Positions 1-64,000 of a stretch of DNA of 64,000 bases are shown piece after piece. Origin of the DNA: Odontesthes bonariensis. Lineage: Eukaryota; Chordata; Actinopteri; Atheriniformes; Atherinopsidae. The notes beneath the pieces are model-generated. The model ran no database searches and was not told the origin of the DNA. It was given only the letters and a program-made list of their open reading frames with translations. The stretch covers positions 2,968,470 through 3,032,469 of the forward strand of contig NC_134526.1 of NCBI RefSeq assembly GCF_027942865.1. The letters are read 5' to 3'. A program made the position numbers and the translations under genes. Numbering within the stretch: the stretch's first letter is position 1; each line of letters opens with the position of its first letter.

Positions 1-733
1 GACTGCACTGAACCCCACTAAACCGCCTCTGAGACTCGGTTTAGGTGCGTTTAGCTCAAAGAGAGCGTGCTAAATCACTGCTTTCACCATAAATGTTCTG
101 ATTTGATTATTATTGCTCTGAGGAAATGAAAGAAAAGCCCAAAGAAACATCGTTTCTGGGCGTGGAAGTTAAAGGGTTAATGTAAATCTGAGCTCAGCCC
201 TGGTACAGAAGCAAGATAATCTGCTGCTGGAACTGGGGCAGTAGAGCTTCTTTTTTAAACTAATATTGGGTTTTTTTTCCACAAACAGCATCTAAATTTA
301 GACAATACAGATGTAATCTCATGCCATCTGTGTACATTTCCCCTCACGACACAACTTATTGACTTTGTTTGTTTGTTTTATATAAAAAAAGAAGGATTTA
401 GTGGAGCGGCATCCTGGATGAGTGCACGTGGAGCTCAACTCAAAGAGTGTCAAAGCCTTTGTTTGGGTCCTAACCTGCAGACACACGATCGATCTACATT
501 TAAAAGGATTTGAGATGATCTGATTAGGATTGACAGCATCTGTATTCTCACTAAAGCTGTAACCTGCTCCTCATAGATGAGCCCCTCGCCGTCTCTGCCT
601 AATGTTCAGAATCACTATCACCCAATTAAAACTGCAGGGATTATAACATGGTTACAGCCTGTCAGGCTTTTTGGAGCTTTACTCACTTTAAGAAGAGTGT
701 TTGATGGAATAAAACAGTTAAAGTTAGCTTTAA
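1..733. other. no gene recognised (probable taok intron)
   Basis: No coding region, RNA gene or named repeat was recognised here. If the kinase exon at 1995-2135 is read correctly, this stretch lies in the intron after it, because that gene runs towards lower coordinates. The next TAO-kinase exon (which would start ARDV and contain the ATP-binding lysine) was looked for by eye on the minus strand and not found, so it probably lies outside the window. Confidence 0.5.
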
Positions 734-873
734 AGGGATAGTTCGCCTCTTTTGACATGAAGCTGTATGACATCCCATATCAGCAACATCATTTCTGAAC
801 ATCTTCTTACCCCCTGCTGCGTCCTGTGAGCTGAGTTCCAGCCTCGTTTTGGTGCTGATGAAGGTAGTCCAGC
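734..873 (+). mobile_element. Kolobok/T2-like MITE, left-end fragment
   Basis: A TTAA at 730-733 is followed by AGGGATAGTTCGCC, the same terminus as the MITEs in the HSP70 array and the longer element at 11162. Similarity stops near 873, inside the motif GGTAGTCCAGCTAGTT, so the other end is missing. TTAA target sites with AGGG termini are the hallmark of T2/Kolobok-type elements. That assignment is inferred from the ends only, since no transposase is visible. Confidence 0.6.
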
Positions 874-946
874 TAGTTAAACAGGAGCTCACACCTATAA
901 TTATCCCCTGCTTTACATATAAACTGCTGAACAGCAGCTGGGTGAG

Positions 947-1909
947 CAGAGGTGGGTGGTAACGAGTTACATTTACTCGAGTAAGTTTTTGAAAACATTA
1001 TACTTCTAGGAGTAGTTTTAAATCTCTATACTTTTTACTTTTCCTTGAGTAGATGTGTGCAGCAGAAACTGTCCTCTTACTCCGCTACATTAGGCTACAA
1101 TGAGCTGGTTACTTTTCTTCTTACCTCTTTGGTATTCTACGCCTCATTATTTTTATCCCCCCGCGTACGCCTCATTTTAATGTTTTATTCTGACAGAGAG
1201 AGAGACTTCCGCCAAAGGCTCTACCACCTGACTGTGTTCCACCAATCAGACGCAGCCGTGCAGTCTGGTCACGTGACCGTACTCGATCTCAGCGGCGGGA
1301 CGGGTTAGCTTTAGCATTAGCAGTCGTAGCAAACAAAGAAAGAAACAGATGAAAAATGTCAGAACCAACGGTGGGAAATGAAGACGCAGACGAGGCCTCA
1401 TACTGAAAGCATGTTTACCTTACAAAGAGTGAGAAACAGCAGCTACATTATGTGTCTTCTGTGTCAACCAAAACAAACGCACATTTCAGCAGAAACTCAA
1501 CATCTAACTTGAGGAAACATGTAGCGATAAGTTTCCTAAACTCGTTTCCCCCCCATGGATAGGTGAATGTTTGTTTTTTAGGTTACATATGGGTTACATA
1601 TGTTTTAAACATTTCCTAAGTCTCTTTTATTTTTTATTCAAGTACTTAAATTCACCTGGATTATTTTAATTTAAGCTATTTTGTTATTAATTAATTAATT
1701 TTAATTAATTTTATCAATTGGATGAACTCTAATTGGCCTAAAGATGATTATTTAGTATTTTTGTCTGTCTGATTGAATGCTTGTGTTAACAAATAAATCA
1801 GACGTTACTCAACAGTTACTCAGTACTTGAGTAGTTTTTTTCACAGAGCACTTTTGACGACTTTTTACTTTTACTTGAGTACAACTTTTGGCGTCTCTGC
1901 CCACCTCAG
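947..1909. mobile_element. hAT element, 963 bp, with BED-finger remnant
   Basis: The left end CAGAGGTGGGTGGTAACG and the reverse complement of the right end CTGAGGTGGGCAGAGACG are imperfect inverted repeats. They are flanked by TGGGTGAG (939-946) and TGGGTCAG (1910-1917), an 8-bp target duplication with one mismatch, as expected for hAT. Inside, near 1455-1530, a broken reading frame shows C-L-L-C followed in a shifted frame by S-T-S-N-L-R-K-H. This matches the cysteine and histidine spacing of a BED zinc finger from a hAT transposase. The element is non-autonomous. It lies in a kinase intron, 85 bp past the splice donor. Confidence 0.8.
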
Positions 1910-1994
1910 TGGGTCAGATGATGGTGATGCTGAAGATAAAGGACCAAACAAACACCTGCTGGCAGGGAATGAACAGACATCTCGTCCTACTCAC

Positions 1995-2135
1995 AAAGTA
2001 AACGGCTCCGAAGCTGCCGTGGCCGATCTCACGGAGGTCGGCGAACAGCTTCTCCGGATCATCTTTACAGAAGAGGTCTGCCACGTCCGGGTCCTTCAGA
2101 TTGCCCGCCCGTGCATTCGAGGGCATGGCCAGGGC
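1995..2135 (-). CDS. taok2: TAO-family Ser/Thr kinase, first coding exon (taok2-like)
   Basis: The minus-strand ATG at 2126 opens a 44-codon exon that begins [19 protein letters not shown] and ends [10 protein letters not shown], followed directly by a strong splice donor GTGAGT (1989-1994). The exon ends in phase 0. A pyrimidine-rich acceptor ending CTCCAG lies just upstream (AG at 2136-2137), so this is an internal exon with a 9-base 5'-UTR segment. TAO kinases are STE20-type MAP3Ks that act in stress MAPK signalling and on the cytoskeleton. The N-terminus and glycine loop G-H-G-S-F-G are characteristic of the family. The DPDVA and KDDPEKLF segments resemble TAOK2 more than TAOK1 or TAOK3, from memory. 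The reading frame that continues past the donor is intronic. The rest of the kinase lies to the left of the window. Confidence 0.8.
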
Positions 2136-2137
2136 CT

Positions 2138-4990
2138 GGAGGACAGGGTTAAAGCACTCAGGTTAGGGGTCAAAGCTTCGCTCAGAGCTCGCTGTGTCTC
2201 GGAAGGACGACAAGTGTTTGCTCTACATACAGTTTGAGAAAAATAAGCCTGAAATATACTGTGATATTTGTAAAAAATGTCCCTCTGGTGCACCGAGCAG
2301 CCTCCCGACAGTTTGAATATGCGGAGCAGAGTTACATAACTGGCTGCTTTCTGCACGACTGTTGACAGTTAACGTCGGGTTGGCACCTCTGTGGTGAGAA
2401 CCAGCAATCTTTTCTCTCTAATTTAATCTTTCTGGACAGCAACCAGCTGACAAGTCGAGGCAGGCGCAGAGTTCCAGGGAAAGCCTGGATGTTTAACGGC
2501 AGGAAGAGAACAGACCCGAGCAGCCGCTCTGTGCCGATACTCTGACATCTAAAGCAGAAATGATGCGAGCTCAACAGCTTTGAGATTTCACTGAGCATTA
2601 AAAACACTAAATATAACTAAATCTGACTGAACTACAGCTTTTAAAATGGGATTATCAATGTATATAAATCAACAATTAACCCTTTTTAATCACAACAAAA
2701 ATCCAACAGTGGAAGGATTCAGATTAACACACTAAAAATAAGGTGGAACAGCACAATTCTCTGCCATTATTATAAAAACAGCTTCAGATTCAGCTTTCTG
2801 ATCAACTATTTTAGCTATAAATGCTAATTTAATTTCTATAGCACCTTTAAAACTGCTTTAAATGTTAGTTTAACTACAAACGAGGTTTGAAAAAAGGTAA
2901 CTGTAAGACATCGCAACATTAAAGACCTGATAGCACATAACTCAAATTAAAAGCAAAGAAAAATCTTTATTTTTGTCCAAAAACATATGTTTAAGACTAC
3001 TTTAGTGCATTTTTCTGCACTCATTAAGTGCTTATGAGCAGAAAGTGTCACGATTAGGAAGAATTTCATTGTGTATGTGACAAATAAAACTTGATCTTGA
3101 TTATTCTAAGGTGGGCTTGTTGCTCTTGTTTTCTCCACCTGATTGAGATAAACGATGAAGCGTAACTCCAGATATCCTCGCTGGAGCCCAACCCTCAGAC
3201 GCGTCAGGAAATCGGTTGGTTTTCCTTCTAACCAGCGAAGCGTGAAGGTCGTCATGAGACCGTTCAGAGAGCGGCGGCTGGCAGCGAGGAGGCGGCGCCG
3301 TGGTCAAACAGAACCCAACGAGACGCCTTTGAACTCGCGGAGGACTCCATCACGAGGCCACGCTCCTGCAGCTACGGGTGATCGCTGAATAACAGGGCTG
3401 TGTACTCTGAACAGTTCCATTTAGCTGTGCATATGACACCTGAAAGGATTTTATCTGCACTCTTCACTTTTAAATTAATTAATTAATGATTATTTTTTGT
3501 ATTTTTCCTTTATGGTAATGAGCTATGACGCGGTTCGGCGAAAACCAATGACAATCCACAGACTGTAGGGGTCCGACAATCCGCGGGGTTCGCGGAAACA
3601 GACGTGTAAACTTTGGTTCCTATCCAAACAATAGTCGCTTAATCCTGAGACTGTTGCAATTGCCGTGTCGAGTGCTTCAATACAATAATGTAGTAACCCC
3701 ACGCATACCTTTCTCACTGCAATTAAGTTTTATTTCGGATTTAGTTTATTTTTCACAGCTGCCTCTGCTATTCCTGCTCTTCTCAGGTGTACCTAATGTA
3801 GTTTTACATCATTTGTAATGTGATGTATATCTTGTATAACAAATTGTAAATACCAACACGTTTATTCGTGTCCCTGCCCTCTCTTTCCTCATGTTTTTTA
3901 CCGCGGGGGTGCTGCACAGCGGCGGGGCCTTTAAAAATTGAACATTCTAAATGTGACGTCACGAGCGACCAAAGCTACCAAAGCAAATTCTCAAGCGAAG
4001 CTTCTCCAGCTACCTCCGCTAGCAGGCAGCGTAGGTCGCTCTTGATGTACACGCAGCATTAATCAGGTGAGACTGAAATACGGCTTCGTGTGGACTGGTC
4101 ATCGCCACGGCTTTTTGGCCAAGAAGTCAGAGAACGACGTCCATCCAACTCAACACAGTGAGGTGAATAAACGGGCTCTGATTTCATGCTCCAACACGGG
4201 GACGAAGACAGCCGAGTGGAGCTGTGACCACGTCTCATACCTGAACCGATTCGTGTTTAATAAAATGTGATTAAAGCATCAGAGCTGCTGAAAATCAAAA
4301 GGCAGATTTAAATAAAGCCATGAAATCCAGAGATGAGCCGAGCTGAGCCCCAAATCAAATCATCTGGCTAAATCAGCCCTCTGAATGTAATCTCAGCCCG
4401 CACACTGAGCCGTATTGACAAACGCAGCACTGCTGAATAATGGGGTTAATGGGGCTGCTCATCCTCTGAGCGTCAGCTGGAGCCCCGAGGAGGGCCCACA
4501 ACATGACGGGGCCTCCGTGAACGCACCAACACACGGCCCCGGGGTCCCTGCTTCATGCACAGCTGGGAGGTTTGTTCCTTTTATAGCGCCGCCGTCAAAC
4601 GCCAAGGCAGAGGAGACGGGGTTCCAGCCCCCCCACACAACAACAGTCCAAAACGTGGTGAACCAATTACACAGCATGTGGCACCCTGATGGCGTTCGAT
4701 CCGAGGAAAGCTCGTCCAGTTTGTGCAAACCGCAGAGAAATACAGCCTGAATGTGACTAACTCTGAACCAACCAACACAGTTCCTCCTCAGAATTTTTTT
4801 TTAAAAAAACTATCAGCTAAAACAAGGGCTCCTTCATGAGCATTTTCTTATTTTATCTTATTCGATTTTGTTGTATTTTATTACTTTCACTGTTCTTTTA
4901 TTTGCTTTTACTTCTTCTTCTCGTTATAGCTGATGTTTATTCTACTCTATTTGCTTGTTTTTCCTTTAATTGTTTACATATCTTTTATAC
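2138..4990. other. intron 1 of the kinase gene; no gene seen
   Basis: This AT-rich stretch has only short, unconserved open frames. Near 3060-3105 the string GTGACAAATAAAACTTGA resembles the 3' end of a fish retroposon, but its boundaries cannot be set. A moderately GC-rich patch at about 3870-4050 and another at 4450-4750 have no recognisable product. If the exon 1 proposal at 7640-8165 is right, all of this is the 5'-UTR intron of the kinase gene. Confidence 0.4.
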
Positions 4991-5362
4991 CAGGGGTCTT
5001 CAACGTCTTTCAGGCCAGGGACCCCCAAACTGATGGAGAGTTGGAGCAGGGACCCCCTACTATTTATATGGCATACACTTGTGTTTTATATTGAACGGGG
5101 GCCTAGTGCTGTGTGTAAACATAGCTACTCTGTTATTGTACATTCAACACTGAGCTGTTCCAATAATCCACAGATTTGAACTTTAAACATGCATGTAGAT
5201 GGGACAATGAATCCTCAAACCATCTGTGGATGGAACATGTTTGCACACAATTTGTGAGAAAAAACTGTTTGAAAAAAATAAAAATAATTAAAAATCGTCT
5301 AATCAACAAAAGATTTCGCGACCCCCCTGCAGTACCTCCGCGGACCCCCTGCTGAAGACCTG
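4991..5362. mobile_element. hAT-type MITE, 372 bp
   Basis: The left end reads CAGGGGTCTTCAACGTC and the reverse complement of the right end reads CAGGTCTTCAGCAGGGGG. The element is flanked by TTTTATAC (4983-4990) and TTTTACAC (5363-5370), an 8-bp target duplication with one mismatch. The ends contain complementary blocks of the type GGACCCCC. There is no coding capacity, so it is a non-autonomous element. The 8-bp duplication and CAG terminus support hAT. Confidence 0.8.
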
Positions 5363-5370
5363 TTTTACAC

Positions 5371-6632
5371 TGTACGCTGTTGCAACACAATAATTTCCCA
5401 AATTGGGATGAATAAAGCACTTACCTATCTATCTATCTTTATTTATTACCTGCTGTAAAGCACTTTGGTACATCGTAATGATTGTTTGTAAAGGGCTGTA
5501 GAAATAAAATAAAATACATTTACATTTAACAGGGTAACAAACTGAATTAAAATATATATAATGATAGTTTCCTCATGCTGATACCATGGAACGAATGAAC
5601 CATCTAAAAACAGCCTCTTAACAAGCAAAAACCGACCACTGTTTACTGAACGACCGAAACAAGCAGCAGTAATGATGTAGGTCGATATAATTTCTCTTTC
5701 CGAGACATGAAACACTCTGAAATGAGACTAACCGGGACAGGCCACAACCTGGAATGATAAAAATTTATTATAAAACCTCTTTAAAAGGTCTTTAAAGTCC
5801 CTTCACAATAAAAAAAAATGAAGGATCAATTTACTTTAACCTCCAAATGGGGTCATGTTATCTTTATTGCGTAAGTCCAGCGCTGTGTTGGTGGGTGAGA
5901 GAAAACTTCATCACTGCGGAGCATTTTCTGACTCCTCGGCCTCTCGCTGTAATCGTTCAGCATCTGCGAGACACGACGACGTCGTCGTCTTGTATCTATT
6001 TCTGTCATCTTCCAGGGAACAGCTCCGCTCTCAAACACGCAACCTCTGGGAGAGCAAGATTCCTCCACTTCCTATGTGGAAAAAACAAACTCCAAAAAAA
6101 AAAAAAAAACAGGGAGGAGAAAAAGGGGAACAGAGCCCAACGCTGTTCTTTTTTTAAAAACACAAAGTGTGACGCCAAAATCTGGTGTGTCGGCTGTGCT
6201 GAGTGACCACAATCACATGGCTGAATTCAGGCCCGGTCCACGCGCAGTTCTGACGTGCATGAGCGCTCACACTGGCGCGTGTGTTTGTGTAAGGTGGCGG
6301 TTATCAGATCTGAAGGAATGAAACTTTCTGCCCTGTGACGTGCCCACACAGCTGTGATTAGACGCTGAATCTCCACATTATTCAGCTTTTTAAAGGCAAC
6401 CCAAACACAAAAAGATGCAAAGCTTTGGCTGGAAGTTTGCTTTCAAACTCTGCTTTACTTTTTTTCAGTTTGCACCTGAACTGTTTTATATTCTACAGTT
6501 ATTTCTGCTCTCCATCTAACAGGACAACAGAAACACCCCGTTTAGATGGTTATCACCACAGTGTGCTGTTTATACGGAAACTGCTGCCCTTTCTGACGAG
6601 ACAAATGGACCGAAAAAAAAAAAAAACTTTAT
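5371..6632. other. no gene recognised (probable intron)
   Basis: A short TATC tetranucleotide run lies at about 5428-5440. It is followed by a sequence resembling a LINE 3' end (AGCACTTTGG, then AATAAAATAAAAT near 5458-5518), but its limits are unclear. A poly-A run sits at about 6096-6109. The open frames here are short and overlap in several frames, and none has a recognisable domain. Confidence 0.4.
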
Positions 6633-6829
6633 GTGCAATCTGTTGGTTTCCTTAGCTAGGAAATGGTTTTTGAATTGGCTCTATAAATGAATTGGATTAT
6701 TTTATGAATAATTATGATTACAATTAATTGAATTCCAATTACCTTGAATTGGACTTTATTATCTAAGTGCCTTGAAATGACATTTGTTGTATTTGGCGTG
6801 ATATAAATAAAAATGAATTGAAATTGAAT
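6633..6829 (+). repeat. retroposon 3' tail, plus copy
   Basis: This segment ends in CTATATAAAT-like sequence and an AATTGAAATTGAA tail, typical of the 3' end of fish LINE- or SINE-type retroposons that finish in a short tandem repeat. A reverse-complement relative lies at 9943-10139. They share GTGCAATCTGTTGGTTTCC at the inner edge and the motif GACATTTGTTGTATTTGGCG near the tail. Confidence 0.6.
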
Positions 6830-7122
6830 ACTGAAGCTTGTGAGTTACATTTGAGCTTGTTGGGATTCCTGTTACTGTCGTCTTATGGATGCAGACACAT
6901 GTTGACTGAACCAAGAAGATCCCAAAATGGAAACCAAATTACATTAAATGTCTGCTCTTCACTGAGAAATTAAAATTTCATTCTGCCAGCTAACGGGAGT
7001 TGGAAAAAAAATTAATCACAATGGGATGTAGGTTAAGGAATGGCTGGAGTGCGTTTGCAATATTTACCACTTTAGAAAAAATACTCTGCAAATAAACTAA
7101 AGACAATCAGAAGTCCTTGGAT

Positions 7123-7517
7123 ATATAGTTGACCTTGCCTAATTATTGACATGTACTTGATTATGTAATGCCCCCAGTGTCTGTCTTTATTATTATTGTT
7201 ATTATTATTATTATTGTTTATTTATTTTTCTCAATTTTCTCATCACTGTATGGACACTTTAATTCTTACTAGCATTACTACTATCATTATTATTGTTTTC
7301 CCCTTTATTTATTTATTTAATTTATTGCATTGTTCATTTATTTAACTTGGCTATCTATGCTTATATGTTGTTATGTTTTTCCTTTACAGCAGTATATGGG
7401 GGTTGTGGGTGGGTGGGTTCTGTTTGTTAAAAAGAAAACAAAACTAATTCAAGATATTGTATTTAAATTAATCTTATTTTGTGTGCTTTCTTGAATAAAA
7501 AACATACTTAAAAAAAA
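7123..7517 (+). mobile_element. 5'-truncated LINE 3' end with 14-bp target duplication
   Basis: The insertion is bracketed by AGAAGTCCTTGGAT at 7109-7122 and again at 7518-7531. It ends in TTGAATAAAAAACATACTT followed by an A-run, so it has a poly(A) signal and tail. It contains (TTA)n-rich sequence but no reading frame. A long target duplication plus A-tail is the signature of target-primed reverse transcription by an L1-like machinery. The family cannot be named from this fragment. Confidence 0.75.
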
Positions 7518-7639
7518 AGAAGTCCTTGGATCCAAGTTTGAAAACCCTCCAAAACAGCTAAATAGGTTAGTTAGCATCAGCGCTAACTGGAAGCTAGCAG
7601 GATGTAGCATTACTGCTATCTGGATGTAGCATTACTCAC

Positions 7640-8165
7640 CGCGACTTATTGTGGTTCCCCTCTGGAACGAAAAACAACCGTTAGCAGCCGGACTAGCAGA
7701 AAACCCCGATCCTCATAGCCCGGGTTTCCTCTCAATGCGACGTCTGGTCCATTTCCGCCAAAAGTCCCTCCTGATTTCACAGCGATGGTGGAGATAAAAC
7801 ACCGGTTTCTGGACGGACACTGATGGTTTAGCGGGCTAAAACGGAAACCCGAAGCTAACGGCTGTTCCTGGGCTACTAGCCTGAGCTAATTGGCTAGCTT
7901 AGCTTTGATAGCTTGCGAGCTAACGTTAACGTTAGCCGCTCAGCGGGGTGTGGCTTGTGTTTCCCTGCGGTGCTACACCTCCAAACATATCGTCCGAGTG
8001 CACCGTTTGAAACGCACTCCGAAACTCGCCTTAAAACCAGAGCCCCATAGCCTAACCGGAGCCCTTTCCTACACCGTTTTTTTTTTTGTTCCAGCTAAAC
8101 ACAAGATGGCTCAGGCTGCCGGGGCGGGACTCAAGCGGTAACCGGAAACCGATTAATTCTACTTC
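7640..8165 (-). promoter_or_regulatory. CpG-rich promoter and putative non-coding exon 1 of the kinase gene
   Basis: This is a locally GC- and CpG-rich island. On the minus strand a consensus splice donor GTGAGT (7634-7639) follows GTCGCG, so a non-coding exon ending at 7640 would splice to the acceptor at 2136. Near 8150-8165 the strand carries ACTTCCGG- and CCGGAAACC-type ETS sites. AAGATGGC, a YY1-type site, lies at about 8104. ETS plus YY1 without a clear TATA box is the usual make-up of a housekeeping vertebrate promoter. Linking it to the taok-like gene is inference, based on strand, donor and the matching acceptor. A second transcript going the other way is possible. Confidence 0.45.
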
Positions 8166-8469
8166 CGGTGAGGGCTCCGCTTCACAAATAAAAGGGTATA
8201 AATACACCGACCTACATAATGTTAATAATCTGGTACAGTCGCTCGAAGGCTTGGGTTGGTGATTAGTTTCTACAAGACTGAACAATGAGACGCTGTGAAC
8301 CGGGAATATATATTTTAGCCAAAATAATTATTTTTTTAAATGTTTGTTTTGCGGCGAAAATTACTAAAATAAAAATTCGGAAATTTTACAAAAGGCTGCA
8401 AGTGTATTAGATTTGAATATTATGAGCACGAAGGACAAGTTTGTATCAGTTTTCTTGTGACCCATATTT
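8166..8469. other. intergenic; nothing recognised
   Basis: AT-rich sequence between the CpG island and the Tc1 remnant. No coding region or structured element was recognised. Confidence 0.4.
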
Positions 8470-9000
8470 AGCCTTGAATGACTTTTGTTGCGTTCTCTGC
8501 CAACATGATCCCACACTGCTTCAGTAATGTTGAGCTCCGGGCTCTGGGGAGGATTCATCCCTCCATCAGACCTGCTGGCACTGATTTTCAGCCCACTTCT
8601 TGTGTCCTTTGGCACAGCTCAGCCTTTTCTCCCTGTTTCCCTTCCTTAAGAACGGCTTCCTGACAGCCACCCTTCCATGGAGCCCATTTCTGATGAGGCT
8701 TGGGCCAACAGCAGATGGATGAGCTGAAGGTCCAGATGCATCTCTCAGCTCCTGTGTCAGGTCTTTGCTGGATGTTTTCCTCTTTCTTAAGGACATCACT
8801 TTCAGATCCTGTTCATCTGCTGGAGATAGTTCTTTAGGCCTGACACTTCTTCTTCTGTCCTCCACTTGTCCAGTTTCCTCAAATGTTTTAAGGACACACT
8901 GCACACCATGCTGAGATATGCCAAGTTTTCAGCTAACAGCTCTTTGGGAATCACCTTGTTGCTGCAGAAATCCTGTTTTCTGTCTGTCACACTGTGTTAT
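8470..9000 (-). pseudogene. Tc1-type transposase remnant, internally deleted
   Basis: On the minus strand about 8566-8904 encodes a DNA-binding segment with KTFEETGQVEDRRRS, LSPADEQDLKVMSLRKRK, SSKDLTQELRDASG and RKPFLRKGNREKRLS. This is the usual N-terminal and HTH region of fish Tc1 transposases. About 8480-8570 then jumps, in another frame, to MNPPQSPELNITEAVWDH, the region of the third catalytic residue near the C-terminus. The roughly 150 residues that should lie between, including the first two catalytic aspartates, are absent. A segment at 8802-8990 extends the N-terminus in a further frame. It cannot encode an active transposase, and terminal inverted repeats could not be placed. Confidence 0.85.
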
Positions 9001-9157
9001 CTTTGCTGTTTTTCACACATGCAGCTAATGAAATGGGAACAAATCTTAATTCCAGTCTAAAACCCACAAAGAGCTTCTAGATTATTCATTTCTGGTGGCA
9101 TAAAACAGTTTAATCATTTCATTTATATTAATTGTTCTATAATTAGTCATTAGATTA

Positions 9158-9366
9158 TACAACACTGGTTCATCCCTTGAGTTAGGAGCCTTTTTCCTGC
9201 CTGAATGGTTCATAGCTCGGAGTTAAGTGGCTGAACAGAGAAAAAACACATTCCTCTGAAGATGCTCAGGTACAAGGACTGGACTGAAGATGATGGAAGA
9301 AGCAGAAAATGTCCAAAGAGAAACTCTGAGAGAGCTTCAGGAAGCTACAGAACTGCTGATCAGGAC
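9158..9366 (+). repeat. dispersed repeat R, copy 1 (left of the TRIM gene)
   Basis: This segment starts ACAACACTGGTTCATCCC and runs to CTGATCAGGA. It is closely matched by 18362-18570 in the same orientation, with only scattered differences. Both copies contain ATGCTCAGGTACAAGGACTG and a GAGAAACTCTGAGAGAGC block. The two copies bracket the TRIM gene. No transposon ends were recognised, so this may be a local segmental duplication or part of an unnamed retroposon. Confidence 0.7.
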
Positions 9367-9942
9367 TGTTTGTACAGAATTGGATCAGAAAGTTAACAGT
9401 TAATAACTGCAGCGCCTTTTGTTAGCAGTAACTTTCTGACTGATTCTGTAAATCAGGAAGCCTGAAACATGTCCTGAGGGTCCAGCTGGCTTTCTGTCCC
9501 CATGACAACATGAACCCGGGTGTCAGATCCAAATTTTTCATGCATTTCTGCTCCTGACTGAACGTCTGCTTCCATTCAGCTCCTTTAAATGTTCTTTATC
9601 ACTGCTCATCTCCTGATTTACAGATGGTTTGACTTCACTGTGCAAATAGAAAACCCATAAACCTGTTTACCAGTGACCTTTAGATCTGCTGGCAGGTTAA
9701 AGTCTGGAATAAAACACACCTTAAGGTCTGCTGATCAGATAGGAAGCTGCAGACGGTTCGTTCTTCCTCCTCACAGAGGGACACAGACGGTCGGATTCAC
9801 CTTCTCAACAACTGAAAAGTGGGAATCTGCGACACTGCTGCTTCAGACTGCTCCCACTGCGCCCTGAAGCTGAGTTTTACTGGATACTCCACTCCAAGGG
9901 AAGGTACGTTTGAGGGCTTTTAGCAGGGGAGGGAGGGCGGCC
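9367..9942. other. intergenic; possible TRIM leader exon
   Basis: No coding region was recognised. Near 9840-9903 a sequence ending CCAAGGGAAG is followed by GTACGT, a fair splice donor at 9904. Because the TRIM start codon at 14091 is preceded by a strong acceptor, a non-coding leader exon is needed upstream, and this is one candidate. The support is weak. Confidence 0.25.
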
Positions 9943-10139
9943 ATTAATTCAATTAATTTTATTTATAAAGCGCCAAATACAACAAATGTCATCTCAAGGC
10001 ACTTAAATAATAAAGTTAAATTTAAGCCAATTGGAATTCAATTCATTGTAATCATAATTATTTTCAAACTAATCCAATTAATTCATATAGAGCCAATTCA
10101 AAAACAATTTCCTAGCTAAGGAAACCAACAGATTGCACT
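9943..10139 (-). repeat. retroposon 3' tail, minus copy
   Basis: This is the reverse-complement relative of 6633-6829, with the tail (TTAATTCAATTAA) at the left and GATTGCAC at the right. The pair forms an inverted repeat about 3.1 kb apart. The sequence to the right (10140-10440) may be more of the same retroposon but could not be matched within the window. Confidence 0.6.
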
Positions 10140-11157
10140 ATCTTACCTCTTTTATTTCTCCCCCTACCCGAACCAGGGTTTTGCATCCCCACCCCGCTGT
10201 GACTGGTGTGCAGTTGGTGAGAGGCTGAGGTAGCTTGTGGCTGTAAAAGATGGTTGTTGTGGTGTGAGGGGCAGTGTTGGCTGGCATTAGGGGGGTGACT
10301 CTGGGACGCCAGTGATCACTCTATAGCCTCCTGGAGGTGTCGTGGGCCCAACTAGACGAAACACTGATGAAACCTGATGACCCCAATGACATGTTGGTCA
10401 GCACTGCTCACTGGTCTATATTATAGGGAATTATTCAGTCTGGTCCATTCTTTTATTTATTTATTTATTTATTTTTCTTCTTTAGCACAAGTTCCTTATG
10501 TTTACCTTGGATGAACTATTTATTAAAACGATAAGACCAAAAACATGAACCTTAAGACAAACTGGAGATGCGTTGAATATGGGTGATTATATAAAACACT
10601 TAGTGAATTGAAAATAAAATACGGGGGAATGGAGAGGTACTGGATTTACTCAAATAGTTTAGGGTTGCTTACTATTTGTAGCTAAAGACTGACATCTTGG
10701 ATTAATTTATCATTCTAATAGTGAAAGTCTCGAGACACCCATCTAACCGTCTGTAAGATGAAAAAAGGGTCAACCCTACCTCACTGAAGTCCTGTTAGTC
10801 AGCTCAGAACACAGCAGGAGGTAGCCATGTGGGGTCCGAGGGGATTTCTCTCGGTTCCGCTCTCTGGGCCTTCCTTTGGTTGTGGCTGACTTCAGCGGAC
10901 TTTTCAGTTGCCTGGTCGGTCGCTTCTTTTCACTAGGAAATGGGAACTGGCTGGTATCGAGGACATCAGCGTGCAGAATGATAAAATCGTCCGAGTGTCA
11001 GAGTTGGTCGGTTGCTGATCAACTTCTGATGAGGTGAACTGGAGTTCACAGAATGTTAACAAAAAGTTGCTTGAAAACAACAAAGAAACTCTATTTCTCC
11101 ATTACTTCCGTCTCATAAAACATTTGTCTCGATGATTCTGAAAACACCACAACATCT
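10140..11157. other. intergenic; nothing firmly recognised
   Basis: Contains a (TTTA)n run at about 10451-10475. The block 10320-10400, with AACTAGACGAAACACTGATG, looks like interspersed-repeat sequence but has no second copy here. No coding region was recognised. Confidence 0.35.
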
Positions 11158-11161
11158 TTAA

Positions 11162-12212
11162 AGGGACAGTTCGCCTCTTCTGACATGAAGCTGTGTGACA
11201 TCCCATATCAGCAACATCATTTATGAACATCTTCTTACCCCCTGCTGCGTCCTGTGAGCAGAGTTCCAGCCTCGTTTTGGCGTTGATGAAGGTAGTCCGG
11301 CTAGTTGGCTGGGGTTTAAAAAATAAAGCGTCTTGCTTCTCAAAATAATATGTGTTCAAAAGAGTAATACATTTGGATCACAAAATGGTTTTGCATGAAA
11401 AAGTCAGACTTCACATTGCTTGGCGCTATTTTTACCTCCCTTGATATCAATGCGTCAAGCCACCTAGCGATAGCTGCGCCTGTTACGGTGTTTGCTGCTC
11501 GGAAGCAGGGGAGTGCTCGGTCTGCACTTCGGTCTGCACAGTTTACATTGGACGCAGTGATATGCAGATTAAAGATATAACATGGACTTATAATATAAAG
11601 ACATCAATCAACACATAACATGACATAGATGATGATTATGAGTCTCAAAATTCAGATGAATATCTGTAAAGTTGTGACACATGAATATCGAACCATACAA
11701 TATTAATTTTCTGTGTTAACAATGTATTTAAAACATTACAACAATATTACTGGGCATGTATTGTTGTAATGTTTTAAATACTTGAACGCAGTTTTTCTAG
11801 AGAAGATAATTGTTTTGTATATGTGATTATCGTCCATCGACTCTTTTGGGCTTTCACATGCGCGAGCCTACAACCAGCCGGTGAGTTACATGCTGTTTAT
11901 AAAGTTGTTTTGTAACGTCCCCATGCCAGTAATGTGAGAACCATGCATATGGTTTTGATGGTAAGGCTTGTGACTTTATTGTCGGATGGGTTATAAAGTG
12001 GTGTGACGTTTCTGCAGTGTGCAAGTTGTTGTTTTACGTGGAAGGGTTAGCGCTTGCCCCTTAGCCACCACGTATTAGCCTCGCATGACAGGCTGAGCGA
12101 ACAGCGCGATCTCCACACAGGGAGCGCAGATTTGCACCTGTCTGTGTCCTACTATCAGTATTTGACAACCTCTAGCAATGGAAATGCGCTTCAAATGCCC
12201 CGGAGTTCCCCT
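11162..12212. mobile_element. Kolobok/T2-like element, 1051 bp, non-autonomous
   Basis: TTAA at 11158-11161 and 12213-12216 flanks an element that begins AGGGACAGTTCGCC and, on the other strand, AGGGGAACTCCGGGGC. The first 200 bases match, in reverse orientation, the MITE next to each HSP70 gene. They share GACATCCCATATCAGCAAC, TTACCCCCTGCTGCGTCC and the GGTAGTCCGGCTAGTTGG region. It is therefore a longer member of the same family. No transposase is visible. It contains the perfect hairpin at 11724-11781. Confidence 0.65.
11724..11781. repeat. perfect 23-bp inverted repeat (hairpin)
   Basis: The arm 11724-11746 (starts GTATTTAAAACATTACAAC) is exactly complementary to 11759-11781, with a 12-base loop TTACTGGGCATG. 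It lies inside the 1051-bp TTAA element and has no known function. It could be a scar of a nested palindromic insertion or simply part of the family consensus. Confidence 0.85.
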
Positions 12213-12819
12213 TTAAAGTATTGGTGAAATAATAGACGGATATAAATGGATCTCCAGTGACCTAAATATCTTCTGAAGGACGCCGACTTTCACCAAACTG
12301 TTATCAGTGAATAGATGAACATATTTTATGCCAGAAATAAGGTCCAGAAGTCCAAAAACTTCTCCTTTAAGAAAGATACTTATTTTATTCAGTTAATTTT
12401 GTTATTTTGTATTAAAGTCATTCCTGAATAATAATTTGTTTTCCATGTGTTCATGTCACTCAAAAAATATGCATCTAATTCAATTCAGGTTCGAGTCAAA
12501 TAGTTAAAAAATCGTTTCACTCACAAAAAAAGGGGCTAAAAAATTCACCCGGCCAGGAAGGGGGAAGGAAATCGGGTCAGCCGGCCCTTCTAATGAGGTG
12601 TCCCTTATTTATTTTTCAGGGAGTTGGCAACCCTAATCTGATATGAGTTTATTCTCTCCAATAAGCACTAAGGTATGTAGAGGGGGCATGGCTGATTGAC
12701 AGGGTAGGGATCCAATCATGACGCCATTCTCAGCCTGTGCTCCTACCGGCTAATCAATGATATTTTTTAAATGAATTTATTAATTTTATATTTAAACTGA
12801 AAACATGAACTGAATAACA
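12213..12819. other. intergenic; nothing recognised
   Basis: AT-rich sequence with no recognisable gene. No structural RNA or named transposon end was identified. Confidence 0.4.
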
Positions 12820-13798
12820 CTCAAGTCATTCAAGTCATCGTGTCTCAAGTCAAGTCAAGTGCCGAGTCTTTAACTTCCAAGTCCAAGTCGAGTCTCGAGT
12901 CTTTTATTTTTTGTCAAGTCAAGTTACAAGTCATCAAAACAGCGACTTGAGTCGATTCGAGTCCAAGTCACAGTAGCTGTTTTCACACTGAGATCCGCTA
13001 CCATCGCGGGTCCAAATCACCACTTCATCCCACGTCGAGCAATGTGAACGCTTGGCGTGTTGGTGACCCGTGTTGCCTGGAGCCGAGTTCAGGGGGCGTT
13101 GCCTAGTGGCAGAGCGTCACACGAAACACATAAAATGCTGGGCGTGTACAATGACGTAGGCACAACCCATGCGTCGGAGGTAGGGTTAAATACACCTGTC
13201 TGCATCAAATGTTTCAAACCAATGATGGCGGGACACCTTGAGGACTTGTTTTTGTTGCTGGCTGTTTGTTCGGTCACGCAAGTGTTTATGCAGTTCATGG
13301 AGATGTTATTTTACGGGGTGTGGATGGTCACAACGTGGGATGCCGCCGAAGAACATATGCGCTGCATTTTTGGAGTTGGTATATCCACTGTGTGCACAAT
13401 AGTGCGCGAAGTTAGTGCAGTGCTGAAGACGTTTCTTCGTCGGTTTGTTTGCATGCCGAGTGATGTACGTCTTCGGGAAACTATCGATGGATTTGCGGCA
13501 CGGGGTTATCCATGTGTGCAGGTGCTATAGATGGCACACATATCCCCATCATTGCACCCAGCTGTCCATCCTTTCTTTTAAACTCCTCACGTCACGCCAC
13601 GTCCATCCCGCGTCAATTGCTTTCACACCAAATTCGGCTCGGCAAAAAGACTAGGGTCCGACGTGGGTCGAAAGGCGAATCGAGTTGACACCCCAGCCTG
13701 GGTCGTCAGTGTGAAAGGAACAGCGGACACGCTAAATTTGCGAATTAAACGTGGGTTCTTCCTCAGTGTGAAAGGGGCTAGTGACTCGAGTCCCCATC
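12820..13798. repeat. AGTC/GAGTC-rich repeat split by a Harbinger element
   Basis: The stretch 12825-12973 is full of AAGTCAAGTC and CGAGTC motifs and reads GAGTCCAAGTCACAG just before the inserted element. After it, the same motif style resumes with TGACTCGAGTCCCC. This is the style of terminal sequence of fish non-autonomous elements often classed as hAT. Only the motif style is seen here; the outer end on the left was not defined. Confidence 0.4.
12977..13778 (+). mobile_element. PIF/Harbinger element with decayed transposase
   Basis: Imperfect terminal inverted repeats, about 16 of 20 bases including CTTTCACACTGAG versus TTTTCACACTGAG, are flanked by TAG at 12974-12976 and 13779-13781. 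A 3-bp target duplication is standard for PIF/Harbinger. Inside, 13285-13520 encodes FGVGISTVCTIVREV and LRETIDGFAARGYP. After a frameshift, about 13516-13558 gives CAGAIDGTHIPIIAP, the conserved block with the first catalytic aspartate of Harbinger (HARBI1-like) nucleases. The element is only about 800 bp and lacks the rest of the nuclease, so it is dead or non-autonomous. It is nested in the GAGTC-rich repeat. Confidence 0.8.
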
Positions 13799-13799
13799 T

Positions 13800-14045
13800 C
13801 TGCTGATTAGTAACCCTGATCTGAAGATAGCTGCCACTCCTCCTCCTCTGCCTGTGGCTCCAGGAACGTGAACATTTAAACAGTCAGAGGGAGTTGATTC
13901 ATTAATGCTAACATGATCCTCCTGCTGCAGCCAGGTTTCTGTAAGACAAAATATATCAATGTGATGATCACAGATCAACTCATTCACTAACAGAGACTTC
14001 GAAAGGAGAGATCTGATATACAGCAAACCACATTTATATGACTGA
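13800..14045 (-). pseudogene. L2-type LINE endonuclease fragment
   Basis: The minus-strand frame reads [20 protein letters not shown], then IFCLTETWL, then [10 protein letters not shown]. These are the N-terminal blocks of the apurinic endonuclease domain of L2/CR1-group LINEs, and they align block for block with the LINEs in the HSP70 array ([31 protein letters not shown]). Only about 80 residues remain. It ends about 45 bp from the TRIM start codon. Confidence 0.8.
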
Positions 14046-14090
14046 ATATACTGAGTTTCTGCTTTGCTTTCAGCTTCACTCGGAGACTAA

Positions 14091-15488
14091 ATGGCTTCCA
14101 GGTCCGAGGAGGATCTCTGCTGTCCGGTCTGTCATGACATCTTCAAAGATCCAGTTCTTCTGTCATGTAGCCACAGCTTCTGTAGAGACTGTCTGAGCAG
14201 CTGGTGGAAGGAGAAGCAAACACAAGAGTGTCCAGTTTGTAAGAGAAGATCTTCAAATGATGTGCCCCCTGTTAACCTGGCGTTGAAGAATCTGTGTGAG
14301 TGCTTCGTACAGGACAGAGATCACAGAGCTTCAGAGGCTCTCTGCAGTCTGCACTCTGAGAAGCTCAAACTCTTCTGTCTGGACCATCAGCAGCCGGTGT
14401 GTCACATCTGCAGAGACTCAGAAAAACACTCCAACCACAGATTCAGACCCATCGATGAAGCTGCACAGCAACACAGGAAGGACCTTCAGAAATCTCTGGA
14501 GCCCTTAAAGGAGAAACTGGAGCTCCAGAAGGAAGTTAAAGAGAAGTTTGATCAGACAGCAGAACACATGAAGGCCCAGGCCCGAGTCACAGAGAGGCAG
14601 ATTAAGGAGCAGTTTGAGAAGCTTCGGCAGTTTTTAGCAGAGGAAGAGGAGGCCAGGCTGGCTGCACTGAGGGAGGAAGAGCAGCAGAAGAGTGGGATGA
14701 TGGAGGAGAAGATGGAGGCTCTGAGCAGAGAGATGGCAGCTCTGTCAGACACAGTCAGAGCCACAGAGGAGGAGCTGAGAGCTGAAGACGTCTCATTCCT
14801 GAACAACTACCAGGCTGCAGTGCAAAGAGTCCAGCGCTGCCCCCTGCTGGATGGTCCACAGCTGCCTGCAGGAGCTCTGATAGACCAGGCCAAACACCTG
14901 GGCAACCTGGCCTTCAACATCTGGAACAAGATGAAGGACACGGTCTGCTACACTCCCCTCATTCTGGACCCAAACACTGCTGGTCCATTTCTCATCCTGT
15001 CTGAGGATCTGACCGCTGTGAGAGGAGGAGAGAGACAGCAGCTTCCTGATAATCCAGAGAGGTTTGATTATCACAGGTCTGTTCTGAGTTCTGAGGGCTT
15101 TAACTCAGGGACTCACAGCTGGGGGGTCGATGTTGGAGATGCAACATGTTGGGCGTTGGGTGTGTTAGCAGAGTCCGCTCAGAGAAAAGGACAGATGCTG
15201 TCTAAAGTTTGGTTTATCCGGTTCTATGGAGGTAAATACTCAGCAGGGTCACCTCCAGGTTCCTCCATTGAACTCTCAGAACAGAAGAAGAAGCTCCGGA
15301 GGATCAGAGTGAATCTGGACTGGGACAGAGGAAAGCTGTCGTTCTCTGACCTGGATACTAACACACACATTCACAGCTTCGCACACACCTTCACTGAGAG
15401 GATTTTTCCATTCATTAACACCATTTCATCCTCCCCACTGAAGATATTACCTAGAAAGGTGTCTGTGACCCTGCAGAGCGTTCAGTGA
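14091..15488 (+). CDS. TRIM-family E3 ubiquitin ligase (TRIM35/A33-like), 465 aa
   Basis: This is a single open coding exon. RING finger C3HC4: C11, C14, C26, H28, C31, C34, C47, C50. B-box type 2: C84, H87, C95, D97/H98, C103, C106, H112, H115. A long charged coiled coil spans about 120-245. A PRY-SPRY (B30.2) domain covers about 287-462, with the LDP motif, [15 protein letters not shown] and [10 protein letters not shown]. This order defines class-IV TRIM proteins, cytosolic RING E3 ligases that are often antiviral or immune regulators. They are greatly expanded in teleosts. The start is set by the ATG just after a strong acceptor (polypyrimidine tract ending TTTCAG at about 14066-14071), which implies a non-coding leader exon. 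The length is normal and all zinc ligands are present, so it looks functional. TRIM35-like is the closest family by eye; the exact paralogue cannot be named. Confidence 0.92.
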
Positions 15489-16042
15489 GATGTGTAATAA
15501 CTAAACTGATGTAGTTTCTCTGTTAAAGTCACAGAACAACTTAAACTGGGACACATTACTGCACAGCTCTGTGTTTCTCTGTTTCACTTCTCGCTGTTTC
15601 TTTGAGTTATTTTCCACTTTCACAGTTAATTCTGTTCATTCTTCATGTGAAATAATCCCCTCAGTTGGTCAGCCAGGGATGTTGAGCCTCAGCTGGACTC
15701 CATGTGGCGCCTGATGCATCCACGGCTCTGAGCACCGTCCTCTGATATTTAGGTTTAGTAATACTGAGGTTCAGGCCCTGTTTGAATCTATCAGTGCCTC
15801 ACCTGTTGTGTTCTCTTCGTGCTGTTTCACTGATGCAGAATTTGATCTATTTCATGAACATTTAGAGAATTCGACCACGTTTCCGTGGTCATTTCACTCA
15901 GTGAGCATCTATGCTCGCTGCGTAGCCATGGTGATGGACTCAGAGGCTTAAATTCTCCCTGATTATGCTTTATTGCACTTATGTTTTACTTTATATTGAA
16001 CTTGTATCGACCTTTGTTCTCATTGCATGTAATAAAAGTAAC
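15489..16042 (+). other. 3' UTR of the TRIM gene with poly(A) signal
   Basis: AATAAA lies at 16031-16036 and no earlier canonical signal was seen by eye. The sequence between the stop codon and this hexamer has no open frame of note. Cleavage would be expected 10-30 bases beyond the hexamer, a region that is now inside the hAT insertion starting at 16043. Confidence 0.6.
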
Positions 16043-16091
16043 TAGGGCTGGGCAACGATTAAAATGTTTAATCTATTTAATCACATGATAT

Positions 16092-16831
16092 CACTGTTAT
16101 AAGTGATCTGGGGGTAAAAGTGGACGCGTACCTCAAGTTTGACAGCCAGATTAAAGCTGTGGTTAAAACAAGCTTCTTCCAGTTGAGACAGTTGGCAAAA
16201 ATAAAACCCTTTCTTCCAAGACATCACTTAGAAACAGTAATCCACGCCTTTGTAACCACTAGGCTTGATTACTGCAATGCACTTTTTATGGGGGTTAGTG
16301 GGTCCTCCATCGCACGCCTTCAACTGGTACAAAACGCAGCTGCACGACTTTTAACTGGCACTAGGAAATTTGAGCACATTACGCCGATTTTAGCATCTCT
16401 CCATTGGCTACCTGTCCATTTTAGAATTAATTTTAAAATGATTTTATTTGCTTTTAAAGCCATGAATGGCCTTGCACCAGTGTACCTCTCTGAGCTTCTG
16501 CAGCCCTACGCACCCAGTCGAACCCTCAGGTCAGCTGATCAGCTGCTCCTGAGGGTTCCTAAAGCAAGGCGGAAGCTCAGGGGGGGACCGAGAATTTTCT
16601 GTTGCCGCCCCTAGGCTCTGGAATGAGCTGCCGCTGCACATTAGGCAGGCCCCTTCCTTGTCCTGTTTTAAAAGTCGTCCTAAAACTCACCTCTTTTCTT
16701 TGGCTTTTTACCACCGTCTAGGTGGTTTGTTTTATGTGCTCAGTTTTGTTTTATGATGTTTTATTGTGTTTATTTTAATGTACAGCACTTTGGTAACCTT
16801 TGTGTTTATTTAAAATGTGCTTTATAAATAA

Positions 16832-16901
<70 letters not shown>
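16092..16901 (+). pseudogene. L2-type LINE, 3' fragment with ATTG tail
   Basis: About 16095-16610 encodes the C-terminal part downstream of the reverse transcriptase: SQIKAVVKTSFFQLRQLAKI, LDYCNALFMG, LQLVQNAAARLLTG and LASLHWLPV. A frameshift near 16590 is followed by LWNELP and FKSRLKTHLF in another frame. The 3' UTR ends TTTATAAATAA and then about 17 ATTG units (16832-16901). Short tandem 3' tails are typical of the L2/CR1 group. It is 5'-truncated. Confidence 0.85.
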
Positions 16902-18040
16902 GTCGTATGACTGAGTTATGAGGCCTCCAAAACAGGGCAGTTTTTGGCATTTTTGGGTGCTTTTCAATCGATTTTCCCATTGATTTTGCCTCTGCGAGGC
17001 CCAAAATTAATAAGACAGGTCTGCTGTAGACAGCCATGTCATTTTTATCAAGGTCCTGTTTAAAATACAGCTTTTATGGCATTTTCAAAATGGTCACGGT
17101 AAGTGCTTTTCAATACATTTTCCCATTGCATTGTGGGTATTTTCAAACTTCCCCTCACTATCAGTTTAAAGGAGAAATGCAGATCAGATTTATAACTTTA
17201 AGCTGTTATAACAGGGCAGCCATCTTGGCTCTACCCTCATAAGCAGTCTTAGAACAGAGCAGGCTAACAAGGCGTTGCCCCGGTAACAGGAGCAGGTGTG
17301 GCTCGTCTGTGTGAGACAGAGAGCAAACTGACATGTGTACATACACTAATGCTTCTTAAAATTAGACTAATTTTGACTGTAGCCTACTGTCTCGAACAAA
17401 CGGTCACAGTTCGAAAAGTAAATGTCGTATCCGAATCATTTTTGTACCGTGAGCGCCCCAAGAGACGGCAGAAGCCAACGGTGTCATTTTCATTGGGCTA
17501 CTATGTGTGGCTCGTTTTTCATGGCAGTTTTAAAATCATTTTTAGACATTGATTTTATCATTTCAGGCGTTTATAAAGGACGGAATGTCAGCTGGAGGGC
17601 CGACTCTCTGCGCTCAGAGGCAATTTGTGATAAATCTGTGAGGCAGAGCTCAATAAGTGTGACTTTGGGTGAAAGAGGACAAAAATGCCTACGTTTTGAA
17701 GTAAAATTTGTCCAGATTTGCCAGATATTTCGGACATGAGAGAGATTTGTTTGAGGAATTGGTGCAGTATCAAATTTAGAGTGAGCAGTAGAGTGGGAGA
17801 GACACCTGAGCTGAGATGTCGTCTCCCTAAAACGTAAACTGCCGTTGTGTCAAAGCTGTATAATATATCAACAAACCCTTCGATTCAGTTAAAGCTGAGA
17901 GTCTCCTGTCACATAAAAACTTTGAATGAGGTCTGTGCTATGCTGGATGGCTGAGTTATAAGGCCTCCAAATAAGAGTCTGGCAACAGAGTAATATGTGT
18001 GTAATGCCTTTGGGATTGGCACCCATAATAATAAAACAGG

Positions 18041-18216
18041 GGTGGTCTGTGGCGTAGTGGGTTGAGCAGGCACCCCACGTACAGAGGCTATAGTCCTTGC
18101 TGTAGCTGGTTCAAGTCCCACATCGGACGGCCCTGTGCTGCGTGTTGTTCCCCCTCTCTCTGCCAAATAAAAAAAAATAAAATTGTAATTTAAAAAAATA
18201 AAATAAATAAATAAAA
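18041..18216 (+). mobile_element. tRNA-derived SINE
   Basis: The sequence has an A-box-like TGGCGTAGTGGGTTGAGCA and a B-box GGTTCAAGTCC (about 18110-18120) at tRNA-like spacing. A body containing CCCCCTCTCTCTGCC and an A/T-rich AAATAAA tail follow. AATAAAAC occurs just before it and again after the tail, a possible target duplication. It is a pol III-type retroposon inserted in the hAT element, not a functional tRNA gene. Confidence 0.75.
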
Positions 18217-18361
18217 CCTGCGTTAATGCGCGATAAAATATTTATCGGCGTTAAATAATTAATGAGTTAACTCGCCCAGCCCTAAAAGTAAGTGAACATA
18301 ACAAAGTGTAATAGTCTTAAAGTCACAGAAAGTCTTTGCTAAATTGCCTGTTCTGTGTGGA

Positions 18362-18570
18362 CACAACACTGGTTCATCCCTTGAGTTAGGAGCCTTTTTC
18401 CTGCCTGAATGGTTCACAGCTCAGAGTCAAGTGGCTTAAAAAAGAAAAAACACATTCCTCTGAAGATGCTCAGGTACAAGGACTGGACTGAAGATGAGGG
18501 AAGAAGCAGAAAATGTCCAAAGAGAAACTCTGAGAGAGCTTCAGGGAGCTGCAGAACTGTTGATCAGGAA
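18362..18570 (+). repeat. dispersed repeat R, copy 2 (right of the TRIM gene)
   Basis: Matches 9158-9366 in the same orientation. The following 160 bases (to about 18735) have an open frame with LRELQGAAELLIRNTLKD but no recognised domain, and that part is not in copy 1. It lies between the TRIM-linked hAT and the left edge of the HSP70 array. Confidence 0.7.
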
Positions 18571-19905
18571 CACTTTAAAAGATTATGAGAAAGTCTGGCT
18601 GCTTGGAGAGAAACAGAAAGAAATGAGGGCTGGATCAGGACTTTTGGAATGGACTGTTGTTCTGGATAGCAAGCAATTTGTTCCAAATGCAAACCCAGAC
18701 AGAAAAGAATGTTTGGCCCAAAAATAACCAGCATGGACACTATCTTTTTTGCTCAGATTTGACCCTGAAAGACCGTAGCTGCTTCAACTCATCCACAAAT
18801 CTAACAGACATGGCACAAATCTGCATTTCTTTGGATCACCCATGTAAGACATAGCTCATAAACTTTGGGCTGCACATACCCAGATTACATGTGTCTGTTG
18901 GAAATAAGACGTCTGCTAAGAAGACGCTGGCAGCATTGCAGAAACAGGTTGATTGGAAACTAACCATTTAATCTTTTTTTTTAATAACAGATATTCACAG
19001 GAGATGGTATTACTACAAAAGTGGGAATTATTCAATTAAAAAGTACATTAAATCTGTTAAAACTGAGTTTGGTCTATAAGATGATTATCAAATCAAACAT
19101 CAGAGCATGTGACAGAATGACATAAATACACTCTGCACACGTTTATCATTGAGGCATCGTTTACATCTGGAGGGAACTATTCTATGTTCTTTAAGTAAAG
19201 GACCCGGATACGCCCATCCCTGCCTTTGCACTACTTTTCATGCTCTAAAAGTCAATTCACAGGTTAACATACTTTAAAGGAGGAGCTTTTACAACATGAC
19301 ACTTTAAATGACCAAAATGGTAAATAAAAGGGAAGAAGCTGTTAATGACTGGATATTCAGTGTGGACTCCATCCATGAGCCGAGTGTGGTTATCCCTCAG
19401 AGGACTGCAGAGCAGCTGGACCGGTTCACAGGGTCTCACTGCCAAGGATATTTCTGAAATGTGAAGCATCTGAAAGCCCGTGTTTCCTGATGAAACGTGT
19501 CATGCAGGCTGCTGAAGTAACACAGTTCAACTGCGACATCTAGTGGTGCTAACGCACACTGTGCTGCCCGTTTGGGGTTCGTCAACAAGGAGCAAGAAGG
19601 TGGAAATGCTGTGATTTCATCTCAGCTTATGGGGGGAAAGTGAAAGTTTAAATGTGATTAATCTGCCAACATGAATGATTTAAACCAGAGTTCAAACTAA
19701 AAATAGAAAAACACATTTAGATTTATTTACCAACTCTTTATAAAAAGGTCCAACAAAGACTGAACAGCAAGTGACCAAATTTCAGATATAAATATGAATA
19801 AAAAACTGCATCCGAACGCAGAAATATTCAGCTGTGGCTTCTTCAGCACAATTAAAATGTCCTTCTCCCTCCAAATGAGAACCGAAGCGGAACTGTTGCT
19901 TTTAA

Positions 19906-20280
19906 AGGGATAGTTCGCCTCTTTTGCCTGCTGATGCCTGCCGACAGCCGCGCCTGTTACAGTGTTTGCTGCTCGGTCTGCACAGCAGGCAGTGATACGA
20001 AGGGAGAGAAAATAGGGCCAAGCGATTGTGAGGTCTGACTTTTTCCTGGAGAATGATTTTGTGATGCAAATGTATTACTCTGTTGAACGCATATTGTTTT
20101 GAGAAGCAAAACGCTTTATTTTTTAAACCCCAGCCAACTAGCCGGACTACCTTCATCAACACCAAAACGAGGCTGGAACTCTGCTCATAGGACGCAGCCG
20201 GGGGTAAGAAGATGTTCATAAATGATGCTGCTGATATGGGATGTTACACAGCTTCATGTCAAAAGAGATGAACTATCCCT
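19906..20280. mobile_element. Kolobok/T2-like MITE, complete, 375 bp
   Basis: TTAA at 19902-19905 and 20281-20284 flanks inverted ends AGGGATAGTTCGCCTCTTTT and AGGGATAGTTCATCTCTTTT. It has no coding capacity; the short open frames across it recur in every copy of the family and are by-products. It lies 68 bp beyond the HSP70 poly(A) signal. Confidence 0.75.
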
Positions 20281-20351
20281 TTAACTCATCTGATATTTGA
20301 AAATTAAATATTTTTCACAAGAACAACCTTAGTTATTTAATTCATTTCATC

Positions 20352-20357
20352 TTTATT
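20352..20357 (-). terminator. poly(A) signal of HSP70 copy 1
   Basis: AATAAA on the minus strand, within GCAATAAAGATG, about 210 bp past the stop codon. The same hexamer in the same context follows all five HSP70 genes. Confidence 0.75.
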
Positions 20358-20564
20358 GCAATGCCCAGCACAGCAGGGATGAAAACACTCATTCAAACAT
20401 TCGTCATTCCACATGAACCAAACATACTGACATTAAATATGAATTTATAGTTTCTGTTCAAACTCAGAAGATATTAAAAATATTTACAGTTCTTAAAGTG
20501 TCTGTGGGACATGAGACAAGAGCTCAGAGTTGAGCAGAGATCAGAGTCCACATTAAGGGCCACC

Positions 20565-22541
20565 TTAGTCCACCTCCTCAATAGTCGGCCCCTGGCTGTC
20601 GGCCCTCGCCTGCTCTCTGCACCCAGCGGGCATCCCTCCCTGGGGCATCCCTCCCTGGGGCATCCCTCCCTGGGGCATCCCTCCCTGGGGCATCCCTCCC
20701 TGGTACAGCTTGCTGATGATGGGCTGGCACACCTTCTCCAGCTCTTTCTGCTTGTCTTGGTACTCGTCTTTCTCAGCCAGCTGGTTGTTCTCCAGCCAGG
20801 CGATGGTCTCCTCACACTTCTCGGCCACCTTCTTCTTGTCCTCCTCGCTGATTTTGCCCTTCAAGCTCTCGTCCTGCACGGTGCTCTTCAAGCTGAAGGC
20901 GAATGACTCCAGGGAGTTCCTGGCAGCCATTTTGTCCCTCTGCAGGTCGTCCTCAGCTTTGTATTTGTCAGCGTCCTGCACCATCCTCTCGATCTCCTCT
21001 TTGCTCAGCCGGCCCTTATCGTTGGTGATGGTGATCTTGTTCTCTTTGCCGGTGCTTTTGTCCACCGCCGACACGTTCAAGATCCCGTTGGCGTCGATGT
21101 CGAAGGTGACCTCGATCTGCGGGACCCCCCTGGGAGCGGGTGGGAGTCCCGTCAGCTCGAACTTGCCCAGCAGGTTGTTGTCCTTGGTCATGGCCCTCTC
21201 CCCTTCGTAGACCTGGATCAGGACCCCGGGCTGGTTGTCAGAGTAGGTGCTGAACACCTGGGTTTGTTTGGTGGGGATGGTGGTGTTGCGTTTGATCAGG
21301 GACGTCATCACCCCTCCGGCCGTCTCGATACCCAGGGACAGAGGCGCCACGTCCAGCAGCAGCAGGTCCTGAACGTTGCCCGAGGTGTCGCCCGAGAGGA
21401 TGGCGGCCTGGACGGCGGCGCCGTAGGCCACCGCCTCGTCCGGGTTGATGCTCTTGTTCAGCTCCCGGCCGTTGAAGAAGTCCTGCAGGAGTTTCTGGAT
21501 TTTGGGGATTCTGGTGGAGCCTCCCACCAGGACCACGTCGTGGATCTGGCCCTTGTCCATTCTGGCGTCCCTCAGGGCTTTCTCCACCGGCTCCAAGGTT
21601 CCCCTGAACAGGTCGGAGCACAGCTCCTCAAAGCGAGCCCTGGTGATGGAGGTGTAGAAGTCGATGCCCTCAAACAGAGAGTCGATCTCGATGCTGGCCT
21701 GGGAGCTGGAGGACAGGGTCCTCTTGGCCCTCTCACAGGCTGTGCGCAGCCTCCTCAGGGCTCTCTTGTTCTGGCCGATGTCCTTCTTGTGCTTCCTCTT
21801 GAACTCCTCCACAAAGTGGTCGACCATGCGGTTGTCAAAGTCCTCTCCGCCCAGGTGAGTGTCTCCGGCCGTGGCCTTCACCTCAAAGATGCCGTCTTCG
21901 ATGGTCAGGACGGACACGTCGAAGGTGCCCCCGCCCAGGTCAAAGATCAGGATGTTCCGTTCCCCGGACTTGCCTTTGTCCAGACCGTACGCGATGGCGG
22001 CCGCCGTCGGCTCGTTGATGATCCTCAGGACGTTGAGTCCCGCGATGACGCCCGCGTCTTTGGTGGCCTGTCGCTGGGAGTCGTTGAAGTACGCCGGGAC
22101 CGTGATGACGGCGTTGGACACTTTTTGGCCCAGGTAGGCCTCGGCGATCTCCTTCATCTTCACCAGGACCATGGAGGAAACCTCCTCGGGGTAGAAGGCT
22201 TTGTCCTCCCCTTTGTACTCTACTTGTATTTTGGGCCTCCCTCCCTCTGAAACCACCTTGAAGGGCCAGTGCTTCATGTCCGCCTGCACCACCGGATCGT
22301 CACACTTTCTCCCGATCAGTCTCTTGGCATCAAACACAGTGTTGCTGGGGTTCATGGCCACCTGGTTCTTGGCTGCGTCCCCGATCAGCCTCTCGGTGTC
22401 GGTGAAGGCCACATAGCTGGGGGTGGTCCTGTTGCCCTGGTCGTTGGCGATGATCTCTACTTTTCCGTGCTGGAAAACCCCCACACAGGAGTAGGTGGTG
22501 CCCAGGTCGATGCCGATCGCTACGCCTTTGGCTGAAGACAT
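20565..22541 (-). CDS. hsp70: HSP70, inducible type, copy 1 (658 aa)
   Basis: Cytosolic/nuclear ATP-dependent chaperone that binds and refolds unfolded clients with J-domain and nucleotide-exchange partners. All three family signatures are intact: IDLGTTYS (11-18), [14 protein letters not shown] (199-212) and [15 protein letters not shown] (336-350). The linker DLLLLDV is at 392-398, a lid follows, then five GGMP repeats (615-638) and the terminal EEVD that docks TPR co-chaperones. The coding region is uninterrupted. A minus-strand acceptor ends at 22565, preceded by CACCTTTAG, and a donor GTAAGT lies at 23071-23076, so a 512-nt 5'-UTR intron is predicted (22565-23076). Private differences from the other copies are S3, L551 and I608. 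It is the only copy with S at residue 3. The gene is complete and looks functional. Confidence 0.97.
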
Positions 22542-23217
22542 CTTGGCTGTGTTGGCTTTGTGTCCTAAAGGTGCAGAGACACAAATGAGCAGGAGCGTGA
22601 GAAAAGTAAGTGAACATCTGCAGCAGCTGTTGGAGCTTCAGCTGTTTTCTATCAAAAGAAACTGAGTCCCAGCATCAGAGGACTGAGGTCATACAGAGTG
22701 AATGCATCATCAAGTCTTTTTACTTCAAATCACATGAATTAAATATATCAACACAGAACAAAAACAAAACCATTAAACTGTTAAATCTTCAACAAGACAC
22801 AACTATTTAGATATACACAATAAGCTTCTGTTCACTTTAATGTTACAGAACCGCAAAATTAGTCAGAAAAGCAAGTTACTGACAGATTTGAACAGTTCTG
22901 TGATAAGTCAGAGCTTCTTATATTCTTACTGTACAAAACAAGTATGATTATACAAACATTTTTTTTTTTAAATAAAGTAACTAAGTAGTCGTAAATTATT
23001 TCTTTTGGAGTTAACAAACAGAAAAATATACATAAGTACACCTTTAAAATAAGGAAAACTTTAGATGAGCACTTACTCTGGCTGGAAGTTAAAAATGAAG
23101 ATGGATTTGAATTAAAATCTGTTCCTCTCCGCGGCGCAGCTCGTCTTCAGCTCCGGTCTTCTGTGTCTCTTCTCGGATCTCTTCTTGTCTGAACTGCCGG
23201 TGTTCACCTCCAGCACT

Positions 23218-23345
23218 GTTTTTATTCTTCTTCGCTCCCTTCTCGTTGTTTCTCGAGGTTTCCATTGACTCTCTTGTCCAATCACAGCTCGGCGCGGCGC
23301 TCTGCGTCATGACGTCATCTGCGAGAAGTTTCTCCTGCCTTCTCG
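23218..23345 (-). promoter_or_regulatory. heat-shock promoter of HSP70 copy 1
   Basis: On the minus strand, reading 5' to 3': an HSE with AGAAACTTCT (23324-23333) and a further GAA at 23340-23342, a perfect CRE TGACGTCA (23310-23317), an inverted CCAAT box (23278-23282), a run of GAA triplets at 9-10-bp spacing (about 23226-23256), and a TATA-like AATAAAAAC (23218-23226). Transcription should start near 23190. The HSE arrangement is the known binding site of HSF1. The CRE is shared by all copies. Confidence 0.8.
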
Positions 23346-25210
23346 TCGCTCAGAGAAATCGTTAGAAGTGTTAAACAGAAAAATATTGTTATAGATCATT
23401 TAAGATTCATCCTCTAAATACAGTAAGAGTGACAACGAATATGGAGAGACTGATGTTGAAAAGCTCCGTGAAAAATTCAAGTAAATCAGGACACAAATCT
23501 ACTTTAAAACCAAACGTTTATTGAAAACTTCTTAATATTTCTTTAAAATCTAAAATTTGTTATTGGATAACAAGATTTAATCCATGCCGAACATTTTAGA
23601 AGACATTAGAGATTATTATGAATTAGCGGGTTCTTTTCACAACTCTGTAAAAATAACCAGGAGACCAGAAAATGCTTTAAAACGGTCATTTTTTAAATGG
23701 AGTCTTGGTGCACAGGTTCTATGTTTGGAGAAAGAGACATTTAATCAACATTTACATATAAAATGGGATATTTTTATTTGAAAGTGAGGTCAGTGTGTTG
23801 ATATTTACGACAAGTGCTTAAAAATTCAAAATAATTCACAAAACATAAGCCTTTTAGACTTTTTCTTCCATCAGAGTCTACTCTTTAATAGTTTATTTGT
23901 GTATTTTTATTTATGGCCTCGTGCAGGTGCCATATCTTTGTGTTGATGATCAGCTCAAATAATTTCATTTTCATAGCACCAATTCCCAACAAAAGACATC
24001 TCAAAGCACTTTAATTAAACTTGTTTAATTAATTTTTAAAGTCCAAACAGTTCGACCCAGTTATTTTCCAAATCAGCGTTTGGTTGCTGGAGCTGGTAAA
24101 GATAGTTTTCAATATTTAATGAAGTGTTTCAGCTGCTCAGGTTGGTAAAACTGTCAAAGAAAACAGAGTTAAAGAGTAAAATGTTTCTTCTGGATGTGAA
24201 ATATCTACATTATTAGAATATAAACACAATTAATGGGATCCTAAATGTAAGGTGGAAATTATTACCATAAGGAGCATTAAAACCTTTTAATTAAGTACAA
24301 GATTTGGAAAAACACAACTTTTTAACACTAGAAATGCAATCAAAACCAATTAATCAAAACCAAAGACAAACAATGAATCTGAGAACATTTTCAAACTCTT
24401 TAAAGTCTCAGTTTTGTCTTCTTTAAGGAGTTGAACAAGGAGGCAGGCTGAACATTTACTGTAGATGTGACATAACTCTGTGTTCCTCGGCGTAGTTTGG
24501 AGATGAATTAGGTCAACAGGATGTGTTCATTCTCTCACCTGAGAGCTAAACATCTGCTGTAATATGAAAGGTGGTAAAACTGAAGTTCTACAGTGTTGTT
24601 ATGTTAGTTGTTTCCACCAGATGTCACCAAAGTTTGGATGTTTTAAATCAGCGAACAGCAGGAAAATATTGACCAGACTCAGATTTATTTTGTTTCCTGC
24701 CTTTATAAAAACATTAATGATTTTCTTTTTAATTATTAGTAACATAGAAGATAATGCAGTTGTTGTTTTATTAAAACAGGGATAAATAAGTTGAACTGTT
24801 TGGTATTTATTAGTTTGAAATGTCGTAAACTTTATAAACTTACCTTCAGTCATTTTAACTTTATTTTTAAAGTCCAAACAGTTCGACCCAGTTATTTTCC
24901 AAATCAGCGTTTGGTTGCTGGAGCTGGTAAAGATAGTTTTCAATATTTAATGATGTGTTTCAGCTGCTCAGGTTGGTAAAACTGTCAGAAAACAGAGTTA
25001 AAGAGTAAAATGAGCACATGCTGATACTTTAGTTTCTTCTGGATGTGAAATATCTACATTATTAGAATATAAACATAATTAATGGGATCCTAAATGTAAG
25101 GTGGAAATTATTACCATAAGGAATACTAAAACATTTTAATTAGGTACAAGATTTGGAAAAACACAACTTTTTAACACTAGAAATGCAATCAAAACCAATT
25201 AATCAAAACC

Positions 25211-28136
25211 TTCACCAGCCCCAACAGCCCAACAGGCGGAGTCTCCCCCAGCCCCAGTGGGAAACCCCCAGCCTTCGCCCCCCCGGACCCCACCCAGCCC
25301 CCTGCTCTCTCCACTCAGTCTGGACTCCTCACTTCTGGATTTCCCTGACAGGATGAAGAGCCTTCTCAATATTGGAATACAATTGACTCCACGCCAAAAT
25401 CCCATATTCTTCCCCCCTAACATCCCACCTCATCCAGCCCCTCCCATTCCACCACGTCCATCACGTTGGAAACAACCCTCAAACAAAAGTCACCAAGCCT
25501 CCCCACCTCCTGTGAATCATCATATCTGTGAGTCTGACTGATATGTGCCGGGTCCAGGCTGTAATACTGATATCAAGAATGCTCTTCCCCAGATAAAGTC
25601 AGGGCCCTATGGAGTTCAGACAGCCTTTTCAATCCCTGTGATGACAGCTAACAGAAAAGTGGTCAAACTGGTGAGAAATAAAAAAGGTTCAGTTAAATCT
25701 ACCAATCTATTGAATATAGTGTGTCAACCCCGAAACGCACCAGTATCACCTGTTGTCTCCACGAGATTAGCCCTACTCAATATCAGATCACTAGCCAACA
25801 AATCCCTCGTAGTAAATGACATGATCATGACCTATAATCTAGACTTTCTATTTCTTAGTGAAACATGGCTGACTGAATGTAGCTGTGATACCATTCTCAA
25901 TGAGGCCGCACCAACAAATTTCAGTTTTATCAATAAGTGTGGAAGTGGTAAGAAGGGCGGGGGAGTTGCTGCCATTTTTAAATCAGTCTTTCAGTGCAAA
26001 GAAATTTTACTTGGTGATTTTAGCTCATTTGAATATCTCTGTTTTTTAGTAAAGGGGGATCCAAAAGTTATCTTCCTAATCATTTATAGACCACCAAGAT
26101 ACCCAGGAACTTTCTTTGATGAGTTTGCTGAACTGCTGTCAGTTATCTGCACTGACTATAACTTTTTTTATCATAACAGGGGATTTTAACATTCCCATGG
26201 ACAATAACATGGACACTAATGCCAAAGAACTCTGCTCTCTACTTGACACTTTTGGCCTCCTTCAACATGTGAATGGACCCACACATACTCGAGGCCACAC
26301 ACTGGATCTGGTTATCTGTAAAGGTGTTGACATTTCTTCTGTTGATATCAAGGACTTGGCGCTCTCTGATCATTTCTGTGTGTTCTCTGACTTACAGTTA
26401 ACTCCAAACATTCAGTTAACCCGTGTGTCTGTTAGAAAAAGGTACATAAATGAGAATACCAGTGCTAAGTTTATGGAAGTTATTGCTATGTCATCAACTG
26501 CGAGTGCAGAGACAGTTGATGAACTCTTAGATAACTTTAACTTGAAAATCTCAAATGTCATGGATACTGTTGCACCTGTTAAAAATAAGATGATCTTGAG
26601 CAGAAAGCGAACACCATGGAGGAACACTATGACGGTAAAGGCCTTGAAAACAGAATGCAGGAAAGCAGATGAATGGCGAAAAACTAAACTTCAAATTCAC
26701 CATGACCTCTACAAACAAAGTCTTTGTAATTTTAACCACGGGTTACTCCGCGCTAGACAGCAACACTTATCTGGAATGATTAATAAGAACATCAACAACA
26801 CTCGTGCTCTGTTTGCTATGGTTAATAAGCTGACAACTCCCCCAAAACAGATAGTTTCAGAACTCTGTTCCACAGAAAAATGTAATGAATTTGTTTGTTA
26901 TACTGCTGAACAGGTTGGAAACCTGGGCAGGACTCAGCGGGACAGTCCTAGAATGGTTCAGGTCCTACTCGGAGGAGCGGAGTTATTTTGTGACTATTGG
27001 AAGTAATCAATCTGATCGAGTGGCTATGACATGTGGAGTTCCTCAGGGGTCAGTTCTTGGACCCTTCTGTTCACTCTATACATGCTGCCTCTGGGTCAAA
27101 TTCTGAAGAACTCTAAAGTCAACTACCACAGCTATGCAGATGACACACAGATATATCTGGCACTGTCTCCAGATGACTGCAGTCCTATAGAGTCATTGTG
27201 CGACTGCTTAGAGCAAGTCAAAAAGTGGATGAACCAAAATTTCCTTCAGTTAAATCAAGAAGAAACTGAGGTCATTGTGTTTGGCAACAAAGAAAAGAGG
27301 TTTGCTGTCAGTAAACATCTTGAGTCACTGTCTCTAGAAACTAAAGACCAAGTCCGGAACCTCGGCGTGCTGATAGACTCAGACCTGACCTTCAACAATC
27401 ATATCAAATCAGTCACCAAATCAGCCTTTTATCAACTTAAGAACATATCCAGAATTAAGGGTTTCATGTCCCAAACAGATCAGGAAAAACTGATTCATGC
27501 TACATGCTAATGCTAACGGTCTTCTGACTGGACTCCCCCAAAAGAGTCTCAAACAGCTGCAGCTCATTCAGAACGCTGCAGCCCGAGTTTTAACCAGATC
27601 AAAGAGATCACATCACATCACCCCGTTCACAGGTCTTTACATTGGCTCCCGGTCAGATACAGAATAGATTTTAAAGTTCTGCTACTCGTCTACTAATCAC
27701 GGAATGGTTTAGGTCCAGAATACATGAATGACATGCTAGCAGAGTATAAACCCAGCAGAGCTCTGAGATCTGCTGACTCAGGTCAGATAGTGGAGCCCAG
27801 AGTTCAAACTGGACCCGGTGAAGCAGCTTTTAGCTGTTATGCTGCACACAACTGGAACAAACTACCAGCAGAACTGAAATCAGCCCCAACTGTAAGCACT
27901 TTTAAATCCAGGTTAAAAGCATTTCTCTTTCCGTGTGCTTATGGTTGAGTTTATATTTTTCTTTTCCCTTCTTCTTTGATTGCTTTTAACTGTGTTTTAA
28001 TTTTTTTATTCTCTTTAAATTGCTTGTTTTTATGCTGCTTTATGCTGTTCTTTTAAATGCCTTGTCTTTATGTAAAGCACATTGAGTTGCCTGAAGGTAT
28101 GAGATATGCTATATAAATAAAGATGCCTTGCCTTGC
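25211..28136 (+). pseudogene. LINE A (L2-type), long form, internally deleted
   Basis: A proline-rich leader (25257-25541) ends in a stop just before the endonuclease frame. The endonuclease (25545 to about 26400) shows [33 protein letters not shown]-type and SDHFCVF blocks. A run of seven T near 26165 shifts the frame, where LINEs C-E have six. At about 26898 the linker jumps from CNEFVC to TAEQVGN, so about the first half of the reverse transcriptase is missing. The later half remains: GVPQGSVLGP, YADDTQIY and LGVLIDSDLTF. The 3' end is ATATAAATAAAGATGCC plus TTGCC units. It cannot move on its own. Confidence 0.85.
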
Positions 28137-29301
28137 ATATCTTTTATGCTCAGATTTGACCCTGAAAGACCGTAGCTGCTTCAATTCATCCACAATTCTA
28201 ACAGACATGGCACAAATCTGCATTTCTTTGGATCACCCATGGAAGACATAGCTCATAAACTTTGGGCTGCACATACCCAGATTACATGTGTCTGTTGGAA
28301 ATAAGACGTCTGCTAAGAAGACGCTGGCAGCATTGCAGAAACAGGTTGATTGGAAACTAACCATTTAATCTTTTTTTTTAATAACAGATATTCACAGGAG
28401 ATGGTATTACTACAAAAGTGGGAATTATTCAATTAAAAAGTACATTAAATCTGTTAAAACTGAGTTTGGTCTATAAGATGATTATTAAATCAAACATCAG
28501 AGCATGTGACAGAAAACATAAATACACTCTGTACACGTTTATCATTGAGGCATCGTTTACATCTGGAGGGAACTATTCTATGTTCTTTAAGTAAAGGACC
28601 CGGATACGCCCATCCCTGCCTTTGCACTACTTTTCATGCTCTAAAAGTCAATTCACAGGTTAACATACTTTAAAGGAGGAGCTTTTACAACATGACACTT
28701 TAAATGACCAAAATGGTAAATAAAAGGGAAGAAGCTGTTAATGACTGGATATTCAGTGTGGACTCCATCCATGAGCCGAGTGTGGTTATCCCTCAGAGGA
28801 CTGCAGAGCAGCTGGACCGGTTCACAGGGTCTCACTGCCAAGGATATTTCTGAAATGTGAAGCTTCTGAAAGCCCGTGTTTCCTGATGAAACGTGTCATG
28901 CAGGCTGCTGAAGTAACACAGTTCAACTGCGACATCTAGTGGTGCTAACGCACACTGTGCTGCCCGTTTGTGGTTCGTCAACAAGGAGCAAGAAGGTGGA
29001 AATGCTGTGATTTCATCTCAGCTTATGGGGGGAAAGTGAAAGTTTGAATGTGATTAATCTGCCGACATGAATGATTTAAACCAGAGTTCAAACTAAAAAT
29101 AGAAAAACACATTGAGATTTATTTACCAACTCTTTATAAGAAGGTCCAACAAAGACTGAACAGCAAGTGACCAAATTTCAGATATAAATATGAATAAAAA
29201 ACTGCATTCGAACGCAGAAATATTCAGCTGTGGCTTCTTCAGCACAATTAAAATGTCCTTCTCCCTCCAAATGAGAACCGAAGCGGAACTGTTGCTTTTA
29301 A

Positions 29302-29677
29302 AGGGATAGTTCGCCTCTTTTGCCTGCTGATGCCTGCCGACAGCCGCGCCTGTTACAGTGTTTGCTGATCGTACTGCACAGCAGGCAGTGATACGAAGGG
29401 AGAGAAAATAGGGCCAAGCGATTTGTGAGGTCTGACTTTTTCCTGTAGAACGATTTTGTGATGCAAATGTATTACTCTGTTGAACGCATATTGTTTTGAG
29501 AAGCAAAACGCTTTATTTTTTAAACCCCAGCCAACTAGCCGGACTACCTTCATCAACACCAAAACGAGGCTGGAACTCTGCTCACAGGACGCAGCAGGGG
29601 GTAAGAACATGTTCAGAAATGATGCTGCTGATATGGGATGTTATACAGCTTCATGTCAAAAGAGACAAACTATCCCT
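29302..29677. mobile_element. Kolobok/T2-like MITE, complete, 376 bp
   Basis: TTAA at 29298-29301 and 29678-29681. The same ends and interior as the MITE of unit 1, with scattered substitutions. No coding capacity. Confidence 0.75.
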
Positions 29678-29749
29678 TTAACTCATCTGATATTTGAAAA
29701 TTAAATATTTTTCACAAGAACAACTTTAGTTATTCAATTCATTTTCATC

Positions 29750-29755
29750 TTTATT
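29750..29755 (-). terminator. poly(A) signal of HSP70 copy 2
   Basis: AATAAA on the minus strand in the conserved context GCAATAAAGATG, 69 bp from the MITE's TTAA. Confidence 0.75.
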
Positions 29756-29968
29756 GCAATGCCCAGCACAACAGGGATGAAAACACTCATTCAAACATTC
29801 GTCATTCTTATTCCACATGAACCAAACATACTGACATTAAATATAAATTTATAGTTTCTGTTCAAACTCAGAAGATATTAAAAATATTTTCAGTTCTTAA
29901 AGTGTCTGTGGGACATGAGACAAGAGCTCAGAGTTGAGCAGAGATCAGAGTCCACATTAAGGGCCACC

Positions 29969-31915
29969 TTAGTCCACCTCCTCAATAGTCGGCCCCTGGC
30001 TGTCGGCCCTCGCCTGCTCTCTGCACCCAGCGGGCATCCCTCCCTGGTGCATCCCTCCCTGGGGCATCCCTCCCTGGGACAGCTTGCTGATGACGGGCTG
30101 GCACACCTTCTCCAGCTCTTTCTGCTTGTCTTGGTACTCTTCTTTCTCAGCCAGCTGGTTGTTCTCCAGCCAGGCGATGGTCTCCTCACACTTCTCGGCC
30201 ACCTTCTTCTTATCCTCCTCGCTGATTTTGCCCTTCAAGCTCTCGTCCTGCACGGTGCTCTTCACGGAGAAGGCGAAGGACTCCAGGGAGTTCCTGGCGG
30301 CCATTTTGTCCCTCTGCAGGTCGTCCTCGGCTTTGTATTTGTCAGCGTCCTGCACCATCCTCTCGATCTCCTCTTTGCTCAGTCGGCCCTTATCGTTGGT
30401 GATGGTGATCTTGTTCTCTTTGCCGGTGCTTTTGTCCACCGCCGACACGTTCAAGATCCCGTTGGCGTCGATGTCGAAGGTGACCTCGATCTGCGGGACC
30501 CCCCTGGGAGCGGGTGGGAGTCCCGTCAGCTCGAACTTGCCCAGCAGGTTGTTGTCCTTGGTCATGGCCCTCTCCCCTTCGTAGACCTGGATCAGGACCC
30601 CGGGCTGGTTGTCAGAGTAGGTGCTGAACACCTGGGTTTGTTTGGTGGGGATGGTGGTGTTGCGTTTGATCAGGGACGTCATCACCCCTCCGGCCGTCTC
30701 GATACCCAGGGACAGAGGCGCCACGTCCAGCAGCAGCAGGTCCTGAACGTTGCCCGAGGTGTCGCCCGAGAGGATGGCGGCCTGGACGGCGGCGCCGTAG
30801 GCCACCGCCTCGTCCGGGTTGATGCTCTTGTTCAGCTCCCGGCCGTTGAAGAAGTCCTGCAGGAGTTTCTGGATTTTGGGGATTCTGGTGGAGCCTCCCA
30901 CCAGGACCACGTCGTGGATCTGGCCCTTGTCCATTTTGGCGTCCCTCAAGGCTTTCTCCACCGGCTCCAAGGTTCCCCTGAACAGGTCGGAGCACAGCTC
31001 CTCAAAGCGAGCCCTGGTGATGGAGGTGTAGAAGTCGATGCCCTCAAACAGAGAGTCGATCTCGATGCTGGCCTGGGAGCTGGAGGACAGGGTCCTCTTG
31101 GCCCTCTCACAGGCTGTGCGCAGCCTCCTCAGGGCTCTCTTGTTCTGGCCGATGTCCTTCTTGTGCTTCCTCTTGAACTCCTCCACAAAGTGGTCGACCA
31201 TGCGGTTGTCAAAGTCCTCTCCGCCCAGGTGAGTGTCTCCGGCCGTGGCCTTCACCTCAAAGATGCCGTCTTCGATGGTCAGGACGGACACGTCGAAGGT
31301 GCCCCCGCCCAGGTCAAAGATCAGGATGTTCCGTTCCCCGGACTTGCCTTTGTCCAGACCGTACGCGATGGCGGCCGCCGTCGGCTCGTTGATGATCCGC
31401 AGGACGTTGAGTCCCGCGATGACGCCTGCGTCTTTGGTGGCCTGTCGCTGGGAGTCGTTGAAGTACGCCGGGACCGTGATGACGGCGCTGGACACTTTTT
31501 GGCCCAGGTAGGCCTCGGCGATCTCCTTCATCTTCACCAGGACCATGGAGGAAACCTCCTCGGGGTAGAAGGCTTTGTCCTCCCCTTTGTACTCTACTTG
31601 TATTTTGGGCCTCCCTCCCTCTGAAACCACCTTGAAGGGCCAGTGCTTCATGTCCGCCTGCACCACCGGATCGTCACACTTTCTCCCGATCAGTCTCTTG
31701 GCATCAAACACAGTGTTGCTGGGGTTCATGGCCACCTGGTTCTTGGCTGCGTCCCCGATCAGCCTCTCGGTGTCGGTGAAGGCCACATAGCTGGGGGTGG
31801 TCCTGTTGCCCTGGTCGTTGGCGATGATCTCTACTTTTCCGTGCTGGAAAACCCCCACACAGGAGTAGGTGGTGCCCAGGTCGATGCCGATCGCTACGCC
31901 TTTGGCTGCAGACAT
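29969..31915 (-). CDS. hsp70: HSP70, inducible type, copy 2 (648 aa)
   Basis: An intact HSP70 with the ATPase signatures, linker and EEVD end as in copy 1. The C-terminal repeat has only three units, one altered to GGMH, so the protein is ten residues shorter. Differences from the consensus of the five are S143, K327 (shared with copy 4), E592 and S613 just before the repeat. The predicted 5'-UTR intron is 31939-32451 (513 nt), with the same GTAAGT donor and CACCTTTAG acceptor. It is the most diverged copy around the repeat. Substitutions lie at tolerant sites, so it should be functional. Confidence 0.97.
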
Positions 31916-32592
31916 CTTGGCTGTGTTGGCTTTGTGTCCTAAAGGTGCAGAGACACAAATGAGGTGGAGCGTGAGACAAGTAAGTGAACATCTGCAGCAG
32001 CTGTTGGAGCTTCAGCTGTTTTCTATCAAAAGAAACTGAGTCCCAGCATCAGAGGACTGAGGTCATACAGAGTGAATGCATCACTAAGTCTTTTTACTTC
32101 AAATCACATGAATTAAATATATCAACACAGAACAAAAACAAAACCATTAAACTGTTAAATCTTCAACAAGACACAATTATTTAGATATACACAATACGCT
32201 TCTGTTCACTTTAATGTTACAGAACCGCAAAATTAGTCAGAAAAGCAGGTTACTGACAGATTTGAACAGTTCTGTGATAAGTCAGAGCTTCTTATATTCT
32301 TACTGTACAAAACAAGTATGATTATACAAACATTTTTTTTTTTTAAATAAAGTAACTAAGTAGTCGTAAATTATTTCTTTTGGAGTTAACAAACAGAAAA
32401 ATATACATAAGTAGACCTTTAAAATAAGGAAAACTTTAGATGAGCACTTACTCTGGCTGGAAGTTAAAAATGAAGATGGATTTGAATTAAAATCAGTTCC
32501 TCTCCGCGGCGCAGCTCGTCTTCAGCTCCGGTCTTCTGTGTCTCTTCTCGGATCTCTTCTTGTCTGAACTGCCGGTGTTAACCTCCAGCACT

Positions 32593-32720
32593 GTTTTTAT
32601 TCTTCTTCGCTCCCTTCTCGTTGTTTCTCGAGGTTTCCATTGACTCTCTTGTCCAATCACAGCTCGGCGCGGCGCTCTGCGTCATGACGTCATCTGCGAG
32701 AAGTTTCTCCTGCCTTCTCG
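32593..32720 (-). promoter_or_regulatory. heat-shock promoter of HSP70 copy 2
   Basis: Same layout as copy 1: HSE AGAAACTTCT (32699-32708), CRE TGACGTCA (32685-32692), inverted CCAAT just downstream, GAA-triplet run, and TATA-like AATAAAAAC (32593-32601). Expected start near 32565. Confidence 0.8.
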
Positions 32721-34607
32721 TCGCTCAGAGAAATCGTTAGAAGTGTTAAACAGAAAAATATTGTTATAGATCATTTAAGATTCATCCTCTAAATACAGTA
32801 AGAGTGACAACGAATATGGACAGACTGATGTTGAAAAGCTCCGTGAAAAATTCAAGTAAATCAGGACACAAATCTACTTTAAAACCAAACGTTAATTGAA
32901 AACTTCTTAATATTCCTTTAAAATCTAAAATCTGTTATTGGATAACAAGATTTAATCCATGCCGAACATTTTAGAAGACATTAGAGATTATTATGAATTA
33001 GCGGGTTCTTTTCACAACTCTGTAAAAATAACCAGGAGACCAGAAAATGCTTTAAAACGGTCGTTTTTTAAATGGAGTCTTGGTGCACAGTGTCTATGTT
33101 TGGAAAAAGAGACATTTAATCAACATTTACATATAAAATGGGATATTTTTATTTGAAAGGGAGGTCAGTGTGTTGATATTTACGACAAGTGCTTAAAAAT
33201 TCAAAATAATTCACAAAACATAAGCCTTTTAGACTTTTTCTTCCATCAGAGTCTACTCTTTAATAGTTTATTTGTGTATTTTTATTTATGGCCTCGTGCA
33301 GGTGCCATATCTTTGTGTTGATGATCAGCTCAAATAATTTCATTTTCATAGCACCAATTCCCAACAAAAGACATCTCAAAGCACTTTAATTAAACTTGTT
33401 TAATTTATTTTTGAAGTCCAAACAGTTCGACCCAGTTATTTTTCAAATCAGCGTTTGGTTGCTGGAGCTGGTAAAGATAGTTTTCAATATTTAATGAAGT
33501 GTTTCAGCTGCTCAGGTTGGTAAAACTGTCAAAGAAAACAGAGTTAAATAGTAAAATGAACACATGCTGTTACTTTAGTTTCTTCTGGATGTGAAATATC
33601 TACATTATTAGAATATAAACACAATTAATGGGATCCTAAATGTAAGGGGGAAATTATTACCATAAGGAGCATTAAAACCTTTTAATTAGGTACAAGATTT
33701 GGAAAAACACAACTTTTTAACACTAGAAATGCAATCAAAACCAATTAATCAAAACCAAAGACAAACAATGAATCTGAGAACATTTTCAAACTCTTTAAAG
33801 TCTCAGTTTTGTCTTCTTTAAGGAGTTGAACAAGGAGGCAGGCTGAACATTTACTGTAGATGTGACATAACTCTGTGTTCCTCGGCGTAGTTTGGAGATG
33901 AATTAGGTCAACAGGATGTGTTCATTCTCTCACCTGAGAGCTAAACATCTGCTGTAATATGAAAGGTGGTAAAACTAAAGTTCTACAGTGTTGTTATGTT
34001 AGTTGTTTCCACCAGATGTCACCAAAGTTTGGATGTTTTAAATCAGCGAACAGCAGGAAAATATTGACCAGACTCAGATTTATTTTGTTTCCTGCCTTTA
34101 TAACAACATTAATGATTTTCTTTTTAATTATTAGTAACATAGAAGATAATGCAGTTGTTGTTTTATTAAAACAGGAATAAATAAGTTGAACTGTTTGGTA
34201 TTTATTAGTTTGAAATGTCGTAAACTTTATAAACTTACCTTCAGTCATTTTAACTTTATTTTTAAAGTCCAAACAGTTCGACCCAGTTATTTTCCAAATC
34301 AGCGTTTGGTTGCTGGAGCTGGTAAAGATAGTTTTCAATATTTAATGATGTGTTTCAGCTGCTCAGGTTGGTAAAACTGTCAAAGAAAACAGAGTTAAAG
34401 AGTAAAATGAGCACATGCTGATACTTTAGTTTCTTCTGGATGTGAAATATCTACATTATTAGAATATAAACATAATTAATGGGATCCTAAATGTAAGGTG
34501 GAAATTATGACCATAAGGAGCATTAAAACATTTTAATTAGGTACAAGATTTGGAAAAACACAACTTTTTAACACTAGAAATGCAATCAAAACCAATTAAT
34601 CAAAACC

Positions 34608-36465
34608 TTCACCAGCCCCAACAGCCCAACAAGTGGAGTCTCCCCCAGCCCCAGTGGGAAACCCCCAGACTTCGCCCCCCCGGACCCCACCCAGCCCCCA
34701 GCTCTGGACTCCTCACTTCTGGATTTCCCTGACAGGATGAAGAGCCTTCTCAATATTGGAATCCAATTGACTCCACGCCAAAATCCCATATTCTTCCCCC
34801 CTAACATCCCACCTCATCCAGCCCCTCCCATTCCACCACGTCCCTCACGTTGGAAACAACCCTCAAACAAAAGTCACCAAGCCCCCCCACCTCCTGTGAA
34901 TCATCATATCTGTGAGTCTGACGGATATGTGCCGGGTCCAGGCTGTAATACTGATATCAAGAATGCTCTTCCCCAGATAAAGTCAGGGCCCTATGGAGTT
35001 CAGACAGCCTTTTCAATCCCTGTGATGACAGGAAACAGAAAAGTGGTCAAACTGGTGAGAAATAAAAAAGGTTCAGTTAAATCTACCAATCTATTGAATA
35101 TAGTGTGTCAACCCCGAAACACACCAGTATCACCTGTTGTCTCCACGAGATTAGCCCTACTCAATATCAGATCACTAGCCAACAAATCCCTCTTAGTAAA
35201 TGACATGATCATGACCTATAATCTAGACTTTTTATTTCTTAGTGAAACATGGCTGACTGAATGTAGCTGTGATACCATTCTCAATGAGGCCGCACCAACA
35301 AATTTCAGTTTTATCAATAAGTGTGGAAGTGGTAAGAAGGGCGGGGGAGTTGCCGCCATTTTTAAATCAGTCTTTCAGTGCAAAGAAATTTTACTTGGTG
35401 ATTTTAGCTCATTTGAATATCTCTGTTTTTTAGTAAAGGGAGATCCAAAAGTAATCTTCCTAATCATTTATAGACCACCGAGATACCCAGGAACTTTCTT
35501 TGATGAGTTTGCTGAACTGCTGTCAGTTATCTGCACTGACTATAACTTTTTTTATCATAACTGGGGATTTTAACATTCACATGGACAATAACATGGACAC
35601 TAATGCCAAAGAACTCTACTCTCTACTTGACACTTTTGGCCTCCTTCAACATGTGAATGGACCCACACATACTCGAGGCCACACACTGGATCTGGTTATC
35701 TGTAAAGGTGTTGACATTTCTTCTGTTGATATCAAGGACTTGGCGCTCTCTGATCATTTCTGTGTGTTCTCTGACTTACAGTTAACTCCAAACATTCAGT
35801 TAACCCGTGTGTCTGTTAGAAAAAGGTACATAAATGAGAATACCAGTGCTAAGTTTATGGAAGTTATAGCTATGTCATCAACTGCGAGTGCAGAGACAGT
35901 TGATGAACTCTTAGATTACTTTAACTTGAAAATCTCAAATGTCATGGATACTGTTGCACCTGTTAAAAATAAGATGATCTTGAGCAGAAAGCGAACACCA
36001 TGGAGGAACACTATTATGGTAAAGGCCTTGAAAACAGAATGCAGGAAAGCAGAGCGTAAATGGAGAAAAACTAAACTTCAAATTCACCATGACCTCTACA
36101 AACAAAGTCTTTGTAATTTTAACCACGGGTTACTCCGCGCTAGACAGCAACACTTATCTGAAATGATTAATAAGATCATCAACAACACTCGTGCTCTGTT
36201 TGCTATGGTTAATAAGCTGACAACCCCCCCAAAAATGATAGTTTCAGAACTCTGTTCCACAGAGGAATGCAATGAATTTGTTTCTTTTTTCAATGAAAAC
36301 ATCAAATCTATAAGGCTAAATATCAACATAATAAAATGACGCAATCCTTAAAACCACCTAGGAATCAATCAACTATGATGTCAGAATTCAATACAGTTGA
36401 CCAAAAAAACCATAGAAGAAACAGTCCAGCATCTTAAACCATCGACATCCTGTCTTCGACATCTA
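34608..36465 (+). pseudogene. LINE B (L2-type), short form
   Basis: Leader and endonuclease are joined in one frame (34737-35573) because the stop found in LINEs A, C, D and E is absent here (GACGGATATG in place of GACTGATATG). The same seven-T frameshift as LINE A follows near 35550, and 35500-36339 continues the endonuclease and linker in another frame. Unlike A and C it keeps FFNENIKSIRLN after CNEF. It stops at the junction with the half-MITE, with no reverse transcriptase and no 3' end. Confidence 0.85.
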
Positions 36466-36467
36466 CT

Positions 36468-36668
36468 CTTTTGAACGCATATTGTTCTGAGAAGCAAAAC
36501 GCTTTGTTTTTTAAACCCCAGCCAACTAGCCGGACTACCTTCATCAACACCAAAACGAGGCTGGAACTCTGCTCACAGGACGCAGCAGGGGGTAAGAAGA
36601 TGTTCAGAAATGATGCTGCTGATATGGGATGTTACACAGCTTCATGTCAGAAGAGGCGAACTGTCCCT
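36468..36668. mobile_element. Kolobok/T2-like MITE, right half only
   Basis: The sequence from TTGAACGCATATTG to the terminal CCCT plus TTAA (36669-36672) is kept; the left 170 bases are replaced by LINE sequence. The join falls in TACTCT, present in both parents. Confidence 0.8.
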
Positions 36669-36739
36669 TTAATCATCTGATATTTGAAAATTAAATATTT
36701 TTCACAAGAACAACTTTAGTTATTCAATTCATTTTCATC

Positions 36740-36745
36740 TTTATT
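36740..36745 (-). terminator. poly(A) signal of HSP70 copy 3
   Basis: AATAAA on the minus strand in the same context as the other copies. Confidence 0.75.
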
Positions 36746-36959
36746 GCAATGCCCAGCACAACAGGGATGAAAACACTCATCCAAACATTCGTCATTCTTA
36801 TTCCACATGAACCAAACATACTGACATTAAATATAAATTTAGAGTTTCTGTTCAAACTCCAGAAGATATTAAAAATATTTACAGTTCTTAAAGTGTCTGT
36901 GGCACACGAGGCAGGAGCTCAGAGTTGAGCAGAGATCAGAGTCCACATTAAGGGCCACC

Positions 36960-38936
36960 TTAGTCCACCTCCTCAATAGTCGGCCCCTGGCTGTCGGCCC
37001 TCGCCTGCTCTCTGCACCCAGCGGGCATCCCTCCCTGGGGCATCCCTCCCTGGGGCATCCCTCCCTGGGGCATCCCTCCCTGGGGCATCCCTCCCTGGTA
37101 CAGCTTGCTGATGACGGGCTGGCACACCTTCTCCAGCTCTTTCTGCTTGTCTTGGTACTCGTCTTTCTCAGCCAGCTGGTTGTTCTCCAGCCAGGCGATG
37201 GTCTCCTCACACTTCTCGGCCACCTTCTTCTTGTCCTCCTCGCTGATTTTGCCCTTCAAGCTCTCGTCCTGCACGGTGCTCTTCACGCTGAAGGCGAAGG
37301 ACTCCAGGGAGTTCCTGGCGGCCATTTTGTCCCTCTGCAGGTCGTCCTCGGCTTTGTATTTGTCAGCGTCCTGCACCATCCTCTCGATCTCCTCTTTGCT
37401 CAGTCGGCCCTTATCGTTGGTGATGGTGATCTTGTTCTCTTTGCCGGTGCTTTTGTCCACCGCCGACACGTTCAAGATCCCGTTGGCGTCGATGTCGAAG
37501 GTGACCTCGATCTGCGGGACCCCCCTGGGAGCGGGTGGGAGTCCCGTCAGCTCAAACTTGCCCAGCAGGTTGTTGTCCTTGGTCATGGCCCTCTCCCCTT
37601 CGTAGACCTGGATCAGGACCCCGGGCTGGTTGTCAGAGTAGGTGCTGAACACCTGGGTTTGTTTGGTGGGGATGGTGGTGTTGCGTTTGATCAGGGACGT
37701 CATCACCCCTCCGGCCGTCTCGATACCCAGGGACAGAGGCGCCACGTCCAGCAGCAGCAGGTCCTGAACGTTGCCCGAGGTGTCGCCCGAGAGGATGGCG
37801 GCCTGGACGGCGGCGCCGTAGGCCACCGCCTCGTCCGGGTTGATGCTCTTGTTCAGGTCCCGGCCGTTGAAGAAGTCCTGCAGGAGTTTCTGGATTTTGG
37901 GGATTCTGGTGGAGCCTCCCACCAGGACCACGTCGTGGATCTGGCCCTTGTCCATTCTGGCGTCCCTCAGGGCTTTCTCCACCGGCTCCAAGGTTCCCCT
38001 GAACAGGTCGGAGCACAGCTCCTCAAAGCGAGCCCTGGTGATGGAGGTGTAGAAGTCGATGCCCTCAAACAGAGAGTCGATCTCGATGCTGGCCTGGGAG
38101 CTGGAGGACAGGGTCCTCTTGGCCCTCTCACAGGCTGTGCGCAGCCTCCTGAGGGCTCTCTTGTTCTGGCTGATGTCCTTCTTGTGCTTCCTCTTGAACT
38201 CCTCCACAAAGTGGTCGACCATGCGGTTGTCAAAGTCCTCTCCGCCCAGGTGAGTGTCTCCGGCCGTGGCCTTCACCTCAAAGATGCCGTCTTCGATGGT
38301 CAGGACGGACACGTCGAAGGTGCCCCCGCCCAGGTCAAAGATCAGGATGTTCCGTTCCCCGGACTTGCCTTTGTCCAGACCGTACGCGATGGCGGCCGCC
38401 GTCGGCTCGTTGATGATCCTCAGGACGTTGAGTCCCGCGATGACGCCCGCGTCTTTGGTGGCCTGTCGCTGGGAGTCGTTGAAGTACGCCGGGACCGTGA
38501 TGACGGCGTTGGACACTTTTTGGCCCAGGTAGGCCTCGGCGATCTCCTTCATCTTCACCAGGACCATGGAGGAAACCTCCTCGGGGTAGAAGGCTTTGTC
38601 CTCCCCTTTGTACTCTACTTGTATTTTGGGCCTCCCTCCCTCTGAAACCACCTTGAAGGGCCAGTGCTTCATGTCCGCCTGCACCACCGGATCGTCACAC
38701 TTTCTCCCGATCAGTCTCTTGGCATCAAACACAGTGTTGCTGGGGTTCATGGCCACCTGGTTCTTGGCTGCGTCCCCGATCAGCCTCTCGGTGTCGGTGA
38801 AGGCCACATAGCTGGGGGTGGTCCTGTTGCCCTGGTCGTTGGCGATGATCTCTACTTTTCCGTGCTGGAAAACCCCCACACAGGAGTAGGTGGTGCCCAG
38901 GTCGATGCCGATCGCTACGCCTTTGGCTGCAGACAT
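36960..38936 (-). CDS. hsp70: HSP70, inducible type, copy 3 (658 aa)
   Basis: An intact HSP70 with all signatures, five GGMP repeats and EEVD. It differs from copy 5 only in repeat number (five against three). Both carry S256 and D360, which no other copy has. The predicted 5'-UTR intron is 38960-40078, 1119 nt instead of about 512, because a 600-bp hAT element sits in it. Splice sites are unchanged. Whether the longer intron slows or lowers heat-shock output is open. Confidence 0.97.
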
Positions 38937-39207
38937 CTTGGCTGTGTTGGCTTTGTGTCCTAAAGGTGCAGAGACACAAATGAGCAGGAGCGTGAGAAAA
39001 GTAAGTGAACATCTGCAGCAGCTGTTGGAGCTTCAGCTGTTTTCTATCAAAAGAAACTGAGTCCCAGCATCAGAGGACTGAGGTCATACAGAGTGAATGC
39101 ATCACTAAGTCTTTTTACTTCAAATCACATGAATTAAATATATCAACACAGAACAAAAACAAAACCATTTAACTGTTAAATCTTCAACAAGACACAATTA
39201 TTTAGAT

Positions 39208-39807
39208 TAGAGATACTCATTGCGCGGCTCCTCAAGCTTTAATTGGTGGTTCGCACTCGCATAGTAGCTTATAACAATCTGGTAAAAATAACAATATTTT
39301 TTTTCAAATAACATACAGAGAATACTGCACAGTATTAAGTATTTTTATTAATTATTAATTAAGGCTTAATGGTGTTTCCTAAAGAGGGAACTGTTAAACC
39401 TGGCAACGCAGCCCGCTTAAACCACCTCAGACTTGACCACAGAGCAGCTAGCTCCTTTAGCGCGAGATGCAGGCACAATGGATCGGTTTTTAATTATAAA
39501 AGGGCAAAAATCAGCACAAAAACCATGCTCATCTTGAATGTCTCACTATGATTACAACAACAAACTACAAATACAACATGAAGAAAGTCGAGCACATGCA
39601 CGCCAGCTTCCACTCATCCCAGTATTAAGGTAAATGTGGTCTGAATTGAAAATGTATTGGCTGTGTTGTTTCTTTTTTTGTGGGATGTTTTATATGTAGA
39701 AATGCATATTTGCAAAAGGGGACTTTAGTATGTTGTGGTAAAAGTGGCTCTTCCCTTGATTTTGCTGCCAATGTGGCTCTGGTGAAATAAATTAGTGAGT
39801 ATCACTG
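39208..39807. mobile_element. hAT-type element in the HSP70 copy 3 leader intron, 600 bp
   Basis: Ends TAGAGATACTCATTG and (reverse complement) CAGTGATACTCACTAA are inverted repeats. They are flanked by ATTTAGAT (39200-39207) and GTTTAGAT (39808-39815). The empty site, ATTTAGATATACAC, is seen in units 1, 2 and 5. A short frame near 39478, ATGGATCGG followed by TTTTTAATTA, reads MDRFLI, which resembles hAT transposase starts, but no transposase follows. Confidence 0.85.
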
Positions 39808-40219
39808 GTTTAGATATACACAATAAGCTTCTGTTCACTTTAATGTTACAGAACCGCAAAATTAGTCAGAAAAGCAGGTTACTGACAGATTTGAACAGTT
39901 CTGTGATAAGTCAGAGCTTCTTGTATTCTTACTGTACAAAACAAGTATGATTATACAAACATTTTATTTTTAAATAAAATAACTAAGTAGTCATAAATTA
40001 TTTATTTTGGAGTTAACAAACAGAAAAATATACATAAGTAGACCTTTAAAATAGGGAAAACTTTAGATGAGCACTTACTCTGGCTGGAAGTTAAAAATGA
40101 AGATGGATTTGAATTAAAATCAGTTCCTCTCCGCGGCGCAGCTCGTCTTCAGCTCCGGTCTTCTGTGTCTCTTCTCGGATCTCTTCTTGTCTGAACTGCC
40201 GGTGTTCACCTCCAGCACC

Positions 40220-40347
40220 GTTTTTATTCTTCTTCGCTCCCTTCTCGTTGTTTCTCGAGCTTTCCGTTGACTCTCTTGTCCAATCACAGCTCGGCGCGGC
40301 GCTCTGCATCATGACGTCATCTGCGAGAAGTTTCTCCTGCCTTCTCG
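40220..40347 (-). promoter_or_regulatory. heat-shock promoter of HSP70 copy 3
   Basis: HSE AGAAACTTCT (40326-40335), CRE TGACGTCA (40312-40319), inverted CCAAT, GAA-triplet run, and TATA-like AATAAAAAC (40220-40228). Expected start near 40192. Confidence 0.8.
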
Positions 40348-42214
40348 TCGCTCAGAGAAATCGTTAGAAGTGTTAAACAGAAAAATATTGTTTTAGATCA
40401 TTTAAGATTCATCCTCTAAATACAGTAAGAGTGACAGCGAATATGGACAGACTGATGTTGAAAAGCTCCGTGAAAAATTCAAGTAAATCAGGAAACAAAT
40501 CTACTTTTAAACCAACCGTTGATTGAAAACTTCTTAATATTCCTTTAAAATCTAAAATCTGTTATTGGATAACAAGATTTCATCAATGCCGAACATTTTA
40601 GAAGACATTAGAGATTATTATGAATTACCGGGTTCTTTTCACAACTCTGTAAAAATAACCAGGAGACCAGAAAATGCTTTAAAACGGTCATTTTTTAAAT
40701 GGAGTCTTGGTGCACAGTCTCTATGTTTGGAGAAAGAGACATTTAATCAACATTTACATATAAAATTGGATATTTTTATTTGAAAGTGAGGTCAGTGTGT
40801 TGATATTTACGACAAGTGCTTAAAAATTCAAAATAATTCACAAAACATAAGCCTTTTAGACTTTTTCTTCCATCAGAGTATACTCTTTAATAGTTACTGT
40901 GTGTTTATTTGTGTATTTTTATTTATGGTTTGGCCTCATGCAGGTGCCATATCTTTGTGTTGATGATCAGCTCAAATAATTGGATTTTCATAGCACCAAT
41001 TCCCAACAAAAGACATCTCAAAGCACTTTAATTAAAGAACCCAGTTATTTTCCAAATCAGCGTTTGGTTGCTGGAGCTGGTAAAGATAGTTTTCAATATT
41101 TAATGAAGTGTTTCAGCTGCTCAGGTTGGTAAAACTGTCAAAGAAAACAGAGTTAAATACTAAAATGAACACCTGCTGTTACTTTAGTTTCTTCTGGATG
41201 TGAAATATCTACATTATTAGAATATAAACACAATTAATGGGATCCTAAATGTAAGGGGGAAATTATTACCATAAGGAGCATTAAAACCTTTTAATTAGGT
41301 ACAAAATTTGGAAAAACACAACTTTTTAACACTAGAAATGCAATCAAAACCAATTAATCAAAACCAAAGACAAACAATGAATCTGAGAACATTTTCAAAC
41401 TCTTTAAAGTCTCAGTTTTGTCTTCTTTAAGGAGTTGAACAAGGAGGCAGGCTGAACATTTACTGTAGATGTGACATAACTCTGTGTTCCTCGGCGTAGT
41501 TTGGAGATGAATTAGGTCAACAGGATGTGTTCATTCTCTCACCTGAGAGCTAAACATCTGCTGTAATATGAAAGGTGGTAAAACTAAAGTTCTACAGTGT
41601 TGTTATGTTAGTTGTTTCCACCAGATGTCACCAAAGTTTGGATGTTTTAAATCAGCGAACAGCAGGAAAATATTGACCAGACTCAGATTTATTTTGTTTC
41701 CTGCCTTTATAACAACATTAATGATTTTCTTTTTAATTATTAGTAACATAGAAGATAATGCAGTTGTTGTTTTATTAAAACAGGGATAAATAAGTTGAAC
41801 TGTTTGGTATTTATTAGTTGGGAATGTCGTAAACTTTATAAACTTACCTTCAGTCATTTTAACTTTATTTTTAAAGTCCAAACAGTTCGACCCAGTTATT
41901 TTCCAAATCAGCGTTTGGTTGCTGGAGCTGGTAAAGATAGTTTTCAATATTTAATGATGTGTTTCAGCTGCTCAGGTTGGTAAAACTGTCAGAAAACAGA
42001 GTTAAAGAGTAAAATGAACACATGCTGATACTTTAGTTTCTTCTGGATGTGAAATATCTACATTATTAGAATATAAACATAATTAATGGGATCCTAAATG
42101 TAAGGTAGAAATTACTACCATAAGGAATACTAAAACATTTTAATTAGGTACAAGATTTGGAAAAACACAACTTTTTAACACTAGAAATGCAATCAAAACC
42201 AATTAATCAAAACC

Positions 42215-45109
42215 TTCACCAGCCCCAACAGCCCAACAGGCGGAGTCTCCCCCAGCCCCAGTGGGAAACCCCCAGCCTTCGCCCCCCCGGACCCCACCCA
42301 GCCCCCAGCTCTGGACTCCTCACTTCTGGATTTCCCTGACAGGATGAAGAGCCTTCTCAATATTGGAATACAATTGACTCCACGCCAAAATCCCATATTC
42401 TTCCCCCCTAACATCCCACCTCATCCAGCCCCTCCCATTCCACCACGTCCATCACGTTGGAAACAACCCTCAAACCAAAGTCACCAAGCCCCCCCACCTC
42501 CTGTGAGTCATCATATCTGTGAGTCTGACTGATATGTGCCGGGTCCAGGCTGTAATACTGATATCAAGAATGCTCTTCCCCAGATAAAGTCAGGGCCCTA
42601 TGGAGTTCAGACAGCCTTTTCAATCCCTGTGATGGCAGGTAACAGAAAAGTGGTCAAACTGGTGGGAAATAAAACAGGTTCAGTTAAATCTACCAATCTA
42701 TTGAATATAGTGTGTCAACCCCGAAACACACCAGTATCACCTGTTGTCTCCACGAGATTAGCCCTACTCAATATCAGATCACTAGCCAACAAATCCCTCT
42801 TAGTAAGTGACATGATCATGACCTATAATCTAGACTTTTTATTTCTTAGTGAAACATGGCTGACTGAATGTAGCTGTGATACCATTCTCAATGAGGCCGC
42901 ACCAACAAATTTCAGTTTTATCAATAAGTGTGGAAGTGGTAAGAAGGGCGGGGGAGTTGCCGCCATTTTTAAATCAGTCTTTCAGTGCAAAGAAATTTTA
43001 CTTGGTGATTTTAGCTCTTTTGAATATCTCTGTTTTTTAGTAAAGGGGGATCCAAAAGTTATCTTCCTAATCATTTATAGACCACCAAGATACCCAGGAA
43101 CTTTCTTTGATGAGTTTGCTGAACTGCTGTCAGTTATCTGCACTGACTATAACTTTTTTATCATAACTGGGGATTTTAACATTCACATGGACAATAACAT
43201 GGACACTAATGCCAAAGAACTCTGCTCTCTACTTGACACTTTTGGCCTCCTTCAACATGTGAACGGACCCACACATACTCGAGGCCACACACTGGATCTG
43301 GTTATCTCTAAAGGTGTTGACATTTCTTCTGTTGATATCAAGGACTTGGCGCTCTCTGATCATTTCTGTGTGTTCTCTGACTTACAGTTAACTCCAAACA
43401 TTCAGTTAACCCGTGTGTCTGTTAGAAAAAGGTACATAAATGAGAATACCAGTGCTAAGTTTATGGAAGTTATAGCTATGTCATCAACTGCGAGTGCAGA
43501 GACAGTTGATGAACTCTTAGATAACTTTAACTTGAAAATCTCAAATGTCATGGATACTGTTGCACCTGTTAAAAATAAGATGATCTTGAGCAGAAAGCGA
43601 ACACCATGGAGGAACACTATGACGGTAAAGGCCTTGAAAACAGAATGCAGGAAAGCAGATGAATGGCGAAAAACTAAACTTCAAATTCACCATGACCTCT
43701 ACAAACAAAGTCTTTGTAATTTTAATCACGGGTTACTCCGGGCCAGACAGCAACACTTATCTGAAATGATTAATAAGAACATCAACAACACTCGTGCTCT
43801 GTTTGCTATGGTTAATAAGCTGACAACCCCCCCAAAACAGATAGTTTCAGAACTCTGTTCCACAGAGAAATGCAATGAATTTGTTTGTTATACTGCTGAA
43901 CAGGTTGGAAACCTGGGCAGGACTCAGCGGGACAGTCCTAGAATGGTTCAGGTCCTACTTGGAGGAGCGGAGTTATTTTGTGACTATTGAAAGTAAACAA
44001 TCTGATCGAGTGGCTATGACATGTGGAGTTCCTCAGGGGTCAGTTCTTGGACCCCTTATGTTCACCCTATACATGCTGCCTCTGGGTCAAATTCTGAAGA
44101 ACTCTAAAGTCAACTACCACAGCTATGCAGATGACACACAGATATATCTGGCACTGTCTCCAGATGACTGCAGTCCTATAGAGTCATTGTGCGACTCCTT
44201 AGAGCAAGTCAAAAAGTGGATGAACCAAAATTTCCTTCAGTTAAATCAAGAAAAAACTGAGGTCATTGTGTTTGGCAACAAAGAGAAGAGGTTTGCTGTC
44301 AGTAAACATCTTGAGTCACTGTCTCTAGAAACTAAAGACCAAGTCCGGAACCTCGGCGTGCTGATAGACTCACACCTGACCTTCAACAATCATATCAAAT
44401 CAGTCACCAAATCAGCCTTTTATCAACTTAAGAACATATCCAGAATTAAGGGTTTCATGTCCCAAACAGATCGGGAGAAGCTAATTCATGCTACATGCTA
44501 ATGCTAACGGTCTTCTGACTGGACTCCCCCAAAAGAGTCTCAAACAGCTGCAGCCCGAGTTTTAACCAGAACAAAGAGATCACATCACATCACCCCAGTT
44601 CTCAGGTCTTTACATCGGCTCCCGGTCAGATACAGAATAGATTTTAAAGTTCTGCTACTCGTCTACAAATCACAGAATGGTTTAGGTCCAGAACACATGA
44701 ATGACATGCTGGCAGAGTATAAACCCAGCAGAGCTCTGAGATCTGCTGACTCAGGTCAGATAGTGGAGCCCAGAGTTCAAACTGGACCCGGTGAAGCAGC
44801 TTTTAGCTGTTATGCTGCACACAACTGGAACAAACTACCAGCAGAACTGAAATCAGCCTCAACTGGAAGCACTTTTAAATCCAGGTTAAAAGCATTTCTC
44901 TTTCCGTCTGCTTATGGTTGAGTTTATATTTTTCTTTTCCCTTCTTCTTTGATTGCTTTTAACTGTGTTTTAATTTTTAAATTCTCTTTAAATTGCTTGT
45001 TTTTATGCTGCTTTATGCTGTTCTTTTAAATGCCTTGTCTTTATGTAAAGCACATTGAGTTGCCTGAGGTATGAGATGCGCTATATAAATAAAGATGCCT
45101 TGCCTTGCC
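42215..45109 (+). pseudogene. LINE C (L2-type), long form, internally deleted
   Basis: Leader 42344-42532 ends in a stop. The endonuclease is open in one frame (42536-43990), with six T at the site where A and B have seven. It has the same CNEFVC to TAEQVGN deletion as LINE A. The remaining reverse transcriptase half is open at 43875-44501, with GVPQGSVLGPLMFTLYMLPL, YADDTQIY and LGVLIDSHLTF. The 3' part is at 44697-44921, and the 3' end is ATATAAATAAAGATGCC. It is the best preserved of the five, but still lacks the front of the reverse transcriptase. Confidence 0.85.
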
Positions 45110-45212
45110 TATCTTTTTAGCCCAGATTTGACCCTGAAAGACCGTAGCTGCTTCAATTCATCCACAATTCTAACAGACATGGCACAAATCTGCATTTCTT
45201 TGGATCACCCAT

Positions 45213-45568
45213 GTAATTTTAACCAGGGGTTACTCCGGGCAAGACAGCAACACTTATCTGAAATGATTAATAAGAACATCAACAACACTCGTGCTCTTTT
45301 TGCTATGGTTAATAAGCTGACAACCCCCCCAAAACAGATAGTTTCAGAACTCTGTTCCACAGAAAAATGTAATGAATTTGTTTGTTTTTTCAATGAAAAA
45401 AAATTAAATCCATAAGGCTAAATATCAACATAAATCAGCAAAATAATAAGATGACGCAATCCTTAAAACCACCGAGGAATCAATTAACTATGATGTCAGA
45501 ATTCAATACAGTTGACCAAAAAAACATAGAAGAAACAGTCTATATAAATAAAGATGCCTTGCCTTGCC
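45213..45568 (+). pseudogene. secondary LINE fragment, rearranged
   Basis: LINE linker sequence (LLRARQQHLSEMINKN, TTPPKQIVSELCSTEKCNEF, FFNEK) is followed after GAAACAGTC directly by the LINE 3' tail TATATAAATAAAGATGCC. It sits between two copies of the spacer start (45110-45212 and from 45569), so the local order is spacer start, LINE piece, LINE tail, spacer start again. It arose by a rearrangement that is unique to this unit. Confidence 0.8.
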
Positions 45569-46733
45569 TATCTTTTTTGCTCAGATTTGACCCTGAAAGA
45601 CCGTAGCTGCTTCAACTCATCCACAATTCTAACAGACATGGCACAAATCTGCATTTCTTTGGATCACCCATGTAAGACATAGCTCATAAACTTTGGGCTG
45701 TACATACCCAGATTACATGTGTCTGTTGGAAATAAGACGTCTGCTAAGAAGACGCTGGCGGCATTGCAGAAACAGGTTGATTGGAAACTAACCATTTAAT
45801 CTTTTTTTTTAATAACAGATATTCACAGGAGCAGGTATTACTACAAAATTGGGAATTATTCAATTAAAAAGTACATTAAATCTGTTAAAACTGAGCTTGG
45901 TCTATAAGATGATTATCAAATCAAACATCAGAGCATGTGACAGAATGACATAAATACACTCTGTACACGTTTATCATTGAGGCATCGTTTACATCTGGAG
46001 GGAACTATTCTATGTTCTTTAAGTAAAGGACCCGGATACGCCCATCCCTGCCTTTGCACTACTTTTCATGCTCTAAAAGTCAATTCACAGGATAACATAC
46101 TTTAAAGGAGGAGCTTTCACAACATGACACTTTAAATGACCAAAATGGTAAATAAAAGGGAAGAAGCTGTTCATGACTGGATATTCAGTGTGGACTCCAT
46201 CCATGAGCCGAGTGTGGTTATCCCTCAGAGGACTGCAGAGCAGCTGGACCGGTTCACAGGGTCTCACTGCCAAGGATATTTCTGAAATGTGAAGCATCTG
46301 AAAGCCCGTGTTTCCTGATGAAACGTGTCATGCAGGCTGCTGAAGTAACACAGTTCAACTGCGACATCTAGTGGTGCTAACGCACACTGTGCTGCCCGTT
46401 TCGGTTTCGTCAACAAGGAGCAAGAAGGTGGAAATGCTGTGATTTCATCTCAGCTTATGGGGGGAAAGTGAAAGTTTGAATGTGATTAATCTGCCGACAT
46501 GAATGATTTAAACCAGAGTTCAAACTAAAAATAGAAAAACACATTGAGATTTATTTACCAACTTTTTATAAGAAGGTCCAACAAAGACTGAACAGCAAGT
46601 GACCAAATTTCAGATATAAATATGAATAAAAAACTGCATCCGAACTCAGAAATATTCAGCTGTGGCTTCTTCAGCACAATTAAAATGTCCTTCTCCCTCC
46701 AAATGAGAACCGAAGCGGAACTGTTGCTTTTAA

Positions 46734-47108
46734 AGGGATAGTTCGCCTCTTTTGCCTGCTGATGCCTGCCGACAGCCGCGCCTGTTACGGTGTTTGCTGC
46801 TCGGTCTGCACAGCAGGCAGTGATACGAAGGGAGAGAAAATAGGGCCAAGCGATTGTGAGGTCTGACTTTTTCCTGTAGAACGATTTTGTGATGCAAATG
46901 TATTACTCTGTTGAACGCATATTGTTTTGAGAAGCAAAACGCTTTATTTTTTAAACCCCAGCCAACTAGCCGGACTACCTTCATCAACACCAAAACGAGG
47001 CTGGAACTCTGCTCACAGGACGCAGCAGGGGGTAAGAAGATGTTCAGAAATGATGTTGCTGATATCGGATGTCACACAGCTTCATGTCAAAAGAGACGAA
47101 CTATCCCT
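46734..47108. mobile_element. Kolobok/T2-like MITE, complete, 375 bp
   Basis: TTAA at 46730-46733 and 47109-47112; same ends and interior as in units 1 and 2. Confidence 0.75.
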
Positions 47109-47180
47109 TTAACTCATCTGATATTTGAAAATTAAATATTTTTCACAAGAACAACCTTAGTTATTTAATTCATTTTCATC

Positions 47181-47186
47181 TTTATT
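47181..47186 (-). terminator. poly(A) signal of HSP70 copy 4
   Basis: AATAAA on the minus strand in the conserved context. Confidence 0.75.
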
Positions 47187-47400
47187 GCAATGCCCAGCAC
47201 AACAGGGATGAAAACACTCATCCAAACATTCGTCATTCTTATTCCACATGAACCAAACATACAGACATTAAATATAAATTTATAGTTTCTGTTCAAACTC
47301 CAGAAGATATTAAAAATATTTACAGTTCTTAAAGTGTCTGTGGCACACGAGGCAGGAGCTCAGAGTTGAGCAGAGATCAGAGTCCACATTAAGGGCCACC

Positions 47401-49332
47401 TTAGTCCACCTCCTCAATAGTCGGCCCTTGGCTGTCAGCCCTCGCCTGCTCTCTGCACCCAGCGGGCATCCCTCCCTGGGGCATCCCTCCCTGGTACAGC
47501 TTGCTGATGACGGGCTGGCACACCTTCTCCAGCTCTTTCTGCTTGTCTTGGTACTCGTCTTTCTCAGCCAGCTGGTTGTTCTCCAGCCAGGCGATGGTCT
47601 CCTCACACTTCTCGGCCACCTTCTTCTTGTCCTCCTCGCTGATTTTGCCCTTCAAGCTCTCGTCTTGCACGGTGCTCTTCACGCTGAAGGCGAAGGACTC
47701 CAGGGAGTTCCTGGCGGCCATTTTGTCCCTCTGCAGGTCGTCCTCGGCTTTGTATTTGTCAGCGTCCTGCACCATCCTCTCGATCTCCTCTTTGCTCAGC
47801 CGGCCCTTATCGTTGGTGATGGTGATCTTGTTCTCTTTGCCGGTGCTTTTGTCCACTGCCGACACGTTCAAGATCCCGTTGGCGTCGATGTCGAAGGTGA
47901 CCTCGATCTGCGGGACCCCCCTGGGAGCGGGTGGGAGTCCCGTCAGCTCGAACTTGCCCAGCAGGTTGTTGTCCTTGGTCATGGCCCTCTCCCCTTCGTA
48001 GACCTGGATCAGGACCCCGGGCTGGTTGTCAGAGTAGGTGCTGAACACCTGGGTTTGTTTGGTGGGGATGGTGGTGTTGCGTTTGATCAGGGACGTCATC
48101 ACCCCTCCGGCCGTCTCGATACCCAGGGACAGAGGCGCCACGTCCAGCAGCAGCAGGTCCTGAACGTTGCCCGAGGTGTCGCCCGAGAGGATGGCGGCCT
48201 GGACGGCGGCGCCGTAGGCCACCGCCTCGTCCGGGTTGATGCTCTTGTTCAGCTCCCGGCCGTTGAAGAAGTCCTGCAGGAGTTTCTGGATTTTGGGGAT
48301 TCTGGTGGAGCCTCCCACCAGGACCACGTCGTGGATCTGGCCCTTGTCCATTTTGGCGTCCCTCAGGGCTTTCTCCACCGGCTCCAAGGTTCCCCTGAAC
48401 AGGTCGGAGCACAGCTCCTCAAAGCGAGCCCTGGTGATGGAGGTGTAGAAGTCGATGCCCTCAAACAGAGAGTCGATCTCGATGCTGGCCTGGGAGCTGG
48501 AGGACAGGGTCCTCTTGGCCCTCTCACAGGCTGTGCGCAGCCTCCTCAGGGCTCTCTTGTTCTGGCCGATGTCCTTCTTGTGCTTCCTCTTGAACTCCTC
48601 CACAAAGTGGTCGACCATGCGGTTGTCAAAGTCCTCTCCGCCCAGGTGAGTGTCTCCGGCCGTGGCCTTCACCTCAAAGATGCCGTCTTCGATGGTCAGG
48701 ACGGACACGTCGAAGGTGCCCCCGCCCAGGTCAAAGATCAGGATGTTCCGTTCCCCGGACTTGCCTTTGTCCAGACCGTACGCGATGGCGGCCGCCGTCG
48801 GCTCGTTGATGATCCGCAGGACGTTGAGTCCCGCGATGACGCCCGCGTCTTTGGTGGCCTGTCGCTGGGAGTCGTTGAAGTACGCCGGGACCGTGATGAT
48901 GGCGTTGGACACTTTTTGGCCCAGGTAGGCCTCGGCGATCTCCTTCATCTTCACCAGGACCATGGAGGAAACCTCCTCGGGGTAGAAGGCTTTGTCCTCC
49001 CCTTTGTACTCTACTTGTATTTTGGGCCTCCCTCCCTCTGAAACCACCTTGAAGGGCCAGTGCTTCATGTCCGCCTGCACCACCGGATCGTCACACTTTC
49101 TCCCGATCAGTCTCTTGGCATCAAACACGGTGTTGCTGGGGTTCATGGCCACCTGGTTCTTGGCTGCGTCCCCGATCAGCCTCTCGGTGTCGGTGAAGGC
49201 CACATAGCTGGGGGTGGTCCTGTTGCCCTGGTCGTTGGCGATGATCTCTACTTTTCCGTGCTGGAAAACCCCCACACAGGAGTAGGTGGTGCCCAGGTCG
49301 ATGCCGATCGCTACGCCTTTAGCTGCAGACAT
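47401..49332 (-). CDS. hsp70: HSP70, inducible type, copy 4 (643 aa)
   Basis: An intact HSP70 with all signatures and EEVD. It has only two GGMP repeats and is the shortest copy. I145 is private, and K327 is shared with copy 2. The predicted 5'-UTR intron is 49356-50479 (1124 nt) and contains the hAT element also seen in copy 3. The 5' UTR has a small tandem duplication of GCAGCTCGTCT-type sequence near 50537-50560. The coding region looks functional. Confidence 0.97.
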
Positions 49333-49603
49333 CTTGGCTGTGTTGGCTTTGTGTCCTAAAGGTGCAGAGACACAAATGAGCAGGAGCGTGAGAAAAGTAA
49401 GTGAACATCTGCAGCAGCTGTTGGAGCTTCAGCTGTTTTCTATCAAAAGAAACTGAGTCCCAGCATCAGAGGACTGAGGTCATACAGAGTGAATGCATCA
49501 CTAAGTCTTTTTACTTCAAATCACATGAATTAAATATATCAACAAAGAACAAAAACAAAACCATTTAACTGTTAAATCTTCAACAAGACACAATTATTTA
49601 GAT

Positions 49604-50208
49604 TAGAGATACTCATTGCGCGGCTCCTCAAGCTTTAATTGGCGGCTCGCACTCGCATAGTAGCTTATAACAATCTGGTAAAAATAACAATATTTTTTTT
49701 CAAATAACATACAGAGAATACTGCACAGTATTAAGTATTTTTATTAATTATTAATTAAGGCTTAATGGTGTTTCCTAAAGAGGGAACTGTTAAACCTGGC
49801 AACGCAGCCCGCTTAAACCACCTCAGACTTGACCGCAGAGCACGCTAGCTCCTTTAGCCAGCGCGAGATGCAGGCACCATGGATCGGTTTTTAATTAAAA
49901 AAGGGCAAAAATCAGCACAAAAACCATGCTCATCCTGAATGTCTCACTATGATTACAACAACAAACTACAAATACAACATGAAGAAAGTCGAGCACATGC
50001 ACGCCAGCTTCCACTCATCCCAGTATTAAGGTAAATGTGGTCTGAATTGAAAATGTATTGGCTGTGTTGTTTCTTTTTTTGTGGGATGTTTTATATGTAG
50101 AAATGCATATTTGCAAAAGGGGACTTTAGTATGTTGTGGTAAAAGTGGCTCTTCCCTTGATTTTGCTGCCAATGTGGCTCTGGTGAAATAAATTAGTGAG
50201 TATCACTG
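49604..50208. mobile_element. hAT-type element in the HSP70 copy 4 leader intron, 605 bp
   Basis: Same element, same site and same mismatched target duplication (ATTTAGAT 49596-49603, GTTTAGAT 50209-50216) as in unit 3. The two copies differ from each other by a few substitutions and small indels, so they come from one insertion that was then duplicated. Confidence 0.85.
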
Positions 50209-50631
50209 GTTTAGATATACACAATAAGCTTCTGTTCACTTTAATGTTACAGAACCGCAAAATTAGTCAGAAAAGCAGGTTACTGACAGATTTGAACAGT
50301 TCTGTGATAAGTCAGAGCTTCTTGTATTCTTACTGTACAAAACAAGTATGATTATACAAACATTTTATTTTTAAATAAAATAACTAAGTAGTCATAAATT
50401 ATTTATTTTGGAGTTAACAAACAGAAAAATATACATAAGTAGACCTTTAAAATAGGGAAAACTTTAGATGAGCACTTACTCTGGCTGGAAGTTAAAAATG
50501 AAGATGGATTTGAATTAAAATCAGTTCCTCTCCGCGGCGCAGCTCGTCTGCAGCTCGTCTTCAGCTCCGGTCTTCTGTGTCTCTTCTCGGATCTCTTCTT
50601 GTCTGAACTGCCGGTGTTCACCTCCAGTACC

Positions 50632-50759
50632 GTTTTTATTCTTCTTCGCTCCCTTCTCGTTGTTTCTCGAGCTTTCCGTTGACTCTCTTGTCCAATCACA
50701 GCTCGGCGCGGCGCTCTGCGTCATGACGTCATCTGCGAGAAGTTTCTCCTGCCTTCTCG
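50632..50759 (-). promoter_or_regulatory. heat-shock promoter of HSP70 copy 4
   Basis: HSE AGAAACTTCT (50738-50747), CRE TGACGTCA (50724-50731), inverted CCAAT, GAA-triplet run, and TATA-like AATAAAAAC (50632-50640). Expected start near 50604. Confidence 0.8.
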
Positions 50760-52642
50760 TCGCTCAGAGAAATCGTTGTGTGTTAAAGTGTTAAACAGAA
50801 AAATATTGTTATAGATCATTTAAGATTCATCCTCTAAATACAGTAAGAGTGACAGTGAATATGGACAGACTGATGTTGAAAAGCTCCGTGAAAAATTCAA
50901 GTAAATCAGGAAACAAATCTACTTTAAAACCAAACGTTAATTGAAAACTTCTTAATATTTCTTTAAAATCTAAAATCTGTTATTGGATAACAAGATTTAA
51001 TCCATGCCGAACATTTTAGAAGACATTAGAGATTATTATGAATTAGCGGGTTCTTTTCACAACTCTGTAAAATAACCAGGAGACCAGAAAATGCTTTAAA
51101 ACGGTCATTTTTTTAAATGGAGTCTTGGTGCACAGTGTCTATGTTTGGAGAAAGAGACATTTAATCAACATTTACATATAAAATTGGATATTTTTATTTG
51201 AAAGTGAGGTCAGTGTGTTGATATTTACGACAAGTGCTTAAAAATTCAAAATAATTCACAAAACATAAGCCTTTTAGACTTTTTCTTCCATCAGAGTATA
51301 CTCTTTAATAGTTTATTTGTGTATTTTTATTTATGGCCTCGTGCAGGTGCCATATCTTTGTGTTGATGATCAGCTCAAATAATTTCATTTTCATAGCACC
51401 AATTCCCAACAAAAGACATCTCAAAGCACTTTAATTAAACTTGTTTAATTTATTTTTAAAGTCCAAACAGTTCGACCCAGTTATTTTCCAAATCAGCGTT
51501 TGGTTGCTGGAGCTGGTAAAGATAGTTTTCAATATTTAATGAAGTGTTTCAGCTGCTCAGGTTGGTAAAACTGTCAAAGAAAACAGAGTTAAATAGTAAA
51601 ATGAGCACATGCTGATTCTTTAGTTTCTTCTGGATGTGAAATATCTACATTATTAGAATATAAACACAATTAATGGGATCCTAAATGTAAGGGGGAAATT
51701 ATTACCATAAGGAGCATTAAAACCTTTTAATTAGGTACAAGATTTGGAAAAACACAACTTTTTAACACTAGAAATGCAATCAAAACCAATTAATCAAAAC
51801 CAAAGACAAACAATGAATGTGAGAACATTTTCAAACTCTTTAAAGTCTCAGTTTTGTCTTCTTTAAGGAGTTGAACAAGGAGGCAGGCTGAACATTTACT
51901 GTAGATGTGACATAACTCTGTGTTCCTCGGCGTAGTTTGGAGATGAATTAGGTCGTGTTCATTCTCTCACCTGAGAGCTAAACATCTGCTGTAATATGAA
52001 AGGTGGTAAAACTAAAGTTCTACAGTGTTGTTATGTTAGTTGTTTCCACCAGATGTCACCAAAGTTTGGATGTTTTAAATCAGCGAACAGCAGGAAAATA
52101 TTGACCAGACTCAGATTTATTTTGTTTCCTGCCTTTATAAAAACATTAATGATTTTCTTTTTAATTATTAGTAACATAGAAGATAATGCAGTTGTTGTTT
52201 TATTAAAACAGGGATAAATAAGTTGAACTGTTTGGTATTTATTAGTTTGAAATGTCGTAAACTTTATAAACTTACCTTCAGTCATTTTAACTTTATTTTT
52301 AAAGTCCAAACAGTTCGACCCAGTTATTTTCCAAATCAGCGTTTGGTTGCTGGAGCTGGTAAAGATAGTTTTCAATATTTAATGATGTGTTTCAGCTGCT
52401 CAGGTTGGTAAAACTGTCAGAAAACAGAGTTAAAGAGTAAAATGAACACATGCTGATACTTTAGTTTCTTCTGGATGTGAAATATCTACATTATTAGAAT
52501 ATAAACATAATTAATGGGATCCTAAATGTAAGGTGGAAATTATTACCATAAGGAATACTAAAACATTTTAATTAGGTACAAGATTTGGAAAAACACAACT
52601 TTTTAACACTAGAAATGCAATCAAAACCAATTAATCAAAACC

Positions 52643-54502
52643 TTCACCAGCCCCAACAGCCCAACAGGCGGAGTCTCCCCCAGCCCCAGTGGGAAACCCC
52701 CAGCCTTCGCCCCCCCGGACCCCACCCAGCCCCCAGCTCTGGACTCCTCACTTCTGGATTTCCCTGACAGGATGAAGAGCCTTCTCAATATTGGAATACA
52801 ATTGACTCCACGCCAAAATCCCATATTCTTCCCCCCTAACATCCCACCTCATCCAGCCCCTCCCATTCCACCACGTCCATCACGTTGGAAACAACCCTCA
52901 AACAAAAGTCACCAAGCCTCCCCACCTCCTGTGAATCATCATATCTGTGAGTCTGACTGATATGTGCCGGGTCCAGGCTGTAATACTGATATCAAGAATG
53001 CTCTTCCCCAGATAAAGTCAGGGCCCTATGGAGTTCAGACAGCCTTTTCAATCCCTGTGATGACAGCTAACAGAAAAGTGGTCAAACTGGTGAGAAATAA
53101 AAAAGGTTCAGTTAAATCTACCAATCTATTGAATATAGTGTGTCAACCCCGAAACACACCAGTATCACCTGTTGTCTCCACGAGATTAGCCCTACTCAAT
53201 ATCAGATCACTAGCCAACAAATCCCTCGTAGTAAATGACATGATCACGACCTATAATCTAGACTTTTTATTTCTTAGTGAAACATGGCTGACTGAATGTA
53301 GCTGTGATACCATTCTCAATGAGGCCGCACCAACAAATTTCAGTTTTATCAATAAGTGTGGAAGTGGTAAGAAGGGCGGGGGAGTTGCCGCCATTTTTAA
53401 ATCAGTCTTTCAGTGCAAAGAAATTTTACTTGGTGATTTTAGCTCATTTGAATATCTCTGTTTTTTAGTAAAGGGGAATCCAAAAGTTATCTTCCTAATC
53501 ATTTATAGACCACCAAGATACCCAGGAACTTTCTTTGATGAGTTTGCTGAACTGCTGTCAGTTATCTGCACTGACTATAACTTTTTTATCATAACTGGGG
53601 ATTTTAACATTCACATGGACAATAACATGGACACTAATGCCAAAGAACTCTACTCTCTACTTGACACTTTTGGCCTCCTTCAACATGTGAATGGACCCAC
53701 ACATACTCGAGGCCACACACTGGATCTGGTTATCTGTAAAGGTGTTGACATTTCTTCTGTTGATATCAAGGACTTGGCGCTCTCTGATCATTTCTGTGTG
53801 TTCTCTGACTTACAGTTAACTCCAAACATTCAGTTAACCCGTGTGTCTGTTAGAAAAAGGTACATAAATGAGAATACCAGTGCTAAGTTTATGGAAGTTA
53901 TAGCTATGTCATCAACTGCGAGTGCAGAGACAGTTGATGAACTCTTAGATTACTTTAACTTGAAAATCTCAAATGTCATGGATACTGTTGCACCTGTTAA
54001 AAATAAGATGATCTTGAGCAGAAAGCGAACACCATGGAGGAACACTATTATGGTAAAGGCCTTGAAAACAGAATGCAGGAAAGCAGAGCGTAAATGGAGA
54101 AAAACTAAACTTCAAATTCACCATGACCTCTACAAACAAAGTCTTTGTAATTTTAACCACGGGTTACTCCGCGCTAGACAGCAACACTTATCTGAAATGA
54201 TTAATAAGATCATCAACAACACTCGTGCTCTGTTTGCTATGGTTAATAAGCTGACAACTCCCCCAAAACAGATAGTTTCAGAACTCTGTTCCACAGAAAA
54301 ATGCAATGAATTTGTTTCTTTTTTCAATGAAAACATCAAATCTATAAGGCTAAATATCAACATAATAAAATGACGCAATCCTTAAAACCACCTAGGAATC
54401 AATCAACTATGATGTCAGAATTCAATACAGTTGACCAAAAAACCATAGAAGAAACAGTCCAGCATCTTAAACCATCGACATCCTGTCCTCGACATCTACT
54501 CT
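52643..54502 (+). pseudogene. LINE D (L2-type), short form
   Basis: Leader 52772-52960 ends in a stop. The endonuclease and linker are open in one frame (52964-54373), with six T. It shares the KAERKWRKTKL and LLDYFNLK variants with LINE B, where A, C and E read KADEWRKTKL and LLDNFNLK. It ends at the half-MITE junction, without reverse transcriptase. Confidence 0.85.
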
Positions 54503-54701
54503 TTTGAACGCATATTGTTTTGAGAAGCAAAACGCTTTATTTTTTAAACCCCAGCCAACTAGCCGGACTACCTTCATCAACACCAAAACGAGGCTGGAAC
54601 TCTGCTCACAGGACGCAGCAGGGGGTAAGAAGATGTTCATAAATGATGTTGCTGATATGGGATGTTACACAGCTTCATGTCAAAAGAGGCGAACTGTCCC
54701 T
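54503..54701. mobile_element. Kolobok/T2-like MITE, right half only
   Basis: Same join to LINE sequence as in unit 3; terminal TTAA at 54702-54705. Confidence 0.8.
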
Positions 54702-54772
54702 TTAATCATCTGATATTTGAAAATTAAATATTTTTCACAAGAACAACTTTAGTTATTCAATTCATTTTCATC

Positions 54773-54778
54773 TTTATT
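54773..54778 (-). terminator. poly(A) signal of HSP70 copy 5
   Basis: AATAAA on the minus strand in the conserved context. Confidence 0.75.
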
Positions 54779-54997
54779 GCAATGCCCAGCACAACAGGGA
54801 TGAAAACACTCATCCAAACATTCGTCATTCTTATTCCACATGAACCAAACATAGGCTACTGACATTAAATATAAATTTATAGTGTCTGTTCAAACTCCAG
54901 AAGATATTAAAAATATTTACAGTTCTTAAAGTGTCTGTGGCACACGAGGCCGGAGCTAAGAGTTGAGCAGAGATCAGAGTCCACATTAAGGGCCACT

Positions 54998-56944
54998 TTA
55001 GTCCACCTCCTCAATAGTCGGCCCCTGGCTGTCGGCCCTCGCCTGCTCTCTGCACCCAGCGGGCATCCCTCCCTGGGGCATCCCTCCCTGGGGCATCCCT
55101 CCCTGGTACAGCTTGCTGATGACGGGCTGGCACACCTTCTCCAGCTCTTTCTGCTTGTCTTGGTACTCGTCTTTCTCAGCCAGCTGGTTGTTCTCCAGCC
55201 AGGCGATGGTCTCCTCACACTTCTCGGCCACCTTCTTCTTGTCCTCCTCGCTGATTTTGCCCTTCAAGCTCTCGTCCTGCACGGTGCTCTTCACGCTGAA
55301 GGCGAAGGACTCCAGGGAGTTCCTGGCGGCCATTTTGTCCCTCTGCAGGTCGTCCTCGGCTTTGTATTTGTCAGCGTCCTGCACCATCCTCTCGATCTCC
55401 TCTTTGCTCAGTCGGCCCTTATCGTTGGTGATGGTGATCTTGTTCTCTTTGCCGGTGCTTTTGTCCACCGCCGACACGTTCAAGATCCCGTTGGCGTCGA
55501 TGTCGAAGGTGACCTCGATCTGCGGGACCCCCCTGGGAGCGGGTGGGAGTCCCGTCAGCTCAAACTTGCCCAGCAGGTTGTTGTCCTTGGTCATGGCCCT
55601 CTCCCCTTCGTAGACCTGGATCAGGACCCCGGGCTGGTTGTCAGAGTAGGTGCTGAACACCTGGGTTTGTTTGGTGGGGATGGTGGTGTTGCGTTTGATC
55701 AGGGACGTCATCACCCCTCCGGCCGTCTCGATACCCAGGGACAGAGGCGCCACGTCCAGCAGCAGCAGGTCCTGAACGTTGCCCGAGGTGTCGCCCGAGA
55801 GGATGGCGGCCTGGACGGCGGCGCCGTAGGCCACCGCCTCGTCCGGGTTGATGCTCTTGTTCAGGTCCCGGCCGTTGAAGAAGTCCTGCAGGAGTTTCTG
55901 GATTTTGGGGATTCTGGTGGAGCCTCCCACCAGGACCACGTCGTGGATCTGGCCCTTGTCCATTCTGGCGTCCCTCAGGGCTTTCTCCACCGGCTCCAAG
56001 GTTCCCCTGAACAGGTCGGAGCACAGCTCCTCAAAGCGAGCCCTGGTGATGGAGGTGTAGAAGTCGATGCCCTCAAACAGAGAGTCGATCTCGATGCTGG
56101 CCTGGGAGCTGGAGGACAGGGTCCTCTTGGCCCTCTCACAGGCTGTGCGCAGCCTCCTGAGGGCTCTCTTGTTCTGGCTGATGTCCTTCTTGTGCTTCCT
56201 CTTGAACTCCTCCACAAAGTGGTCGACCATGCGGTTGTCAAAGTCCTCTCCGCCCAGGTGAGTGTCTCCGGCCGTGGCCTTCACCTCAAAGATGCCGTCT
56301 TCGATGGTCAGGACGGACACGTCGAAGGTGCCCCCGCCCAGGTCAAAGATCAGGATGTTCCGTTCCCCGGACTTGCCTTTGTCCAGACCGTACGCGATGG
56401 CGGCCGCCGTCGGCTCGTTGATGATCCGCAGGACGTTGAGTCCCGCGATGACGCCTGCGTCTTTGGTGGCCTGTCGCTGGGAGTCGTTGAAGTACGCCGG
56501 GACCGTGATGACGGCGTTGGACACTTTTTGGCCCAGGTAGGCCTCGGCGATCTCCTTCATCTTCACCAGGACCATGGAGGAAACCTCCTCGGGGTAGAAG
56601 GCTTTGTCCTCCCCTTTGTACTCTACTTGTATTTTGGGCCTCCCTCCCTCTGAAACCACCTTGAAGGGCCAGTGCTTCATGTCCGCCTGCACCACCGGAT
56701 CGTCACACTTTCTCCCGATCAGTCTCTTGGCATCAAACACGGTGTTGCTGGGGTTCATGGCCACCTGGTTCTTGGCTGCGTCCCCGATCAGCCTCTCGGT
56801 GTCGGTGAAGGCCACATAGCTGGGGGTGGTCCTGTTGCCCTGGTCGTTGGCGATGATCTCTACTTTTCCGTGCTGGAAAACCCCCACACAGGAGTAGGTG
56901 GTGCCCAGGTCGATGCCGATCGCTACGCCTTTGGCTGCAGACAT
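54998..56944 (-). CDS. hsp70: HSP70, inducible type, copy 5 (648 aa)
   Basis: An intact HSP70 with all signatures, three GGMP repeats and EEVD. The protein equals copy 3 apart from repeat number, including S256 and D360. The predicted 5'-UTR intron is 56968-57477 (510 nt), without the hAT element that copy 3 has. So the coding region and 3' side match copy 3 but the 5' side does not. Confidence 0.97.
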
Positions 56945-57623
56945 CTTGGCTGTGTTGGCTTTGTGTCCTAAAGGTGCAGAGACACAAATGAGGAGGAGCG
57001 TGAGAAAAGTAAGTGAACATCTGCAGCAGCTGTTGGAGCTTCAGCTGTTTTCTATCAAAAGAAACTGAGTCCCAGCATCAGAGGACTGAGGTCATACAGA
57101 GTGAATGCATCATCAAGTCTTTTTACTTCAAATCACATGAATTAAATATATCAACACAGAACAAAAACAAAACCATTAAACTGTTAAATCTTCAACAAGA
57201 CACAATTATTTAGATATACACAATAAGCTTCTGTTCACTTTAATGTTACAGAACCGCAAAATTAGTCAGAAAAGCAGGTTACTGACAGATTTGAACAGTT
57301 CTGTGATAAGTCAGAGCTTCTTATATTCTTACTGTACAAAACAAGTATGATTATACAAACATTTTTTTTTAAATAAAGTAACTAAGTAGTCGTAAATGAT
57401 TTATTTTGGAGTTAACAAACAGAAAAATATACATAAGTAGACCTTTAAAATAGGGAAAACTTTAGATGAGCACTTACTCTGGCTGGAAGTTAAAAATGAA
57501 GATGGATTGGATTTGAATTAAAATCAGTTCCTCTCCGCGGCGCAGCTCGTCTTCAGCTCCAATCTTCTGTGTCTCTTCTCGGATCTCTTCTTGTCTGAAC
57601 TGCCGGTGTTCACCTCCAGCACC

Positions 57624-57751
57624 GTTTTTATTCTTCTTCGCTCCCTTCTCGTTGTTTCTCGAGCTTTCCGTCGACTCTCTTGTCCAATCACAGCTCGGCG
57701 CGGCGCTCTGCGTCATGACGTCATCTGCGAGAAGTTTCTCCTGCCTTCTCG
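57624..57751 (-). promoter_or_regulatory. heat-shock promoter of HSP70 copy 5
   Basis: HSE AGAAACTTCT (57730-57739), CRE TGACGTCA (57716-57723), inverted CCAAT, GAA-triplet run, and TATA-like AATAAAAAC (57624-57632). Expected start near 57596. Confidence 0.8.
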
Positions 57752-60700
57752 TCGCTCAGAGAAATCGTTAGAAGTGTTAAACAGAAAAATATTGTTATAG
57801 ATCATTTAAGATTCATCCTCTAAATACAGTAAGAGTGACAGCGAATATGGACAGACTGATGTTGAAAAGCTCCGTGAAAAATTCAAGTAAATCAGGACAC
57901 AAATCTACTTTAAAACCAAACGTTAATTGAAAACTTCTTAATATTTCTTTAAAATCTAAAATCTGTTATTGGATAACAAGATTTAATCCATGCCGAACAT
58001 TTTAGAAGACATTAGAGATTATTATGATTTAGCGGGTTCTTTTCACAACTCTGTAAAATAACCAGGAGACCAGAAAATGCTTTAAAACGGTCATTTTTTA
58101 AATGGAGTCTTGGTGCACAATGTCTATGTTTGGAGAAAGAGACATTTAATCAACATTTACATATAAAATTGGATATTTTTATTTGAAAGTGAGGTCAGTG
58201 TGTTGATATTTACAACAAGTGCTTAAAAATTCAAAATAATTCACAAAACATAAGCCTTTTAGACTTTTTCTTCCATCAGAGTCTACTCTTTAATAGTTTA
58301 TTTGTGTATTTTTATTTATGGCCTCGTGCAGGTGCCATATCTTTGTGTTGATGATCAGCTCAAATAATTTGATTTTCATAGCACCAATTCCCAACAAAAG
58401 ACATCTCAAAGCACTTTAATTAAACTTGTTTAATTTATTTTTAAAGTCCAAACAGTTCGACCCAGTTATTTTCCAAATCAGCGTTTGGTTTCTGGAGCTG
58501 GTAAAGATAGTTTTCAATATTTAATGAAGTGTTTCAGCTGCTCAGGTTGGTAAATCTGTCAAAGAAAACAGAGTTAAAAAGTAAAATGTTTCTTCTGGAT
58601 GTGAAATATCTACATTATTAGAATATAAACACAATTAATGGGATCCTAAATGTAAGGTGGAAATTATTACCATAAGGAGCATTAAAACCTTTTAATTAGG
58701 TACAAGATTTGGAAAAACACAACTTTTTAACACTAGAAATGCAATCAAAACCAATTAATCAAAACCAAAGACAAACAATGAATGTGAGAACATTTTCAAA
58801 CTCTTTAAAGTCTCAGTTTTGTCTTCTTTAAGGAGTTGAACAAGGAGGCAGGCTGAACATTTACTGTAGATGTGACATAACTCTGTGTTCCTCGGCGTAG
58901 TTTGGAGATGAATTAGGTCAACAGGATGTGTTCATTCTCTCACCTGAGAGCTAAACATCTGCTGTAATATGAAAGGTGGTAAAACTAAAGTTCTACAGTG
59001 TTGTTATGTTAGTTGTTTCCACCAGATGTCACCAAAGTTTGGATGTTTTAAATCAGCGAACAGCAGGAAAATATTGACCAGACTCAGATTTATTTTGTTT
59101 CCTGCCTTTATAACAACATTAATGATTTTCTTTTTAATTATTAGCAACATAGAAGATAATGCAGTTGTTGTTTTATTAAAACAGGGATAAATAAGTTGAA
59201 CTGTTTGGTATTTATTAGTTGGGAATGTCGTAAACTTTATAAACTTACCTTCAGTCATTTTAACTTTATTTTTAAAGTCCAAACAGTTCGACCCAGTTAT
59301 TTTCCAAATCAGCGTTTGGTTGCTGGAGCTGGTAAAGATAGCTTTCAATATTTAATGATGTGTTTCAGCTGCTCAGGTTGGTAAATCTGTCAGAAAACAG
59401 AGTTAAAGAGTAAAATGAGCACCAGCTGATACTTTAGTTTCTTCTGGATGTGAAATATCTACATTATTAGAATATAAACATAATTAATGGGATCCTAAAT
59501 GTAAGGTGGAAATTATTACCATAAGGAATACTAAAACATTTTAATTAGGTACAAGATTTGGAAAAACACAACTTTTTAACACTAGAAATGCAATCAAAAC
59601 CAATTAATCAAAACCTTCACCAGCCCCAACAGCCCAACAAGTGGAGTCTCCCCCAGCCCCAGTGGGAAACCCCCAGCCTTCGCCCCCCCCGGACCCCACC
59701 CAGCCCCCAACTCTGGACTCCTCACTTCTGGATTTCCCTGACAGGATGAAGAGCCTTCTCAATATTGGAATCCAATTGACTCCACGCCAAAATCCCATAT
59801 TCTTCCCCCCTAACATCCCACCTCATCCAGCCCCTCCCATTCCACCACGTCCATCACGTTGGAAACAACCCTCAAACAAAAGTCACCAAGCCCCCCCACC
59901 TCCTCTGAATCATCATATCTGTGAGTCTGACTGATATGTGCCGGGTCCAGGCTGTAATACTGATATCAAGAATGCTCTTCCCCAGATAAAGTCAGGGCCC
60001 TATGGAGTTCAGACAGCCTTTTCAATCCCTGTGATGACAGCAGAGGTGTCAAGTAACAAAGTACAAATACTTTGTTACTGTACTTAAGTACACTTTTTAT
60101 GTATCTGTACTTTACTCCATTACTTATTGTTCTGCCTATTTCTGACTTCTACTCATTACATTTTCACACAAGTATCTGTACTTTCTATTCCTTACATTTT
60201 CAAAACAAACAGCCTCGTTACTCTTGGCTTCAGTTTAATGTTTATGTATTTCAAATCATGTGCGCCATCCAATACAGATCAGTGGCGCCATCCACACCTA
60301 GTGAGAACGAGTGTAATTGGATGAATCATATAACGCAAACACTCATCGGTTAGGCTATTCATCAAATTTGTGCTGACACACAAGGAAATCGTCATTCGTC
60401 AGAAGCAAGCAGATGTTCTACAAACTGCAAACGTGAAGCGTCTAACATAATCTTAGTGTGTATGCAAAATTGTTGCACTCTCCTACTCCGTGCCATTTTC
60501 AGAGCGTTTTAGGTGCTCTGTATGTAGTGATAAAGAGCTCATTTTCATTTCAGTTTTTGTCTTGACTGTCAGCTATGACAAAGGGGGGAACGTGCGTGTG
60601 TATAACATTTTTTCTTTGAATTTTTCAGGCAGTAAGACTTTTTGTTTGTTTTTTTGATGGGACCAGGGGCGTCTGTAGCTTGAGCAAACATTTGGGGCTG

Positions 60701-60917
60701 TAGCCCAGACATGAAAATAATTTTTAACGGGGGTCAGGGGGTTTTTCCCCCAGGATTTTTTTTAAAAAAAGGGGGTGTTAAAATGAAAATTTAACACAGT
60801 TCATGACCAGCTGCTTAACATGTTGAATGCCGAGCTGTGAATGTTGGCATTCATGTTTTGATAAAATGCCGAGATCCATATATCCAAATGCTGACATTGT
60901 GTCTTTGTTAGCCTAAC

Positions 60918-61690
60918 GGTGCGTTCACACCAAACGCGATGCGAATATTCGCACCGCCTTCATCGCGCGATCGTTGCCGCAGGTGTAAATTAAATTCCAT
61001 CGCCTCAAACGCCTCTTTCGCGCGAGTAAAAAACGAGTGAATAGCTCAAGGGGCTATCCATGGCTGATCGCTCCTTGTACCTGCTGTGGCAGTCCGAGAT
61101 TCGTCTGAAACGCACACGCCGTCGTGTCTGGGTCAGTGACATCATCCGGTGGTGCATTCAGCTCGGATAATTTCATCGCCTTCTACAGGAGTTGCGTCTG
61201 GATGACGGCCGCCTCCAGCGGCACCCCAGGCCCACCAGGACCCAGCCCGACGACCCGCTCGGGAGGACCGGCGCCTGCAGCCGGCGTCCCGCCGAGAGAT
61301 CACGGCACCGATCCTCCCGAGCGGGTCGTCGGGCTGGGTCCTGGTGGGCCTGGGGTGCCGCTGGAGGCGGCCGTCATCCAGACGGAACTCCTGGAAAAGG
61401 CGGTGATTTAATTTTTTTATTTTATTTTGTCAGGGACCATGTGCAAAGTACATTAATTACAAAGTAAAGAGATGACCTGCACCAGATTGTAGCTTAGAAG
61501 CTAATTTCCATCTGCAGTCCCATCTGCATGTCACAGACAGCGCCTGTCCATCTGTCTCCACGTCACTGTCGTCCAGAATCTCAACGCTGATAGGCTGTCT
61601 GGCGCGAATATATCGCCAAAGTTGGATTTTTTGAACTCGCGCGAATCGCATATTTTCAATCGCGCGGCGGCCACCGCATCACCGCACCGC
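60918..61690. mobile_element. PIF/Harbinger-derived remnant nested in the hAT element
   Basis: It begins GGTGCGTTCACACCAAACGC, a typical fish Harbinger end, and finishes near 61690 in decayed complementary CGCGCGAATCGC-type sequence. About 61060-61270 encodes MADRSLYLLWQSEIRLKR-like sequence and then LQELRLDDGRLQRHPRP, with PTRTQPDDPL next. This matches the N-terminal region of Harbinger transposases (usual form LRLDDGRFQRYFR, then SRTQFDDLL). The catalytic part is absent and replaced by an inverted copy of this segment. The right boundary is approximate. Confidence 0.6.
61174..61406. repeat. near-perfect ~100-bp palindrome with 30-bp loop
   Basis: Arm 61174-61274 is complementary to 61305-61406. 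The inner 70-80 bases are almost without mismatch, with a few mismatches at both edges. The arms encode the Harbinger N-terminal segment in opposite directions. GC content is far above that of the surroundings. It would form a very stable hairpin as RNA or single-stranded DNA. Confidence 0.9.
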
Positions 61691-63786
61691 TCCTCACTGC
61701 ACCTCAGAATCCTGCGGTCTGAGCTGGTTACAAAGTTGCATGATGACAGCAGCGCCGCGGTAGTCTATCACCGCTCAAAGTGTGGTCCCGTGACGGAGCT
61801 CTCCTTCTTTTTCTTCTTCTTCGTTCTTCTTCTTCTTCTTATTATTATACATATTTTTCTTTATGTCAGTCCAGAGAGATTCGGGGCTGAAGCCCCGAAT
61901 GACCAGGTCTCTCGACGCGCATGGATGGGACGAACATGAATACCTCACGACCTACCTCTTGAATACTACCTCACGTGTAATTAAATTCCAATAAAGTTTG
62001 AGAAAGAACATGCTCCTTGAGTGACTTTGTCTTTGACAGGAATGGTTTTATGATTGTTGTCTTGGGCCACATGTAGAACTAACCAGTTTTCAAATTAAGC
62101 TTGCAATTCGTATAGTGGCAGCTACCTTTTTGTGTGTGTTTTTTTTTTTTTTTTAAATTTAAAATTTTTTTAATTTAAAGGTTACTTTATGCTTTTATAC
62201 TTTAAGTAGGTTTTGGAGCACATACTTTTTCACTTTTACTTGAGTAAAGAGGTCAAGTTGATACTTCAACTTTTACCAGAGTGTTTTTAAACTGCAGTAT
62301 CTATACTTCTACTTAAGTAACAAATGTGTGTACTTTTGACACCACTGCATGACAGGTAACAGAAAAGTGGTCAAACTGGTGGGAAATAAAAAAGGTTCAG
62401 TTAAATCTACCAATCTATTGAATATAGTGTGTCAACCCCGAAACACACCAGTATCACCTGTTGTCTCCACGAGATTAGCCCTACTCAATATCAGATCACT
62501 AGCCAACAAATCCCTCGTAGTAAATGACATGATCATGACCTATAATCTAGACTTTTTATTTCTTAGTGAAACATGGCTGACTGAATGTAGCTGTGATACC
62601 ATTCTCAATGAGGCCGCACCAACAAATTTCAGTTTTATCAATAAGTGTCGAAGTGGTAAGAAGGGCGGGGGAGTTGCCGCCATTTTTAAATCAGTCTTTC
62701 AGTGCAAAGAAATTTTACTTGGTGATTTTAGCTCTTTTGAATATCTCTGTTTTTTGTAAAGGGGGATCCAAAAGTTATCTTCCTAATCATTTATAGACCA
62801 CCAAGATACCCAGGAACTTTCTTTGATGAGTTTGCTGAACTGCTGTCAGTTATCTGCACTGACTATAACTTTTTTATCATAACTGGGGATTTTAACATTC
62901 ACATGGACAGTAACATGGACACTAATGCCAAAGAACTCTGCTCTCTACTTGACACTTTTGGCCTCCTTCAACATGTGAATGGACCCACACATACTCGAGG
63001 CCACACACTGGATCTGGTTATCTCTAAAGGTGTTGACATTTCTTCTGTTGATATCAAGGACGTGGCGCTCTCTGATCATTTCTGTGTGTTCTCTGACTTA
63101 CAGTTAACTCCAAACATTCAGTTAACCCGTGTGTCTGTTAGAAAAAGGTACATAAATGAGAATACCAGTGCTAAGTTTATGGAAGTTATAGCTATGTCAT
63201 CAACTGCGAGTGCAGAGACAGTTGATGAACTCTTAGATAACTTTAACTTGAAAATCTCAATTGTCATGGATACTGTTGCACCTGTTAAAAATAAGATGAT
63301 CTTGAGCAGAAAGCGAACACCATGGAGGAACACTATTATGGTAAAGGCCTTGAAAACAGAATACAGGAAAGCAGATGAATGGCGAAAAACTAAACTTCAA
63401 ATTCACCATGACCTCTACAAACAACGTCTTTGTAATTTTAATCACGGGTTACTCCGGGCTAGACAGCAACACTTATCTGAAATGATTAATAAGAACATCA
63501 ACAACACTCGTGCTCTGTTTGCTATGGTTAATAAGCTGACAACCCCCCCAAAACAGATAGTTTCAGAACTCTGTTCCACAGAGAAATGCAATGAATTTGT
63601 TTGTTTTTTCAATGAAAACATCAAATCTATAAGGCTAAATATCAACATAATAAAATGACGCAATCCTTAAAACCACCTAGGAATCAATCAACTATGATGT
63701 CAGAATTCAATACAGTTGACCAAAAAACCATAGAAGAAACAGTCCAGCATCTTAAACCATCGACATCCTGTCTTCGACATCTACTC

Positions 63787-63986
63787 TTTTGAACGCATAT
63801 TGTTCTGAGAAGCAAAACGCTTTATTTTTTAAACCCCAGCCAACTAGCCGGACTACCTTCATCAACACCAAAACGAGGCTGGAACTCTGCTCACAGGACG
63901 CAGCAGGGGGTAAGAAGATGTTCAGAAATGATGCTGCTGATATGGGATGTTACACAGCTTCATGTCAAAAGAGGCGAACTATCCCT
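63787..63986. mobile_element. Kolobok/T2-like MITE, right half; start of unit 6
   Basis: Same LINE to half-MITE join as in units 3 and 5, with the terminal TTAA at 63987-63990. In those units the HSP70 stop codon lies about 290 bp beyond this point, so a sixth HSP70 is expected just outside the window. Confidence 0.8.
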
Positions 63987-64000
63987 TTAATCATCTGATA

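Follow-up and report, generated by a model that had tools for sequence, protein, structure and literature searches.

A tandem array of HSP70 genes in Odontesthes bonariensis with a LINE at its duplication joints

The HSP70 genes and their promoters

We considered a stretch of 64,000 nucleotides of Odontesthes bonariensis contig NC_134526.1 (the whole of it is called the window below), in which five HSP70 genes lie on the same strand:

20565-22541, minus strand: HSP70 copy 1, single ORF, 658 aa, EEVD end
29969-31915, minus strand: HSP70 copy 2, single ORF, 648 aa, EEVD end
36960-38936, minus strand: HSP70 copy 3, single ORF, 658 aa, EEVD end
47401-49332, minus strand: HSP70 copy 4, single ORF, 643 aa, EEVD end
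54998-56944, minus strand: HSP70 copy 5, single ORF, 648 aa, EEVD end

All five encode proteins of 643-658 aa with a C-terminal EEVD, each from one coding exon that is intact according to the ORF listing and contains no intron. Copy 1, the one scanned against Pfam, matches the HSP70 family over 599 of 599 positions (E=8.3e-264), and the best solved relative of copy 3, the one compared with structures, is HSP70 1A. Judging by their sequence, the five genes are probably cytosolic HSP70s of the HSPA1 type and heat-inducible. Using the copy 1 protein as query, none of 42 tblastn matches (E<=10) represented an HSP70 remnant beyond the five genes; no RNA family was matched at the gathering score and no tRNA was found by ARAGORN with the bacterial code.

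Upstream of each gene there is an identical block of heat-shock elements (HSE), which starts at 32696, 40323, 50735 and 57727 for copies 2-5 and in copy 1 is located as follows:

23321-23344, minus strand: heat-shock element block of copy 1, 24 bases

The HSE block, the CRE, the CCAAT box, the TATA-like box, the splice sites and the AATAAA are kept in five of five copies, and we take these motifs to be what their names imply (HSE, CRE, CCAAT, TATA and poly(A) signal). The promoter of copy 4 lacks one additional weak TTC-type match found in the other copies. From the donor and acceptor sites, a 5'UTR intron is predicted in the HSP70 copies.

Layout of the array

According to the ORF coordinates, the stop codons of the five genes are spaced by 9404, 6991, 10441 and 7597 bp, exactly the values of an earlier sequence-only reading, which had also counted five intact genes on one strand. 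The five units are arranged head-to-tail, where at least three make a tandem array, and the repeats comprise whole units, beyond the genes alone, with 95.7-99.2% identity in alignments longer than 1 kb; this homology bears out the head-to-tail expansion that the same reading had proposed. Its starting point at 18741 also holds, since the left edge of the array is at 18740/18741. On the right side the array continues past the end of the window. The two ends are described by these features:

18741-25210, no strand assigned: host segment X of unit 1, 6470 bp, with 3' flank, HSP70, promoter and upstream repeats R1 and R2
63782-64000, no strand assigned: start of a predicted sixth unit, a half-repeat in the HSP70 3' flank

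Segment X of unit 1 begins where the array does on the left, and no LINE is present at that edge. At the other end, the final 219 bases of the window correspond to the 3' flank seen in the other HSP70 copies, and 62349-64000 aligns with 35025-36682 (97.9%) and with 53060-54715 (98.1%) across a common joint, in agreement with the resemblance of the right end to the half-repeat of units 3 and 5 already seen from the letters. This half-repeat had been called a half-MITE preceding HSP70 at a constant distance of about 490 bp. It does adjoin the genes at a near-constant distance, which from half-repeat start to HSP70 stop measures 496 bp in unit 3 and 501 bp in unit 5, but with the genes on the minus strand its position is 3' of them. 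It belongs to an interspersed repeat of about 300 bp, further copies of which are found at 728-878 (partial) and 11156-11453; the name MITE is unconfirmed, and the ends of the repeat were not found. By these distances a sixth HSP70 stop is predicted at about 64278-64283 on the minus strand, with its gene body running upward from about 64280. The array contains at least five intact HSP70 genes and probably six or more.

The LINE and other mobile elements

The sequence-only reading did not mention that the very joints of the duplication are occupied by a LINE:

25211-28137, plus strand: LINE at junction 1/2, A type with an internal deletion, 3' tail adjoining the start of unit 2
34608-36463, plus strand: LINE at junction 2/3, B type, lacking the 3' part and fused to a point midway along the ~300-bp repeat
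42215-45108, plus strand: LINE at junction 3/4, A type, with Exo_endo_phos (endonuclease) and RVT_1 (reverse transcriptase) domains found by Pfam
52643-54496, plus strand: LINE at junction 4/5, B type
59616-63781, plus strand: LINE at junction 5/6, B type, interrupted by a 2.3-kb hAT-like element

One LINE, presumably L2/CR1-like by its features, is common to all units, and its 5' joint is identical in all five. Its copies are 1.0-2.1% apart between units, similar to the rest of the unit. Three 3' tails survive (ending at about 28136-28137, 45108 and 45567-45568) and each adjoins the array-start sequence of 18741, this unit-start sequence being found at four places in the array region. The LINE 3' end is missing from three of the five junctions, leaving two that supply the tail evidence, and at junction 1/2 the final tail base is unlike that of the other tails. 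The B types have the same joint between LINE and half-repeat (36457, 54490 and 63775). Positions 1-18740 contain no LINE match (E<=1e-5, at least 60 bp), which leaves the left flank at 18741 LINE-free. A T-rich site, TATCTTTTTTG, is present at the LINE 3' joint.

At its other end, the LINE apparently begins within coding sequence, and a reading frame is open across the 5' joint in one of the five units (unit 2). A partial duplication of 850 bp (R1-S-R2) is found directly before this joint. R1 and R2 are on average 3.6% apart, against 1.3-1.5% between units, with just three fixed differences; the R1-S-R2 duplication looks older than the unit duplications and complicates the reading of the LINE 5' end.

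Four further features were recognised in the units:

45109-45568, plus strand: probable relic of a deleted unit, with the first 108 bp of X, a LINE fragment and a second LINE 3' tail, without HSP70
60041-62348, no strand assigned: hAT-like element in the unit 5 LINE, ATGACAG on both sides
39208-39808, minus strand: hAT-like element of about 600 bp inserted in copy 3, within the predicted 5'UTR intron and flanked on each side by ATCTAAA
49604-50209, minus strand: hAT-like insertion in copy 4, same element and same site as in copy 3

The segment 45109-45568, located at junction 3/4, is by its composition the probable relic of a lost unit. The elements at 60041-62348 and 39208-39808 each have an 8-bp target duplication with one mismatch. 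We take these insertions to be of the hAT type from their general features, and the ends of the 60041-62348 element to be Tol2-like. The units are rightly described as transposon-laden.

Mosaicism and selection

The units are mosaics of one another: over 66 informative sites, none of 10000 permutations was as clustered as the observed pattern, in a test that left out block a (units 1, 2 and 4 only), gapped columns and columns with more than two states. Together with the likely relic at 45109-45568, this mosaicism supports the earlier view of the locus as recombination-prone.

Within codons 1-610 of each gene, that is before the GGMPQ repeats, 9 of the 24 variable codons are nonsynonymous, fewer than neutrality predicts (P=3.3e-5). 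The HSP70 coding sequence is under purifying selection; such a deficit of amino-acid changes indicates functional constraint, which is distinct from selection for extra copies. The retention of the promoter in five of five copies, together with the constrained coding sequence, is consistent with dosage selection for HSP70 copy number.

Origin of the array

Since the LINE is found at the duplication joints, it was probably involved in the origin of the array, and its position suggests that it helped to make the first tandem duplication, the duplication itself being a reconstruction. Bridging by the LINE is the simplest reading because the 3' tails adjoin the array-start sequence and the left edge is LINE-free: where the LINE 3' end is retained, at two junctions, the LINE occupies the joint with this end at the left edge of the duplication, and the outer edge contains no LINE. 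We lean slightly towards an array formed by a LINE-bridged first duplication, unequal exchange and a joint dosage under heat shock. More tentatively, a single germline LINE retrotransposition may have bridged sites 6.5 kb apart and founded a vertebrate array of six or more, the left edge keeping the empty target site.

In a first step, target-primed insertion of an L2/CR1-like LINE would have begun at what is now position 18741. The 5' end of the LINE would have been connected to a point some 6.5 kb further downstream, probably in the sister chromatid, and the resulting X-LINE-X would be a tandem duplication joined through the LINE. The X-LINE units would then have been multiplied by unequal exchange among these long repeats, a process to which the mosaicism and the common joints point; one deletion may have produced the shorter B joint, then itself copied, and another may have taken out a unit and left the relic. 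The copies, each with its own promoter, might jointly raise HSP70 dosage under heat shock, with purifying selection holding the proteins alike.

It is possible, if somewhat doubtful, that the LINE was a passenger, a polymorphic neighbour at 18741, and that two chromosomes, one with the LINE and one without it, gave rise to the first duplication through ordinary end joining or microhomology-mediated replication. Breaks inside the LINE and at the end of R2 would produce the same X-LINE-X, and this reading allows the apparent LINE start in coding sequence and the frame open across the unit 2 joint, but a LINE bridge allows both too and requires one rare event instead of two independent ones. If the LINE had been to the right of X beforehand, the breakpoint would have had to hit its last base by chance, a matter of about 5 positions in a 9.4-kb unit, roughly 0.05%.

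The near-identity of the copies could also be due mainly to gene conversion of the coding region, as in the concerted evolution of HSP70 copies described in flies and mammals (PMC3071340, PMC5865164), and the coding identity of 99.1-99.8% between mosaic units is what conversion would give. We consider this rather unlikely: mean synonymous divergence is 0.0175, within the means of four other unit blocks (0.0112, 0.0170, 0.0188 and 0.0309, averages that omit blocks a and b3), and therefore the coding region shows no special homogenisation compared with the rest of the unit. Coding-specific gene conversion thus has no support, and the high coding identity is explained by young copies and purifying selection.

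Assembly duplication is unlikely as the explanation of the array, and it is very improbable that part of it consists of diverged haplotypes placed in tandem. The joint types alternate A-B-A-B-B, as they might if a two-gene block were present in two haplotypes, the LINE block is most alike in units 2 and 4 as such an artefact predicts, unit 1 is nearer to 3 than to 2 in the coding block, and a between-unit divergence of 1-3% is within the range of fish heterozygosity. However, units 1 and 3, and 2 and 4, should then pair throughout, whereas the sequence upstream of the gene pairs 1-2 and 3-4 most closely and the coding region pairs 3-5; the units also carry distinct insertions and the relic, and the unique left flank connects to unit 1 only.

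Two other origins were rejected, as recombination between two LINEs flanking HSP70 would put a LINE at the left edge, where there is none, and LINE insertion into a pre-existing tandem joint would require an exact positional coincidence.

Comparison with known systems

Tandem arrays of inducible HSP70 genes are already known in fish, and the array itself is ordinary, one further case. Fugu rubripes, another teleost, reportedly also has five HSP70 genes in a cluster, going by the title of Lim and Brenner 1999. The mudskipper Boleophthalmus pectinirostris similarly has seven hspa1a or hspa1a-like genes in tandem clusters, ascribed to local tandem duplication; the proteins are of 638 aa there (five table rows) against 643-658 aa here, and unit structure and joints are not described in the available part of that paper (PMC6406738). 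In Stratiomys singularior, with four tandem hsp70 copies and one inverted, unequal recombination has been proposed, and as in our array the intergenic lengths vary and transposon pieces are found near the 3'UTRs; by contrast, the coding regions there are homogenised by conversion with short intergenic homology, whereas here whole units are alike (PMC3071340, available part).

The new part is the readable LINE joints as traces of the probable origin of the array. The founding of the first copy in a tandem array is usually erased; in this array the probable founding joint, which is filled by a LINE, is still legible at either end, as is the outer edge. Among the matches listed, titles and abstract openings with few subscription journals covered, we found no description of a LINE-founded HSP70 array. 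The nearest parallel comes from a human tumour, in which one L1 event led to a tandem duplication and sister-chromatid bridging was proposed: as here, a LINE lies between the directly repeated copies and its 3' end marks the insertion site, but that case is somatic, of 22.6 Mb and due to human L1, whereas ours is inherited, of about 6.5 kb and with an L2/CR1-like LINE (PMC7058536, available part). If confirmed in relatives, the array would offer a naturally occurring germline example of the mechanism described in tumours, in a gene whose dosage is relevant to heat tolerance.

HSP70 genes and their promoters

The five HSP70 genes of the array (copies 1 to 5, left to right) are long open reading frames on the minus strand, and the stop-to-stop spacings derived from their coordinates agree exactly with those of the sequence-only reading.

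HSP70 genes of the array
20565-22541, minus, copy 1, long ORF, 658 residues, EEVD end
29969-31915, minus, copy 2, long ORF, 648 residues, EEVD end
36960-38936, minus, copy 3, long ORF, 658 residues, EEVD end
47401-49332, minus, copy 4, long ORF, 643 residues, EEVD end
54998-56944, minus, copy 5, long ORF, 648 residues, EEVD end

Copy 1, the one taken for the domain scan, is covered end to end by Pfam HSP70, and HSP70 1A is the best solved-structure relative of copy 3, the one compared with structures. Copies differ by few substitutions and by a variable number of GGMPQ-type repeats close to the C-terminus. The GGMPQ-coding 15-base repeat lies at 20628-20703 (copy 1, 5.1 units), 30032-30078 (copy 2, 3.1 units), 37023-37098 (copy 3, 5.1 units) and 55061-55106 (copy 5, 3.1 units), copy 4 being absent from the tandem-repeat listing at the score cut used.

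All five promoters share the heat-shock block GAGAAGGCAGGAGAAACTTCTCGC, the element TGACGTCA, the ATTGG box, a second GAGAA series and the TATA-like box, and a TTC-type match further upstream is found in all except copy 4. Every copy also has AATAAA 210-222 bases past the start of the stop codon. Each promoter is followed by a GTAAGT donor site and, 23 bases ahead of the ATG, a CTTTAG acceptor, which makes a 5'UTR intron likely. Copies 3 and 4, alone among the five, have a hAT-like element of about 600 bp at a common site within this predicted intron, flanked by an 8-bp target duplication with one mismatch; the element sits on the coding side of the TATA-like box and so leaves that box and the heat-shock elements unseparated.

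Unit structure and LINE joints

Self-comparison of the window (alignments >1 kb) showed that whole units are duplicated, with 95.7-99.2% identity, and that they begin at 18740/18741. From left to right, a full unit comprises a 3' flank with an interspersed repeat of about 300 bp, HSP70 (minus), its promoter, upstream host sequence in which a 359-bp repeat occurs twice (R1 and R2), and a LINE (plus). The LINE copies taken for the Pfam scan have endonuclease domains, and the one in unit 3 has a reverse transcriptase domain as well. The unit 5 LINE is broken by a 2.3-kb hAT-like element, within which a 234-bp self-complementary palindrome (88%) lies at 61173-61406.

The joint between R2 and the LINE 5' end is identical in all five units; the joint to the following unit takes two forms. 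In type A (junctions 1/2 and 3/4) an internally deleted LINE reaches its 3' tail ATAAAGATGCCTTGCCTTGC, followed by a unit start. Junction 3/4 has two such tails, each adjoining a unit start. The roughly 460 bp between them contain a unit's first 108 bp and part of a LINE, and we read this stretch as a unit whose HSP70 was lost. In type B the LINE breaks off midway and is fused to the ~300-bp repeat at a point halfway along it.

Type B joints
36457, junction 2/3
54490, junction 4/5
63775, junction 5/6

These three identical joints descend most simply from one deletion, and units carrying it were therefore copied. At the right end, the stretch 62349-64000 can be aligned with both 35025-36682 and 53060-54715, across the type B joint into the HSP70 3' flank; a sixth HSP70 stop is predicted 278-283 bases past the window end, in a unit that could be truncated.

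The array's left edge shows the same unit start after unique flank, without a LINE. A short way to its left lies the second copy of a ~207-bp interspersed repeat (9159-9365 and 18363-18569, 95% identity). Also close to this edge, on the outer side, a TRIM-type gene with a single intact exon (RING, B-box, PRY, SPRY; 465 aa) occupies 14091-15488 (+), and a Tc1/Tc3-type transposase fragment (HTH_Tnp_Tc3_2 in Pfam) lies at 8566-8928 (-). Two further stretches gave no match in the Pfam scan: 16081-16901 (+), which resembles the C-terminal part of a further LINE-like reverse transcriptase and has an uninterrupted (ATTG)17 tract slightly downstream, and 13048-13530 (+), an open frame like a Harbinger-type transposase, as judged by eye.

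Divergence and exchange between units

Mean synonymous divergence among HSP70 copies is 0.0175, within the range of the means of four other unit blocks (0.0112 to 0.0309), and the nonsynonymous mean is 0.0039. In codons 1-610, the amino acid is altered in 9 of 24 variable codons, against about 77% expected from the share of sites (P=3.3e-5). As synonymous divergence resembles that of other blocks and nonsynonymous changes are too few, the high coding identity reflects recent origin and purifying selection, not special homogenisation.

The closest units are 3-5 in the coding region, 1-2 and 3-4 upstream, and 2-4 and 3-5 in the LINE, and sites incompatible with one another cluster more than chance predicts (66 sites; 0/10000 permutations for all three window sizes used); this is the mark of exchange between units. 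Such mosaic relations argue against haplotypes simply having been duplicated falsely, although units 2 and 4 pairing in the LINE would, taken alone, fit that reading.

Origin of the first duplication

The LINE occupies the joint, its 3' end abuts the sequence found at the left edge of the array, and the outer edge is free of it. We propose a target-primed LINE insertion whose 5' end would have been joined to downstream DNA on the sister chromatid, since this would yield such a LINE-filled tandem joint and LINE-free outer edge. The same arrangement could also have arisen in two steps, by end joining of a LINE-bearing with a LINE-free chromosome. Recombination between two LINEs was rejected, as it would leave a LINE at the left edge, where there is none. 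The target-primed bridging model has been put forward to explain a tandem duplication of 22.6 Mb found in a tumour (PMC7058536).

Comparison with HSP70 arrays of other fish

Fugu reportedly has a cluster of five HSP70 genes, according to a paper's title. A mudskipper has seven tandem inducible HSP70 genes (PMC6406738), zebrafish hsp70.1 and hsp70.2 are in tandem, and those of spotted seabass lie on one chromosome with three genes between them (PMC8646100). Sebastiscus marmoratus is reported to lack tandem hsp70 duplication (PMC10531354). The HSP70 genes, the TRIM-type gene and the transposons of the window suggest a teleost host. As tandem inducible HSP70 genes have been reported in teleosts, the array is another case of a kind already known in this group.
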